From Mesostigma viride (taxonomy: Eukaryota > Streptophyta > Mesostigmatophyceae > Mesostigmatales > Mesostigmataceae): a DNA stretch of 64,000 nucleotides. The DNA is taken from assembly GCA_009746045.1 (NCBI GenBank), contig RPFO01000154.1, positions 6,831,038 through 6,895,037 of the forward strand. Reading direction: 5' to 3'. Below, in pieces: positions 1 to 64,000 of this stretch. Made by a program: the position numbers and the translations under genes. The number at the start of each line of letters is the position of its first letter. The stretch's first letter is position 1. The notes beneath the pieces are model-generated. The model saw only the letters and a program-made list of their open reading frames with translations. It did no database searches and was not told where the DNA came from.

Positions 1-484
1 GGCTGCGGCACTTTGCAGGGACTGGGACTGTGGTTGTGGCCGCCATTGTTTGAGAAGCGTGCATTTCGAGGAGCTCAGGACGATGAGGACCGACATGTGG
101 TCTAAGAAGCCTGCGGATCGGAAAGAGTTTATAAAGAACCAGCTTTTTCAGGCCGGCCAGGGAGAAACTGAAATCCCGGCAAGTGATTTCATGACAAAGT
201 GATTTTGATGGTTGCTTGCATGCATATTAAGTGAGACAGCTATTCCTGGACGCATGGCGTGCCAACATATATAAGTTGTTACCAGATATTAATCACATGC
301 CCTATTGAAGCGACGTTGGACCGCATAAACGAGGAATGGCTGAACTTGTCATGACCCGGCAAGGTACCTACACGCACAACAAGAATACATCAACATGAGA
401 CGATATATGGTGAGATGACCGAGATGTATGGAGAAATGAATGTCTCTACTAGGATTATTATGAAGGTGTATACGTGGTATTTGC
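1..484. other. Unassigned left edge
   Basis: No coding region, repeat or RNA gene could be supported here. The stretch has mixed base composition and no long open frame with recognisable protein character. It may belong to the retrotransposon whose integrase remnant begins at 795. Confidence 0.4.
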
Positions 485-676
485 GGTGTCACGGTGTCAC
501 GGTGTCACGGTGTCACGGTGTCACGGTGTCACGGTGTCAGAAGCATAGGTAAAACTTGCAATGACCCATTGAATACATCATCCCCATTAATAATCACTGC
601 ATACCTGCAAAGATGTGTGTTTATATGCATTTTGAGGTGTCACGGTGTCACGGTGTCACGATGTCACGGTGTCACG
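485..676 (+). repeat. GGTGTCAC 8-bp minisatellite in two blocks
   Basis: The octamer GGTGTCAC is repeated in tandem in two blocks, about 485-538 and 636-676, separated by about 100 bp of unique sequence. One unit in the second block carries GATGTCAC. Open frames across it encode a low-complexity Cys/His/Gly/Val repeat and are not treated as a gene. Confidence 0.9.
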
Positions 677-794
677 GGTCCTATGAACTTCCCCTTCCTC
701 AGAGACTTAAGTGGAAACTTTAAATTCAATAAAATACAACTTTTCAAAATGAACTACAAATTGCGTGTTCTAGTACAAATCCAGACGAGCTTAG

Positions 795-1733
795 GGTCAG
801 GCCAATGGACTGGCTGAGCGTTTGGTTCAGACAGTCAAACAGGCGCTGCGCAAATGGGCGTTGCAAGCAGCACGTGTGGCCACCTGGGATAGGGAACTAC
901 CCTGGATCGCCATGGGCTACCGGCTGAGCCCACAAGAATCCCTTGCCCAGTTCTCCCCCTATTTTCTGCTCTTTGGTCGGGCACCATTGTTGCCCTCTGA
1001 GGTGCAGGAAGCTCACCCCCAGCCGATTCAATGGGATGACGCCAATGAGTGGTTGCGGGAGGTTGTGGCGCGCGCCGCCACCTTTAAGAAGGTGCTGCCC
1101 CTCGCGATGAACAATCTGTTAATCGCGCAGCACCGCGACACACTGCGGTACGCCCAGCGACGGGGTGGCAAGTATATGGCCAGGCGGCTGCAGTTCCACC
1201 CCGGCCAGTATGTGTTTCTGCGGACTCAACCCCAACACACGCTGGACGTCACGGCCGGGCCCACCATCCTTCGCATTGTGGAGATTAAGCCTTCGGGGGT
1301 GGCCATCCTCGAAGGTGCGGATGGTAGTAAGACCACTGACAATGTGTCGAACCTGTCTCCTTGCTCCATGCCCCATCTGGCACGGAGCATCCAGCCGCAC
1401 ACCGCTAGGCGCATCCGCGATGCGCAGTGTCAAATTTGTCACCGGGTCGACCAGCCTGAGGTCATGTTGCTGTGTGATCACTGCAACTGCGGCTGGCATC
1501 TTCACTGCCTTCAACCCCCTCTGTCTCAGGTACCTGAGGGTTCCTGGTTTTGCCCTGTGTGCATTGCTGCGGGGTTCACCAACCATGCGATTCAAGCAGC
1601 TCCTGCCACTTTGTTGCTCGCTACCCAGCAAAGGACTTGGTCGCGAGGGGGGGGGAGAAAAGTGGGCAGCACTAGTGGGGTAAGGCTAGCATGTGGCCCA
1701 TCGATCACCGGCCCATGCAGCCATACCTCATGA
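795..1733 (+). pseudogene. 5'-truncated LTR-retrotransposon integrase with C-terminal PHD finger
   Basis: The open frame starts after an in-frame TAG at 792-794. It opens with an ANGLAER motif, the region holding the catalytic Glu of DDE integrases in Ty3-type elements, followed by the usual integrase C-terminal part (LSPQESLAQFSPYFLLFGR). At about 1430-1560 a Cys4-His-Cys3 pattern (CQIC, CDHC, WHLHC, CPVC) is a PHD finger, a domain that reads histone H3 tails. Fusing a chromatin reader to integrase is a known way for LTR elements to steer insertion. Everything upstream is missing: no reverse transcriptase, protease, gag or 5' LTR is present, so this is a remnant. A purine-rich tract at about 1646-1665 could be the polypurine tract. 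Family assignment is by motif only. Confidence 0.75.
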
Positions 1734-2299
1734 GGGCCAACGAGGTCGTGGGCTACTGTCAGTGCAGGGAGTTTGGCACGAGTACGCGACAATCTTGCTC
1801 GCACCAGTCCTGTAGACACCGACCTCGGTCTGGCCGGCCCCCAGCGGCTTGGCCAGCTGGGGCAGCATATCCTGACCTGGCCTGGCCCCAAGGACATTCC
1901 TAAAAGGGTAGGTAAACATGTCTCGAGCTACCATGGTCCGGATTCTCCCGATTTCTGGCCTGCGCTGGTTGTCTCCTTGATGTCATGACCTACACATGCA
2001 CAGCAGTTGTTGGCTGACCTAGTGGTCCCAGCCCGTTTGAACATCGCATTCACTCCCTCTCTCTCTCGCTTGGACTGCTATGCAGAACAAGAAGAGGTGG
2101 AAGACGATTGTCCAGGCTCACATGCCAGCCCCTGTGGGCAAGTCCCCCCGCCCCCAGGCGGAAGGGGAGCTTTGCTGAGTAGAATAGTTAGGGTTTTCCT
2201 AGATTAGATTAGCTTAGAGTTAGACTAGTTCGGTTTCGCGGCTTCGTTCACCTCCATCCATCCAGCAAGGGAACATGTGCTACATGATCTCCGCCAACG
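1734..2299. other. Region downstream of the integrase remnant
   Basis: No gene is recognised. This stretch could contain the 3' LTR of the broken retrotransposon, because it follows the polypurine-like tract, but no second LTR copy exists in the window to confirm it. Confidence 0.3.
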
Positions 2300-2467
2300 G
2301 AGCCTGTGGGGGCTCCGCGTGTGACCGCGTATGGCATTCATAGCGATTCGGGCCGCGGTGCCCACACCCCTGTAACTAGGACCTACTCGATAGCTTACAC
2401 CATCCATTCCATCCCATGTTCCCCTCCCACTGAGGACTTATGCTCACGTGACGCGGTCACGTGTCTA
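2300..2467 (+). mobile_element. LINE 3'-end fragment interrupted by a TTAA element
   Basis: The sequence matches the 3' end of the RT-type LINE at 3048-4911: a shared stretch around GTGGGGGCTCCGCGTGTGAC, then the hairpin CACGTGACGCGGTCACGTG and the start of the tail, GTCTATTAA. The (TTAA)n tail stops abruptly at 2471 and resumes at 6068, so an element inserted into it. No protein can be made from this piece. Confidence 0.75.
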
Positions 2468-3047
2468 TTAACTCGTCGTCTGTCCCAACTCAGTCCTCAC
2501 AGGAGGACTGAGTTGACAATTTTCAACCGCGTGTAGCGACTAGGTGGGGGGTCCATCCCAAATGTTTTGATGTGGATCGGGGGTGTACTAGATGTCATTT
2601 TGTTGGCAAAAATACTGCATATGTGAAAACTTGACCCGAACACCTGAAAATTACACGGACGTTGGGCACCCCTCGCGAATTTGCATTTTTCGGGATAAGA
2701 ACGAGTGGGAAAAATTCAATCAAATCCTGGTGCATGAAGAAAAAATATAGGCATGTAAACAATATAGTTCTTGAAACGTGGCAAAATACTGGGCTCAATT
2801 TGGCCACTGCAACTGCCTGAAACAATTAAAAAACTCTCAGTCCTCAGGAGAGGAATGGGGCTTTTGCTAACTTTGCTAGCATGTAAGTGCGGTCATACTA
2901 CACAATACCATGGCCACCAACCATCCCAATCAACTCATTTCCCTTCAAGCATTACAGGACAACACACTTGCATCATCATACTTCAGGTATATCATACCTT
3001 ATCATGTAGTGAGAGCCTATGCGTGCATGTAGGGAATGGGCTTGGAT

Positions 3048-4911
3048 TAATTAATTAATTAATAGACACGTGACTGCGTCACGTGAGCATAAGTCCTCAG
3101 TGGGAGGGGAACATGGGATGGAATGGATGGTATAAGCTATCTAGGTCCTAGTTACAGGGGTGTGGGCACCGCGGCCCGAATCGCTATGAATGCCATACTT
3201 GGTCACACGCGGAGCCCCCACAGGCTTGGGGGTGGTCTCCTTCATCACTACTTGCCATCTATCCTTGCGCACCATCTGCCTCCATATTACAGACAAACCA
3301 GGAGGCTGCCCGGGGGTGAGCCCGTCACGTCTAGTGTAGCACATGTCCATGCCGAGTCTATCACGAAAAGTCCACGGGTGGCGGCCCTGCCGCGCGCGGC
3401 CGGGGGCACGCCAGGTGAGGACATATCGCCCAGGCTGGGCGGGCTTGGTGCCAGCTAGTCTATCTGATGTATCTACCTGATCTGTGCGGGCCAGGTGCCC
3501 GGCTAGGCCCAGGCGCCTGTGCCTAATAATGTGGGAAACATAGGGCAAATCAGCGTACAAATCCTCATTACTAATGTGCAAACCAAAGGGGATGTTAAGG
3601 GCCTTGCGCAGCATCTTGGTGACGGCGCCGTCGAGTCGTTGCTCCAGCTCCTGCATCAGTGTCCACGTCTCGGCGCCGTAGGTCAGGATCGTCAGAATGA
3701 CGACCTTGAAGAGGTCACGCTTGACGATCCGGGGTAGGGCGGGGTTGCTCCACCAGCGGCGGTGGTCATGGAGGTGCGCCCACGCCATGCCGATCCGTGT
3801 CGTCATGTCGTCCTCGCAGTCAGGAAGCCAACTGCCGAGCAGCTTGAAGCGGCCTGAAGTAGGGTAGTTGACCTCGGCATCGTCTAAGAGGCGGAGTGTG
3901 GGTGGGGGCCCTGCCATGCCGAGGGCCAGGGCCTCCGTTTTGGGGCTGATTTCTAGACCAACCGCCCGAGCCTCGAGCGCCAGGCAGTCCAGCCAAAGTT
4001 GGGCAGACTCCGGCTTCTCGATGAGCGTGATGTCGTCGGCATAAATGAGGTCAGCTAGTAAATTCTGCTTGTTAGTCGGCCCCCCTTCCCCAAGCTCGTT
4101 CGTGATCGCTAGGCCAGGGGCACGGCCTGCAATGCTAGCAAAGCGAGCACGTGCCTGGCGCATAACATAATCCACTACAATAATAAACAGGTACGGCGAC
4201 AGGACGCAACCCTGCCAGACGCCGGTCTGCAGTGGGCAGGGCGGGGTTATGCCGTGCTGAGTGCGCACCGAAGTGGTGGACCCCTCATACAGCGTGCGGA
4301 TGACGGTAATCAGGGGAGTGGGGACGCGAGCGCGAGCAAGTACAGCCCATAGAGCGTCCCAGAGGACAGAATCAAAAGCCTTGATGAAGTCGACGAAGAT
4401 CAGGATGGCGGGAAACTCACCAGGTTGCAGGAGAGCGATTTCCTCGAAGAGGCGACGCGCGACGAAGATGGCCATGACGGTGTTGCGCCCAGGACGGAAG
4501 CCCATTTGACTTTCCCCAAGGTGACAGTCGAGAGCAGAACGAAGGCGGTTGAGGATCATGCGCATGAACAACTTAAGTGCGGCGCTCTGGATGCAGACTC
4601 CTCTGTAGTTGGCGGGGTCGTCAGGGGAACCTTTGTTTTTGTACAGCATAATACGGTAGCTGTGCTGCCACTCCGGAATCGGCGGCGCGTCGGCAAGCAG
4701 GATCCGGTTGCAGACGTCAAGCAGGAACCCCGTGAGCGCCGTCAGCTTAATCACCGGGGCTGGGAGCTGGTCAGGTCCAACGGCAGCATAGAAGCGGAGT
4801 TGCTTGGCGGCGGTGCTCAGCTCGAGCTCGGTGAACGGCGGGAGCTCGTTGGGGTGGGCCAGGGGTTCCGTCAGGGCTGGGTACGTGTAGTCCTGCTCAG
4901 CGGCGGGTGGC
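3048..4911 (-). mobile_element. 5'-truncated RT-type LINE copy with 12-bp target-site duplication
   Basis: The copy is bounded by the direct repeat ATGGGCTTGGAT at 3036-3047 and 4912-4923, a typical target-primed insertion scar. On the minus strand its 3' end has the hairpin CACGTGACGCAGTCACGTG followed by a (TTAA)n tail. The 5' end is truncated within the coding region. It is nested in the TTAA element 2472-6067. Confidence 0.9.
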
Positions 4912-4913
4912 AT
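3141..4913 (-). CDS. Non-LTR retrotransposon reverse transcriptase (5'-truncated ORF2)
   Basis: An open frame of 590 codons has the motif order of a LINE reverse transcriptase. These include GPDQLPAPVIK, the palm aspartate in FVDFIKAFDSV (about residue 175), the turn motif WQGCVLSP (about 235), the catalytic YADDI (about 293), and a thumb-side YGAETWTL (about 417) followed by a Cys-poor tail. The enzyme would copy its own RNA into DNA at a nicked target. The N-terminal endonuclease expected in this family is missing because the copy is truncated; the apparent ATG overlaps the target-site duplication and is not a native start. This is the most intact reverse-transcriptase frame in the window, and the copies near 55-56 kb and 61-62 kb are degraded relatives. 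Confidence 0.85.
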   Translation of the reverse strand: MPPAAEQDYTYPALTEPLAHPNELPPFTELELSTAAKQLRFYAAVGPDQLPAPVIKLTALTGFLLDVCNRILLADAPPIPEWQHSYRIMLYKNKGSPDDPANYRGVCIQSAALKLFMRMILNRLRSALDCHLGESQMGFRPGRNTVMAIFVARRLFEEIALLQPGEFPAILIFVDFIKAFDSVLWDALWAVLARARVPTPLITVIRTLYEGSTTSVRTQHGITPPCPLQTGVWQGCVLSPYLFIIVVDYVMRQARARFASIAGRAPGLAITNELGEGGPTNKQNLLADLIYADDITLIEKPESAQLWLDCLALEARAVGLEISPKTEALALGMAGPPPTLRLLDDAEVNYPTSGRFKLLGSWLPDCEDDMTTRIGMAWAHLHDHRRWWSNPALPRIVKRDLFKVVILTILTYGAETWTLMQELEQRLDGAVTKMLRKALNIPFGLHISNEDLYADLPYVSHIIRHRRLGLAGHLARTDQVDTSDRLAGTKPAQPGRYVLTWRAPGRARQGRHPWTFRDRLGMDMCYTRRDGLTPGQPPGLSVIWRQMVRKDRWQVVMKETTPKPVGAPRVTKYGIHSDSGRGAHTPVTRT

Positions 4914-4923
4914 GGGCTTGGAT

Positions 4924-6052
4924 ACCTACCAACAAAGGGTTATGTTATAAGTGTCAACCACCAATATAATGGGTAGGTTACGCATATTTCCATTGTTTCT
5001 AACAACAATAAATATGGCTATAACTGTTTTGCCTTGCCATGATGTGGCCAACATAGTTGCTGGCACATGATGGCAGTGGTTTGTCACCAAGACTTTTCAC
5101 TCACCCGTAAAAGCTTGAATGCACCCTTGACGCAGCCCGTGGCCACACAAACATGCAGTATGAACGTAGCAAGAGAATAACTAACATCTACGAAGGTGTT
5201 CAAACCTGCACAGCTCCTAAAACCCTGCACAACTACACTGGGTTAAGGCAAATGCCTGCTAACATCATCTGAAAAGGGGGTTTTAGAGAGGGGCAGGCAA
5301 CGGTCAAGAAACAGCATCAAGACTTGAACCTGACAACGCCTCGCAAGCTTAAACTCATGTACGAACATCAAGGAACGAAGAGGCAACGATTATCCGGCTT
5401 TACCTGGCACGGCTGGCGTTACCTTGGCCCAGGCGGTGCCCGCAAAAGTGGCACTTTGCGGCACATAGACCATGACGTGACAGAATGGTCGAAATCATCA
5501 AATGTATACTGTCACTCAATTTATTCTAATACAATGCATGTTAAAATGTAGAAAGAAACCTATCAGCCATTGAAATTGCGCCGGAAAGCAAGCGCAGTCA
5601 TCAATTCCGTCGACCTGCCTTATCGCAGTTTTTTCCAGCAAGAACAGTGCCGACACCGGGTAAATCGCATCCCCGCGAGCTAAAAATTGATTTTTATCAT
5701 CTTTAGGGCATGTTAAATCTATTTCCTGAGTTTGGACAGCTAACTCGTCCGCAAACGTAAACTGCATGCATGGGCGCGAGCCGCCATGGCTAGGTCGTGC
5801 ATTTCCGGAACTCGCGTTTCACGTGGAAAAGTACCCTTCCCACCTGTACTTTGACCGTACATTTAGCCGCTCATACCAAATCCAAAAAAATCCCAAAAAT
5901 ATGTCCAAGAAAGATCTTTTCACGTAGTATTTGAATAAATTTTGAGAGAATTTTTTTGACAAACATTCTGACCGGGGCGAATTTTCTACGATACCCAAAA
6001 ACTCGGTCCTCTAGAGAGGACTGAGTTCAACTCAGTCCTCCGTAGAGGACCA
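4924..6052. other. Right arm of the TTAA element, no gene seen
   Basis: This non-coding part of the 3.6-kb element lies between the nested LINE and the right terminal hairpins. No protein-like frame stands out. From about 5880 to 5990 it is A/T-rich with A- and T-runs. Confidence 0.4.
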
Positions 6053-6104
6053 GGGACAGACGACGAGTTAATTAATTAATTAATCTCCCAACGGAGTCAA
6101 TCCC

Positions 6105-6176
6105 CAGGCGCCTGTACCTAATACTGTGCAAACCAAAGGGGATGTTAAGGGCCTTGCGCAGCATCTTGGTGACGGA
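6105..6176 (-). mobile_element. Short internal LINE fragment
   Basis: About 70 bp matches the interior of the RT-type LINE on the minus strand (a segment present at about 3505-3625), with an internal deletion. It lies just right of the resumed (TTAA)n tail at 6068-6085. Confidence 0.7.
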
Positions 6177-6180
6177 GTCA

Positions 6181-8243
6181 ATGTTATAATGTCATTTAAT
6201 TTGATTTAATTTAATTTAATGTAATTAAATTTAATTTAATTTAATTTAAGGAAGAATGTCAAGTTTTTCTTGGTAGACTTGGGTCGTGGGGCCCACCACC
6301 CCAACTCATGGAGGATCGTTGCCCACGTGATGCATTTGCCACCTACCGTGATGCATTCCCCACGCGATGGATGAATGAATTGAAGGCTGTGAGGTCTATT
6401 GCGACTTAGGAAGAGATCTCATAAGTCAGCCCAAAAATTAGGCATTGAATCTGCATCGAGAAAAGGATGCATACAATTTAACATATGCGTTGGAGGGCCT
6501 GATGCATGTTCAGTACCCTACAGTTTCAAGAATGTTCGGCTGAGCTACCAAACCTAAGGTCCCCTACAGGTTCTGCAGTGCATGCTAAATTTCAGCCAAT
6601 TTTCTTCTTGCACGTAATCCAAAAAAACTCTATTTTGCCAGGAATAAGCTCCTACATTAACCTAGCCTGGCCTAGAAACACTAGCAACATGTGCAACTCA
6701 GTGCGTGTGCTTCAGTCACAGCTACCAACCAAGGCAACAAGCATAAAAGACTGAGTGGTGTGATGTCTGCTGGATCCAAACAAACCTTTCCGTGGGTAAT
6801 GCATCAGTGCAGGAACAGTCACGTGCCAGGGTGCGCATTAGCCAGGAGTATTGATCAATTTATCCTCAGTGCAGGCAAACACATTCACTAGGCAGGATGT
6901 AAAAGGCCACCGTGATGCAGTCAGTGCAGTCCGCAGGCTGATAGTGACATGACCGAGGGGCTGGGGGGCTTGAGAGGGGGTTTGAAGACACTTTGTTGGG
7001 GGGTGTAAAAGTGCCCTCTGTCATCAGCCAGTCCAGGCGCTGGCGCACGATACCAAGCCAGGCAAGGCGTGGCAACCAATCGAGGTGCCAACGTTGCGGG
7101 GTTGTTGCGGAACAGCGGCTGTGCGATTGAGCAAAAACAAGGATCGAGCTCATAGCAACTGTCTTGTCAAAACGTGACAGAACGCTTGCAACGAAACAGA
7201 GGTGGAGTGCCCTGCGCTTGGCCAAGCTACTAGGTGACGGGAAAAATTTGTGCAGGCAGACAGAGTCTCAAGGAGATCTATCATAACAAGGAGGAAAGGG
7301 CTTCATTGTTTGCAGTAAACACATCTCTTTGAAATTGCACGAATATCAGGCTCACACCGGCCTGACTTTACACATGAACGCCAAATATTTTTAAAACTGA
7401 ACTCGGTCTTTCTTCATTGGGAATCAGTCAAAACATCACCACTTCTTTTGATTCCTCATTCTCCGTGGCTGGGGGGGAGGAGTCATCGTACTTGACTGGC
7501 TGAGTCATAAACGCAGCTCGCGAGGTGACGCTCCATGCTATGTAAGGAAAGGGATGCACCCATGCACTTGTTAGGTATGCAGGCCTGGTGCACGGTAACA
7601 AAGCTCTGCCTGGCAACAAAAGCGTGAAGTATGCACAATGACCAATCGGCCACATACAGGTGAATCAAGGCTGTCATTGCACAAGCCGTTGTGGGACATC
7701 CACCGCCATGCAGATTGCGAGCAACACCCCCCACATTCATGCGTCCAAGCATACCTTGGCATCTATGACTGCGGACCAAAACGTGTCCGGGGTCACGTGC
7801 CAGACGGACCACTCATGCAGTTGAATTATGAACAAGGACTCATGCTATGGTTAGATGTATTATTCCCGTCGTACTAAAATGTACTAGTTGTACCAGAAGT
7901 GAACAGCCCATACAACCAAAATGCATTTTCGCTTGACTGGCATGCGTGTTTGCGGGTGGGCATATAAGCCAACTGTCACATGGCATCATTCAATGCTGCA
8001 TGCTTTCCATGAAGCCCACGCACTAGCACCTCAGCATGTCACCTGTTCCATGCAATTCTGCCAAAGTGTGCAATCCAGCTCGAGAGAGCACACCAAAGTA
8101 TTTGGAACAGACTGGGGCACGTCCCTTGTACGGACCTTTTATCCCTCAACTATTCATCAAACAACTCAGGTTTGCTGCAAAGCGCAACCTTGGCGACGCG
8201 CTGAAGGAAATGTACACAGGTAAAGCCACATCCATCCTGGTAG
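6181..8243. other. Unassigned region with an AT-rich patch
   Basis: A TTTAA-rich patch lies at about 6190-6250. The rest has only short open frames without recognisable motifs, and no RNA gene was seen. Confidence 0.4.
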
Positions 8244-8384
8244 CTAATGGTCACTGCCATGGCTGTAGCGGGTGCTGCATGTGACGCTGGCACACTCCAA
8301 CCGCTCCGTTATGAGCTGTTCAAGCAATCGCTCAACCTTCAACTGCCCTGCGTCTCTGGCTTGGTCGAGCGCCGTACAGCCAAG
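8244..8384 (-). pseudogene. Orphan terminal exon of an ankyrin-type gene
   Basis: On the minus strand a CTGCAG acceptor precedes a 47-codon open exon ending in TAG. It begins LGCTALDQARDAGQLKVERL. The pattern T/S-A-L-D-x-A...LLEQ closely parallels the final exons of the two ankyrin genes in this window (16419-16511 and 53478-53564), including the truncated last repeat. No other exons of this third copy were found upstream (8.4-11.3 kb), so it is probably a broken inverted paralogue. It could also be a real gene whose other exons are too diverged to see. Confidence 0.55.
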
Positions 8385-11312
8385 CTGCAGGCAGAGGGAT
8401 GGAGCCAAGCACCAGCAAGTCGTGCATGCAGAACCATTGACGATTTCCTGCCCTGACCATAGCATCCTGAGCATAAGAACATATTATAGTTGTCTCACTT
8501 AATACTATAGTGGTAGAGCTATACTACTGCTATAGTAGTATAGCATTAGAACAATGCATAATACATTGGGTACCCGGTCCTTGCTATATTCCTTTCACAG
8601 GCTGAAACCGTACCACAAACTCCCGTTAATTGACACAATCGTATGCTAGCTGTCCTCAGGCAAGCACCACAACGCATCAACTCCGTCATCTGGTACAATT
8701 ATTTAGCATGGCAAGGGTAAGCTTCTCAATGGCATACCATGTATTAGATTCATGTTGTGTACTGAAATACTAACAACAGAGGCTACAGCAAAGCACCAGC
8801 ATTTGTGGTGAGCGAGGACCGTCAGATCTCATGATTCTAGCTCATACCCAAGTTCATCATTTGTGGAATGATGCGGGCAGGGAGACATTATATCAAGTCC
8901 ACTTTGTGCAGACAGAACCGAGCGGTGTCAGCACCAGTGGTCCGTTGAACCCTTGTTGTGTTCTCTTATCCACATAAAAACCCGAGGAAAGTATGAAACA
9001 GCAGGCCAGAATTATGGCATGCATATATCAGCAGCCCACCGCACCGCCAGCAACCATTTTTCAATAATAATATATTGGTGCAGCATTTGATGCTAGAGCT
9101 TTGAAACAGCCCCCAGGTCAGCTTGCCTAGTAGCTCCTGCGCAGCTGCACGTTGGCGGTTGCTCAGCTTCAGTGCTAGCATCAAACAGGTGATACTATTT
9201 CTGTCATTTGAGGATCAGTTGGAGGCAGCACACAAAATGAACTTTGAATTCAGAATCAGCAGGCGACTGGTGAGGTCAAGCAGCGTGCAGGAGTGTATCT
9301 TGGGGGGCATGATGGCAGTACTGTCGGCCGCACATCGCCACGAGACATGCCCAGACAGCAGGGACACTTTGCGAATGCAAGCAGGAATGCACAGAGAACA
9401 ACGTCATAATACCATAGTGCATCCTGTCTCTACTACGTAATGAAAGCTCCAACATGTTGGCGAAAGCTCAACCAATGTCGAGGTGCATGGCAAGGACTAA
9501 TATTCGCCAGCCAGCTGGTTGATTAGTTCGAATAAAATTTTCAAATTGACACCAACATATATGAGGTTCACGAGCTGGAGGTCACTCCCTGCTTCACTTC
9601 CAGCGCGACCAAAGTCTTCCACCATTCACTTGGATCGGATAACAAACGTCCAAAGCATTAACTGGTGCGGAACACGGCTATATTGGTTGTACCTGACCAG
9701 GTGGCAAGTGCAATATGTACCGGTACTAGCGTATTGGAGGTCGCGACTCGCGGCCGTACTTGCAAATATATACACAGGCCCACGGGGATAAATACTCGAC
9801 CACCATATCCCAGAAAGCTCCAGAAAGCCTCTGAGATGGGATATTGGGGATGCTACCATAGCTTAGCTGTGTGGGCAGTGAATTATCGCTGAAGTTCATG
9901 CACAGCAAATGAGTATTGTAGCACGCAGTCTTGAGCACCCTCGCCGCCCTAACTGGGACTTACCAGGTGTATATGTTTTGTTCATGTCAGTGCGACATGA
10001 TGAAACTCAAGCCAAGATTATTATTATGGCTCGCAATTTCCCGAACGGGCGCCCTTTACAGAGAACTAGAACCGGCGTAAGGACTAAAATGCAGCCCTAA
10101 TGGTAGTAATTCTTGCACCCGTATTGCGCCCTCGCGATGTTCTATATCCACGTCGGGAGTTCCGCATTATATGTATGTTACGCATAAGGATACCCCATTA
10201 GAATACCTCGAGTTTGTGCGTGGCCACCTGTCGCTGCAAGCCAGGAGAACCATTATTAGTTTTCAAAAGGGATCATCGGCATTCTATTCTATAACGTGAT
10301 CATTAATGGTTGCCATTGTTGTGTTCAGCTTCACAGCGTGCTTATTAGGACTACACCGGTTTTGACTTGAGGAATGATCGATACGCGGTCGAGGATAAAT
10401 CCCCGGGAAGCACCTCGAATAAGCAATTACTTACTGGCAAGGCCTTCTTGCGACTTGCATGACTGTGGTAGGGTTTGTGTCCCCGTTATGTATCTGCCCT
10501 AATAACAGTGCAACCTGGCTGGAAAATTCGCCTACCTGGCACAATGGCTACTGGCAACCTGGCGAAAGCACCGCTGTGCCCGTTGACAGCAGAAACACTG
10601 ACACACAAGTAACTGTCATCTACTATACTACACTACTAAGTACTAGGCATCTACAGTATCGTTTGCGTGGCCTAGTATGTTGACTATGTTCAGCCCTGAT
10701 GACGGTTTCTGCGGCCCGCGATATTCCGCATCGGTCGACTGCCTCGCCATGATGTCCCGCCGAGCGCGGAGCGTCCCGCACGCATCACTCGGTGCCAAAT
10801 GCCAAACAATCATGCAGAATGTCGCGCGCGCAATGCCAGCGCATGATGCATGAAAGTGCTATTGGTAGCTACGGTGAGCTAGCTACGGTGAGCTTACATC
10901 GCGATTCGCGCATATTCTGCGATTATTATGAAGGGTGTAGCAAACCTCAGGAACCAGTCAATGGAGTCACATGGGCCGGGAGGCTCGCTCTCGCATTATA
11001 CCGATTGTATTCTGTCATCACATGTACAGGCATGATCGGGGACGCTCAAACAGCCAAGGCCTCAGGAGTTAGGAGGGCCACGACATTTTTGTATCGGTTA
11101 CATTGACATCAATTACGATGTTATTCCCGCTGCCACAGGCAGCCGATTCGGGGAATAAGATCGGATATATCTCTAGTACCATCTCGGGATGGGGGTCATA
11201 TTGCATGGAACTAGTTATTGACAGCGCTGCGTTGTCTAATACCTTCTTGTTAGCGTGCCCGCTGAAGAAGCCTTGCTTACAAAATAACTAGCAACTAAAT
11301 CACCCAGTAGCC
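8385..11312. other. Unassigned intergenic stretch
   Basis: No supported gene. A perfect hairpin lies at 8518-8544 with 11-bp arms (GCTATACTACT) and a 5-nt loop. Frames of 60-105 codons exist on both strands but show no motifs or splice structure. The upstream region of the gene starting at 11313 lies at the right end. Confidence 0.4.
8518..8544. repeat. Short perfect hairpin
   Basis: The arms GCTATACTACT (8518-8528) and AGTAGTATAGC (8534-8544) flank the loop GCTAT. It could be a cruciform or a MITE remnant; no function is assigned. Confidence 0.8.
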
Positions 11313-14300
11313 ATGGTGGTGTCTCCAGCCCAAGGAAGCCTGCCAAGCGGTGGTCCTGCAGTCACTCTATGTCCTGCCACTAATTCATGCGCCTCGAGCA
11401 CTGCCGTGCCTCCTGGTGAGGTACGTTCAAAGTTGAGGTCAACGATACGGTATGTGACAAAATTGATTTGACGTTATGACAGGTCCAGGCTGGTTGCGGC
11501 AGGCACTAGCTGTGATTTATGGTCAGCTTGGAATTCGGAGCCCTCCATTGTTTGGATGAGCTAGTTTCTGCCAGAATTAGAACATAAGCACCGGAGGACA
11601 AGGGGGCGGGGAAGAGTGGGCTCGTTTCTGAAGTTCAGCATTCTCCTTGTAAGTAACTTCGTTGGAAGTACTGCTTGGAATAGCTAGGGGCTCGCTGTGT
11701 TTGTAGTTGTTTGTGTGTGCGTTGCTATGTAGGCAGGCGAGCTCTGGCAGGGTGATACACATGTTTTGAATTTCAAGTTTTGATGGGCAGAATCGATCAG
11801 GCAGTCAGCAGGCATTCAGGATTGCAAGTTAAGGTGCTTTCCAAAAGGCTCTGGAGATTTTAACTGTCAGGCAAAGAGAGACGTTTCCACCATGCTTGCC
11901 TTGAGCGGCGCGCAGCTGTTTAATTAAGGGCCAATTTCACCACTTGAAAATAATGCGCAAGATAGCTAGTCTCACGTGTGCATGGATTGCTGACACTTGT
12001 TATTGCCTGCCCGCCACCATGTATTGAACTGTGTGCCTCCGCTGTCACCGCGTGATGGCACCAGCAGGAGATGGCTTGGGTCCCGACAAGCGCGGCGTGC
12101 TCTACCCAGCACCTTGCTCCGGCCTTCACTCCGACCCATGTGCAGGTGGACTTCACCAGGCTGGTGGAGCTGAGAGTGGGCCAGCTCAGTGACCGTTTAG
12201 AGAAGATCATCCTCGGGGCGCAGCCATCCTTGGTCCAACAGGAGCCAGACATGTTTCGCAGCACACTGGGCAACGTCATAGGGGTGGCGCAGCCGGCGCA
12301 GCTGAGGGTGGGTGACTGTTGCGGGATGCTGGATGCTTTCATGGGCGTGGTGGAGAAGCATGCTGTGAAGCTTGGTGAGACAGCGGATGTTTACACTGGG
12401 GTGGATGAGAAGAGCCGCATCGAGCCGCAAACGAAGGTTGCCCAGCTCAGCGATAGACTGGACAAGTTCGTTGCACAGACAGGCAAGAAGGAGAAGTGCA
12501 TCGAGCAGGCGTATCTCGAGCAGGCGTTTGCTGAGATCAGCACCAGGCGGGATAGGTACCTCCGGCTCAAATCAGGCAGGGAGGTTTCAACGGAGGAAAC
12601 TTGTGAGCCACTGGGACGAGTGCTGAGGTCGCAGCAACAGCCCAACAAGCAGGGAGATGAGACGCTGCAGGGGTGTTCCAGCAAGGCAGAAGGTGAGGCT
12701 GCGGAGGCCCTGGCCGAGTTTTGGAAGGCGCAGGCGTCGCGAAGCTCCAAGGCGTCACAAGCCATGGCTGAGGAGTTGCGGCGTTGTAAGGGCAGGATGG
12801 GGGAGCTGGAGCGACAGCTGGAGGGTGCGCGTGCGTCGCTGAAAAACATGTCCCAGGGCAGTGACGAGGTGCGTACAAAAGCTTGCGCTAAGAACCGTAC
12901 TTTAGAGGCTAGGTGGGGGCCGCGATACGCATGGCGAACTTGCAGAAATAATGTGTATAAGAGTAGTTTCTACTAAACTCTATTAAGTCCGTGGCAAGGA
13001 CAAAGGACCTGTTCGTTGTTATTTGTTGCTTGCTGCTTGTGGGGCTTTCGTATGCTGGTTCAGTTACAAACGAGCCCTGCTGGCCCAGTAGTTACAAACT
13101 TTGTAACTAACTGTGCTTGGCTGTGGCCAAAGCAGGCGCAGGTATAGCCGCCAGCCATGATCAGAGTTGGAGAGGAGGAGGTGGTTTGGGAATGGCCTGG
13201 TGGTATGTTCGTCTATGCGAAATTCGTTAGTGGCAAATAGTTGCCCTTACAGGTCCAGGTTTCTCTTTGTTTCCATTCACGGTTTCACGATGGCTGGTCC
13301 GACTTCTCTTTGTTTCCATTCACGGTTTCACGATGGCTGGTCCGACTTCTCTTTGTTTCCATTCACGGTTTCACGATGGCTGCATGGTCCGACTTCTCTT
13401 TGTTTCCATTCACGGCTCCACAATGGCTGGTCAGACCGTCCCTGGGTTTGATAGTAGCTTTAATAACAATGGGGGTTGCATGCTCATTTTGGGGTCCGGT
13501 GGCACTTCTTATCTACATTTTCTTTGCATCCCTGCTTCCAGGCTGGGAAGACACCGCTGCACCTCGCGGCAGAGCGAGGCGACAGCGCCACCGTTGGGCG
13601 CCTCATCGAGGCCGGGGCGGACATCAACGCCAGGGACAAGGTATGTCGTAAGGACAAGGCGCAAAGCTTGTTGCGGTGTTTGAACAAGGCGCATGCCGCT
13701 CTCACACAGAGATGGAAATGTATTTGTGAATCCTCGTCAATGGTTGCCCCTTTTGAACCCTAGGCAATTTGGCGCTAATGAAGGCGCTAGTGGTTAGCGT
13801 CTACACGTGAACGAGGGAGAACAACATTACCCCTGTTCGCTCCCATGAATTGCCAGCCTGTGGTGGTCTCTCTCGTACCAGTATGTCAATCTATTTTCGA
13901 AGACATCCGGTTAATAGTGCGCAGCAATGACTGCGGTGTAGTGCGCATGCTCTACGCTTCACCCGGTTCTGCCAGCATTCTGGTGTCCCTCCCAATCTGC
14001 TCACTCATTATAGTGCGCAGCCATTGGATTGCATGGGGCCCTCTGCCCCCCCGCTGCTGTGGTTCATGGCCTCTTTTTGTGACCATCTGACCTGGTTCCT
14101 GGCGGGATGCGGCAGTGGTTGAAATAGACTATTAGAAGTCTCTGGCTAAGCACACGTGTCTGAGTGTATTTGACTATTAAATCAAGCTCTTGCCATGGAA
14201 AGTAGTAACAACCCAAAGGCCTGCTCCCGTCCTCAACTTAATTGTTTTTACAACTTTAGATACTGAAACTGATGCAGCGTGGCTAGGGCTAGAGAACCTG

Positions 14301-16511
14301 AAACTGATGCTAGCTAGGGCCCTGCTAACTTTGATCGCCATACCTGCGGTTTTCTGGTGGTGTTATGGTGCAAATCTTGTTGCGTGCAGAATGGGTGGAC
14401 CCCGCTGATCTGGGCGGCAGACAAAAGTAACTGTGACATTGTCCAGCTCCTGATGGAGAGTGGCGCTGATCCGAATGCCAGAAACAGTGTGGGTTGCACG
14501 GGCCAAGCGTTTGGCTTTTCATGACAGTTGAATTGGAGGGGTATCTGCAGCGTCTACAGTGGGTCAGTGGCCTGCTGATGGCCATGCTCAATATTGGCTA
14601 GGTTTGCCCGTGTGCGGAGCCTGTCCTGTAGGTTTGCCCGTGTGCGGAGCCTGTCCTGTAGGTTTGCCCGTGTGCGGTTTTGTACCCGTGTGCGTAGCCT
14701 GTCCTGTGATCACACGGAAGACGCAGCTTGTGTGCATCTGTGCATGTGGCCAGCATTTCTTTACTCTGTTGTCACAGAATGTCTGAAATTCGCTCAGCCA
14801 GCGAAGAGCGCGCTGCGTGAGCCCCAGCATCTGTGCCCCTGTTGGTCATTTCCCGTCGTGTTTGCAAGGAGAGGGTTGACCTATTAGTTAGTGGGCGGTT
14901 TCAGATTCAGTTGCTTGCGGCAGCCCTGGTTTGGTTTTCGCTGGCCGCCACCTACCTGGCAGTGCTTAGAGAGCGATGGGCAGAAATTTATAGGTATTGT
15001 GTGACGCCCGGGGTGCTTCGAGCTGCTCCAACTTCACCGCCTGCTTCCCCCTACTACCCGTCCGCGTCTTTTTCCCCTTGTTTCCCCCTTCTTTTTCTCC
15101 CACCAAAGTGTAGGGCTTGCACATGCACATGGACGAGTGCATGGTGTGCGACCATGCGCTGTACAGGAATTAGGTAAGCTGATTACAAGGTGTGAACGAA
15201 GCCTTCTGCCATGTCTTGTGGAGGGATCATTAGTGCCCGTCCAGGCTCCTGTGGTTGATGGCCCTGATATGGGACCAGCTGTTGGCGCATGGTGCATGCA
15301 AACGAGTTACTTGGAGGACGCAGCGCTGATATTGGAGTTGAAGTCCGCGTGTTGAAGCAAGGCTGCAGCACATTTTGGGTGATCGAACACCAAGCATGGC
15401 ATGTGATTGCAATCAGCGAGGCCTGCATTTGTGTGGTTTTCATCTGGGACTCAGCGACTGTTGCAGTGGCTAACTGCAACAGGGCCCTGTCAAGGCCTTG
15501 CGACGTGGTTTAGAGCGACATATGTGGCCTGTATCTGAAGATAAGTTGGCCTTTCTTTTCGTTAGTGCATGCGTGCAGGATGGGTGGACTCCGCTGCTAA
15601 TCGCGGCGCACTATGCTTGCCTTGACATGGTGGAGCTGCTCGTGGGCCACGGCGCGGATGCAGGTGTCATGGGTAACGTGCGTTGTTAGGGCCATAGGGC
15701 ATAGCGCTCCATGCTGCTACTGTGACAGTGGTGTAGATGTGTTCCTTGTAGCGTGTGCGGACGGAGGAGAGACTGAAGCCAAAAAAATATTGATTTGAAG
15801 GGCCCGCCATTTGTTTTTAGCTGGCTTCGTGCTGACTGCCTCAACTATTATGCTCGTACGATACACAGGCTTTGGCTGGCTTTGTGCTGACTGCCTCTAC
15901 TATCATTATGCTCGTACGATACGCAGGTTTGCTCGTGTGCGCGTGAATCACCTGGTCCCTGACTGATCAGCGCGCTTCTTCTCCTTTCAAGTTCCATAAG
16001 CATTGACATGCCATATATGGCGTGATGGTTTTGAAATCTTAATCGTGATATAAGTAGTACTTTACTATAGACTATAGTAGTGTTGCCACGATGCTTCTGA
16101 CTGATCAGCTCAACCCGAGTAGCTATCGCCACTTTTATCACGGCATTATTATTGGCTGGGGAGAGGGCTTTCATTTCCTGGCAGTAACACATGCCTGCCT
16201 TAGGCCTTAGGAGTAGTTAGTAGTTGGTTCTCCATTTTATTTGTGAGATATGGCATATAATAGTGTACATCAGTTATACCCTTCGTAGATAATAATAGGC
16301 AAATGCAAGGCTAACTGCCTTTCCATAAGACTCTATGGTTGGCTTTCAGGTTTCATCAATGGTGTGCTGCACAATGCCCGCCTCCTGGTGCCTTTGCATA
16401 CATCCTCTGTGCGTGCAGGGTGGCAGGACGGCGCTTGACTATGCCCAACAGTATGGGCGTTGGGAGATCACACGATTTCTCGAAGAGCACACCAGGAGGC
16501 AGTGTAACTAA
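11313..16511 (+). CDS. Coiled-coil/ankyrin-repeat protein, six-exon gene
   Basis: Proposed exons are 11313-11420, 12146-12868, 13542-13640, 14390-14488, 15579-15677 and 16419-16511, giving 406 residues with all introns in phase 0. Exon 1 encodes 36 residues, the same length as exon 1 of the paralogue at 20596. Exon 2 is a 241-residue charged, helical region (two LSDRL-type motifs, Arg/Glu/Ala-rich end) that probably forms coiled coil. Exons 3-5 are each exactly 99 nt and encode one 33-residue ankyrin repeat, beginning AGKTPLHLAAERGD, NGWTPLIWAADKSN and DGWTPLLIAAHYAC. Exon 6 is a shorter capping repeat ending in TAA. Ankyrin repeats mediate protein-protein contacts; the partner is unknown. 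The exon 2 start was placed at a TGCAG acceptor; an ATG at 12071 in the same frame is the alternative start if exon 1 is not used. Confidence 0.75.
13262..13433 (+). repeat. About 43-bp intronic minisatellite, four copies
   Basis: A unit containing CTCTTTGTTTCCATTCACGG and CACGATGGCTGGTCC repeats about four times in intron 2 of the first ankyrin gene. The third copy has a 5-bp insertion and the last is diverged. Confidence 0.9.
14598..14700 (+). repeat. 30-bp intronic minisatellite
   Basis: About three and a half copies of a unit starting GGTTTGCCCGTGTGCGGAGC lie in intron 4 of the first ankyrin gene. Copies one and two are identical. Confidence 0.9.
15829..15930 (+). repeat. Diverged tandem duplication in an intron
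   Basis: A unit of about 55 bp containing CTGACTGCCTC and TTATGCTCGTACGATAC is present twice in the last intron of the first ankyrin gene. Confidence 0.75.
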
Positions 16512-17706
16512 AAAGCACTACCCCAGCAACACCGCATCGAAGGTACCACAAGGTTGTGGGCAGTCAGCAGCATCTTCCACAGCCTGAGCAGTGTGGGAAG
16601 GACCGCAACAGTAAAGCAATGACTGGGTATCATACCTTACAACAACTCGCGGAGTCTGCCTGGCCACTAGCAACTGTGGACATACCCAACCTCGTACTGC
16701 ATCATCAACCTTTGCCTGCTGACCTACTGCCAGCCTACTACCTGCGCAGTCTTTCTAGGGCAGGTTACTGCCCTGCGCTTACTGCCAGCCTTGCTCTATG
16801 TCTCATCTTGATTGTGATGCATTGCACTACACATTCTCCTATTTCGTGGATCACTGGTTGCTATAAAGCAAATTGAAAAAATTAATTCCAGTGTTGGATG
16901 ATAAGCTCCCGGCCGCTGCAGTCGTTCGGTCTCGGGTATACAATATATCGTAGCACCAGTGCTTGCGGCGGTAGCTGGCTAGCCTCCCATTCCATTCTAT
17001 GCTTCAATCTGTGGGTTGCGGCCAACAGAGAACCCCTTGCCGAGGCAGTTGTTTACTCTACTCAATAATTAGCTAACTCGATGTTTATTGCACCCTGCTA
17101 GTATGAGAAGCTTGGGCGCCCCACTGATCTCCTTCTCGTTGGGGGTCGACAGGTACCAAGCGTGTAGATCTTTGCACCTTTTCCGTCTTTATAAAACTAC
17201 AGGTAAATGGCACGACTGACTCCAGGCTAATAGGGTAGCTGAGATGAGAGGATGGTTGCTGAGGCAAAGCAGCCTCCCCCCTGCAACCTGCGGTTGCCTG
17301 TAGCATACTACCGAGGTGCCTCTCCATGCATGACATGGCATCCATGACTGCTTGTTACAGTAAGCTAGGCAGGGGGCTTGCAGGGTCTTACAGAAATGCT
17401 ACTACATAACATTGTTGGGTTAACTCCTGGACGCACGGCATTCCAATATGGTGTTAAGGGTTATAGCAGTTGTCTGAGGACTGAGAGTAAAGGCGCGAAA
17501 ACCGCGGAAGCCGCGTGGCTGTTTGTAGGAGGACCTGCATGAATGGATGACGACGAAACAAGGGGGCCTGACCGGTTGGTGGATGATTGCAACAGATAAC
17601 ATTTCACCATACTTGCGATGGTGGAACAAACTGGTGCCCAGTGCAAATAAGGCAATACCAGAGAGGGGTAGCTGGCTAATAGCTAAGATAAGCCCAACCA
17701 TGTGTC
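16512..17706. other. 3' flank of the first ankyrin gene, no further gene seen
   Basis: The region begins with the presumed 3' untranslated region. No clear TGTAA-type polyadenylation motif was found close behind the stop. Short open frames have no recognisable content. Confidence 0.4.
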
Positions 17707-18239
17707 CAACTCCGACTACATCCGCCACAAGACCAACCCTGAGAAGCCCCAAGTGTAGTGGCGGGGCGGGGACCTTAATGTCAACAAGAAACTGTGGAAG
17801 CCCCCCCGAGCTCCCCCGGGATAGAGCACTCAAGCTAGTTGTCTAGATGGGGGCAATCGATTATGTGATAGCTTAGCCGGCATCACAGCACTTGAAATGA
17901 TATTAGCGCCCAGCATTATAGTACCTTCAATTAGCTCTGGCACCTTGTGGCCATCAGCTTGTGCCTTAGCCGACGTCTTGAGCCCACCTCACCTTTGTAG
18001 CATAAGCGATGCGTCAGCCTACCTATCAACATGGTATTGCACTGGTTGTATTGCACCCACAGTGTTGCGCCCCGGCACCATGCTGTGGAGAGAGCGCTCT
18101 GTGGCCTGCCCACTTGCGGCAGTGAGAGAAGCTAGGGCACCCTCCCTCCTTCTCGCTGTGTATACAGGGTTGAAGGTTCCTTTACTCTGGATTGGCACCC
18201 ACGTGACGCAGTCACGTGCTTATTAATCAATTAATTAAT
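17707..18239 (+). mobile_element. 5'-truncated LINE fragment with ORF1-like coding end
   Basis: It starts inside the coding end that is better preserved at 51315-51816 on the minus strand (DYIR-KTNPEKP and VNKKLWKPP motifs). It then runs through a long non-coding 3' region to the hairpin CACGTGACGCAGTCACGTG and a TTAAT-rich tail. The copy at 50885-51826 is a close relative in opposite orientation. The frame is broken by a stop after the GGCGGGGCGGGGAC stretch. Confidence 0.75.
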
Positions 18240-20190
18240 GTGTCCAACGAAATGGCACATTTTTAGCTGGCCCAGCGCCTGCGGAAAAGATTACCAGTGT
18301 TACCACAAACTGAAGGATCTGGTCATTCAATTCTATACGATGGTTGGGCGTAGTTTATGGCAGAAGCTCGTGCACGCCGGAGTCAGCTATAACGCAAGCT
18401 TTTCCAACAATTTATTACATGTGCAGATTTGCTCCCCGTAAGCTTACGTCAACCTCTACCGACTACCTCCAAAATGCGAGTGGACGCCATGGTTCTCATA
18501 CCGACAGTACGCGTACCGGAATGACTGCTACTTACCAACGCATCATATGACTATAATGCAAATAGTAGAACACAGTCCTTGTCCGATTCCCACCCATAAG
18601 CCTGTAACATCATATCACTTGCTCCTGGCATGTAGGCTTGCCTGGTTTGCAAAATACATGCTATCATGAGCAGCGCATCACACCGGATGATGTTAACAGT
18701 TACGAACGCCTGCTGATCCTGGCTTATCATGTCCGGATAATCACGCAAGCGGTGTAGCTGGTCAGTCTGACAGCATTTTGCAAGCTTTTGTTACGTCCAT
18801 CTGGGCCCGGCCTGCCTCTTCTCATCGTGTATAGGGTTTCTGACAGCATTTTGCAAGCTTTTCAGTGTTACGTCCATCTAGGCCTGCCTCTTCTCAGCGT
18901 TTAGAGGGGTTAAGGTTCCTTTTATTGGTACCCCCGTTTAACCTAGCCTAATAATAATTATAATCCCGTCCTTTCCCGACCTTCATGTCAAAAAAGACTA
19001 GCGGTACCGCGCACCCAGCCAACGAGGTGCGTGCCAGAGCACAGAATTATTCCTACGGTAGGTGAACTGGAGTACATCTATGTTAGTGAGCTTCATCAGA
19101 GGAAGCCTATTTTGAATTTTGATATATGTGGACAGGATTTGGATAAGCTTACCTAGCTTTCCAGTTTCTACGTACTGTATGAAATCGCTATCCATTCGCT
19201 GCCTACAGGATGCCTCGTGGCATCGTGTTACAAAATCTCAGACATGCCTCGAAGACAAACCAGCCATCAAAATTAATGTCGCCTCCACAGTTTCATCACA
19301 TCTAGGTAGGATGACAAAAAACTGTCCGCGAATTGACAACGATACAGCCCGCAGCCACAAACAAAGAATCCGAGGTATTGGACAGCTGTAAGCATTGCAT
19401 CGTTGTAACGTCTACAGATTCTTAGGGGTGTGTGCTGGGAGTTAATAATGCATGGAACTAGCTAGTATCGCCAGAATTGTTTTGCCTTGTGTCTATTTGT
19501 AAGGCCCCGGGTGAGAATCGTTGCCCTTGTAAATTGCTTGCGCTGCAGGGCAGCATAGTAGTGTAGACTTGTCTTCATTCGGCGTGCTTTGGCACATGTT
19601 GCACTGGGTGGTAACAAGGTGACGTGATAGGGATTGTCTGCTGGCTAGATTGCTTAGCTTTTTCAGTTCAACGCTATCTGAAAACCGTCAGCGCCTATCT
19701 TCTCGTGCCAGCGCTGCAAGACCATGCGGGAGCACGGGCGTTTTGCAGCCGCCTGGCTGTGTAGGGCGAGGTAGGTTTCGAATTGCTCGGTTCCATTCGC
19801 ACTGCGGGGTTTTTTGTTTTTAGCGACGTTCTGATGATGTTGGGCACAGGAATCGGAAAGTATGCTGGGGTTGCAGTTGGAGCAAATGCGACGTCAACCA
19901 GGCTGACTTTCTGTTGAATTGATAATGGACTATATGAGATTTCCAGGTACGCTGTTTTGTCGAGTTAAGTGCGATCAGATCTCATTCCCTGATTGAAATG
20001 AATGGACTGCAGCTTTCATGTTTGCATGCACTCTGCAGCCAAGCAAGAGCGTCAAAACAAAACACTTTTCTGGGCATCTGCCGTTGCAAAGCATACGCAA
20101 GGCTTTAAGGTTCTCTGTTGCTTGGATTGCAAACAAGTTTGGAGAGTGGAGGCCCGCCTGCGTGGCTGCTACCCACCTGCTTGCCCAGCC
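18240..20190. other. Intergenic region between the ankyrin genes
   Basis: No gene is supported. At about 18770-18930 a stretch of about 70 bp is duplicated in tandem (GACAGCATTTTGCAAGC) and resembles part of the ORF1-type LINE 3' region, so it is likely a decayed copy. Confidence 0.4.
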
Positions 20191-20261
20191 AACCAACCAA
20201 CCAAACAAACAAACAAACAAACAAACAAACAAACAAACAAGCAAACAAACAAACAAGAAAG

Positions 20262-20338
<77 letters not shown>

Positions 20339-20405
20339 TACCAACCAACCAGCCAGCCAGCCAGCCTACCAACCAACCAACCAGCCAGCCAGCCTACCAA
20401 CCAAC
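20191..20405 (+). repeat. Tetranucleotide microsatellites (AAAC)n and (CAGC)n
   Basis: Consecutive blocks of CCAA, AAAC and CAGC repeats end with interspersed CTACCAACC units. They lie about 190 bp upstream of the first exon of the second ankyrin gene. Open frames through them are low-complexity and are rejected as genes. Confidence 0.95.
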
Positions 20406-20595
20406 TAACCAATGTAGTTTCTGCAACCGCGTTGGTTCGTTCCCTCTCTCCCCCCCTCCCCCAACCCCCCGTGCGCTTGCCAGTGTTGCCCAAGGACAAA
20501 GCAACTTGTTGCGGGAAGTCTGTTAGCTGGCTGGAGGGGCACAGCAACCACATCTGAATCGGGTGGGAGACGTGCTGGTGCGGGGGCGGTCCATA

Positions 20596-23500
20596 ATGGC
20601 AGACTATCCAGGGCGTCCCATTGTGGCCGTAAATGCCCACGTGTCTGCCTTGACGCAGGCACATGTCTGGCGGACGCAAGCAGGGTTGGGGAGGATCGAT
20701 GAGGTGAGCGGGCTATTTGCACCTTATTTCAGTTATTGATGGCACGTGATTTGTTCCTAATGGCATTAGAAGGACTAGTTAGGATGAAGATATCAAGGAG
20801 GGAACAGAAAAATATGAGGCATGATCATTTTCCCCAATCTCGAACCACTGGCGTGTTTTGTTATTTCTTCCTAAACCTGTTGTTGATTAATGAACTTGGT
20901 CACTAACTCCGCTGCCGTCTCTGCTGCCACCGCAGCACTGTGTAGTTGCTGCTGGTTGTGTTGCTGCTGCTGCCAGCTTAATTGTATACAGCTGGGGCTT
21001 GGCCCATCATGGCGGCTGTTGCGGCTGCTGCGGTGACTGTGGCTGCTACTTAATCTGCTCTGGTATGTGCAGGAAGGGAGCACTCCAATACATGAACCAT
21101 CCAAGAAACGTCATCCGGGCACCATCAAGCGCATGGCGGCTGCTGCCGGCAGCCTGAGAGCCTGTGGTCCTGCGGCGTGCCCTTGGTCCATCCTCGTGGC
21201 CGTGTTGGCCACTCTGGTAGTCGTATTTGCTCACCGGTCGCAAGGCACGGCGGCAACCCAGGCCCGGCTGTCGGCCTGCCAAGCCAGGGCGGCGTTGTTG
21301 GAGCGCCAGCTGGCAGAAATGCAAGGGTTGGTGAGGGAGACATCCAGGAGCAAGGACGAGGTGAGTGCAGGCAGGGTGCATATTGTTGGGCACTGCAAAG
21401 CATAGCATGGTCTTAGTCCCGGGGTATGGTGGGTTGGGAAGAAACAAGGTAGCTCGTAGAGGTAGCTCTCATAGAAATATGCACTCTTTGGATCGGGACC
21501 CTAGGGATTGCAGCCTCTCTACACTAACATGTAGCCTGTTTTGTTAGTGATGCATGAAAGGATGTGAGTTGGCCCTTGAATTCCCGTTTTGATGTCTTGA
21601 TCGTCGCTATGCTGGGCACGTGACATGAATAAGATTTTGGAAGAGCTCTGCTAACGCATATGTCGTGTAGTACAGCTTGTATCATGATGGCATTTCCAAG
21701 TGCTTATCAAGTGTATATATTGTGGCCGTTCCATGCACATGTGTTACTGATACAAATGTTGGCAATCTGAGCTGAAAATGCGCTACAAGGTACTATCTAG
21801 TCGAGCAGGAACATTTTTGGTTTGTGGCGGTTGGCCTAATCAAAGCCCTTTTCGCTGAATCGCTGATAACTAGAACCTTAGCTCATTTTATAAAGTGCAA
21901 TGTGGCTGCTCTGTTGACCAATCTTCCTGACCGTGGGCGGAGGGGGGGAGTTATGTAAGGCGTGCGACAAACTGTTTTTAAAAGTTTATTAATCAAAAAA
22001 TTATGGTGGTCATAACATGGGTATGTCACACTCTGGGAAAATAATGGAGGATCAGGGATGAGGGTCTTTCCGGTGGGGCTTAAGTGGGGAACAGTCTGCT
22101 GTGGGTACATGACTACGGCTTCGCAAAGCAACCCCTTATTTGGATGAACCTGGGTAAATAAACCCTGAACGGGTAAAAGCCGTGGGTAAATGAACCCAAC
22201 CCACCGCTGGTATCGTGCAGGCGATGCGCAGTGCGGCGGAGGGTGTCGAGCGTTCCAAAGCCAGGGCGGCCGCAGCCGAGCATGCGTCCATTGAGAAGGC
22301 GGCCAGGGCCACGGAGATGGAGGTCCGATTGCAGGCGACACGGTGCGCGCTGAAGGGCTTTCTGCAGACGAGGGAGGAGGTGAGCGCGCCAAGGGGTGTT
22401 TGACGGCACCAGAAATAAACCTGGATTTCATGCTAGTGTGAGGGCTGATGCGAGGGCTGTTGTGAGGGCTGGTGCGAGGGCTGGTGCGAGGGCTGGTGCG
22501 AGGGCTAGTGCGATGGCTGGTGCGATGGCTGGTGCGAGGGCTGGTGCGAGGGCTGGTGCTAGAATAGAGGCTAGAATAGAGATCCGGAATAGTGTCCATA
22601 ATGCTGACACACACATCAACACGGGCTGGGTGATTTCAGACTGGGGTTTAAAACTTCATACTGACCAAACAAGGGCAAGGTATAACTGACCTTGTTTGGT
22701 CAGTATGAAGTTAAAGGATCGTGACGAACCATGGTGGCAGTTATTCGTCATCTGGCCTTAGTCCTGCTTTCCGAATGCCGGTAATTATGCCAATTGTGAC
22801 GACCTACCGTTGTAGGTATATCATGTGACAGCGGGCTGTTGTGCGGGCTGCATGATGTGGAGTTTACACACACGGTATTGGTTGGTGGGCGGGAAAGGGG
22901 TTGCTTATACATCTTGTCCAGCTGCGCTAATTCTGAGTATGTTTCACGGCTATGCAATTATTTAAACCAAGCGCCGAATTTACCTGCGATGGCAGACGCA
23001 AATGCCGAGCATGGCTGATAAACATGCACGGAAGTGGGAGATGTCGTGCCTAAAAAGGGAGCCATGATTGGGTAATTATGTTGCACTTGCTGCTGCTGCA
23101 TGTGGTGGTACTACTAACCATCATGGTGTCGCGCAGGAATTGGACCCTCCCCTCTGTGAAGCATCTGGGGAAGGTCGTCTGGGTCTTGTCAAGCGCCTGG
23201 TGGCTGCCGGCAGCACCCTGAGGGCTGGTTGGAGCGAGGCGCGCCTTCAGTTGGTCCTGGTGTGCAGCCACTGGTCCTTGATGTTTTTCCTCGCCATTCT
23301 GAGCTATCGAGGAGCCCCTGTAGCCACCAGCCTCTTATCTAAACTGCTGGAGAGGAAGGATGAGGTGAGAGCTTAATTACTGGTGCTGTTGGAAATAATG
23401 GCGACGCAAAGAATAAATCGCAGGGTAGTTAGCGGTATCCGGGGAAATAACTAATGGGGAGTTTTGCCATGGCAACAAGGGTTTTATGTCCCCTTTCACC

Positions 23501-26500
23501 AGCGTGGCTCAGCGAGCTGTGAGGATGACATCGTCAGCATAAACTAGCAGCTAACTGTGACGCTTATCAGCGAATGGGAGGCAATTCGTGGCGAGGAGTT
23601 GCAGCACAGCATTCCCAATTGAAAACATGTTACATGCTAGTTGAAAATACGTTTCATCGCCCACTGTTTGTGTGTCCATCTCCCGGTTTGCTGACCGACT
23701 GATTGGAGCGGCTGCGTGCAGGACGGTGGTCCCCCCCTGGTGCGTGCGGCGTACAAGGGTCACCTGGAGACAGTGCAGCTGCTGCTGGCGAATGGCACCG
23801 ACGCGAGCGCCAGGGATCAGGTCTGTCAGTCTGGCACGTAGCTAGAAGAGCGGAATGCAGCGGCTTTCTGTAGGGTTGCCGTGCGAAGCGATGGATCCCG
23901 CCGGAGCACACAAGAAGCTTCTGAACCGTCCATGCCATGGGCACCCCTGGATTTCTGTCATCCAGGGGTGGGATGCCGCCGGTACCCTGCCTGTACCACA
24001 GCATGCCTGCAAACTATCAAGAAGAATTTTTTTTTTTTTAGCAGAGCGAAGTAGTGCCAGAAAGCAACTCGCGCCCATCATTGGCTATTTGTGCATATAT
24101 GTATGTGCTTCTGTGTGTGTGCTCGCGTGCGTGAGTGCACGTGTTTGTGTTTGTGTGTGTTTGTGTGTGTTTGTGTGTGTTTGTGTGTGTGTTTTGTGTG
24201 TGTGTGTTTGTGTGTGTGTGTATGTGTGTGTGTGAGAGAGAGTGTCTGTGTGCGTGTGTGTGCGGATGTGTGCATGTGTGTTTGTATGTTTGAGCATTCC
24301 TCAGCCTTGCCATGTCAAAGGCTCCGCCAGGTCGCTTGTTTCCTCCGCAAGCTGATTCTTTCCCCCCTTTCCTCATACATCAAGAAGCCAAGGGACCTGA
24401 ATGGCAATGCCAGTCATTTTTCTGACACTGTGTGGTGTAGTTTTGTGCCTTGTGGCACTGTGACGCTTTGTCTTGGCACGGTGACGCCGGAGTGCAGGTT
24501 GGGAATACGCCACTGATCGTCGCGGCCCACGAGGGCCACCTGGACATTGTGCGGCTCCTCATCGACAACGGCGCTGACCCAAACGCCGGAAACTGGGTGT
24601 GTTGTACACTGCCAGGACAAGAGCTTTTATTGATTCACTAATGTGTCAAGGTTGACTCCAGCACCGGCAGTGGGCCGGGCCCACTTCGAATGTTCCGCGG
24701 TCCAAGCCAAGTGTGTGACACTTTTCCTTCAATTTTGAGGCAAAAATCTTGAATTTTGGCTTGCGAACGTATAAATTTCACGTAAATATTACAATTTGTG
24801 GGTATTTATCTCATTGTAAGTCTCGTGTGACATAAAAACTTTACATTAGCGTGAAATTGCATTGTTTCATTGAAGAATATCATGGATACATTCGTCGCAC
24901 TTGAGACGGAGTCGACTGAATTTACTAAAGACTCGTCCAACATAAAATAAAGTCTTCGAACGTCACTTCTTATTCGTGTATCCATTGCTCCCACTCCACC
25001 AACTTCTTATTGAAAACATTAAGTGGTCGCTTAAAATGGACAGCAAAATGGCGTCCCCTGCCATTTGCAGTTCTCCGAGCAAAGTTTGCGAAACCCCAAG
25101 ACAACAAAACACAGGGAGGGTGGGTGGGCAAGAAAAAAGACCTTCCCCTTCCTCGCAAGGTCCCTAAAAAGACGGCACAACACGCTACATGGCAACGCCC
25201 CTAAAAAAATCCCAGCCTTACTGACACAACTAATGTCAGACCGGCAACTACGAAATGTCAGCAAAATGATTCGAGTCAGAACTTTTAACTACACTAGTCG
25301 CCAATCAAAGGCAGTTTCAGGCCAGCATACAAAATTAAAAGGCCTTTAAATACGACCTTTTTAACCGCCTGAACAACAACGAAAACTGCCCGTAACTAAT
25401 CACCCAGTTACAAAATCCAAACTGATTATCATCCGCTAAAAACGGCCCTAGTCGCCGGCCATGCCAGCGAAACTGGAACCCCAAGAGCGTGCCACGTAAT
25501 CTTTGCCGCCGTCAGGAACACTTCGATTGCGGCGTTCGTTCTCGCCCATTATAAGAAACTATTTTCAGAGAAATCCGATTCGTGTATCCATTGCTCCCAC
25601 TCCACCAACTTCTTATTGAAAACATTAAGTGGTCGCTTAAAATGGACAGCAAAATGGCGTCCCCTGCCATTTGCAGTTCTCGGAGCAAAGTTTGCGAAAC
25701 CCCAACTAGCTCCCCCACGCCTGGCTGACTCAAAGCCGCTCCCCTCTTTCCAAGGACCGCGTGTCCATTGAGAATGCCCTGCCGCAATGGACCCCGTTTT
25801 AACACCAGCAGCTGTGGATGCATTGATGCACTGTTATAGGTAACCACATTCTCGCGAATTGACCCTTTGCAGGGCCCGCCACCGACCCCAAAGAAGGCCT
25901 CCCCTCTGATCGGCAACAGGAGTTGTTGTTGTTGCGAAGACAAAGCAGAAGACACAGCGATCAAGCAATTACCGAAACCCCAAGTTTCGTTTCTCACTAT
26001 ATTTCGCCACGACCCCTTTAGGAGAGCATCGTCCTTGACAGGGGGCACACCCCCGCACCTACCATGCTAACAGATTTACCGTTAGGCATATAATCAAGGC
26101 CGCATATCAGCCCTCACCCCCAGCGCCGAGACCGCGCGCCAAACAACGGTGTGAGTGAAAATATTTTTAAATTTATTAAAATTATCGCCACGACCTCAAC
26201 TAGTCCAACCCGGAGCGCAAGCATCCCCAGGTACGAACCAGCCCAAGGCAGGCCAGCCAACGTCACAGAACCTTAACCCGAAGCGCAAGCATCCTCAGGT
26301 ACAAGGCTGCCACGCAGGCCAGCCCTTCCGTTTCGACAAGCAGATCTTCCCCTTCATATTCGATCTGAATATTGCACTAGCGCAGCCCAACCTCCTGCGC
26401 AGATTCCCAACCATCCGGACCCAGATCCAAAGTGAGAATCAGTCCGGACACTTGGCAGCCGCTGTGACTTCCGTGAAACCGGAAGCTCAGGGGCTGCCGC

Positions 26501-29500
26501 CTGTCTGTTAATTTAATTAAGCCCTGCGCCCGAGCGGGCACAAGGCCGGGGAGGCGTCGGCATTCCTTGCATCACCATAGCCTCGGCCAACGCGTGCCCA
26601 GCGTCATGCAAGAAAAAAGACCTTCCCCTTCCTCGCAAGGTCCCTAAAAAGACGGCACAACACGCTACGTGGCAACGCCCCTAAAAAAATCCCAGCCTTA
26701 CTGACACAACTAATGTCAGACCGGCAACTACGAAATGTCAGCAAAATGATTCGAGTCAGAACTTTTAACTACACTAGTCGCCAATCAAAGGCAGTTTCAG
26801 GCCAGCATACAAAATTAAAAGGCCTTTAAATACGACCTTTTTAACCGCCTGAACAACAACGAAAACTGCCCGTAACTAATCACCCAGTTACAAAATCCAA
26901 ACTGATTATCATCCGCTAAAAACGGCCCTAGTCGCCGGCCATGCCAGCAAAACTGGAACCCCAAGAGCGTGCCACGTAATCTTTGCCGCCGTCAGGAACA
27001 CTTCGATTGCGGCGTTCGTTCTCGCCCATTATAAGAAACTATTTTCAGAGAAATCCGATTCTTGCTCCTTGCTTCTGCTTCCAATTTCTGCTGTTCTGTT
27101 TTGGACTTCTTCCTCTTTGGATCGATGGACATCGCAGGTGCCCACTTTGCCACATCATTCCAACTCTTTCCGTCCATCAGAGTCACCACCTTCTTCACAT
27201 AGTCCAAAGGCATCTAGAACTTGCCCCTATGCAACTTTCCGCCCTCTGTCTCTTCTGGAAAAAACTTCATGCAAACGTCCCTCCATTTCCGATCGTATCC
27301 ACCTACCTGCCCGTACAACTTCACCTCCTGTAACTTGGTATACTTTTGCTTTTCCCTACTCGCATTGGCCCTTCTCATGGTGTTCTCGGCCCACCCATCA
27401 ATCCAGAAGCACTCCGGTGCTCCGTGTTTCTGTTCCCCGTCCATAAGTCTCATCCACAGCGTAGGCTTCTCATAAGGCTCTTGGCTCTGCGCATTCGCTT
27501 CCACCCCTTCAGACTGAGCAGCAAGTTTAGCTGCAGGACCGAAGCCCACCGCAGCGTTCGCCCGCACCACATCATTACCTGCGCGTAACCAATCGGCACA
27601 TCAACGACGGACTAAAGTCAACGTAGATAGATTGCAAACGAATTAAAAAAAAAATTCAGGATACATGCCACGACCAAAACAGCGATTTCCTCACCCTTTG
27701 TTATTCCTTTCGGAGCTCGAGTAGCAGCTGTCTTGGGTCGAGACGAGCCGGAAGACTTGGAGGGCGCGGCAGGCTTCTTCCTCCCCTCAGACGTCGCTCT
27801 GCGAGTTGACCCTCCTGCCCCTCCACCCCTTGCCCTTCCATCACCCCTTCGCCTCCCTCCATCTTCCTCCTCCTCGTCGTCATCCCCTCCTCCTCCTCCT
27901 CCTCCTCCTCCTCCTCCTCCTCCTCCTCCTCCTCCTCCTCCTCCTCCTCCTCCTCCTCCTCCTCCTCCTCCTCCTCCTCCTCCTCCTCCTCCTCCTCCTC
28001 CTCCTCCCCTCCTCCTCCCCCTCCTCCCCTCCTCCCCCTCCTCCCCCTCCTCCCCCTCCTCCTCCTCCTCCTCGGAGGAGGATGATGATGACTCGACTGG
28101 CTGCCTTCGAAGCTCTTTCTTGGGATACTTTGAAACGCGCGTAGGCGCGGAAGGAGCGACAGGCCGGGCAGAAGCGCCAGGCTCAGCTTCATCTTCGTCG
28201 TCCGAGATTTGAACAACTGCCTTTCGAAGCTTTTTGGAAGGGTGTGACTCCGGCTGCGGCTGGACAGACGGCCGCTGCCCACCCTTCCCTTTGTCCCGCG
28301 TCTTCTGCGGTGACGACTTCTCTCCCCCCTTAGACGTCTTCTGCGGTGACGACTTCTCTCCCCCCTTAGACGTCTTCTGCGGTGACGACTTCTCTCCCCC
28401 CGTAGACGTCGCTCTGCGAGTCGACCCTCCTTCCTTTCCCTGTCCCTCGCCTCCCTCGTCCCCATCCGAATCTCCTTCCGCGTCATCCTCAGCCTTCCTC
28501 TTCTTCGCCAATGACGTCCACGAGACGTCAGGCATCTTCCCCATCCGAACCAGTAAGTCTTCGAAGCCATCCAATGACTTCTTTCCGCCAAAAACGACCA
28601 CGATGGGACGCAACTCCTCGAAAAACTGCGTCGCTAGCTCGATAAGCTTCCTGTGGTAACCGGAAGCTCGTTCGACAGTTGTCTTTTTTGGAGGAACCAT
28701 AAAGAGGTCATGGTCACCCCACCAGAAGTCCTTGAAGGACGTCCACTTGCGGCCGAACTCACCATCCAAATTCAGGATTCTACAGCACGGTAGTGGCGTC
28801 AGGCCATCGTCTTGCCTCGCGAAAGTGGATGGGAAGCCCTCACCGTCGCCCACCGCCACCTCCGCCGCCACCCTCCTCACAAATGCCTTCTTCCTGTCAG
28901 GGCCGCCTTTAGGGAGACTATGAGAAGAATACCAGACGGTCATCTTATCCCAGGAAATGCTGCGCCAGTTATACTCAATCGGCTCAGCACTTTTCTCTTC
29001 CACCTTCTCCCCCCCTTTCCCTGCAACTTTCTCCTTCGCCTCAACACCGCCTCCTTCTTCCCTTCCCCTCCTTCCATCTTTTTTTGATAGTGGAGATACA
29101 AGTCCTTGTCCAGAAGGCCGTGCGAACCCTTCATGCTGAAGTTCGGAGCGGTTTTGTCGAGGAGATCCACTAGATCGATTTTGCTATCCATCAGATCCTT
29201 TCTCGGAATCCTTAGGTGATTGGCAAGACCTTCGGACTTTAAGAGGTAGGCGACATTGCGCGTGATGATGACGGCCTTCTCCCAAAATGCAAGGAATCGA
29301 TCGACGACGTCCTTGTTCCTTGGCATCCGCCCAAGTAGTCGACAGCCGAACACCTCTTCAAATAAGCGAGAAGCCTTGTACTCCATATCAGCCCCCCCCT
29401 TACATTCGCCATCCAAGTCGGGCTTTTCCTGAAACTTAATAAGGATGAATTGGCGAACGCACTCAAGTACGTCCTTGGCCAACTCCACCAACTTTGACAG

Positions 29501-32500
29501 CTTTTCGGGCCCAACCTCCCCACTCATGATGCATTCACACACAGCGTCCATCATCGGAAACGACGCCAGGTTCCTTACAGACGTCCAGGACACCTTTTGC
29601 CCCTTCTTGGTGCCCTCGGCGTTAGCGAACCGGCATCTGAGAGTCATAGTCTCCTCAGAAGCTGGTGTGACGTCATTCTCATCATCCGGCCTGGCCTTTG
29701 TGAGGCGCAGGAAGGTGTTCGCCAGAACTCGATTGTAATTTGAAATTTGGGAAGGTTGGGCCTTGTTTTTTTTCCGCTCGCCTTCTTCCTCCCTCAACTC
29801 CCCCTTATCCTCCTTACTCCCCTCCAAACTCCCTTCCCTCCCGACTGATTGTTTGGTGGCCGGCAGGATGTACGCCAGCAGGTTCGTGTAATGGCCATCG
29901 GGAATAAAATGCCCTTTGCCCTGCTTCACGACGCCGTGCAAGTACAGCCTGTTGTAATTCCAAACATCCAGAAGCGCCTGCCCAAGCGTCCGATCCGCTA
30001 CCGCCTGATCTTCGGCATTGGCGCCCTTGGAGATTTCGAATAGGCGATCCAGCTTCTTCTTCCCAACCTCCTGTCACGAACAGAGGAACGAAAAATTGAC
30101 ACACAAGAACAATTCAAGGGTCGACTTGCAGCGTGACGTTATGAACGCACGGGAGCGCGAAAAATGGTCTTCAGCGCCGAAATCGGTAAGTTAGGGTCAC
30201 TCTGCGAAACCACCCCAGAAATATGTCGGGATGAGAGTTTGACTGCCATTGTCGTTTCTGTGTGCGACTTCCCGCATTTATAATGCATGATAAAGGAAGA
30301 CTTTTGACATGGTCACTCCACAGTGCGACCCTTACTCGACATAACACGACGAAGTGGTGGAACTGCAGCGTCACCATTGCCATAGATAGAACTACCACTT
30401 ACAGATATTTCCGGGAACTTTTTACACTCGTCCCAATTTGGAAGAAGGTCGGCCCCCCGAAGCAGAATGACGTTCGTTCCCCCGTACCCAGTATGGAATT
30501 GTTCCATGAGGGATGAGAAAAGTTTAGCCGCCGCGGCACTGTCCTTCGCGTTCTCAGACGCTGCCCCCCCTTCACACATTAGTTTCTTAACATGTGTCAC
30601 ACCGGGCGTCCATTCCCCCTCCAATTGCTTGAAAGACTTTAAACCCTTGAAATAGTGGTTTCCGTCGACCACCGCATATCGAAGAACGAGATATTCGCCA
30701 TCAGGATGTTCTCGTGAAATCTTGGGTCGAATGCCTTTAAGGAGGCCTGGCTTATTAGGCTGAAGACCTCCCTTGGTTGAAAATCAAAGGGCAGAACGTC
30801 GTCTTGTTCCCCGACTCGTGCATAGGTCCGGAACTCAACACCTCTCTTGAGGAAAGAAGCGGTGGACTTGGTTCCAAGATACTTCTCAATCTCCTTGTCG
30901 GACAAGGGGCGAAAGTAACGCGAGCCCACGAACTCCGCGTCAGTCCTAGCGCCATGGCATTTTTTCAGCCAATCCCGGTAAGGGCCGGAGGACGTGATGT
31001 GTTTGGCGAAGAGGCTTGGCTTGGTTTCCGCAAGCGCTTGAAAGGCGAACTGCCACACAGGGATGCACACCTTAAAATGCAAACTGTTTGTCTTTGCATT
31101 CAGCAAGATGCGCCCGTTCTCCCTGAACACCTCATCGCTTAGCAACCGCTGCCTCATGTTGTCAGGCAAAATCAGCCCGTTGACGGTGTGAATGCGCATG
31201 CTATTGCAACCGGTATCGATGAAGTCACTCGGTCGAATCCAACGGGATTCCCGCACAGCATTCGCGTCCCGAATGGCTTTGTCCCTGATCTCCTTCTCGG
31301 AGTCCACGGTCGTTGCCATCTTCCACTCTTTGATGATCGGCTCCTTGTCCACCTTTCCACTACTCGTCAGGATCCCCTCCTTGAAGAGCTTTGAAAGTGC
31401 TTTCAGAAGCTCAAGAAAAGGGGAGAAGGTAGGCCACTTTAATATATCCGACGCCGGCGCCTTGCCCCTGGCTTCGACGTAGTTAAGCATCTCCTTGACG
31501 AGTGCAAAAACGGCATCATTGCCGGCCAACCTTCCGTCACCGTCTCCTTCCCCCTCGGCACCCTGAACGAAGGCATTGACGAACATGAGACAAGAAAGCA
31601 ATAAATAGTTTAACGTATGCATATAGTCCGCGAGCGTAGGAAAATCTCAGAGTAGGGTGCTAAGAACACAGAAGGTAAAAAGGGTCACTCCACGGAGCTA
31701 CCCCTCTGAATCTAAATCACCAAAAACGCACCGCTTCCTTTTCTCCCGCCTTCTTCCCCTTCTTTCCTTTTCCGCCTTTCTCCCCCTCGCCACCCTGGAG
31801 GAAGACATTGACGAAGATGAGACAGGAAAACAATAAATAGTTTAACGTTTGCAAATAGTCGGCGTGCAGACAAAAAATACCGAATAGGGTGCAAAGCACG
31901 GAGAAGGTAAAAAGGTTCACTCCACAGAGCTACCCCTCTAAATCAAAAATTCCGCAAAAAACGCACCTCTTCCTTTTCTCCCGCCTTCTTCCCCTTCTTT
32001 CCCTTCCCGCCCTTCTCCCCCCGGCCGCGTCATCCTCCATTTCCACCCCCTTATCCTTCCCCTTCTCCTTTTTATCCGCATCCCTCTTCTTTTTGGACGC
32101 TTTTGCCTGACCCTCAAGCAGCTTCGCCCGTTCACGAGCCCTTCTCTTGAGATCCAACTTCATGAACTTGATGACCTTGTCCACCTTCGCCTCCGTGTAC
32201 TCCTTTGGTTTCCACTTGAACTTTTCGGTGCCCTTGGACTTGACTTGGAATTGACGAAATCATAGGCCAGGTCACCGTTGAAGGTGTCAGATTGGATTGC
32301 GAAATCGGCCGCCGCCTCAACGCGTAGTTGGTTGAGATACTCGCGAAACTCCCCGGCACCCATCGTAACATCCTTAGGGGGCTTGCCTAAGATGAGGGCG
32401 CCAATATCACAGATAGTCTTCACCTTATTCTTTCTGTCAATAAGCTTCTTGGGATCCTGGAATGTCGTCGTCGCCTTTTTTTTAGCCAACTGGAAGGTAT

Positions 32501-35500
32501 ACCAACAACACACAACATACACATGAAGCGAAATGTATTAAGAAGAGTAATCTGAACTCTGGCATCCTAGCTCTGCAGCGCGACCTTCAGCGTTAAAAAC
32601 TTAAAAAACATTGTACAAACCTTTGCCTTCCCCTTCCCCTTCGGAGTTGGCTCGGGCTCTTTTTCTTCCTCCTCCTCCTCCTCCTCGTGCTCCTCCTCCT
32701 CTTCCTCCTCGTCCACCTCCTGCTCCTTCTCCTCCTCTTCCTTCTCGTCCACCTCCTGCATGAAAAAAAAATAATAATAATTCAGACGATGACATAAAAA
32801 AAACGAGCATTAATTTTGTTTTAACGTTGCTCTGCGGAGACCCCAACCCTAAGCTTGAACAGTAAAATGAAACAAATTTCCTACCTCTACGTTCTCCGTC
32901 CCCATCCCTTCGACCTCTTCGAAAGGTTGATCGTCATCCTGCAAGACGAAACGTGCGTTCAGATAAATATACAAAGTCAGTCAAAACAGGAACTATTTCT
33001 TGAATATCCTATCTTCACAAATCGACCCCGAACCTTTAGCGGCATTTGCTTACCTCCGGTTCCACGCTGAAGGACTTTGTCCCTCAAAACGTGGAATGTC
33101 ACCCTCCTGGCGGGAAGGAGAGAAAGAAATGCGTTCATCGTTAGTAACAATTTTCAACAAAAGAAATACACAACACAAATCTAAACGGACTGAATAAAAA
33201 TGTACACAAATGTCAATAATTACCTCAATGTCAAATCTCCACTCCCGCAACACTTGTCCGATCGGCCACATCTCAGATGGAGTTGTGTGGCTCAGTTCGT
33301 TTTCGAAAAACGTCCGAAGAAAAAACAAGTGAGATAGCATGTCCTGACTCCATGATTTCTCGTTTATGTTCGCCGTCACTAACGACAGGCAGTCGTCGAT
33401 CCCCTTGTACTCAAGCCATGCGACAACCTCCTTTCGTGGGGGCTCATACTGTCCGGCCATGTCGAACTCCCCACTCTGACGAAAACGCAGGATCTCATCC
33501 TCGCACAACTGAAGAAACAATTCAACAGCTCGACTCGGAAGAATAGGGTCTGGGTTCACCCTAAACTGCGCCATCCACACTGAATACGACGAAAGGAAGT
33601 GCGATCTAACCCCATCCAAATCTTCAATGACATTTGTGCCAGCCTGAACAACTCGGGAGATACCGAGTGGTCCATGGCGACCAGAAAGTCGCCGAAGACA
33701 TCCCAGTCGAACTGCGCATCCTTGAACCCTTTCTTCAAGAGCAGATTGACATCGATTTCCGTCAGCGGGGAGGTGTCCCAATCCTCACCTGTCTTCCCCT
33801 GCTCTAGGACCTGGTACATTTCCCACCTGCAGACAGATATGATGATGTCAAAATACTCGTGTGACAATGGGTGCTGTCTCGTGTCCTTGCAGTACTGTTT
33901 GGTCGCACAAGACAGCTTGATCCAGACGAGCAGGCTTCGAGGAACATAAGCTGTAACATCCGCTGCGTCGGGTATCGTTGACCCGCACTCGGTAACAAGC
34001 AACTCAAAGGTGTCGAAAAGAGATGCAATTCTTTCCCCTTTAACCTTTTGCCTCGAAGGCTCCGCCCCATGACTTCGAACAAAAGATCACGAAGTGTTGG
34101 ATCACTCCAAGGGTTCATCTTCTCATCAGACCCGACTGAGAACCTCTCATGCCAGACACCGTCATCGATCGCAACTTCGATCTCCTTCGACACAAAGGTG
34201 CTCAAGAACGACTTGGCGTCATCGTTCAGATGTTTTTCGTAAGTCGTCAACCATGACTTCCAAGTTTCCAAGCCCCTCAACTGGATCGGCTGCACACAGG
34301 TCCACAAAACGAAAAAAAAGCATAATCGGAAAAAAAGTTTAGGGTCACTCTGCGAAGTGACCCTTCATAAAAAAATCTCAAACAGAACGAAGGACTAACT
34401 GACATGCACTAAAGCGGCGAAAAAATTATTAGCTCACCCGCAATTTCTCCTCCCCACTCCCAACCTCGGCGTTCCCCTGAGACTCTGTCTCATCTCCCCC
34501 TTTCTTCCTCTGGATGCAGCAAGACAGAGGAAAGCATACTCGTTGAAAAAGTTTAGGGTCACTCTGCGAAATGACCCTCCATAAATTAATCACACATGCG
34601 AAGGAAACGGCAACTCAGAAATGAAGGACAAATGAACAAAGAACAAAGGCGAAAAACACAGGATTACTTATCGCTCACCTCCGTTGTTGTCCCGCTCTTC
34701 TTGGGATCCTCTGACTTCTTTTCGTCTGCCCCCCGCTTCCTCTGAAATCAAAACAACAGGGAAAAGCATACTTGTTGGTTCAGGTTAGGGTCACTCTGCG
34801 AAATGACCCATTCATGGTCAACGAGCTTAGCAGAGATAAGGAATAACGAAACCGTTAAAAAAAACACGCACACTAATGGGGGTAAAAACTGTTTCTCACC
34901 TGAGACGGCTCCGTACCCTCCTTCTCCGAGACCCCCGCGGTCTTCCCATCCACCTCCGTCGACTTTTCTGCAGCCTGCGCCTTCCTGCGCTCCTCCTCAA
35001 GTTTGGCTTGGTATTTCAGGCGTGCCGCCACACCCGCCTCCATCATCCTCTTCCCCTCCTCCTGCACCTTCCTCTTCGCCTTTGCCTCCTCGTCCTTCTT
35101 TTTCCTTTCCTCATTCGCCTTTCTCTCCTTTTCGTCCCGCTCCCACGACGCCCTCCTCTTCCTGCGCTCCGCCTCCTCCATCTCCGCAGCTTCCATTTCT
35201 GCCTGCTTCGCCTCTCGCTCTGCCCTTTCCTTCTTCACCCATTCCCTCTGCTCCCTTTCCAGGAGCTCCTGGGCGGCCTTCCGTTCCTTGTCCTTTTTCT
35301 CCAGATTCACCAGATCTTCGGCGTGCTGCGTTGCCTGATCCAGATAAGAAGTCAGAAGTGCCATGCGGTCATTCCTTCTCTTTCTTTCCTCCTCCGGAAG
35401 ATCCTCCAGTGGCCTTGGGTCTGCCTTGTCCCTGTCCTCCATGCTGATCAGGAGGTCAATGTTCTTCTGCAGATCACGCAGGAACCGCTCATGGTCATCC

Positions 35501-38500
35501 TCCTTCTCCTCCCATTCCGCTCTTGCTTTCTTTCTTGCCTGTGGGGAGCGGCTCCTCGGAGGTGAGTTTGACGACCGGCGCTTGGGTGGCGACCGGCGCT
35601 TGGGCGGAGACTTCCGACCTGGAGATTTTGCAGGCGACTTGGGCGGTGATCGGGACTTGGAGGTCGCTCCCTTCTTTGGAGGGGAGCTTTGGGGAGACGC
35701 GGGCTGCGAGCTGGGCTGTGAGGTCGACGCCTCGGGTGGGACCTTGAGGAGACCTGGGCGACGTGCTGACCTTCGAGGTCGACGCCTCGTGGTGGGACCT
35801 TAGAGGTGACTTGGGCGGCGGGCTGCCCTGCTCAGACGCCTCGTGGTGGGCCCTTGGAGCAGACTTGGGCGGCGAGCTGGGCTTCGAGGTAACCACCTCG
35901 ACGGGGGCGGACCTCGGCGAGGTCGACGCCCGCGGACGGGGGACTCCTTGTTGATGGCGGGCCGCTGGGGAGACTGTGGAGACACAACGGAGCTGGACCC
36001 AGCCCCGGCAGCCTGTGCCTCAGGTGCGGGCCGCTGGGGAGATTTGGAGGCCGACGCCTCCACGGAGCTTGGCCCAGCCCCGGCAGCAAGCATTGTTGAC
36101 AGTGGAGGAAACTCCTCTACGCCCTTGGGCGGAGAGGCGGGTGGCGTACTATACTTAGGAGACTCGCTCGTCGACTTGAGCTTGTCGACATAGGTGGCCC
36201 TCTCCACCTCTTTTCCCTTCTTTGGCGAAGAGGCCCTCTCCTGCTCCTCCTTTTCCTTCTGAAGCAAGGAGGCCCTCTCCTGCTCCTCCTTTTCCTTCTG
36301 AAGCAAGGAGGCCCTCTCCTGCTCCTCCTTTTCCTTTTGAAGCAAGGAGGCCCTCTCCTGCTCCTCCTTTTCCTTCTGAAGCTGAACTTCCCTCTCCTTC
36401 TGTTGTTCTTCCCTCTGCGGCAAATAAGGAAAAACAAATAGACCAATGTCGGATGAAGAAAGTGTAAATTCGCATCAGCGTGATGGGTGTAAATTCGCAT
36501 CAGCGCTACCCTAAGAAGAAACAAGGATGAAATCCCATTCAGGTATGGGGATAAAAAAAATCGAAGATGTAACATATGTCAGGAAAGGGAATATTCTGTA
36601 GCGAGACCCTTCCGCAAAATAAGACATAAGAACCATGTTAAGGAAGGGTGACTCTGCAGCGCGACCCTACCAACAAAATATAGCATAAAAATATTTCATG
36701 GAAGGGTGACTCGGCAGCCGACCCTACAAACAAAATGTGATTGATAAACGTATCTGGAAAGGGTGACTCGGCAGCGCGACCTTACAACAAAAACGTGATT
36801 GAATAACGTATCTTGGAAAGGTGACTCTGCAGCGCTACCCTACAAACAAAATGTTATTGAATAACGTATCTGGAAAGGGTGACTCTGCAATGCGACCCTA
36901 CAACCAAAATGTGATTGAATAACGTATCTTGGAAAGGTGACTCTGCAGCGCGACCCTACAAACACTGAATGGAAATTTGCATTGTGAGGTGGTCACTCTG
37001 CAGCGCGACCCTTCAAACAAAGACTGCGACATTGCGCAAGGGTAGGGGTCACTCTGCAGAGCGACCCTACCCAAAAACAATACTGACCACTCCCCCAAAA
37101 AATCACGCATGGATGGTGGTGGTGGGGTGCTGGCATGCATGGATGGTGGTGGTGGGGTGCTGGCACGCATGGATGGTGGTGGTGGGTGGCTGGCACGCAT
37201 GGATGATGGTGGTGGGGTGCTGGCAGGCATGGATGGTGGTGGTGGGTGGCTGGCATGCATGGATGGTGGTGGTGGGGTGCTGGCATGCATGGATGGTGGT
37301 GGTGGGGTGCTGGCACGCATGGATGGTGGTGGTGGGGTGCTGGCATGCATGGATGGTGGTGGTGGGTGGCTGGCACGCATGGATGGTGGTGGTGGGTGGC
37401 TGGCACGCATGGATGATGGTGGTGGGGTGCTGGCATGCATGGATGGTGGTGGTGGGTGGCTGGCACGCATGGATGGTGGTGGTGGGTGGCTGGCACGCAT
37501 GGATGGTGGTGGTGGGGTGCTGGCATGCATGGATGATGGTGGTGGGTGGCTGGCACGCATGGATGGTGGTGGTGGGTGGCTGGCACGCATGGATGATGGT
37601 GGTGGGTGGCTGGCACGCATGGATGATGGTGGTGGGGTGCTGGCATGCATGGATGGTGGTGGTGGGGTGCTGGCACGCATGGATGGTGGTGGTGGGTGGT
37701 TGGCACGCATGGATGATGGTGGTGGGGTGCTGGCATGCATGGATGGTGGTGGTGGGGTGCTGGCACGCATGGATGATGGTGGTGGGGTGCTGGCACGCAT
37801 GGATGGTGGTGGTGGGGTGCTGGCACGCATGGATGGTGGTGGTGGGGTGCTGGCATGCATGGATGGTGGTGGTGGGGTGCTGGCACGCATGGATGGTGGT
37901 GGTGGGTGGCTGGCACGCATGGATGATGGTGGTGGGGTGCTGGCATGCATGGATGGTGGTGGTGGGGTGCTGGCACGCATGGATGGTGGTGGTGGGGTGC
38001 TGGCACGCATGGATGATGGTGGTGGGGTGCTGGCACGCATGGATGGTGGTGGTGGGGTGCTGGCATGCATGGATGATGGTGGTGGGTGGCTGGCATGCAT
38101 GGATGGTGGTGGTGGGGTGCTGGCACGCATGGATGGTGGTGGTGGGTGGCTGGCACGCATGGATGATGGTGGTGGGGTGCTGGCATGCATGGATGGTGGT
38201 GGTGGGGTGCTGGCACGCATGGATGGTGGTGGTGGGGTGCTGGCACGCATGGATGATGGTGGTGGGGTGCTGGCACGCATGGATGGTGGTGGTGGGGTGC
38301 TGGCACGCATGGATGGTGGTGGTGGGGTGCTGGCATGCATGGATGGTGGTGGTGGGGTGCTGGCACGCATGGATGGTGGTGGTGGGGTGCTGGCATGCAT
38401 GGATGGTGGTGGTGGGGTGCTGGCACGCATGGATGGTGGTGGTGGGTGGCTGGCACGCATGGATGATGGTGGTGGGGTGCTGGCATGCATGGATGGTGGT

Positions 38501-41500
38501 GGTGGGGTGCTGGCACGCATGGATGGTGGTGGTGGGGTGCTGGCACGCATGGATGATGGTGGTGGGGTGCTGGCACGCATGGATGGTGGTGGTGGGGTGC
38601 TGGCATGCATGGATGATGGTGGTGGGTGGCTGGCACGCATGGATGGTGGTGGTGGGTGGCTGGCACGCATGGATGATGGTGGTGGGTGGCTGGCACGCAT
38701 GGATGATGGTGGTGGGGTGCTGGCATGCATGGATGGTGGTGGTGGGGTGCTGGCACGCATGGATGGTGGTGGTGGGGTGCTGGCATGCATGGATGATGGT
38801 GGTGGGTGGCTGGCATGCATGGATGGTGGTGGTGGGGTGCTGGCACGCATGGATGGTGGTGGTGGGGTGCTGGCATGCATGGATGGTGGTGGTGGGGTGC
38901 TGGCACGCATGGATGGTGGTGGTGGGTGGCTGGCACGCATGGATGATGGTGGTGGGGTGCTGGCATGCATGGATGGTGGTGGTGGGTGGCTGGCACGCAT
39001 GGATGGTGGTGGTGGGGTGCTGGCACGCATGGATGATGGTGGTGGGGTGCTGGCACGCATGGATGGTGGTGGTGGGGTGCTGGCACGCATGGATGGTGGT
39101 GGTGGGGTGCTGGCATGCATGGATGGTGGTGGTGGGGTGCTGGCACGCATGGATGGTGGTGGTGGGTGGCTGGCACGCATGGATGATGGTGGTGGGGTGC
39201 TGGCATGCATGGATGGTGGTGGTGGGGTGCTGGCACGCATGGATGATGGTGGTGGGGTGCTGGCACGCATGGATGATGGTGGTGGGGTGCTGGCACGCAT
39301 GGATGGTGGTGGTGGGGTGCTGGCATGCATGGATGATGGTGGTGGGTGGCTGGCACGCATGGATGGTGGTGGTGGGTGGCTGGCACGCATGGATGATGGT
39401 GGTGGGTGGCTGGCACGCATGGATGATGGTGGTGGGGTGCTGGCATGCATGGATGGTGGTGGTGGGGTGCTGGCACGCATGGATGATGGTGGTGGGGTGC
39501 TGGCATGCATGGATGGTGGTGGTGGGGTGCTGGCATGCATGGATGGTGGTGGTGGGGTGCTGGCACGCATGGATGATGGTGGTGGGGTGCTGGCATGCAT
39601 GGATGGTGGTGGTGGGGTGCTGGCATGCATGGATGGTGGTGGTGGGTGGCTGGCACGCATGGATGGTGGTGGTGGGGTGCTGGCATGCATGGATGATGGT
39701 GGTGGGTGGCTGGCACGCATGGATGATGGTGGTGGGTGGCTGGCACGCATGGATGGTGGTGGTGGGTGGCTGGCACGCATGGATGATGGTGGTGGGGTGC
39801 TGGCATGCATGGATGGTGGTGGTGGGGTGCTGGCATGCATGGATGATGGTGGTGGGTGGCTGGCACGCATGGATGGTGGTGGTGGGTGGCTGGCACGCAT
39901 GGATGATGGTGGTGGGGTGCTGGCATGCATGGATGGTGGTGGTGGGGTGCTGGCATGCATGGATGATGGTGGTGGGGTGCTGGCATGCATGGATGGTGGT
40001 GGTGGGGTGCTGGCACGCATGGATGATGGTGGTGGGGTGCTGGCATGCATGGATGGTGGTGGTGGGGTGCTGGCATGCATGGATGATGGTGGTGGGTGGC
40101 TGGCACGCATGGATGGTGGTGGTGGGTGGCTGGCACGCATGGATGATGGTGGTGGGTGGCTGGCATGCATGGATGGTGGTGGTGGGGTGCTGGCATGCAT
40201 GGATGATGGTGGTGGGGTGCTGGCATGCATGGATGGTGGTGGTGGGGTGCTGGCATGCATGGATGGTGGTGGTGGGTGGCTGGCACGCATGGATGATGGT
40301 GGTGGGGTGCTGGCATGCATGGATGGTGGACATATCGCTGGCTGAGGACCAACACGAAAAAAGAAGCCATATGGCTGGCTGAGGACCAACACGAAAAAAG
40401 AAAACATTTAGCTGGCTGAGGACCAATACGAAAAAATACTCTGGTCGCTCGCCGAGAACCAACCAGAAAAAAGAAGCCGTGTCGCTGGCTGAGGACCAAC
40501 ACGAAAAAAGAAAATATATTGCTGGCTGAGGACCAACCCTAAAAAAGAAGGCATATCGCTGGCTGAGGACCAACACGAAAACAGAAGCCATGTCGCTGGC
40601 TGAGGACCAACCCTTAAAAAGAAGGCATAGCGCTGGCCGAGAACCAACCAGAAAAAAGAAGCCGTGTCGCTGGCTGAGGACCAACGCGAAAAAATAAAAT
40701 ATATTGCTGGCTGAGGACCAACCCTAAAAAAGAAGGCATATCGCTGGCTGAGGACCAACACGAAAACAGAAGCCATGTCGCTGGCTGAGGACCAACCCTT
40801 AAAAAGAAGGCATATCGCTGGCCGAGAACCAACCAGAAAAAAGAAGTCATGTCGCTGGCTGAGGACCAACACGAAAAAACAAGCCATATCGCTGGCTGAG
40901 GACTACAAAAGGGCATCATAGACGCCACCCTGCTCGCGCGAGTAAGTAGGGGTTCGTTGCACATTTACCTGCACGCATAAATCAGGAAGGGGGAAAAACG
41001 GCATTGAACAGGACCACGATTAGAATTGGGCTAGCTATAAACTAACCTGACCATTTGAAGGCATAGCAACAAACATCAAGCTCGACATAGAAAAAGACTG
41101 CGCTGTTGATGCACCTTCTTTATCAGGGCGGCGAGTTGAGGCGTCATTTGTCTCACCATCTTCAGGCAGCGATGATTATTACAGAAAACAGCTATGGCGG
41201 CAGCAGTGGTGGTGCGGTTTTCGAAACCCAACAGCTGTTGTGACCGATCGTCCGTGGAGCGACCCCTGTCAACGGCCCAGCGTAACCGGCGTTCAGGACG
41301 GAAAACGTGGCATGCTCGCCATTCGGCCAACGAGGCGAAACGCGGGTCTAGATTATTCTTATTGACAAACCGCGCATGCGGATTGGACGACTCACAATGT
41401 GACGTAATCCAAGCGTCGGTCTTCACGGTCCCGCAGGTATAAAAAGGAACAACACGCACAAAATTTGACGCGGCAATCGGGATGTTTGGATTCGGGCGTC

Positions 41501-44500
41501 ACCATGCTGCTGTGGATAACTACGTCCTCGATTCGATTCTAGCGTGAGCCCGGTGCTTTTTTGCACGTCGTCTGAGAGATCATCTGTCATATTTCCACCA
41601 GTCGTCACTCTGCAAAGCGACGTGCCTACTGCCACGTGGTATGGCAAAAATTTCGAATGCAGAACTTTTGGGGTATACAAATAAATATATTAATAAATCG
41701 TGTATAGTAAATGTATGGGCATATATACTAACATTCTAGCCAATATATTTAAACTTTCTGCTGTCCATATGCTTATTATTATGATTATTGTTATGAATAT
41801 GATATATGTTCTTTCTAATATTTATTAAGGGGACGGTCCCGGCGCGAATATTTTGGCGCCGAAAAATTCGCGGTACCCGTCCGTACCGTGAAAAAGTGGT
41901 GCACGGGGCGCGCACCCCTACCGGAGCTGGCCATGGCGACGTGCTTTCAGGCAGAGTAGAAAAAGATAGCTCGCGGAATGCAGAGAAACTGAGCGAATCT
42001 TAAAGACGATGAGTAAATGATACTACTTCGTAGCGGAGTTCGCGTTTTTTGCAGTGTCGATGATTTTATTGATGACCATCGCCACGGGGGTCCAATCTGA
42101 TGTTTTCGTCGAGAGGAATAAATTAGAATGCACGCTGGCGGCGGTGATTGTCAGGTTTTATGGGCTTTACCTAGCGTCAAGGATGCGTTTAAATCGTTAT
42201 TGGTAAAGCTTTAAAAAATTTGCTGGGTTTCGGCAAGATTTCCGTCCTGATCGGTAAGACACTCTCCAGGCTCGCGGGATGCGCGTCTTATTATTCCATG
42301 GAAGGTTGTTCTTTCTTGCGCCGCTGGGCGAAGGACAATTCCGGTAATGGTACGATCGTGTGATCAACGTGACCCTATGAATGTTTCGCTTCCTTTATGG
42401 GTTATCAACGCAAGTTTTCGGCTTTTTTCCGTGCAGTTAGCGCCAGGTATAATGCCATTCCGTGCTGCGCATCGCCAGATTCCTGGCACCTTTCAGTGGT
42501 TTTTATGTACGTTGCATGGCTGGGATGTGTCAAAGCGTGACCGTGGCATATCGTCAAGTTGTCAGGGATTTGCTGAGTGGTTTCTTGGAAGGAGATTGCT
42601 AACAGCACTCAGTTTTGTGTGAATATTGACGCGGCCTTTCTTAGCAGAGGCTTCATTGTGGTTAGAGGCTCACAAGCTTGAGTTTGTTTCTTGGCAAACA
42701 ATTGCGCTGGAAAGAAAGGTGGCAGTGGTTTTTCTGAGGGGCATACTGCATGGGTGGAACTGCACGTAGGTAGGGGTTCTCGTTGTCTTGTTGGCCTTTC
42801 TCCCACTAAAATGGGAGAGCCCTAATTCATATGCTAGCAAGGCAAGGTAACCATGGTAAGAAGCCTTGGCAAGCAGCATGTATGATAATTCTGCTTTCTC
42901 TGTGGACTGTCTGTTGTTACCCTTGTTGGGCAATTAGTGGATATGGCTTTCTAGGGTGTGTTTGAGCTTGGTTTTGGGATGATGCCCACACCATAAACCT
43001 GAAATATGCTTTAGAAGTGTCGGCTAGGCATGTAGAGCTACCTGCCTCATTGTTGTGCACACACGCAACAGGTTGCCCGTGTCGAGGTAAGGCAAGGGCA
43101 CATGACGTGCCCAGCCACCTCCTTGTACATTGTGGTCGAATTGGGCATGGTCAGGAGCCTTTTGGATGGCATAGAAAGGGTTAGTGTGCCTTAATACTCA
43201 CTAATGCCTTCCTTAGCGTCTGCACAGGTGGCCAACTGCCAAAATTAATAACTGCTACAGCTGAGCTCAGAATGCCACCAAACTTTGACAGTGCCTTCTA
43301 TGGTCATGACAGAATTTGACTATTACTTTTTAGGCCTAATTGATGTGTTATGAGTGTGTATGGGGACGCCCCGCCTAAAAAAGCGTATTTTTGGCCCAAA
43401 AATTAATAACTCAAAGGGATGTGCTGATTTTGTTGATCCAATTAGGTAGAAACCATGTCCCATGACATTTTTATGTGGGTATTACTTTTTTCATGCAACT
43501 GGTTCTCCCACTGTTCTGGGCAAGATGTGCCCCGGACAGCGTTTTTTTCTATTTTTAGCTCATAGCCGGTGTATGGCTGGGGGTAGTACCCCCAACAAGT
43601 GGTGGTATGCATGCCCAAACATCATGTTTATGGTCCCCAAACATCATTCAGTGGTTGTCAGTTGCATTTCTGTAGTTATTAGGGGGGGTAAGTTTCGATA
43701 TATTTCTATGGGACCCTCCCCTTAAATATATTTTCCTTTTTACTGCTAACTTACTGTACTAGTTTGGAATATATTCTGATCAGGCACTCCGCAAAGGTGA
43801 AAACCTTTGCGTTCAGTGCCGGGCCGCGGAAAACGTGGAAAACGCGATCTGCAAATGAATCCGACCGGAATCGAACTGGGGACCTCTCGCTGGAATATAT
43901 ATTTCTAGTACTAGATATACTAGATAGATTAATGCCATGAATACAAATTTAAAATATAGATAAAATTCTATGACAATATAACATATAATTATGCACATCA
44001 CTCTTTTTTACATACAATGAGTAGAAAATATTTAGTATTATAGATAGCTAGTCTGTCCAGTTCATATTTCTTCTATCTAAACAATAATGATTGAAATAGA
44101 AATAGTACTAAATACTAATCAAAACTATGTAAATACCAATAAATACTTTCCATATTTCAGCTACATAATTAAACAATAATGATTAAAAAATTATGTTCAA
44201 TATTCAATTTCATTTATTAGAATCTTAAATAATTCCATGAATACTTTTCGTGTTTCCTGTCTTGGTGTGATCATCCAGGTACCTCGGCAACGACACGACA
44301 CGCCTGAAAAATGAGCCGGGAAGGTGTGTTTCCAATGATGCAAATCTTGGTCGCGCTGCAGCGCGACCTCTTCTCAGTTCCATACGAAAAGGCCTTAAAA
44401 CTTGTGTGTAACTTCGCAAGGGTCGCGCTGCAGAGCTACCAAAAATTTCATGAAGTTTGACTTTCTCTATATTTGCTTCGCAATGAGATTCTTTTGTATC

Positions 44501-47500
44501 TGCGAAGAAGGTGGGGTCATTTCGCGGAGTGACCCTGCTAATATGTTAATTGTCCGTGAATTTCTTTTTGTTTCTGCAGCACGGGAACGGGTGTTTCTTT
44601 CGCCAACCTCCTCCTCCTTGCGTGGCGGCTTTGCTAATCGACTCAATGCCCACAACTTGAGCATCGGGACACCGACGCCCCTTGCAGCGGATCTGAAAAA
44701 CAGCTCGAAACGAAATTTCGGGAATGAGAACCGCAGCACCTCGCCCGCCGTCAGGAAGCCAGCGAAAAGGCCTGGCCAGTACGCCGAGAAGAAGTCTGTT
44801 GTGGGGACTCATCTTGCTGATGAGGCGTACAACGTAGTTCATCACATGAGGAATGAATCTACCAAGCGGGCCTCTTTTGAGGAGATTGTTGATGGCTTCA
44901 ATAAGAGGGCTGACGAGCTCAAGGCGGAGCATTTTGACATTCCGGTGGCCAAGCTTTTGATGAGCAGCGGCTTGCACAACTGTCGAGGTCTTGGGTGGCT
45001 CGGCTGATCGCCCTTTTTGACGACCTGTCGAAATCCGACCATGACAGAGACGTCAAGATCATTTTGGTGTCAACTCTTTTTTGTGGGGACGACATCGAGA
45101 AGGAGTTTTCGGCGGCAGAGTTGGAGAGAATGACGGGTGTCCCCGCGAAGACCATTCTCAAAGTTCGGGCGATCAGAAAGCAACAGAAGATGGAGTTCCT
45201 GACGCGTGCGCTGGCGCGAAAGAAGAGGAAGTTGCCCCAATTTGTAATCGAGTCGATCGCGCAGGCTTGGACTGATGAGGAGAACTCGCGCGCTTCGCCC
45301 CAAGAGAGGGATACCATAAAGACGCACGAACGAGTTGGCAATCGTGCGATTTTGGTTGGTGTCCAAGGGGCCTACTTCTACCTCACCTCGAAGGAGGACA
45401 TATATCTCAAGTTTTTAGCGGAGCACACGTACTGGGACAAGAAAAGTCCGCAGTATGAGAAGGATGTCGGCATCCATGTCGGATATACGACTTTCTGCAA
45501 GTACGCCCCCAAAACCGTCAAGGGGAAGTGGAAGGAGAGAAACGTGTGCGCCTGTGAGACGCATACGGTCATGCAGTCGAAGGTAGCGGCATGGACTAGG
45601 TACTGCAAGGCGAAGCACGGCAAGAACTGCAAGTGCGGCGACGAGTGTGAGGGATGTTTAAGGGCGAGATTGCCTGACGGCACGTGCGGGATGTTCGAAA
45701 GCCTGCACACGACCGAATGGGTGAAGCACTTCCATTGCCGTGTGGCGGAGGCGGATGGGGGTAGTGAGCTGGGGGTGGGGCAAACTCGGCGAGAAACGAA
45801 GAGGAGGGGGGACAATAATGTGACGGAAGATGAATGGCAGGGGCAAGACCTTGACGATCTTGAAATAAATGAGAGGATCGTGGAGGATGAGGAAGGGGTG
45901 CCAAGGGTAGGGGACCCATCCATGGAGGAGGGGTCTGTCTTTCGCATTCTGAAGAGGGCATGTATGGAGAACTCGTGTCCCGAGTCCCGGTGTGGCATCA
46001 AAGACTGGGTGTTGTGTGACCGGGACAAGAATTCAACAGAACTACTAAATTGGTTCAGATACGTGAAGAAGGAGGTAGTGGTTTCCCGACCGGCAGGGGA
46101 GGTAAGCGTGTTTGGATTTTGTGACGCAATTATTTCGCAGCGTCATTCTGCAGCGCGATGTTAATTTAAAGGCTTTTCTGATACTTTATGAATATGTTAC
46201 TTGCAAATTTACTTCATCCCTTGGTTAAAACAGGACGCGACCGATCGGCGGGTCCCGGAGAAGGTCAAGCGGCCCGTACAGGAAACGATGAGGTCAACGC
46301 CCGCGCAGCTGAGGCTGGCGATTATCGAGAGTTGGGAGGACTTTACCAACCACTGCTTTACGTCATGGTGGCAGTCGGCAACGATCAAGGACCGGGAGAG
46401 GAACATGACTGAGGGGGATGTGCTCGTGCATGGAGATTGGGCCGAGAATTACGAGAACAACAACTACGTCCAACTGCAGTCGCAGTACTTTCACAAGACG
46501 AGCTTTGTCCTCATGCCCATGATCGTGCGATATTTGCACAATGGTGCGATGGCAAAGCGAACGTTCTTTTTTCTCGGGGAAGCCAAGATGAAGCGGGGAG
46601 AGCGGGCGCTCGTCTACGCGCTGAGGACAATCATGGAAACCCTGCGCGGACTTGGTGTGGGGGTGAAGAGGATGTTCATGTGCTCTGACAACTGCTCATC
46701 CCAGTTCAAGTCCAAGTACGTGGTTAACGCCGTCTTCCGCCTCCTCATGCAGGATCCCGACTTGGAATCCTTCGAGTACCACTACTTGGGTGAGCAGCAC
46801 GGGAAGGGGGAGGTGGATGGTCAGGGAGCGAAGTTCAAGTGCATTGTGAGGAACATGCAATGCATTCCTGAGAACCAGGGCATCGTTACAGGGCGCCAGA
46901 TCGTCAAGTACATGCGGGACAGCTGGGAAGGAGGCAAAACCACGAGCAGGGAGTCGGCCCGCGCTCGGGCAGAGGGCGTCCACCGTCATTTCTTTCATTT
47001 TCCTGAGGTGCGAAACTCAATTTTTCTTGAACTTGATTGAGGTATCTCTGCAGAGTGACCTTTTGCCCATTTGCATTTTATTATTTGATAATGCTAAAAG
47101 AACTGGTATGAATTAGCGTCTTATATAGTGAAAAATGCATGCAAAGCACTTTCAAAGGGGTATCTCTGCAGAGTGACCCTTCATGTGTACTTGATCTATT
47201 GACACATACCAACTTTCCGTTTCTGACATTCTCCCTCATTGCAGGACCTCGACTCCGGCGCCCGTATGATACCGACGCGTGTCGAGGCCATCAAGCAAGC
47301 GCACTGGTGGCGCCTGGACAAGTCTGACCCGGGGCTCCTGATGATGAGGCGTTTTTCGTGCTACTGCCCAGCCTGCCTAGCTAACAGGTGGGAGGAGTGC
47401 CGGACCGAGTGGACACATATCGAGGAATTTAACGATGAGGGCCAAACGATGAAAACTTTCCGCCTGATGCCGCCAACGCAGCCCATCCCTCCGGTTCGCC

Positions 47501-50500
47501 AGCTGACGCGGGCGGAACTGCTGAAGGATCAAAGGGATGCCATTGGCAGGCAGATGCGCATGTATGATTACATCGCAGTTCCGTCAGACAGAGAGGACGT
47601 GAACCACAATTCCGCCCACCCTTTTTGGGTGATGCAGGTGGTGAGGGAGGCCTCAGTGCTGGAGAAGGAGGAGGTTAGGTGGGTTGAGGGACAAAACGGA
47701 CGGCAGAAGGAGATTTTCTTGCCCGGCCACGCCGTTCTGGCGGTTCGGCTGTGGAAGCGAGATATGCATGACCCCCTGCATTTTACTCTGGATTTGGCTG
47801 ATTGGCCGGAGTCCCGCCCAGCCGACCTGGTCGATTGCTATCTGTGCATCTCCGCTGCTCTTCCGCTCCAGTGCATGGTCCTTGGCAACCAAAGGCAAGC
47901 CTACGTTGATATGAGCAAGGAGCTTGACGCGTGGCTAACCGCTCTTGTACGCAACCAGCAAGCCCCGGAGGGGCTGCCACCGGCTTAAACTTTCGGGGAC
48001 GCTCCGCAGCGCCACCCCTACGGATCTTTAAGCCTGGGCTTTATTCGCCTACGGTTGGGACAGTGTTTATTCGTGTTTATATATTTTTGGAGAACTGTTT
48101 TTTCATATGTTACAATAGATGACAAGTGGCTGGGAACATTGTTAGCCTCGGTAGTGACAAATTTTAGTATATTTCCGTGTCGAAATGGCGAGTATTTTAT
48201 TTAACTTGTACAATAATTTTTCGAATTACAAATTTATAATTTGGTTTGACCTAAAAATCATGTCGTCACTCAAATATGTAGTTGCTGTGTAGGACTTTCC
48301 GTCTGCTGCAAATTGGTTCGTACTAATTTCGAATGTCACAACAATGTTACTGTACTAAGGCCTCTTTGGTAGATGTCTTAAAACACAAATTCGCTCCGGA
48401 AGTGCCAAAGTACCTTGCTTGTAACCGGACTAGTTACGAATTGTGATTGGAAGGTTGTCCCCTACAACCACAAGGAATAGAGGGGACGCTCCGCAGCGCC
48501 ACCCATACGACAGTCCGGACCGGGCTTTGCTGAAATAATTTTCTCACTCGCAACTTAGCCATCAAACTCACTTTTACGATGGAGCGCGCCGATGTTTTTG
48601 GTTCGCAGCATACATATGTGCATGTCGATAAAAAGGAGCATGCGGCCAACATGTATGTTGAAATCGACTCCCCCCCCACGACTTCCCACGCTCCCTGCGG
48701 GGACCGTTTGGAGGTTGGGGTTCAGGTGTCATTGCGTTCGGAAACGGGATGATCGACCTGATGCCCCCAGATTCAGATTTGGCGCCTGCCCCCCGTGTTC
48801 CGGGTAAGGCCAGGGTGGTGCAATGCCTCCAGAAGAGGGCACGGAAATTTCGCCCAATGTCTCGGCTGTGCGCCTCCGGGCTGAGGCCCAGCATGAGTTC
48901 TTGAATGCGGCGGAAATAGGTGGGGCCGTATGGGCCCCCAAACAATTTTCCAACGAGCCTCCAAATTTCGTGGGGGACTTGTACAAGGGAGCGTACAAGT
49001 TTCGTGACATTGAGATCGATGGATGGGGGTCATTTCTCCAGGAAAAGTGAATGCCGGTCCCATTTGGCAAATATAATCGATGATTAATTCCATGCAACAT
49101 TTTGCGTTGGTCAAATGTGTAAATTTGCATTATTAATCGATTCAATAAAATTATGGGGGTGGGTATACCCACCATTTGATGGTTGAAAGTACTACTAGCT
49201 TCGTCGATTAACTCTTCTCAACATGGTCCTCTAGTCGACTAGGAATGTACCAATCCATCAGGGTATCGAGAAACTTGTTATGCCGAAACACTCCGGTCGA
49301 AAATTTCGTGCCACCTGCAGGCAATCAAAAAGCGCACGCGGACCGACGGGAAAGAGTAGTTAGTCACGAAATTAAAAAAACGACAAAAAGTGTCACACGC
49401 GGCTCGGCGGGAAAGAGTAGTTTGTTACGAAGTTAAAAAAACGACGAAAAGTGTCACACTTTTCGGAACATTCGAAGTGGGCCCGGCCAGTGGGCTGCTG
49501 ATGCATAGCATACAACCCCTCCGGGAGGTTTTTTCTTACTGTTGACTTCACGATAGGGGTAAGAGTGCGACCTGATGGCTATGCGTTGTATGGGTAGTAG
49601 CCTGAGTCGCAGGTGACCTCCATTCGGGGAAGGGGGGCATGCTTCCAACCTGCCACCTTTGCCCGGGAATGTATAGGTATCATTGCCTTGGGGTTTATTT
49701 TCATGTGGATGTTGTTACCTAGATATCAATATTCATGTGGATGCTATTACCTAGATATAGATATTCATGTGGATGTTATTACCTAGATGTCTATATTCAG
49801 GTGGATGCTATTACCTAGATATCTACATTCATGTGGATGTTATTACCTAGATGTCTATATTCAGGTGGATGCTATTACCTAGATATCTACATTCGTGTGG
49901 GTGTTATTACCTAGATGTCTATATTCAGGTGGATGCTATTACCTAGATATCTATATTCATGTGGATGTTATTACCTAGGTATCTGTATTCATGTGGATGC
50001 TATTACCTAGATATCTATATTCGTGTGGATGTTGTTACCTAAATGTCATTATTTTTGGATGGCCTGGCTGGCCGGCTGCTCCATTCGTCTACTATTGTGG
50101 TTAGAGTGCAGGCAAAAGGAGGTGCAGGCGAAAGGAGGGAAAAATAATGTATTTCAGGCCGCAGCAAGTACTTCTGAAATGATATCTTGTTGAGCCGTTG
50201 AGAAGCAAGCTGCAGCTCTATGGTGACCTTGTTTGTAACAACAATGATCCGTGGGGAGGTGTGGCAGCCAGGGTCTCCGTTTATCCTTTGCGCCGGTGGC
50301 CTGTGTTGCAGGCAGTAAACGTGGCAATTAAGGCGCTGAAGGCGGTTGAACATCCACAGGCCCATGGCCTTCATCTGTGGCATCATAAATTCAAGATGTG
50401 ATTCTGTGTGCATTTCTGTGACAACTCCATGGAACAGTATGGGAGCACCCCGCTGATCGCTGCGGCGGTGAAAATCCACCTCGACGTTGTCCGGCTCCTC

Positions 50501-53500
50501 ATCAAGAGAGGCGCGGATGTCAACGCCAGCAGTAAGGTCAGTTGTAACCAAGGGGCAATCTCAAGGAGCAAATGGTAGATTTTTTGTCATGGGAGTTGAA
50601 AGTTGTCTACAATTATGAGCCCGCACGATTCGTTTCTCTGGTTTTAACAAGCTGTCTGGGACTCTCTTGATCATTGCATGGCGGGTTCCTACTTCAGCAC
50701 AAGTAAACTAAGGAAGAGTTGACGGGTTCAATCTGGAGTATTCTTTTCTGAAAGAAAACGCCTCAACATAGCATATTGATGATGGTCCCAATCTCCCAAT
50801 TGGGGGTCTAGCGGGTATAGGGGGACAAGAGGCTGCAGAGGCTCTGGGGGTGTAGGTCGCGTAGTTGCTGGTTAAATTTTGTGCATTTTCCAGTATTAAT
50901 TAATTCATTAATTAATAAGCACGTGACTGCGTCACGTGGGTGCCAATACAGAGTAAAGGAACCTTCAACCCTATATACACAGCGAGAAGGAGGGAGGCCG
51001 CCCTAGCTTCTCTCACTGCCGCAAGTGGGCAGGCCACAGAGTGCTCTCTCCACAGCATGGTGCCGGGGCGCAACACTGTGGATGAAATACAACCAGTGCA
51101 ATACCATATTGACAGGTAGGCTGACGCATCGCTTATGCTGCAAAGGTGAGGCGGGCTCAAGACGTCGGCGAAGGCGCAAGCTGATGGCCACAAGGTGCCA
51201 GAGCTAATTGAAGGTACCATGACGCTGCCCAGGCGCTAGTATCATTCCAAGTGCTGTGATGCCTAAGCTATCCCATAATCGATTGCCCCCATCTAGACAA
51301 CTAGCTTGAGTGCTCTATCCCGGGGGAGCCGGGGGGGGCTTCCACAGTTTCTTGTTGACATAGAGGTCCCCGCCCCGCCAGTACACTTGGGGCTTCTCGG
51401 GGTTGGTCTTGAGGCGGATGTAGTCGGGCCACTGATCGCGGCGTTGCTGCTGCTGGGCTGGTGTCAGGTCGTCGTCAAGCGACCAGGAGGTGTTCACCAG
51501 CTTCTTGCGGCGAGAGAGGAACATAACTCGGGCTGTGATGTCGCTGAAGGTGAGGACCACGTACTGGAGGGGGCCCAGCCTTGGCCCGTGGATGGGGCAG
51601 GCGGTAGGCGCCCTGCAGTATCGCACCTGGCAGCTCCATGCACGCCAAGAGTTGTTTCTTCAGCTCGTCGAGAAGAGAGTCTGGGGTCTCCTCCGGCTGC
51701 ATGTGGAAGCGCCTGAGGATGACCCGGCAGCGGCGGCGGTCGCGGTCAGCGGCCTCGCGGCGCGTGTCTTCCAGCTCCTGGAGCTTGGTGGTGATGGCGG
51801 TGGTGGTTTCCAACATTAGCTATTGCATATTGACATATCCTGTAGATTTTGTTTATCTACTGGTATGATTATATAGCCCTGGCTTCCCAGAATAACGCTG
51901 ATGGTCATTCTTATTTCCATGGGTGTGGTAACGGTATTTCTTTCGGTGAGCTATCACTCACCACTCATGCTATTAATGAATTATCTGGTGCCTTTCTATA
52001 TGATGCACTATACGGAACATACCATTTTGACACGATGCACTGAATCCCTGCTGGCCTTTGCAGAATGGGGACACGCCGCTGATCTGGGCGGCGTACAAAG
52101 GCCACCTGGGTATTGTTCGACTCCTCATCGAGAAAGGCGGGGATGTCAACGCCAGGGACAATGTGCGTTGTGACTGTAGAGTGTTGAGCTGCATTGTCAG
52201 TGTGGTGAACTGGTGATCTAGGAGCTATCTCATACGGTATGTTTGATGGCTCGCCACCGTGCAGACGAGGTCACCGGATCTACAAGCTCATGATCCAGCA
52301 GGGGTGGGGGCGGGGGCGGGGGCAGGGCGGGGGGGCGGGGGCGGGGGCGGGGGCGGGGCGGGGGCGGGGCGGGGCGGGGCGGGGGCGGGGGGGCGGGGGC
52401 GGGGCGGGGGCGGGGGCGGGGGCGGGGGCGGGGCGGGGGCGGGGCGGGGGCGGGGCGGGCGGGGCGGGGCGGGGGCGGGGGCGGGGCGGGGGCGGGGGCG
52501 GGGCGGGGCGGGGGCGGGGGCGGGGCGGGGCGGGGGGGGGCGGGGGCGGGGGCGGGGGCGGGGGCGGGGGGGGGGGCGGGGGGCGGGGCGGGGGCGGGGG
52601 GCGGGGCGGGGGGCGGGGCGGGGGCGGGGGGCGGGGGCGGGGGCGGGGCGGGGGGGGGGGGCGGGGGCGGGGGGGGGGCGGGGGGCGGGGGGCGGGGGGC
52701 GGGGGCGGGGGCGGGGGCGGGGGCGGGGGGCGGGGGGCGGGGGGCGGGGGCGGGGCGGGGGGCGGGGGGCGGGGGGGGGGGCGGGGGCGGGGGCGGGGGC
52801 GGGGCGGGGGCGGGGGCGGGGCGGGGGGCGGGGGCGGGGGCGGGGGGGGCGGGGGGCGGGGGGCGGGGGGCGGGGCGGGGGGCGGGGGCGGGGGGGGCGG
52901 GGGCGGGGGGCGGGGGCGGGGGCGGGGGCGGGGGCGGGGGCGGGGGCGGGGGGCGGGGGGCGGGGCGGGGGCGGCGGGGGGCGGGGGCGGGGGGGGGGCG
53001 GGCGGGGGCGGGGGGGGGGGGGGGGGGCGAGTATGTGTGTATTTGTTCTCAGTTTTACACATAATAGCCTATTCTGACATCGTCCTAGTCCTTGTTTCTC
53101 AGCTATCGTCCTAGTCCTTGTTTCTCAGCTATTTTCCCCGAAGGAAGTATGCTGAATTGCTGGTGTGAAGGATGACAAATAATTTGGTTTATGTTCTAAG
53201 TGCGTGCAATGACCGCTGGCCATTCATCACTGCGTGGTGCTTGGCTAACACATCACCTGTTCTGATGACTTATATATTTTGAACTTGCCTCGAATAACCT
53301 AGTTTTCTGTGACTTTTTTGACTTGGTATCATAGTAATCACGGATATGGGTAGTTTGGAGTCTACAAAGTAGAATAAAGCTGCATGTCTTTTACTGCTGG
53401 CCCTGCCAGGTCGGGCAAGTTGGAGAACGAATTGAGTCTTAATGTGATGATCGTGTTTCTTGTTTTGTTGCTTGCAGGATGGCAAATCAGCACTTGATTT

Positions 53501-53564
53501 AGCCAGATTGAAAGAGCATTTGAAAATTGCACGGGTCCTGGAACAGCACACCATGGTGCTGTAA
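20596..53564 (+). CDS. Ankyrin-repeat protein with two predicted membrane segments, nine-exon gene split by a 24.8-kb transposon
   Basis: Proposed exons are 20596-20703, 21073-21360, 22221-22379, 23137-23364, 23722-23820, 24498-24596, 50438-50536, 52064-52162 and 53478-53564. They give 421 residues, and every intron is phase 0. Exons 2 and 4 share one plan: a degenerate ankyrin-like start, a hydrophobic stretch (residues about 74-89, WSILVAVLATLVVVFA, and about 223-242) and a charged end in KDE. Exon 3 is an Ala/Glu/Arg-rich helix. Exons 5-8 are each 99 nt and one canonical ankyrin repeat (for example VGNTPLIVAAHEGHLDIVRL). Exon 9 is a capping repeat ending in TAA. It is probably a membrane-anchored ankyrin scaffold; the partner is unknown. 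The giant element sits in intron 6, leaving splice sites intact but making a 25.8-kb intron. A TGTAA motif at 53766-53770 could be the polyadenylation signal. Exon calls rest on frame, phase and homology, not RNA. Confidence 0.75.
22437..22560 (+). repeat. 12-bp intronic minisatellite
   Basis: About ten copies of GAGGGCTGGTGC with point variants lie in intron 3 of the second ankyrin gene. Ala/Arg-rich frames across it are not genes. Confidence 0.9.
22652..22712. repeat. Perfect 23-bp inverted repeat with 15-nt loop
   Basis: The arm AACTTCATACTGACCAAACA-AGG (22652-22674) is the exact reverse complement of 22690-22712. It lies in intron 3 of the second ankyrin gene. A perfect palindrome of this size suggests a recent fold-back or MITE-like insertion. 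Confidence 0.9.
24105..24290 (+). repeat. (TG)n/(TTTGTG)n microsatellite
   Basis: An almost pure T/G stretch lies in intron 5 of the second ankyrin gene, with GTTTGTGTGT units and a short (GA) interruption at about 24234. The opposite strand encodes a Thr/His repeat, which is rejected as a gene. Confidence 0.95.
24673..24697 (+). repeat. Left terminal inverted repeat of the giant element
   Basis: The 25-bp terminus begins GGCCGGGCCCACTTCGAATG and is preceded by AGTG. Its first part contains the palindrome GGGCCGGGCCC-like core. Further in, GTGTGACACTTTTC at about 24713-24726 repeats at the right end. Confidence 0.9.
24972..27060. repeat. Segmental duplication near the left end of the giant element
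   Basis: Block A (about 130 bp) occurs at 24972-25099 and 25577-25706. Block B (about 450 bp) occurs at 25129-25577 and 26607-27060. The order is A-B-A-(900 bp)-B. Blocks differ by only a few bases. The simplest reading is a tandem duplication of A-X-B in which the left copy lost X. The 900-bp X segment (25707-26606) has no recognised gene. Block B abuts the 3' end of the minus-strand gene, so it may be its terminator or 3' untranslated region. Confidence 0.85.
26992..27578 (-). CDS. Last visible exon of the giant-element minus-strand gene, with in-frame stop
   Basis: A GCGCAG acceptor starts an exon at 27578 whose first codon completes the split Gly codon of the preceding exon (donor after 27695). 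It encodes about 120 residues (…TLWMRLMDGEQKHGAPECF…), hits an in-frame TAG at 27214-27216, and continues in the same frame with MPLDYVKKVVTLMDGKSWND and a basic PKRKKSK stretch. It ends inside duplicated block B. Protein-like character continues past the stop, so the TAG looks like a nonsense mutation, a recoded stop or an assembly error. There is no recognised family. Confidence 0.5.
27695..30070 (-). CDS. Giant-element minus-strand gene, C-terminal helical and low-complexity segment (unknown function)
   Basis: The exon starts at 30070 after a GACAG acceptor and ends at a GTGAGG donor. It encodes a charged helical segment (…NRVLANTFLRLTKARPDDE…, …FLAFWEKAVIITRNVAYLLK…). A frame change at a run of seven G (about 29010-29017) leads to a second conserved-looking part (EYNWRSISWDKMTVWYSSHS; NLDGEFGRKWTSFKDFWWGD). 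A basic tract with three SSPQKT-type repeats and a Ser/Glu-rich tract follow, then about 49 consecutive glycines from a (TCC)n tract at about 27890-28010. Nothing was recognised with confidence. Composition suggests a nuclear or DNA/RNA-bound protein. Confidence 0.5.
30403..31562 (-). CDS. Giant-element minus-strand gene, central exon (unknown function)
   Basis: The exon runs from a TTCAG acceptor at 31562 to a GTAAGT donor after 30403, with phase-0 boundaries. It encodes about 385 residues that look like a folded domain: KALSKLFKEGILTSSGK, RWIRPSDFIDTGCNSMRIHT, VCIPVWQFAFQALAETKPSL, and after a one-base frame change near 30670, VVDGNHYFKGLKSFKQLEGE. No known family was recognised. The downstream intron (30071-30402) holds two copies of the element palindrome, at 30194-30216 and 30311-30330. 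Confidence 0.5.
31558..32025 (-). repeat. Tandem duplication of an exon-intron unit
   Basis: Two units of about 232 bp (about 31558-31790 and 31791-32025) each contain a Gly/Lys-rich exon piece (GGEGEKGGKGKKGKK-like), a GTGCG donor, an intron with the palindrome variant GGKTCACTCC-ACRGAGCTACCCC, and the next acceptor. The inner copy forms a 63-nt micro-exon at 31732-31794. The gene appears to have grown by copying exon plus intron together. Confidence 0.75.
31967..32489 (-). CDS. Giant-element minus-strand gene, basic exon
   Basis: The exon starts at 32489 after a TTCCAG acceptor. It encodes KKLIDRKNKVKTICDIGALI and a helical part, then after a one-base frame change (about 32240) a strongly basic stretch (KFMKLDLKRRARERAKLLEG and KASKKKRDADKKEKGKDKG), ending at a GTGCG donor. 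The basic tail could bind nucleic acid. Small acidic exons lie upstream (about 32600-32760, Glu-rich; about 32885-32938; 33054-33106). No family was recognised. Confidence 0.45.
33224..34289 (-). CDS. Giant-element minus-strand gene, helical domain exon with two frame changes
   Basis: The exon starts at 34289 after a TGTGCAG acceptor and ends at a GTAATT donor. It encodes about 350 residues if two single-base frame changes are allowed, at GGGG runs near 34047 and 33610. Recognisable folded-protein character includes LRGLETWKSWLTTYEKHLND, DAADVTAYVPRSLLVWIKLS and RQSGEFDMAGQYEPPRKEVV. There are no motifs of known enzymes. The upstream intron carries the palindrome at 34342-34363. Confidence 0.5.
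34342..34363. promoter_or_regulatory. Element palindrome, intron copy
   Basis: GGGTCACT-CTGCGA-AGTGACCC has perfect 8-bp arms. It lies 52 nt from the 3' splice site of a minus-strand intron. Confidence 0.8.
34438..34741 (-). CDS. Two small paralogous exons of the minus-strand gene
   Basis: Exons 34679-34741 (63 nt, starting RKRGADEKKSEDPKK) and 34438-34509 (72 nt, starting RKKGGDETESQGNAE) are in phase 0 and look like copies of each other. Their flanking introns (34742-34899, 34510-34678 and 34290-34437) also align, with the palindrome 46, 46 and 52 nt from the 3' splice sites. This indicates exon-plus-intron duplication. Confidence 0.6.
34556..34577. promoter_or_regulatory. Element palindrome, intron copy
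   Basis: GGGTCACT-CTGCGA-AATGACCC, one arm mismatch, lies 46 nt from the 3' splice site of a minus-strand intron. Confidence 0.8.
34788..34809. promoter_or_regulatory. Element palindrome, intron copy
   Basis: This is the same sequence as the 34556 copy, again 46 nt from the 3' splice site of its intron. Confidence 0.8.
34900..36414 (-). CDS. Giant-element minus-strand gene, coiled-coil and basic Ser/Pro exon with in-frame TAA
   Basis: The exon starts at 36414 after a GCCGCAG acceptor and ends at a GTGAGA donor after 34900. Its order is four near-identical repeats of about 20 residues (EKEEQERASLLQK), a Ser/Pro/Ala linker, an SR-like basic segment (SPPKRRSPPKRRSSNSPPRS), then about 180 residues of highly charged Glu/Lys/Arg helix predicted to form coiled coil (LEREQREWVKKERAEREAKQ). 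An in-frame TAA at 35800-35802 interrupts the linker inside a duplicated repeat. It may lie in an unrecognised intron or be a mutation. The upstream first exon is uncertain and could lie in the Pro-rich 30-bp array. Confidence 0.55.
36595..37070. repeat. About 60-bp tandem array built around the element palindrome
   Basis: About eight units each contain GGGTGACTCTGCAGCGCGAC plus a spacer such as CAAAATGTGATTGAATAACG. The last unit, at 37046-37067, is closest to the intronic palindrome. The array lies between the 30-bp minisatellite and the coiled-coil exon of the minus-strand gene, where an upstream intron or promoter would be expected. Confidence 0.85.
37111..40320. repeat. 30-bp minisatellite, 107 units without an indel
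   Basis: The unit begins GGATGGTGGTGGTGGGGTGC. It repeats with strict 30-bp spacing for 3210 bp. Each unit varies almost only at a few sites: GATG/GATA, GGGGTGC/GGGTGGC and CACGC/CATGC. Blocks of several units recur, which indicates a higher-order structure. Because 30 is a multiple of three and stops are absent, five of six frames are open for over 3 kb. One minus-strand frame reads as a Pro-rich decapeptide, PPPPSMHAST. Whether any frame is translated is unknown. Confidence 0.95.
40337..40905. repeat. 37-bp minisatellite, about 15 units
   Basis: The unit starts GCTGGCTGAGGACCAACACG and is followed by an A-run and a variable AGAAGCCATATC-like part. The period is about 37 bp, not a multiple of three, so a single open minus-strand frame passes through all three readings of the unit in turn. 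It directly abuts the 30-bp array. Confidence 0.9.
41076..41459 (-). CDS. Hypothetical short open frame inside the giant element
   Basis: A frame of about 127 codons starting with GTG, or longer without a clear ATG, has protein-like composition (NNLDPRFASLAEWRACHVFR and KMVRQMTPQLAALIKKVHQQ). It lies upstream of the arrays on the same strand as the long minus-strand gene and could be its first coding exon. No family was recognised and no splice donor is certain. Confidence 0.3.
   Translation of the reverse strand: MRVVPFYTCGTVKTDAWITSHCESSNPHARFVNKNNLDPRFASLAEWRACHVFRPERRLRWAVDRGRSTDDRSQQLLGFENRTTTAAAIAVFCNNHRCLKMVRQMTPQLAALIKKVHQQRSLFLCRA
41601..41622. promoter_or_regulatory. Element palindrome variant upstream of the minus-strand frame
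   Basis: The variant GTCGTCACTCTGCAAAGCGA lies 140 bp upstream of the 41459 frame. It keeps the TCACTCTGC core. Confidence 0.6.
41829..43721. mobile_element. 1.9-kb TTAA-flanked non-autonomous DNA transposon nested in the giant element
   Basis: The ends GGGGACGGTCCC (41829-41840) and GGGACCCTCCCC (43710-43721) are inverted repeats with one mismatch. Both are flanked by TTAA (41825-41828 and 43722-43725). A second, diverged copy starts at 59003. Shared internal landmarks include GCGAATATTTTGGCGC-like sequence near the left end and GGGGGTAGTACCCCCAACAA near the right. No transposase frame is present. The target specificity suggests mobilisation by a piggyBac-like enzyme encoded elsewhere. Confidence 0.8.
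43783..43820. repeat. Interrupted hairpin
   Basis: GGCACT and CGCAAAGGT pair with ACCTTTGCG and AGTGCC around a GAAA loop; one extra C and a TTC bulge interrupt the stem. The region to 44200 is AT-rich with no gene seen. Confidence 0.7.
44349..44368. promoter_or_regulatory. Perfect 20-bp palindrome upstream of the transposase-like gene
   Basis: GGTCGCGCTGCAGCGCGACC is a perfect palindrome of the same family as the intronic motif. A second variant follows at 44420-44440 (GGGTCGCGCTGCAGAGCTAC) and a third at 44514-44535. Together they cluster in the presumed promoter or first intron of the gene. Confidence 0.75.
44514..44535. promoter_or_regulatory. Element palindrome, plus-strand gene intron
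   Basis: GGGTCATT-TCGCGG-AGTGACCC lies 44 nt before the TGCAG acceptor at 44579, the same spacing class as in the minus-strand gene. Confidence 0.75.
44580..47988 (+). CDS. DDE-transposase-like protein of the giant element, three visible exons
   Basis: Visible exons are 44580-46101, 46234-47007 and 47245-47988, joined in phase 0; an earlier first exon is not identified. Exon 1 has a basic N-terminal part, a helical region and a Cys-rich cluster (VCACETHT, CKCGDECEGC) that probably binds zinc. Exon 2 has the putative catalytic core: HGDWAENYE (Asp at 46435), CSDNCSSQFKSK (Asp at 46687) and HGKGEVDGQGAKFK (Glu 46810 or Asp 46816). This D...D...HGKG-x2-DG-x-GA pattern belongs to a widespread uncharacterised transposase-like family seen in animals and protists. 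Exon 3 carries a second Cys pair (CYCPAC) and ends in TAA. A one-base frame change near 44950 at a TTTT run breaks exon 1. It would be expected to cut at the element ends. Confidence 0.65.
46139..46159. promoter_or_regulatory. Element palindrome variant in transposase intron
   Basis: AGCGTCATTCTGCAGCGCGA lies in the 132-nt intron between the zinc-cluster and catalytic exons. Confidence 0.65.
47041..47060. promoter_or_regulatory. Element palindrome variant in transposase intron
   Basis: GGTATCTCTGCAGAGTGACC lies 34 nt after the donor of the second intron. An identical 20-mer follows at 47159-47178 in the same intron. Confidence 0.75.
47159..47178. promoter_or_regulatory. Element palindrome variant, second copy in the same intron
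   Basis: This copy is identical to 47041-47060 and lies 66 nt before the acceptor. Confidence 0.75.
47995..48018. promoter_or_regulatory. GC-rich palindrome variant after the transposase stop
   Basis: GGGGACGCTCCGCAGCGCCA followed by CCCC begins 7 nt past the TAA. The same sequence recurs at 48482-48504. Both may belong to the 3' untranslated region or the spacer before the next frame. Confidence 0.7.
48019..48578. other. Spacer downstream of the transposase-like gene
   Basis: The stretch is AT-rich, with the second GC-rich palindrome at 48482-48504. No gene seen. Confidence 0.4.
48579..49050 (+). pseudogene. Small hypothetical gene near the right end, frame-broken
   Basis: An ATG at 48579 opens a 57-codon frame (MERADVFGSQHTYVHVDKKE). 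Protein-like sequence continues in other frames, ending with a 75-codon frame (48823-49050) that includes NVSAVRLRAEAQHEFLNAAE and a TGA stop. It either has short introns or carries frameshifts. No family was recognised. It lies between the transposase-like gene and the right terminal repeat. Confidence 0.35.
49338..49459 (+). repeat. Subterminal tandem duplication at the right end
   Basis: Two copies of about 61 bp contain GGGAAAGAGTAGTT, an A-run, and AAAAGTGTCACAC. They lie directly inside the right terminal repeat and could be transposase binding sites. The GTGTCACACTTTT part matches the left end. Confidence 0.8.
49464..49488 (-). repeat. Right terminal inverted repeat of the giant element
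   Basis: This is the perfect 25-bp reverse complement of 24673-24697, followed by AGTG (49489-49492). Confidence 0.9.
49700..50042 (+). repeat. About 32-bp intronic minisatellite
   Basis: About eleven copies of a unit containing TTCATGTGGATGTTATTACC and TAGATATCTATA lie in intron 6 of the second ankyrin gene, just right of the giant element. Confidence 0.9.
50885..51826 (-). mobile_element. LINE fragment with ORF1-like coding region
   Basis: On the minus strand, the 5' part encodes a LINE ORF1-like protein in two frames. A helical start (TTKLQELEDTRREAADRDRR) leads into an RRM-like and C-terminal part (CRVILRRFHMQPEETPDSLL; then KKLVNTSWSLDDDLTPAQQQ and NPEKPQVYWRGGDLYVNKKL) ending at a stop near 51315. 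A one-base frame change lies near 51610. A 400-bp non-coding 3' region follows, then the hairpin CACGTGACGCAGTCACGTG and a TTAAT tail. LINE ORF1 proteins bind the element RNA. It sits in intron 7 of the second ankyrin gene. Confidence 0.7.
52304..53029 (+). repeat. 726-bp G/C-only array of G-runs separated by single C
   Basis: The plus strand is runs of 4-10 G separated by single C over more than 700 bp, with one A near the start. It lies in the last intron of the second ankyrin gene, on the RNA-sense strand. It has very high G-quadruplex potential and no coding value despite open Gly/Arg/Ala frames. Confidence 0.95.
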
Positions 53565-53765
53565 AGAGCCTGCCGAAAGCACTGCTCGCAGAAAATCACA
53601 TGTTTATTGGTAACCCACGCGATGTTCATCTGTGTGCCTCCATTGGAGGTCATGTATGAAGCACTCTAGCTGGCACATGTGCTCCAACTTCCGTGTGTAC
53701 TTGATGTTTCAGTGAGTACCTTGTGCAACCGTCATACATAATGTGCGCATAATTTAAGATATACG

Positions 53766-53770
53766 TGTAA
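53766..53770 (+). terminator. Possible TGTAA polyadenylation motif
   Basis: TGTAA lies about 200 bp past the stop of the second ankyrin gene. This pentamer is the usual poly(A) signal in chlorophyte algae. A 5-base match alone is weak. Confidence 0.35.
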
Positions 53771-53844
53771 CTGCTTTGAATGCTCAATCCTTCTTGGTTG
53801 TTAATAGTAACACATTGCATGACAACGTACTGAGGGGAAATGAA

Positions 53845-54930
53845 TATGAGATGGGGTGGATGGTGTAGCTATCTAGTTCCTAACTACAGGGGTGCAGGCA
53901 CCACGGCCCGAATCGCTACTATGCCTGCCGGCCAAATGTTGTCACACGCGGATGCTGGCCCCACCAACTGGGGGAGTGGTTGCCTTCATTACTGTCTGCC
54001 ACCTATCTTTACGCGTGATCTACCTCCATACTACAGACAAGCCAGGGGGGTCCCCGGGCGTGAGCCCGCCCTGTTGAGGGTAGCACATGTCCATGCCTAG
54101 CCTATCGCGGAAAGTCCATCAGTGGAGGGCGGCCAGGCCGGCGCGCGTAGCCTGGGGCATGCCACGTGAGGACAACTCCCGGGCTGTGCATGCGGGCTTG
54201 GTGCCATGCAGCAAGTCTGTTTTATGTATCTACCTGACCCGTGGTCCACCCCGGGGACACGAGACTAATTATACTTTAGTCTGTAATTAATTAATCTACC
54301 TGATCTGTGCGGGCCAGGTGCCCAGCTAGGCCAAGGCGCCTGTGCATGCCTATGAATGGGGGAACTGACACATGCGGTAAATCAGATCACAAATCCTCAT
54401 TGCGAATGTACAAACCATTTGAAAGGAATATTAAGTGCATGCCTTTCTGCGCAGCATCTTGGTGACGGTGCCGTCGGGTCGTTTCGATCTCCAGCTCCTG
54501 CGTTAGCGTCCACGTCTCGGAGCCGTAGGCTAGCATCGTCAGAATGACGATCGACTTTGACGATCAGGTCGCGCCTGACAGTCCCGGCGGGGCGGGGCGG
54601 GGCGGGATCGCTCCACCAGCTACGGTGCTCGTGGACCTGCCCCCACGCCATGCCGATCTGCGGGTTGCCATGTCGTCCTCGCAGTCGGGAAGCCAACTGC
54701 CGAGAAGCTTGAAGCGGCCTGAAGCAGACAAGGTTACCTTGGTGTCATCTAAGAGGCGGAGCTCAGGCGGCCGGGGGGCCGGCCAGGCCCATGCATGCAG
54801 AGCCGTGGCCTCCGTTTTGGGCCGGCTGATTTCTAGAACGACAGCACGGGCCTCAAGCGCCAGACAGTCCAGCCAGAGTTGGGCAGACTCCAGCTTGTCA
54901 CGTTCGTCATCATTATTTACGTCCGTGCTC
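53845..54930 (-). mobile_element. Degraded LINE fragments
   Basis: Two minus-strand pieces are present. The piece at 53845-54240 matches the LINE 3' region. The piece at about 54283-54930 starts with a TTAATTAAT tail and jumps to an internal RT part (the segment equivalent to about 3479-4020), so the two were rearranged. Many small insertions and duplications destroy the frame. Confidence 0.7.
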
Positions 54931-55164
54931 TCCAGAAAGGGCTGTTCACTGAATCATTTACGTCCAGCTCAGTTCCGTTGGTTTGGTTCCGCGCGGTAAC
55001 TTGCTGTTTGGGCCTTGGATTTGTCAAGTCTGGGTACCGGCTGGTGTGAAGCGACACGCTGGATATGCTAGTATATGCTAGTACTTACCCAACCCTACGA
55101 ACGTCACATGTGGCTGAATATATTTACCTTAGCATGAATTATGTTCAGTCTGCTTGACGTCTGC

Positions 55165-56700
55165 AACCGGATCCTCAGTGCTTGCCGCCGCACCGCCGCG
55201 ATTTCTGTCTGAGTGGCAGCACAAATTACCGTATTATGCTGTACAAAAACAAAGGTTCCCCTAACGACCCCGCCAACTACCGGCAAGTCTGCATCCAGAG
55301 CGCCGCACTCAAGTTATTCATGCGCATGATCCTCAACCGCCTTCATTCTGCTCTCCGGACCGTCACCGCTAGGGGGAGGTCAAATGGGCTTTCGCCCTGC
55401 CACTGAGGGCGGAACACCGTCATGGCCATCTTCGTCGCGCGCCGGCCGCCTCCTCGAGGAAATCGCTCTCCTGCAACCTGGTGAGTTTCCCGCCATCCTG
55501 ATCTTCGTCCGAACCTCATCAAGGCTTTTCAATTCTGTCCTCTGGGCCGCTCTATTATGGGCTGTCCTTGCTCGTGCTCGCGTCCCCACTCCCCTGATTA
55601 CCGTCATCCGCACGCTGTACGAGGGGTCGACCACGTCGGTGCGCACTCAACACGGCTTTACCCGGCCGGCATGTCCACTGCAGACCGGCGTGTGGTGATG
55701 AGGGTTGCGTCCTGTCGCCGTACCTGTTAATTGTTATTGTAGTGGATAATGTTATGCGCCAGGCACGTGCCCGCTTTTACTGCTAGCATTGCAGGCCGTG
55801 CCCCTGGCCTACTAAGCTAGTGATCACGAACGAGCTTGGGGAAGGGGGGCCGACTAACCAGCAGAATTTACTAGCTGACCTCATTTATGCCGACGACATC
55901 ACGCTCATCGAGAAGCCGGAGTCTGCCCAACTTTGGCTGGACCGGCTCACCTGGCGCTCGAGGCTCGGGCGGTTGGTCTAGCCGGAATCAGCCCCAAAAC
56001 GCCGGAGGCCCTGGCCCGATCGGCATGGCAGGGCCCCCGCCCACACGGCACACTCCGCCTCTTAGACGACACCGAGGTCAACTATGTACCCTACTTCAGG
56101 CCGCTTCAAGCTGCTCGGCAGTAACTTGGCTTCCCGACTGCGAGGACGACCTGACGACTCAGATCGGCATGGCGTGGGCGCAACTGCAATGATGAACACC
56201 GCCGCTGGTTGGTGGAGCAACCCCGCCCTACCCCGGCCGGATCGCCAAGCGTGACTTCTTCAAGGATCGTCATTCTGACAGACGATCCTGACCTACGGCG
56301 CCGAGACCTGGACACTGACTCAGGAGCTGGATCAACGACTCGACGGCAACGTCACCAAGATGCTGCGCAAGGCCCTTCACATCCCCTTTGGTTTGCACAT
56401 TAGTAATGAGGATTTGTACGCTGATTTGCCCTATATGTTTCCCACATTCTTCCTTGGACGTGCCCAGCTAGGCCAAGGCGCCTGTGCGCGCAGGCGCCTT
56501 GGCCTAGCTGGGCACGTCCTGGCCCGCACAGATCAGGAAGACACATCAGATAGACTAGCCAGTGGCACCAAGCCCGCCCAGCCTGGGCGTTATGTCCTCA
56601 CCTGGCGTGCCCCACTGAGGCCGCGCCGGCAGTAGGGCCGCCACCCGCCCGTGGACTTTTCGTGATAGACTCGGCATGGACCGTGTGCTACCCTAGACCG
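55165..56700 (+). pseudogene. Degraded RT-type LINE reverse transcriptase
   Basis: Short frames in several phases preserve pieces of the same reverse transcriptase as 3141-4913: KNKGSPNDPANYRQVCIQSA, the region around the first palm aspartate (altered, near 55500-55550), LIYADDITLIEKPES at about 55875-55920, and the thumb and tail. Many insertions of 1-5 bp, often duplicating neighbouring GG/CC bases, break the frame. A 60-bp fold-back lies at 56458-56517. Confidence 0.8.
56458..56517. repeat. 27-bp perfect inverted repeat inside a LINE copy
   Basis: The arms 56458-56484 and 56491-56517 (starting ACGTGCCCAGCTAGGCCAAG) pair perfectly around TGCGCG. Other LINE copies have only one arm, so the second is a local fold-back duplication. 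Confidence 0.9.
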
Positions 56701-56739
56701 GTGACGGGCTCACACCCGGGCAGCCTCCTGGTTTGTCTG

Positions 56740-57235
56740 TAATATGGCGGTGGTGCCCACAACCGTGTAACTAGGACCTAGATAGCTTACATCATCCATT
56801 CCATCCCATGTTCCCCTCCCACTGAGGACTTATGCTCATGTGACGCAGTCACGTGTCTATTAATTAAATAAGTAATTAATGTTCACTCTATCATGGACAT
56901 CTGCTACACTAGACGTGACGGGGTCACACCCGGGCAGCCTCCTGGTTTATCTGTAATATGGAGGGAGATGGTACGCAAGGATCGATGGCAAGTAGTGATG
57001 AAGGAGACCACCCCCAAGTCTGTGGGGGCTCCGCGTGTGACCGGCGCGTATGGCATTCATAGCGATTCGGGCCGCAGTGCCCACAGCCCTGTAACTAGGA
57101 CCAAGATAGCTTACACCATCCATTCCATTCCATGTTCCCCGGCCTCCCACTGAGGACTTATTATGCTCACGTGACGCTGTCACGTGTCTATTAACTGGGT
57201 TAATTAATTAATTTAATTAATGTTCAGTCTACAGT
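56740..57235 (+). mobile_element. Two LINE 3' ends in tandem
   Basis: The first 3' fragment ends with a hairpin near 56838 and a TTAAT tail to about 56880. The second starts near 56893 (ATCTGCTACACTAGACG) and ends with the hairpin near 57168 and a TTAATTAATT tail. Confidence 0.75.
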
Positions 57236-58998
57236 TGCAAGAGATCGCGGACGGCACAGTCATTCAGGTTATGATGGCTGATCGTCGCGTGTAATTAATA
57301 TTGTATTGCTGCCGCGCAGATCGACTGATTTGATTGATGCGCACACGCATCGCTCATATAGCCTGAGCGCGCCAAAGCCTGAAATGTGTTGTGACACTCA
57401 GAGCAGGCAGCAAATACGATTAAGTTGATGTAGTAGTACTGGGAAATGCGCACATGCCGTTTGGCGTGCCGACGTAGCCAGGTTTGACAGCTAGTGATAT
57501 GGTGCGGGATTTGCTTGCGTCAGAAGTTGGGAAATAGCTGAAGGGAACGAGTCTCGACCATGGAGTTCGTTAATTGTTCGCTCGTCTAAAGGCGAATATA
57601 ATAGGTGTGGTCCTTGACGGCACTGCCACCTTCATGACGCTGGCAGCGCAGCTGGCAGCTGATAAATGTAGTGGATCACACACATGATGAGTGCTAATTG
57701 CAAATTAATTAACATTAAACTCGTGCTCCGTTTGGGAGTCACAGAGCACCGAAGTGCTTTTAATCACTGCATGTGCACAACAGGAGGAAAGGGCAGAGAC
57801 CCCCTTTCTCCTTCATGCCAGAGGCATGCCACAGCTGCGATCGGACACGCCATAGACGATCCGGCAAGTGCTGTGGGTGCAATAAGACCCATGTGAGCAT
57901 ATCATAACAAGGAGCGTGGGCAACTAATCTGATCATACCCAGGACGTAGCATGGTGGCTGTACAAGGGCTAAGCTAAGGCTATGGCTGGTTGTGTACCGT
58001 GTGTTAGCGGTGCACGTTACTAGGTATGGTGGCACTGGGCACAGCTAGGCAAACATTCTAGGCATGGCTGCCATGGCGGCAGCCATGGCAGCCATGCCTT
58101 GTGTTGCAAAACTTAGCCCTAACCGGAAGAAGACAAGAGTACAGCTCGGAAAACTGTACTCGGGCACATGTTTCGGGCGGAGAAGACAAGTGGAGAACTC
58201 GAACAGGTACGTAAAAGCATCTGGTAAGTGAACCTTGACGGGGTTACATTTATAACCTTTATTATTAGATATGTCCTCACCTGGCATGGCCCAGGCCGCG
58301 CGCGGCAGGGCCGCCATAGTTAACGCCAAGCGCATTGGCGGGTTCCTGATTCGGCATATCTCTACGATTCCAGCGGCACCGGAACGAGTTCATTCCGACA
58401 AGTATCAACTAGAAAGTTATGGCGTTCCGACTTCCCGGTCGCGCGCGAGCGCGAGTCGTGCGTAAATATGTGCCGACGGCATACTGGGTCGACAGTAATT
58501 CCTGGGCTGACAGGAATTAGGTGCTGTACCTACGACGGTATTAAGGATTAATACGTCGTACGCAGGAAATAGGAACCTTAACCTGTGGTCTGTTGGTACC
58601 GCAGGCTTAGTCCTGGACTATTGGGTGCAGACGCAATAATCACTGTGTGGACTGTACTCTGTGGTCACTGTGCCTGTATGGCAGACCTACTGTATAGGAT
58701 CTGGACGCTGTACAGGTTATTAATACTGTACCGGGGTGTTAATAATGAGCAGGTCCTACGAGGCTGCTCAGGCCTAGCAAAGCACATTGAACAAGTATAT
58801 AAAGAATAGGCCAGTGCCAACTGGTCATCTTGCGAGCCCGCCTCACGTGTGTTGCCTTGACTTGCATGGCAAGCTCGTGTCTAAGCCTCAAGTGTCTGAG
58901 TGCTGTAAGCTTATCCAATTTGAACAAAGCTCCGTTCCAACCACATTCGCATAATTGCTGCATTGCAACCATATCCTTATACATTGCACTTAAAAACG
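57236..58998. other. Unassigned region with one palindrome
   Basis: No gene is supported. A perfect 17-bp inverted repeat (AGGCATGGCTGCCATGG) lies at 58060-58099 with a 6-nt spacer. A short LINE-like patch lies near 58271-58312 (TCCTCACCTGGC and CAGGCCGCGCGCGGCAGG). Confidence 0.4.
58060..58099. repeat. 17-bp perfect inverted repeat
   Basis: The arms 58060-58076 and 58083-58099 flank CGGCAG. The unit is rich in GCCATGGC. Confidence 0.85.
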
Positions 58999-59002
58999 TT
59001 AA

Positions 59003-60885
59003 GGGGACGTGGCGCGCCGAATATTTTCTGCGCCAAAAAATTCGCGGTACCATCCGTACGGTGTATAATGTGTGCCCGGACCGCTCAACCCTCGCGGAAG
59101 TGGCCATGGCGGCATGCCTTTATGCAATATTAATCGATATGGCACGTAAACAGCTAGAAAAAATGATTGAATTTCGCAGAAGATTAGTTGATGACCTCAT
59201 TTCGTGGCGGAAAGTTTACGGTTTGCAATATCGCTAATTTCTCGAACGGCTACGGGCGCGGGGGTCCAGGATATAATTTCTCTTGCGGATCATGAAATTT
59301 AATGGAGGTTGACTGACGGCAGCTTTTGTGAGGCAACGTAGGCTCTAAAGAGCGATTATGAAGCTAACTTAATGGTGTTGTCGAGTTTGTGCCGAAGCTT
59401 CCCGGTTTCTTTTACATTTCCGGCATTCAAGGTAAGAACCTACGCAGGCCTGCGCATGTCCGCCTGCTTCGACGTATTCACGGAAGGCGCACCTTCCTTG
59501 TTCGCCTGATCAATGGATGATGTCTTTTATTGTTCGAGCTTGCGTGCCAGTTTATGCATGAAACATTTCCACGCAGGCAGGTGCATTAACGTCGGCCTTT
59601 CGCCTTTTTTTAATTCGGGCAGTTTCCCTGCAGGAAGCGCTCCATTTCTTTCGGTTGCATCGTCAGATTCCTAGCTATTTCGTACAATTTCGTGTAGTTT
59701 GTGGCTGGCATGCTAAATGCGCCGAGGTCAAGTTGTTGTTGGTAATGTGTTGACATTTGTTTTCCATAATCCTTTGGACGTGAGCTTGCTCAGACGCTTT
59801 GTTATGTGCCCGGGATCTGACACGCAGGCCTGTTTTAGAACGACATCCGGCATGTGCCTAGAGGCTAACAAGCTGGCATCAGCTTCTTAGCAAATTGCCC
59901 TATTGGAAAGGAAGGTGAGAGTGGTTCTTTTGCTGGCCATACTGCATGAGTGGCATTGCATTGGATAGGTGTTTCCATTGCTTTCCTTGAGCTATAACCA
60001 TTAAGACTTCCCTGCTATGTGTGCAGCAAGGCAAGCTGGATAGGATGTGAATGCTTGGCAGACAACATGTATGATTTGCTGCCAAGTTTGCAGGCTGCAG
60101 TTGCCTCAGACTATTGCTTGGGCAGTCTTTCTAAGGTTTTTACACGTATACTTGCTGAGTTCTTGGCATAAATTTACATGGTAACCTTGGGCTGAGCTTA
60201 GTGTATGCTCTCTTGGTGCGTGTATGCCTAGCGATGGTGTTGCTATGCGCACGCTGGCAAGGCTGGCCATGCTGAGGGCAGGGGAGGGCAGATGAGGCGC
60301 CTAGCCTTTTCTTATGTTGTGTGATCGAGTTGGGCATGTTTTTTGGCTTCTTGGATGGAAAACATGATGTCTAGGTGGCCTTATACACAGAAAAACCTCA
60401 TTTAGCGTATGTTCAGGTTTTAGCACGCAAAACCTTATAACTTGAGCTAGACTTGTCGGAATGACCTGGGACTTGGACCACTGCTGTCCCCCTGTTAGCC
60501 GGATTTTCGCTTGATTTTGTGGCCTTATCTGAAGTGTTTATGATATGTTTATTCCCAATGTCCGGTAAAAAAAGACCTGTTTTTCGGGAAAATTAATAAC
60601 TGTTCAAGGTTTTGCCATTTCCATGATGTAAATAGCTCAGCAAGCTACACACTCAGGGAACTACAAATGGTTGATTTTTGGTTGCCAACAAATGTGTGCA
60701 TTGGCTGGGGCATACCCAGCCCTAATTAGCGTCTTTTTCTATTTATTATAGCGCAATATTGGCGTATACGTGGGGGTAGTACCCCCAACAAGTGCATGGA
60801 CAACTCACCAGAGATGTTATTTAGTGCCCGCAATCATATTTCAGCATTGTGCAAATGAATTTCAAGTGTTATTACCTTAGTTCAA
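59003..60885. mobile_element. Second copy of the 1.9-kb TTAA element family
   Basis: The left end follows TTAA (58999-59002) with GGGGACG. It parallels 41829-43721 over its length: the left ATATTTT-GCGCC region, the middle part near 59870-60010, and GGGGGTAGTACCCCCAACAA near 60774. The right end was not found; a LINE fragment begins near 60897, so it may have been truncated there. No coding region. Confidence 0.65.
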
Positions 60886-60896
60886 TTTTTAAGGGT

Positions 60897-61258
60897 TTTG
60901 GGGTGCCACCCGTGGACTTTTCGTGATAGACTCGGCCTGGACATGTGCTACACTACATAGACGTGACGGGCTCACACCCGGGCAGCCTCCTGGTTTGTCT
61001 GTAATATGGAGGCAGATGGTACGCAAGGATCGATGGCAATTAGTAGTGATGAAGGAGACCACCCCCAAATCTGTGGGGGCTCCGCGTGTGACCGCGTATG
61101 GCATTCATAGCGATTCGGGCCGCGGTGCCCACAACCCTGTAACTAGGACCAAGATAGCTTACACCATCCATTCCATCCCATGTTCCCCTCCCACTGAGGA
61201 CTTATGCTCACGTGACCCAGTCACGTGTCTATTAATTAATTTATTAATTAGTTAATTA
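60897..61258 (+). mobile_element. LINE 3'-end fragment
   Basis: It matches the last 300 bp of the RT-type LINE and ends with the hairpin variant CACGTGACCCAGTCACGTG near 61209 and a long TTAAT-rich tail. Confidence 0.8.
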
Positions 61259-61285
61259 ATTAATTATTAGACATGACACCAGGCT

Positions 61286-62583
61286 CCCCGGATTACCGTC
61301 ATCCGCACGCTGTATGAGGGTTCGACCACTTCGGTGCGCACTCAACACGGCATTACCCCGCCCTGCCCACTGCAGACCACACGGCGTCTGGCAGGGTTGC
61401 GTCCTGTCGCCGTACCTGTTAATTGTTATTGTAGTGGATAATGTTATGCGCCAGGCACGTGCCCGCTTTTACTGCTAGCATTGCAGGCCGTGCCCCTGGC
61501 CTAGCTAGTGATCACGAACGAGCTTGGGGAAGGGGGGCCGACTAACCAGCAGAATTTACTAGCTGACCTCATTTATGCCGACGACATCACGCTCATCGAG
61601 AAGCCGGAGTCTGCCCAACTTTGGCTGGACTGCCTGGCGCTCGAGGCTCGGGCGGTTGGTCTAGCCGGAATCAGCCCAAAAACGGAGGCCCTGGCCCTCG
61701 GCATGGCAGGGCCCCCACCCACACTCCGCCTCTTAGGCGATGCCGAGGTCAACTACCCTCCTTCAGGCCGCTTCAAGCTGCTCGGCAGTTGGCTTCCCGA
61801 CTGCGAGGACGACATGACGGCACGGATCGGCATGGCGTGGGCGCACCTCCATGACCACCGCCGCTGGTTGGTGGAGCAACCCCGCCCTACCCCGGATCGT
61901 CAAGCGTGACCTCTTCAAGGTTGTCATTCTGACGATCCTGACCTACGGCGCCGAGACCTGGACACTGACGCAGGAGCTGGAGCAACTACTCGACGGCGCC
62001 GTCACCAAGATGCTGCGCCAGGCCCTTAACATCCCCCTTGGTTTGCACATTAGTAATGAGGATTTGTACGCTGATTTGCCCTATGTTTCCCACATTATTA
62101 GGCACAGGCGCCTGGGCCTAGCCGGGCACCTGGCCCGCCCACAGATCAGGTAGATACATCAGATAGACTAGCTGGCACCAAGCCCGCCCAGCCTGGGCGA
62201 TATGTCCTCACCTGGCGTGCCCCAGGCCGCGCGCGGCAGGGCCGCCACCCGTGGACTTTTCGTGATAGACTCGGCATGGACATGTGCTACACTAGACGTG
62301 ACGGGCTCACACCCGGGCAGCCTCCTGGTTTGTCTGTAATATGGAGGCAGATGGTGCGCAAGGATAGATGGCAAGTAGTGATGAAGGAGACCACCCCCAA
62401 GCCTGTGGGGGCTCCGCGTGTGACCGGCGCGTATGGCATTCATAGCGATTCGGGCCGCGGTGCCCACACCCCTGTATAACTAGGACCTAGATAGCTTATA
62501 CCATCCATTCCATCCCATGTTCCCCTCCCACTGAGGACTTATGCTCACGTGACGCAGTCACGTGTCTATTAATTAATTAATTA
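61286..62583 (+). mobile_element. 5'-truncated RT-type LINE with target-site duplication
   Basis: It is flanked by ATGACACCAGGCT at 61273-61285 and 62584-62596. It encodes part of the reverse transcriptase in broken frames (YADD region at about 61570-61600; YGAETWTL at about 61940) and ends with the hairpin near 62548 and a TTAATTAATTAAT tail. Two or more frame changes make it non-functional. Confidence 0.85.
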
Positions 62584-62745
62584 ATGACACCAGGCTGTTA
62601 GGCGTTAGCATGCAATCATGACTGGAATTGGTCACGCCGCGCCCACTCCTGCATGGAATCTCAGCCGTAGGATCAGCGCGAAAATCCCAGTAAAAGATGG
62701 GAGGCATGTAGTCGAGTTGAAATTGGAAGTGCGCCCTTGCGCGGG
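62547..62745 (+). repeat. Direct repeat copy 1 (LINE tail plus flank)
   Basis: This stretch is repeated at 63803-64000 with no difference seen over about 198 bp. It includes the LINE hairpin, the tail and about 160 bp of flanking DNA, so it is a segmental duplication and not two insertions. Confidence 0.9.
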
Positions 62746-63802
62746 CTGATGAGATTTACCGATCTCACGAAAGAAGCGGCGTGCAGCGCCATCGGGTCCA
62801 TAGTCCCATTTTAGGCACCTGCACCAGGATTCCGGGAAGTGGGGCTTTTTGCCTTCTACAGGGAGTACGCTTGGGACTTTTGCATGAGGTAGGTAAGTTT
62901 GCAAAAAATAAGTCGGGAAGTCCGAGAAAAGGTGTACACAACAAAAAACATTAATGGAGAGACGGTAGAATGCCCCGAGGCATTGGTACGCTTGTCAGTG
63001 TGACTTGAAGAAGCTACGCTAGGATGCTTTGCCCCATGTCAAGCCTTCATGCGCGGATTGTAATGATGTAATTAGTTGATTTGTAAATGGATACAAATGG
63101 TTACTGCTAAACATATATTGAGTTAATTAAATAATTTACATGTAGACGTGCTCGTGAATGTGCATAAGTCCTCAGTGGGAGGGAAATGGAATGGAGATAT
63201 GTGCGTTAGTGCGTATCGAACATTTATGAATACATCACATATGACTGTGGCAGTGTGCCACCAATTGACTTTACAGCTTAGTGCCTCCTTCATGTCCAAA
63301 AGCCATGAAGTCAGGGCCCGCTGGGCATCCCGGCCCATGTCCCGGGCCGGTTCTATTCGATCTAGGTGGAAAGCCCACGGGGGTTCCCCAGCATCGGGAA
63401 GGCCAAGGCTTGCACCCGCCATGCAAGGGCTAGCCCAAACTCTTGAGTAAATTGGTATTTCACAGAACTGTAATGTGGTTAACTCCAGCGCACGAGTTTT
63501 CTAGCATCCACAATTAACCAACTTGAAAATATATGGCCACGCGGCCCACCTGGGCCTATACAAGAGATGAAACAGTTAATCCATGCGACGCTGAAACAGA
63601 TCCCTCCATGCATGACTTTGGCGCCATTTTATCTTATGTGGATGTACTCAACAGTAACTCACACTCTCATAGCATCAAGCCTGGTGACGAAGTCTGCTCG
63701 TAGGAGAGCTTTCAAGATCCAACCCAGTCGGCAGGCCCATACAACCTGCATTCAAAAAGAAGAATAAAAACAATAGTATGTCAAAGGCATTCAGCAACCT
63801 CA
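62746..63802. other. Unassigned region between the direct repeats
   Basis: No gene is supported. A short LINE-like match (CATAAGTCCTCAGTGGGAGG) lies near 63162 on the minus strand. Confidence 0.4.
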
Positions 63803-64000
63803 CGTGACGCAGTCACGTGTCTATTAATTAATTAATTAATGACACCAGGCTGTTAGGCGTTAGCATGCAATCATGACTGGAATTGGTCACGCCGCGCCCA
63901 CTCCTGCATGGAATCTCAGCCGTAGGATCAGCGCGAAAATCCCAGTAAAAGATGGGAGGCATGTAGTCGAGTTGAAATTGGAAGTGCGCCCTTGCGCGGG
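63803..64000 (+). repeat. Direct repeat copy 2, cut by the window end
   Basis: It is identical to 62547-62745 as far as it runs. Confidence 0.9.

Follow-up and report, generated by a model that had tools for sequence, protein, structure and literature searches.

How transposons of tens of kilobases join their ends and regulate themselves, and why several of them carry a large gene on the opposite strand, are open questions. They are raised by the window analyzed here, a stretch of 64,000 nucleotides from Mesostigma viride, in which a DNA transposon of 24.8 kb (24673–49488) lies inside an intron of an ankyrin gene.

Ends, insertion site, and copies of the element

The borders of the element are marked by the following features:

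24669..24672, no strand: left target-site duplication AGTG, tips read in copies
24673..24697, plus strand: left 25-bp terminal inverted repeat GGCCGGGCCCACTTCGAATGTTCCG, perfect match to the right end
24713..24725, plus strand: left subterminal repeat GTGTGACACTTTT, starting at position 41 of the end; the right end carries it in the same orientation
49335..49459, no strand: right subterminal 61-bp repeat in two copies, with a TGTGACACTTTT-like sequence in each
49464..49488, minus strand: right 25-bp terminal inverted repeat, perfect match to the left end
49489..49492, no strand: right target-site duplication AGTG, tips read in copies

The original prediction of perfect 25-bp inverted ends with AGTG on each side was borne out. 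We dropped a chance inverted repeat as an explanation, since only ~3e-7 perfect pairs of this length are expected in 26 kb. The prediction had also taken both flanks for halves of one gene's intron; coherently, ankyrin-repeat coding stretches flank the element on both sides in the same orientation (left ~24500–24599, right ~50.4 kb). These stretches were identified by eye from the translations, and one also by a regular expression.

When the first 76 bp were searched for in the genome, the left end was identical at no fewer than 40 loci (all 40 scored of 395 candidates had 100% identity). The 20 bp outside the tip were different in all eight loci compared, including the window. An assembly artefact as the sole cause of the ends was dropped on the basis of these many loci with different flanks. 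Among the 11 copies in which both tips were read (window included), 10 had an exact 4-bp target duplication (AGTG, TTAC, AAAA, TTTA, ATAC, TGAG, TGTA, CGCT, TCAT, and CCAT), and one, on contig C1, had none. Seven other copies measured 20,374 to 29,705 bp; lengths were taken only from 10-kb stretches containing the right tip, which was absent from 13/20 stretches, some of them N-masked or devoid of element sequence. No intact empty insertion site was found in this assembly. We confirm that 24673–49488 is a DNA transposon with terminal inverted repeats, and the near-identity of its copies suggests that it moved recently. The copies of this family (family 1) are too alike for an estimate of selection within the family.

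Two divergent genes and the nearest known transposons

The element carries a transposase gene and a large partner gene, divergently transcribed:

44311..47988, plus strand: transposase gene, exons 44311–44323, 44579–46101, 46234–47007, and 47245–47988
27255..36474, minus strand: partner gene, multi-exon, frameshifted in the window copy, predicted from splice-site letters, 5′ end approximate
30405..31562, minus strand: partner exon with the motif YLVLRYAVVDGNHYFKGLKSF, which is identical in family 2

The transposon had been described as complete-looking, which holds for its ends and structure but not for its genes: both are frameshifted relative to other copies, the transposase near 44.96 kb, within exon 44579–46101. 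Unbroken exons of both genes are present in other copies, and the frameshifts of the window copy may be mutations or assembly errors.

Among 29 chosen relatives of the transposase, D581 and D665 are invariant (29/29) and D708 is conserved in at least 90% (P0001 numbering). This conserved D-D-D pattern makes the protein a candidate DDE/D transposase. The Pfam scan gave no credible match for any of the 29 relatives, and none had the KDZ core model up to E 1; the lone, weak KDZ-associated match was CxC7 (E 0.11). Matches to DUF6597 (2/29 relatives, best E 2.4e-4) were not used, nor, among the Pfam results for the element's proteins, were those to DUF7869 (E 0.026 and 0.12, below the cut-off). No transposase relatives were found in viral contigs (tblastn), the transposase exon DNA had no match in phage records, and the search of PDB by sequence returned nothing credible.

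The original prediction could name no standard family, which agrees with the Pfam and KDZ results, but the element may still belong to a known superfamily. By duplication length and layout, the nearest is Sola1. The 4-bp target duplication is that of Sola1: SrosS of Salpingoeca rosetta has a 4-bp duplication and 32-bp inverted repeats, against 25 and 24 bp here, and is only 3.3 kb long against 24.8 kb (PMC6875170). The nearest described relative, compared by its description, is Sola1-1_Ec32 of Ectocarpus, a 21.5-kb Sola-1 element in which the strand opposite to the transposase is reported to encode a protein with ParB-like and N4/N6 methyltransferase regions (PMC12477816). Both are giant algal DNA transposons with a transposase and a long opposite-strand gene; the Ectocarpus partner has a recognizable methyltransferase domain, whereas none was found in that of Mesostigma. 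KDZ giant transposons, which reach 30 kb, resemble our element in size, accessory genes, and nested insertions (PMC12477816), but 0/29 transposase relatives match the KDZ transposase model. The tips of EnSpm/CACTA elements begin with CACTA/CACTG-like letters, unlike those found here, GGCCGGGCCC and GGGTGGTCCC. A long terminal repeat or viral origin was dropped, as no such genes are among the open reading frames of the element.

Neither the transposase of the element nor its partner gave a credible Pfam match. The partner motif YLVLRYAVVDGNHYFKGLKSF resembles, by eye, ParB N-terminal domains, and no Pfam match to a ParB profile was obtained in the partner of either family up to E 10. RecQ_Zn_bind matched at the corresponding place in both families (E 0.011–0.022), below the cut-off, and was not used. 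With the partner as query, the PDB profile search gave a chance-level cytochrome as sole match, and PDB by sequence and PHROGs gave nothing credible; tblastn found no relatives in viral contigs or in prokaryote genome contigs. A stitched query found none at E 0.001 among 8,000 candidates scored from a set of 5.8 billion proteins, a weak negative because a full-length product would exceed the length range searched. The partner has nevertheless kept its reading frame open: by hand count, 39 of the 71 listed family-1 loci match residues 1–444 without a stop, and dN was 0.33 against a saturated dS of ~2.3.

Family-specific palindromic sites

The shared cis-motifs of the original prediction are real. 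They correspond to a 22-bp palindrome, GGGTC-N12-GACCC around CTGCAG, with the family-1 spelling GGGTCACTCTGCAGAGYGACCC. The sites and the neighboring repeats are placed as follows:

30118..34809: nine sites in partner introns, starting at 30118, 30194, 30310, 31682, 31914, 32565, 34342, 34556, and 34788
36646..37067: array of seven sites upstream of the partner in ~55–58-bp steps, starting at 36646, 36761, 36819, 36877, 36935, 36990, and 37046
37104..40329: 30-bp minisatellite of ~107 copies, then a 37/185-bp tandem array to 40903
41602..41623, no strand: lone site between the two genes
44348..47179: six sites in three transposase introns, starting at 44348, 44420, 44514, 46140, 47040, and 47158
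47996..48504: two sites 3′ of the transposase gene, starting at 47996 and 48483

Allowing up to five mismatches, the element contains 25 sites, none of them centered inside a modelled exon, and the 39-kb flank none (Markov expectation 0.2 and 0.0); at six mismatches the counts are 30 and 3 (expected 0.6 and 1.8). Generic near-palindromes are not enriched (14 in the element vs 18 in the longer flank), thus the specific word is what stands out. Genome-wide, 56/67 exact palindromes have a listed family-1 partner match no more than 30 kb away (~1% by chance) and 11/67 have no listed match nearby; the reversed-pattern control gave 0.

A second family, of which one copy was measured (23.75 kb, 4-bp duplication), has a partner 54–56% identical to that of family 1; among the listed partner matches, 24 belong to family 2, at 56–57% identity. 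Its palindrome is spelled GGGTCTCGCTGCAGCGAGACCC, with 1,149 sites at up to one mismatch (control 0), and the sites again form an array upstream of the partner and occupy non-coding stretches. One intron found at an equivalent place in the two families aligned with a score of 21.5, against 9.1 for shuffles (sd 3.0); with the sites cut out, the score was 14.0 against 10.3 (sd 3.2). In a third transposase family, neither partner nor palindromic sites were found in 14.5 kb of one locus.

Possible roles of the partner and its sites

We give an even chance to the reading of a giant cut-and-paste transposon whose partner, or another protein of the element, binds the family-specific sites; the anatomy of transposition is observed, and the binding is inferred. 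The transposase would bind the ends and the subterminal GTGTGACAC repeats, cut the element, and re-insert it with a 4-bp stagger. A dimeric protein encoded by the element would bind the palindromes and in this way recognize its own family; the partner, which has the ParB-like motif, is the most likely candidate.

In one unlikely alternative, the partner would combine a ParB-like domain with an active or degenerate DNA methyltransferase, and it would modify the palindromes, which have a CTGCAG core, so that the element is marked either for silencing or against it. N4/N6 methyltransferases carry the signature DPP[YFW], which was not evident in the partner pieces inspected; the shape-similar stretch DLFMVPPK ... 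PIVVVFGG, which we take to lack the usual catalytic letters, differs in family 2, and no Pfam methyltransferase profile matched the partner of either family. What speaks for this alternative is the layout shared with Sola1-1_Ec32, for which self-modification with such a role in silencing has been proposed (PMC12477816).

Less probable still, the palindromes could work in RNA, as intronic hairpins helping or controlling the splicing or processing of element transcripts. Of the sites, 15/25 are intronic, and 10 of the 14 modelled introns carry at least one; against this, 10/25 lie outside introns, seven of them in the array upstream of the partner, which could sit in an unmapped 5′ intron, and family-2 sites too form an upstream array. 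It is equally doubtful that the transposase, or else a factor of the host, binds the sites and that the partner is a passenger in another role. Transposase and sites co-diverge between families 1 and 2, as do partner and sites, but the words at the ends and subterminal repeats, to which a transposase has to bind, are different (GTGTGACACTTTT), and in the third family, whose transposase is related, no such sites were found in the 14.5-kb stretch.

Returning to binding by the partner, the array upstream of its gene suggests self-control, through which the partner would regulate its own expression. The spread of the sites over the element suggests that the bound protein may also mark or compact the 25 kb of DNA, so that the distant ends pair. 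In bacterial ParB-parS partition, a gene whose product has a VVDGNH-type motif is surrounded by palindromic sites, some clustered close to it and others scattered. The palindromes described here are likewise clustered near, and scattered around, a gene with such a motif, but they belong to a eukaryotic transposon, number ~25 per element, and accompany a protein with no ParB profile match. Tentatively, and at rather less than an even chance, the element could be a eukaryotic transposon with partition-like self-recognition, in which a ParB-like protein and about two dozen co-diverging, family-specific palindromes let it locate, mark, and regulate its own 25 kb of DNA, and perhaps compact it, so that the distant ends pair.

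The mobile system had been proposed as undescribed. This is too broad, as giant transposons that carry an accessory gene on the opposite strand have been described in the alga Ectocarpus, in an account whose consulted portion does not mention family-specific palindromic sites (PMC12477816; compared by description only). What stands is the sites themselves, which we did not find reported for such transposons in the literature searched. In this element, the sequence itself displays the probable recognition sites of such an accessory system, spelled in two ways by two families of one genome, and this makes binding, specificity, and the requirement for transposition directly testable.

Ends, copies and insertion site of the element

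On re-reading of the window sequence, the inverted ends, the coordinates (24673-49488) and the AGTG repeats of the original prediction were all borne out. GTGTGACACTTTT is present at both ends, in identical orientation relative to the tip, and two 61-bp subterminal repeats lie at the right end. Insertion into an ankyrin-gene intron had also been proposed, and the element is indeed located there, since like-oriented ankyrin-repeat coding stretches flank it on both sides (by eye from translations). The flanks, element aside, are unique in the assembly, in which no empty site of this copy was found. The features of the window, including the partner gene divergent from the transposase, are the following.

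795-1733, plus strand: ORF in which a PHD finger (E 1.6e-9) is fused to a first part resembling, by eye, a retrotransposon integrase
3141-4925, minus strand: reverse-transcriptase gene (RVT_1, E 3.3e-25)
~36.4 to 27.3 kb, minus strand: partner gene, at least a dozen exons predicted from splice-site reading
~55000-56900, plus strand: decayed stretch that follows the ankyrin exons downstream and contains reverse-transcriptase-like protein fragments

Inside the element, positions 37104-40903 hold a 30-bp minisatellite (~107 units) and an adjoining 37/185-bp array. Long ORFs occur here, probably because several reading frames of these arrays, on either strand, are free of stops.

The assembly totals 439.9 Mb (window at C1690:6831038-6895037); an excerpt of a 2019 paper gives an estimate of 329 Mb for the Mesostigma viride genome (PMC7027972). 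The first 76 bp of the element were 100% identical at all 40 loci scored, out of 395 candidates. For 20 left ends we searched the 10-kb stretch lying 20-30 kb inward from the tip and found a right tip in 7, with copy lengths from 20,374 to 29,705 bp. With small extra stretches added, both tips were read in 10 copies plus the window: an exact 4-bp duplication, varied in sequence, is present in 10 of these 11 and absent from one. In several of them the two bases immediately outside the left duplication are GC, a possible insertion preference. Cut-and-paste movement follows from the combination of inverted ends, duplications and transposase.

Transposase and partner gene

The transposase exons of the window match a Mesvir1 (Mesostigma viride) gene model at 98% over the searched part. 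Comparison with the relative P0001 gave a gene of four exons, and the frame is broken in exon 2 of the window copy. Exons 2-4, assessed without the 13-nt exon 1, are unbroken and stop-free in two (L016 and L019) of the nine loci with transposase matches, several of which are truncated where the retrieved stretch ends. A profile search yielded 72 relatives (5274 candidates), mostly metagenomic and one from Klebsormidium nitens. The latter (P0020, KFL_005820050) is annotated as one polypeptide together with leucine-rich repeats, a fusion that may be genuine or introduced by the gene model. Among 29 aligned relatives, chosen by hand from P0001-P0074, there is no variation at D581, N585, Y586, Q595, D665, Q670 and K704 (P0001 numbering), and conservation is at least 90% at H702-G703, G705 and D708-G709; D581, D665 and D708 form a putative catalytic triad. 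A Pfam scan of the 29 returned no credible family. The DDD residues and the 4-bp duplication of family 1 (the window element and its near-identical copies) are reminiscent of Sola, a likeness at the level of these features.

The partner gene carries several frame breaks in the window copy, and its central exon is open over 444 aa in locus L040 (contig C1446). Searched against the genome, this exon gave 98 rows (95 scored of 1057 candidates). By manual count, 71 of the listed rows are family-1 loci, 39 of which span residues 1-444 stop-free; three more are second fragments, and the remaining 24, at 56-57% identity, belong to a second family. In pairwise alignment the two partners are 54% identical, with YLVLRYAVVDGNHYFKGLKSF unchanged. 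The partner protein is under constraint, because dN between the families is 0.33 against a saturated dS of ~2.3. We take YLVLRYAVVDGNHYFKGLKSF to resemble a ParB N-terminal domain; sequence searches of Pfam and PDB neither supported this likeness nor gave the motif a name. Both partners show, at the corresponding place, a weak RecQ zinc-binding match below the cut-off (E 0.011 at L040:2-787 and 0.022 at L042:6281-7009). Unrelated sequence with gag-like and integrase-like ORFs (by eye) occupies L040 ~5759-10000 within the partner gene, and reads like a long-terminal-repeat retrotransposon.

Palindromic sites in three transposase families

Counting the 22-bp word GGGTC-N12-GACCC around CTGCAG, in two spellings and with up to 5 mismatches, we found 25 sites in the 24.8-kb element and none in the 39.2-kb flank (Markov expectation 0.2 and 0.0, respectively). 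General near-palindromes were not enriched (14 in the element and 18 in the longer flank). No site is centred in a modelled exon. Introns hold 15 of the sites, spread over 10 of the 14 modelled introns; the others comprise an array of 7 upstream of the partner gene, a single intergenic site, and a pair on the 3' side of the transposase gene. The computed probability of this exon-free placement is 3.5e-8, assuming independent sites, which the tandem array violates. Genome-wide, GGGTCACTCTGCAGAGYGACC with up to one mismatch gave 99 rows in forward and 95 in reverse orientation, with some sites counted on both strands, and its reversed-pattern control gave 0. Among 67 exact rows, 56 have a listed family-1 partner match no more than 30 kb away (~1% expected) and 11 do not; a listed partner lies within 35 kb of 36 of the 40 left ends.

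The second family has its own palindrome. In a 10-kb stretch of contig C1967, five GGGTCTCGCTGCAGCGAGACCC sites (up to 3 mismatches) at 396, 503, 611, 720 and 787, with a weaker one at 346, are arrayed upstream of the second partner. Further sites occur elsewhere in the stretch, three of them directly after the central partner exon; the corresponding intron of family 1 also holds three, and the alignment between the families (one intron, hand-set limits) beats shuffles only with the sites left in. With up to one mismatch, GGGTCTCGCTGCAGCGAGACCC occurs at 1149 sites genome-wide (control 0). Comparison of the two match lists placed a P0002-type transposase 9-12 kb from the second partner, divergently oriented, on at least seven contigs (C446, C644, C817, C25, C224, C1424 and C2, a lower bound). 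The family-2 ends are 24 bp long (GGGTGGTCCCACGCGGAATGGGGT), similar in pattern to those of family 1. A tip search in three copies found both in C25, one in C446, and none at the guessed places in C1424. The C25 copy spans 23.75 kb with CGGC on each side, its left tip having one mismatch.

For the third family, the P0003-type transposase search gave 134 rows (63 scored of 1485 candidates). At locus L047 (C1:2248000-2257900), the transposase sits beside a large tandem-repeat block containing GAGGATTCAGGCTCC units. The 14.5 kb read of one third-family copy holds the transposase and a large tandem-repeat block, and neither a partner match nor GGGTC-N12-GACCC was found in it; this single locus fits with the sites accompanying the partner, though a partner may lie farther out.

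A candidate self-recognition system

An element-encoded protein would read the palindromic sites: this is suggested by their element-restricted and exon-free distribution, by their location upstream of the partner gene, and by their different spelling in the family whose partner has diverged. That this protein is the partner itself, acting on expression and on element shape, we consider evenly balanced. The nearest description found, in a search of open-licence papers whose silence is weak evidence of absence, is in the Ectocarpus study, as excerpted (PMC12477816). There, a giant Sola-1 element carries a ParB-like methyltransferase gene on the opposite strand, and the authors already propose that the target of such proteins, for binding as for modification, is the transposon encoding them, citing in support a review and a paper on a red-algal genome. 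What the present analysis adds is the candidate recognition-site set and the co-divergence of the sites between families.
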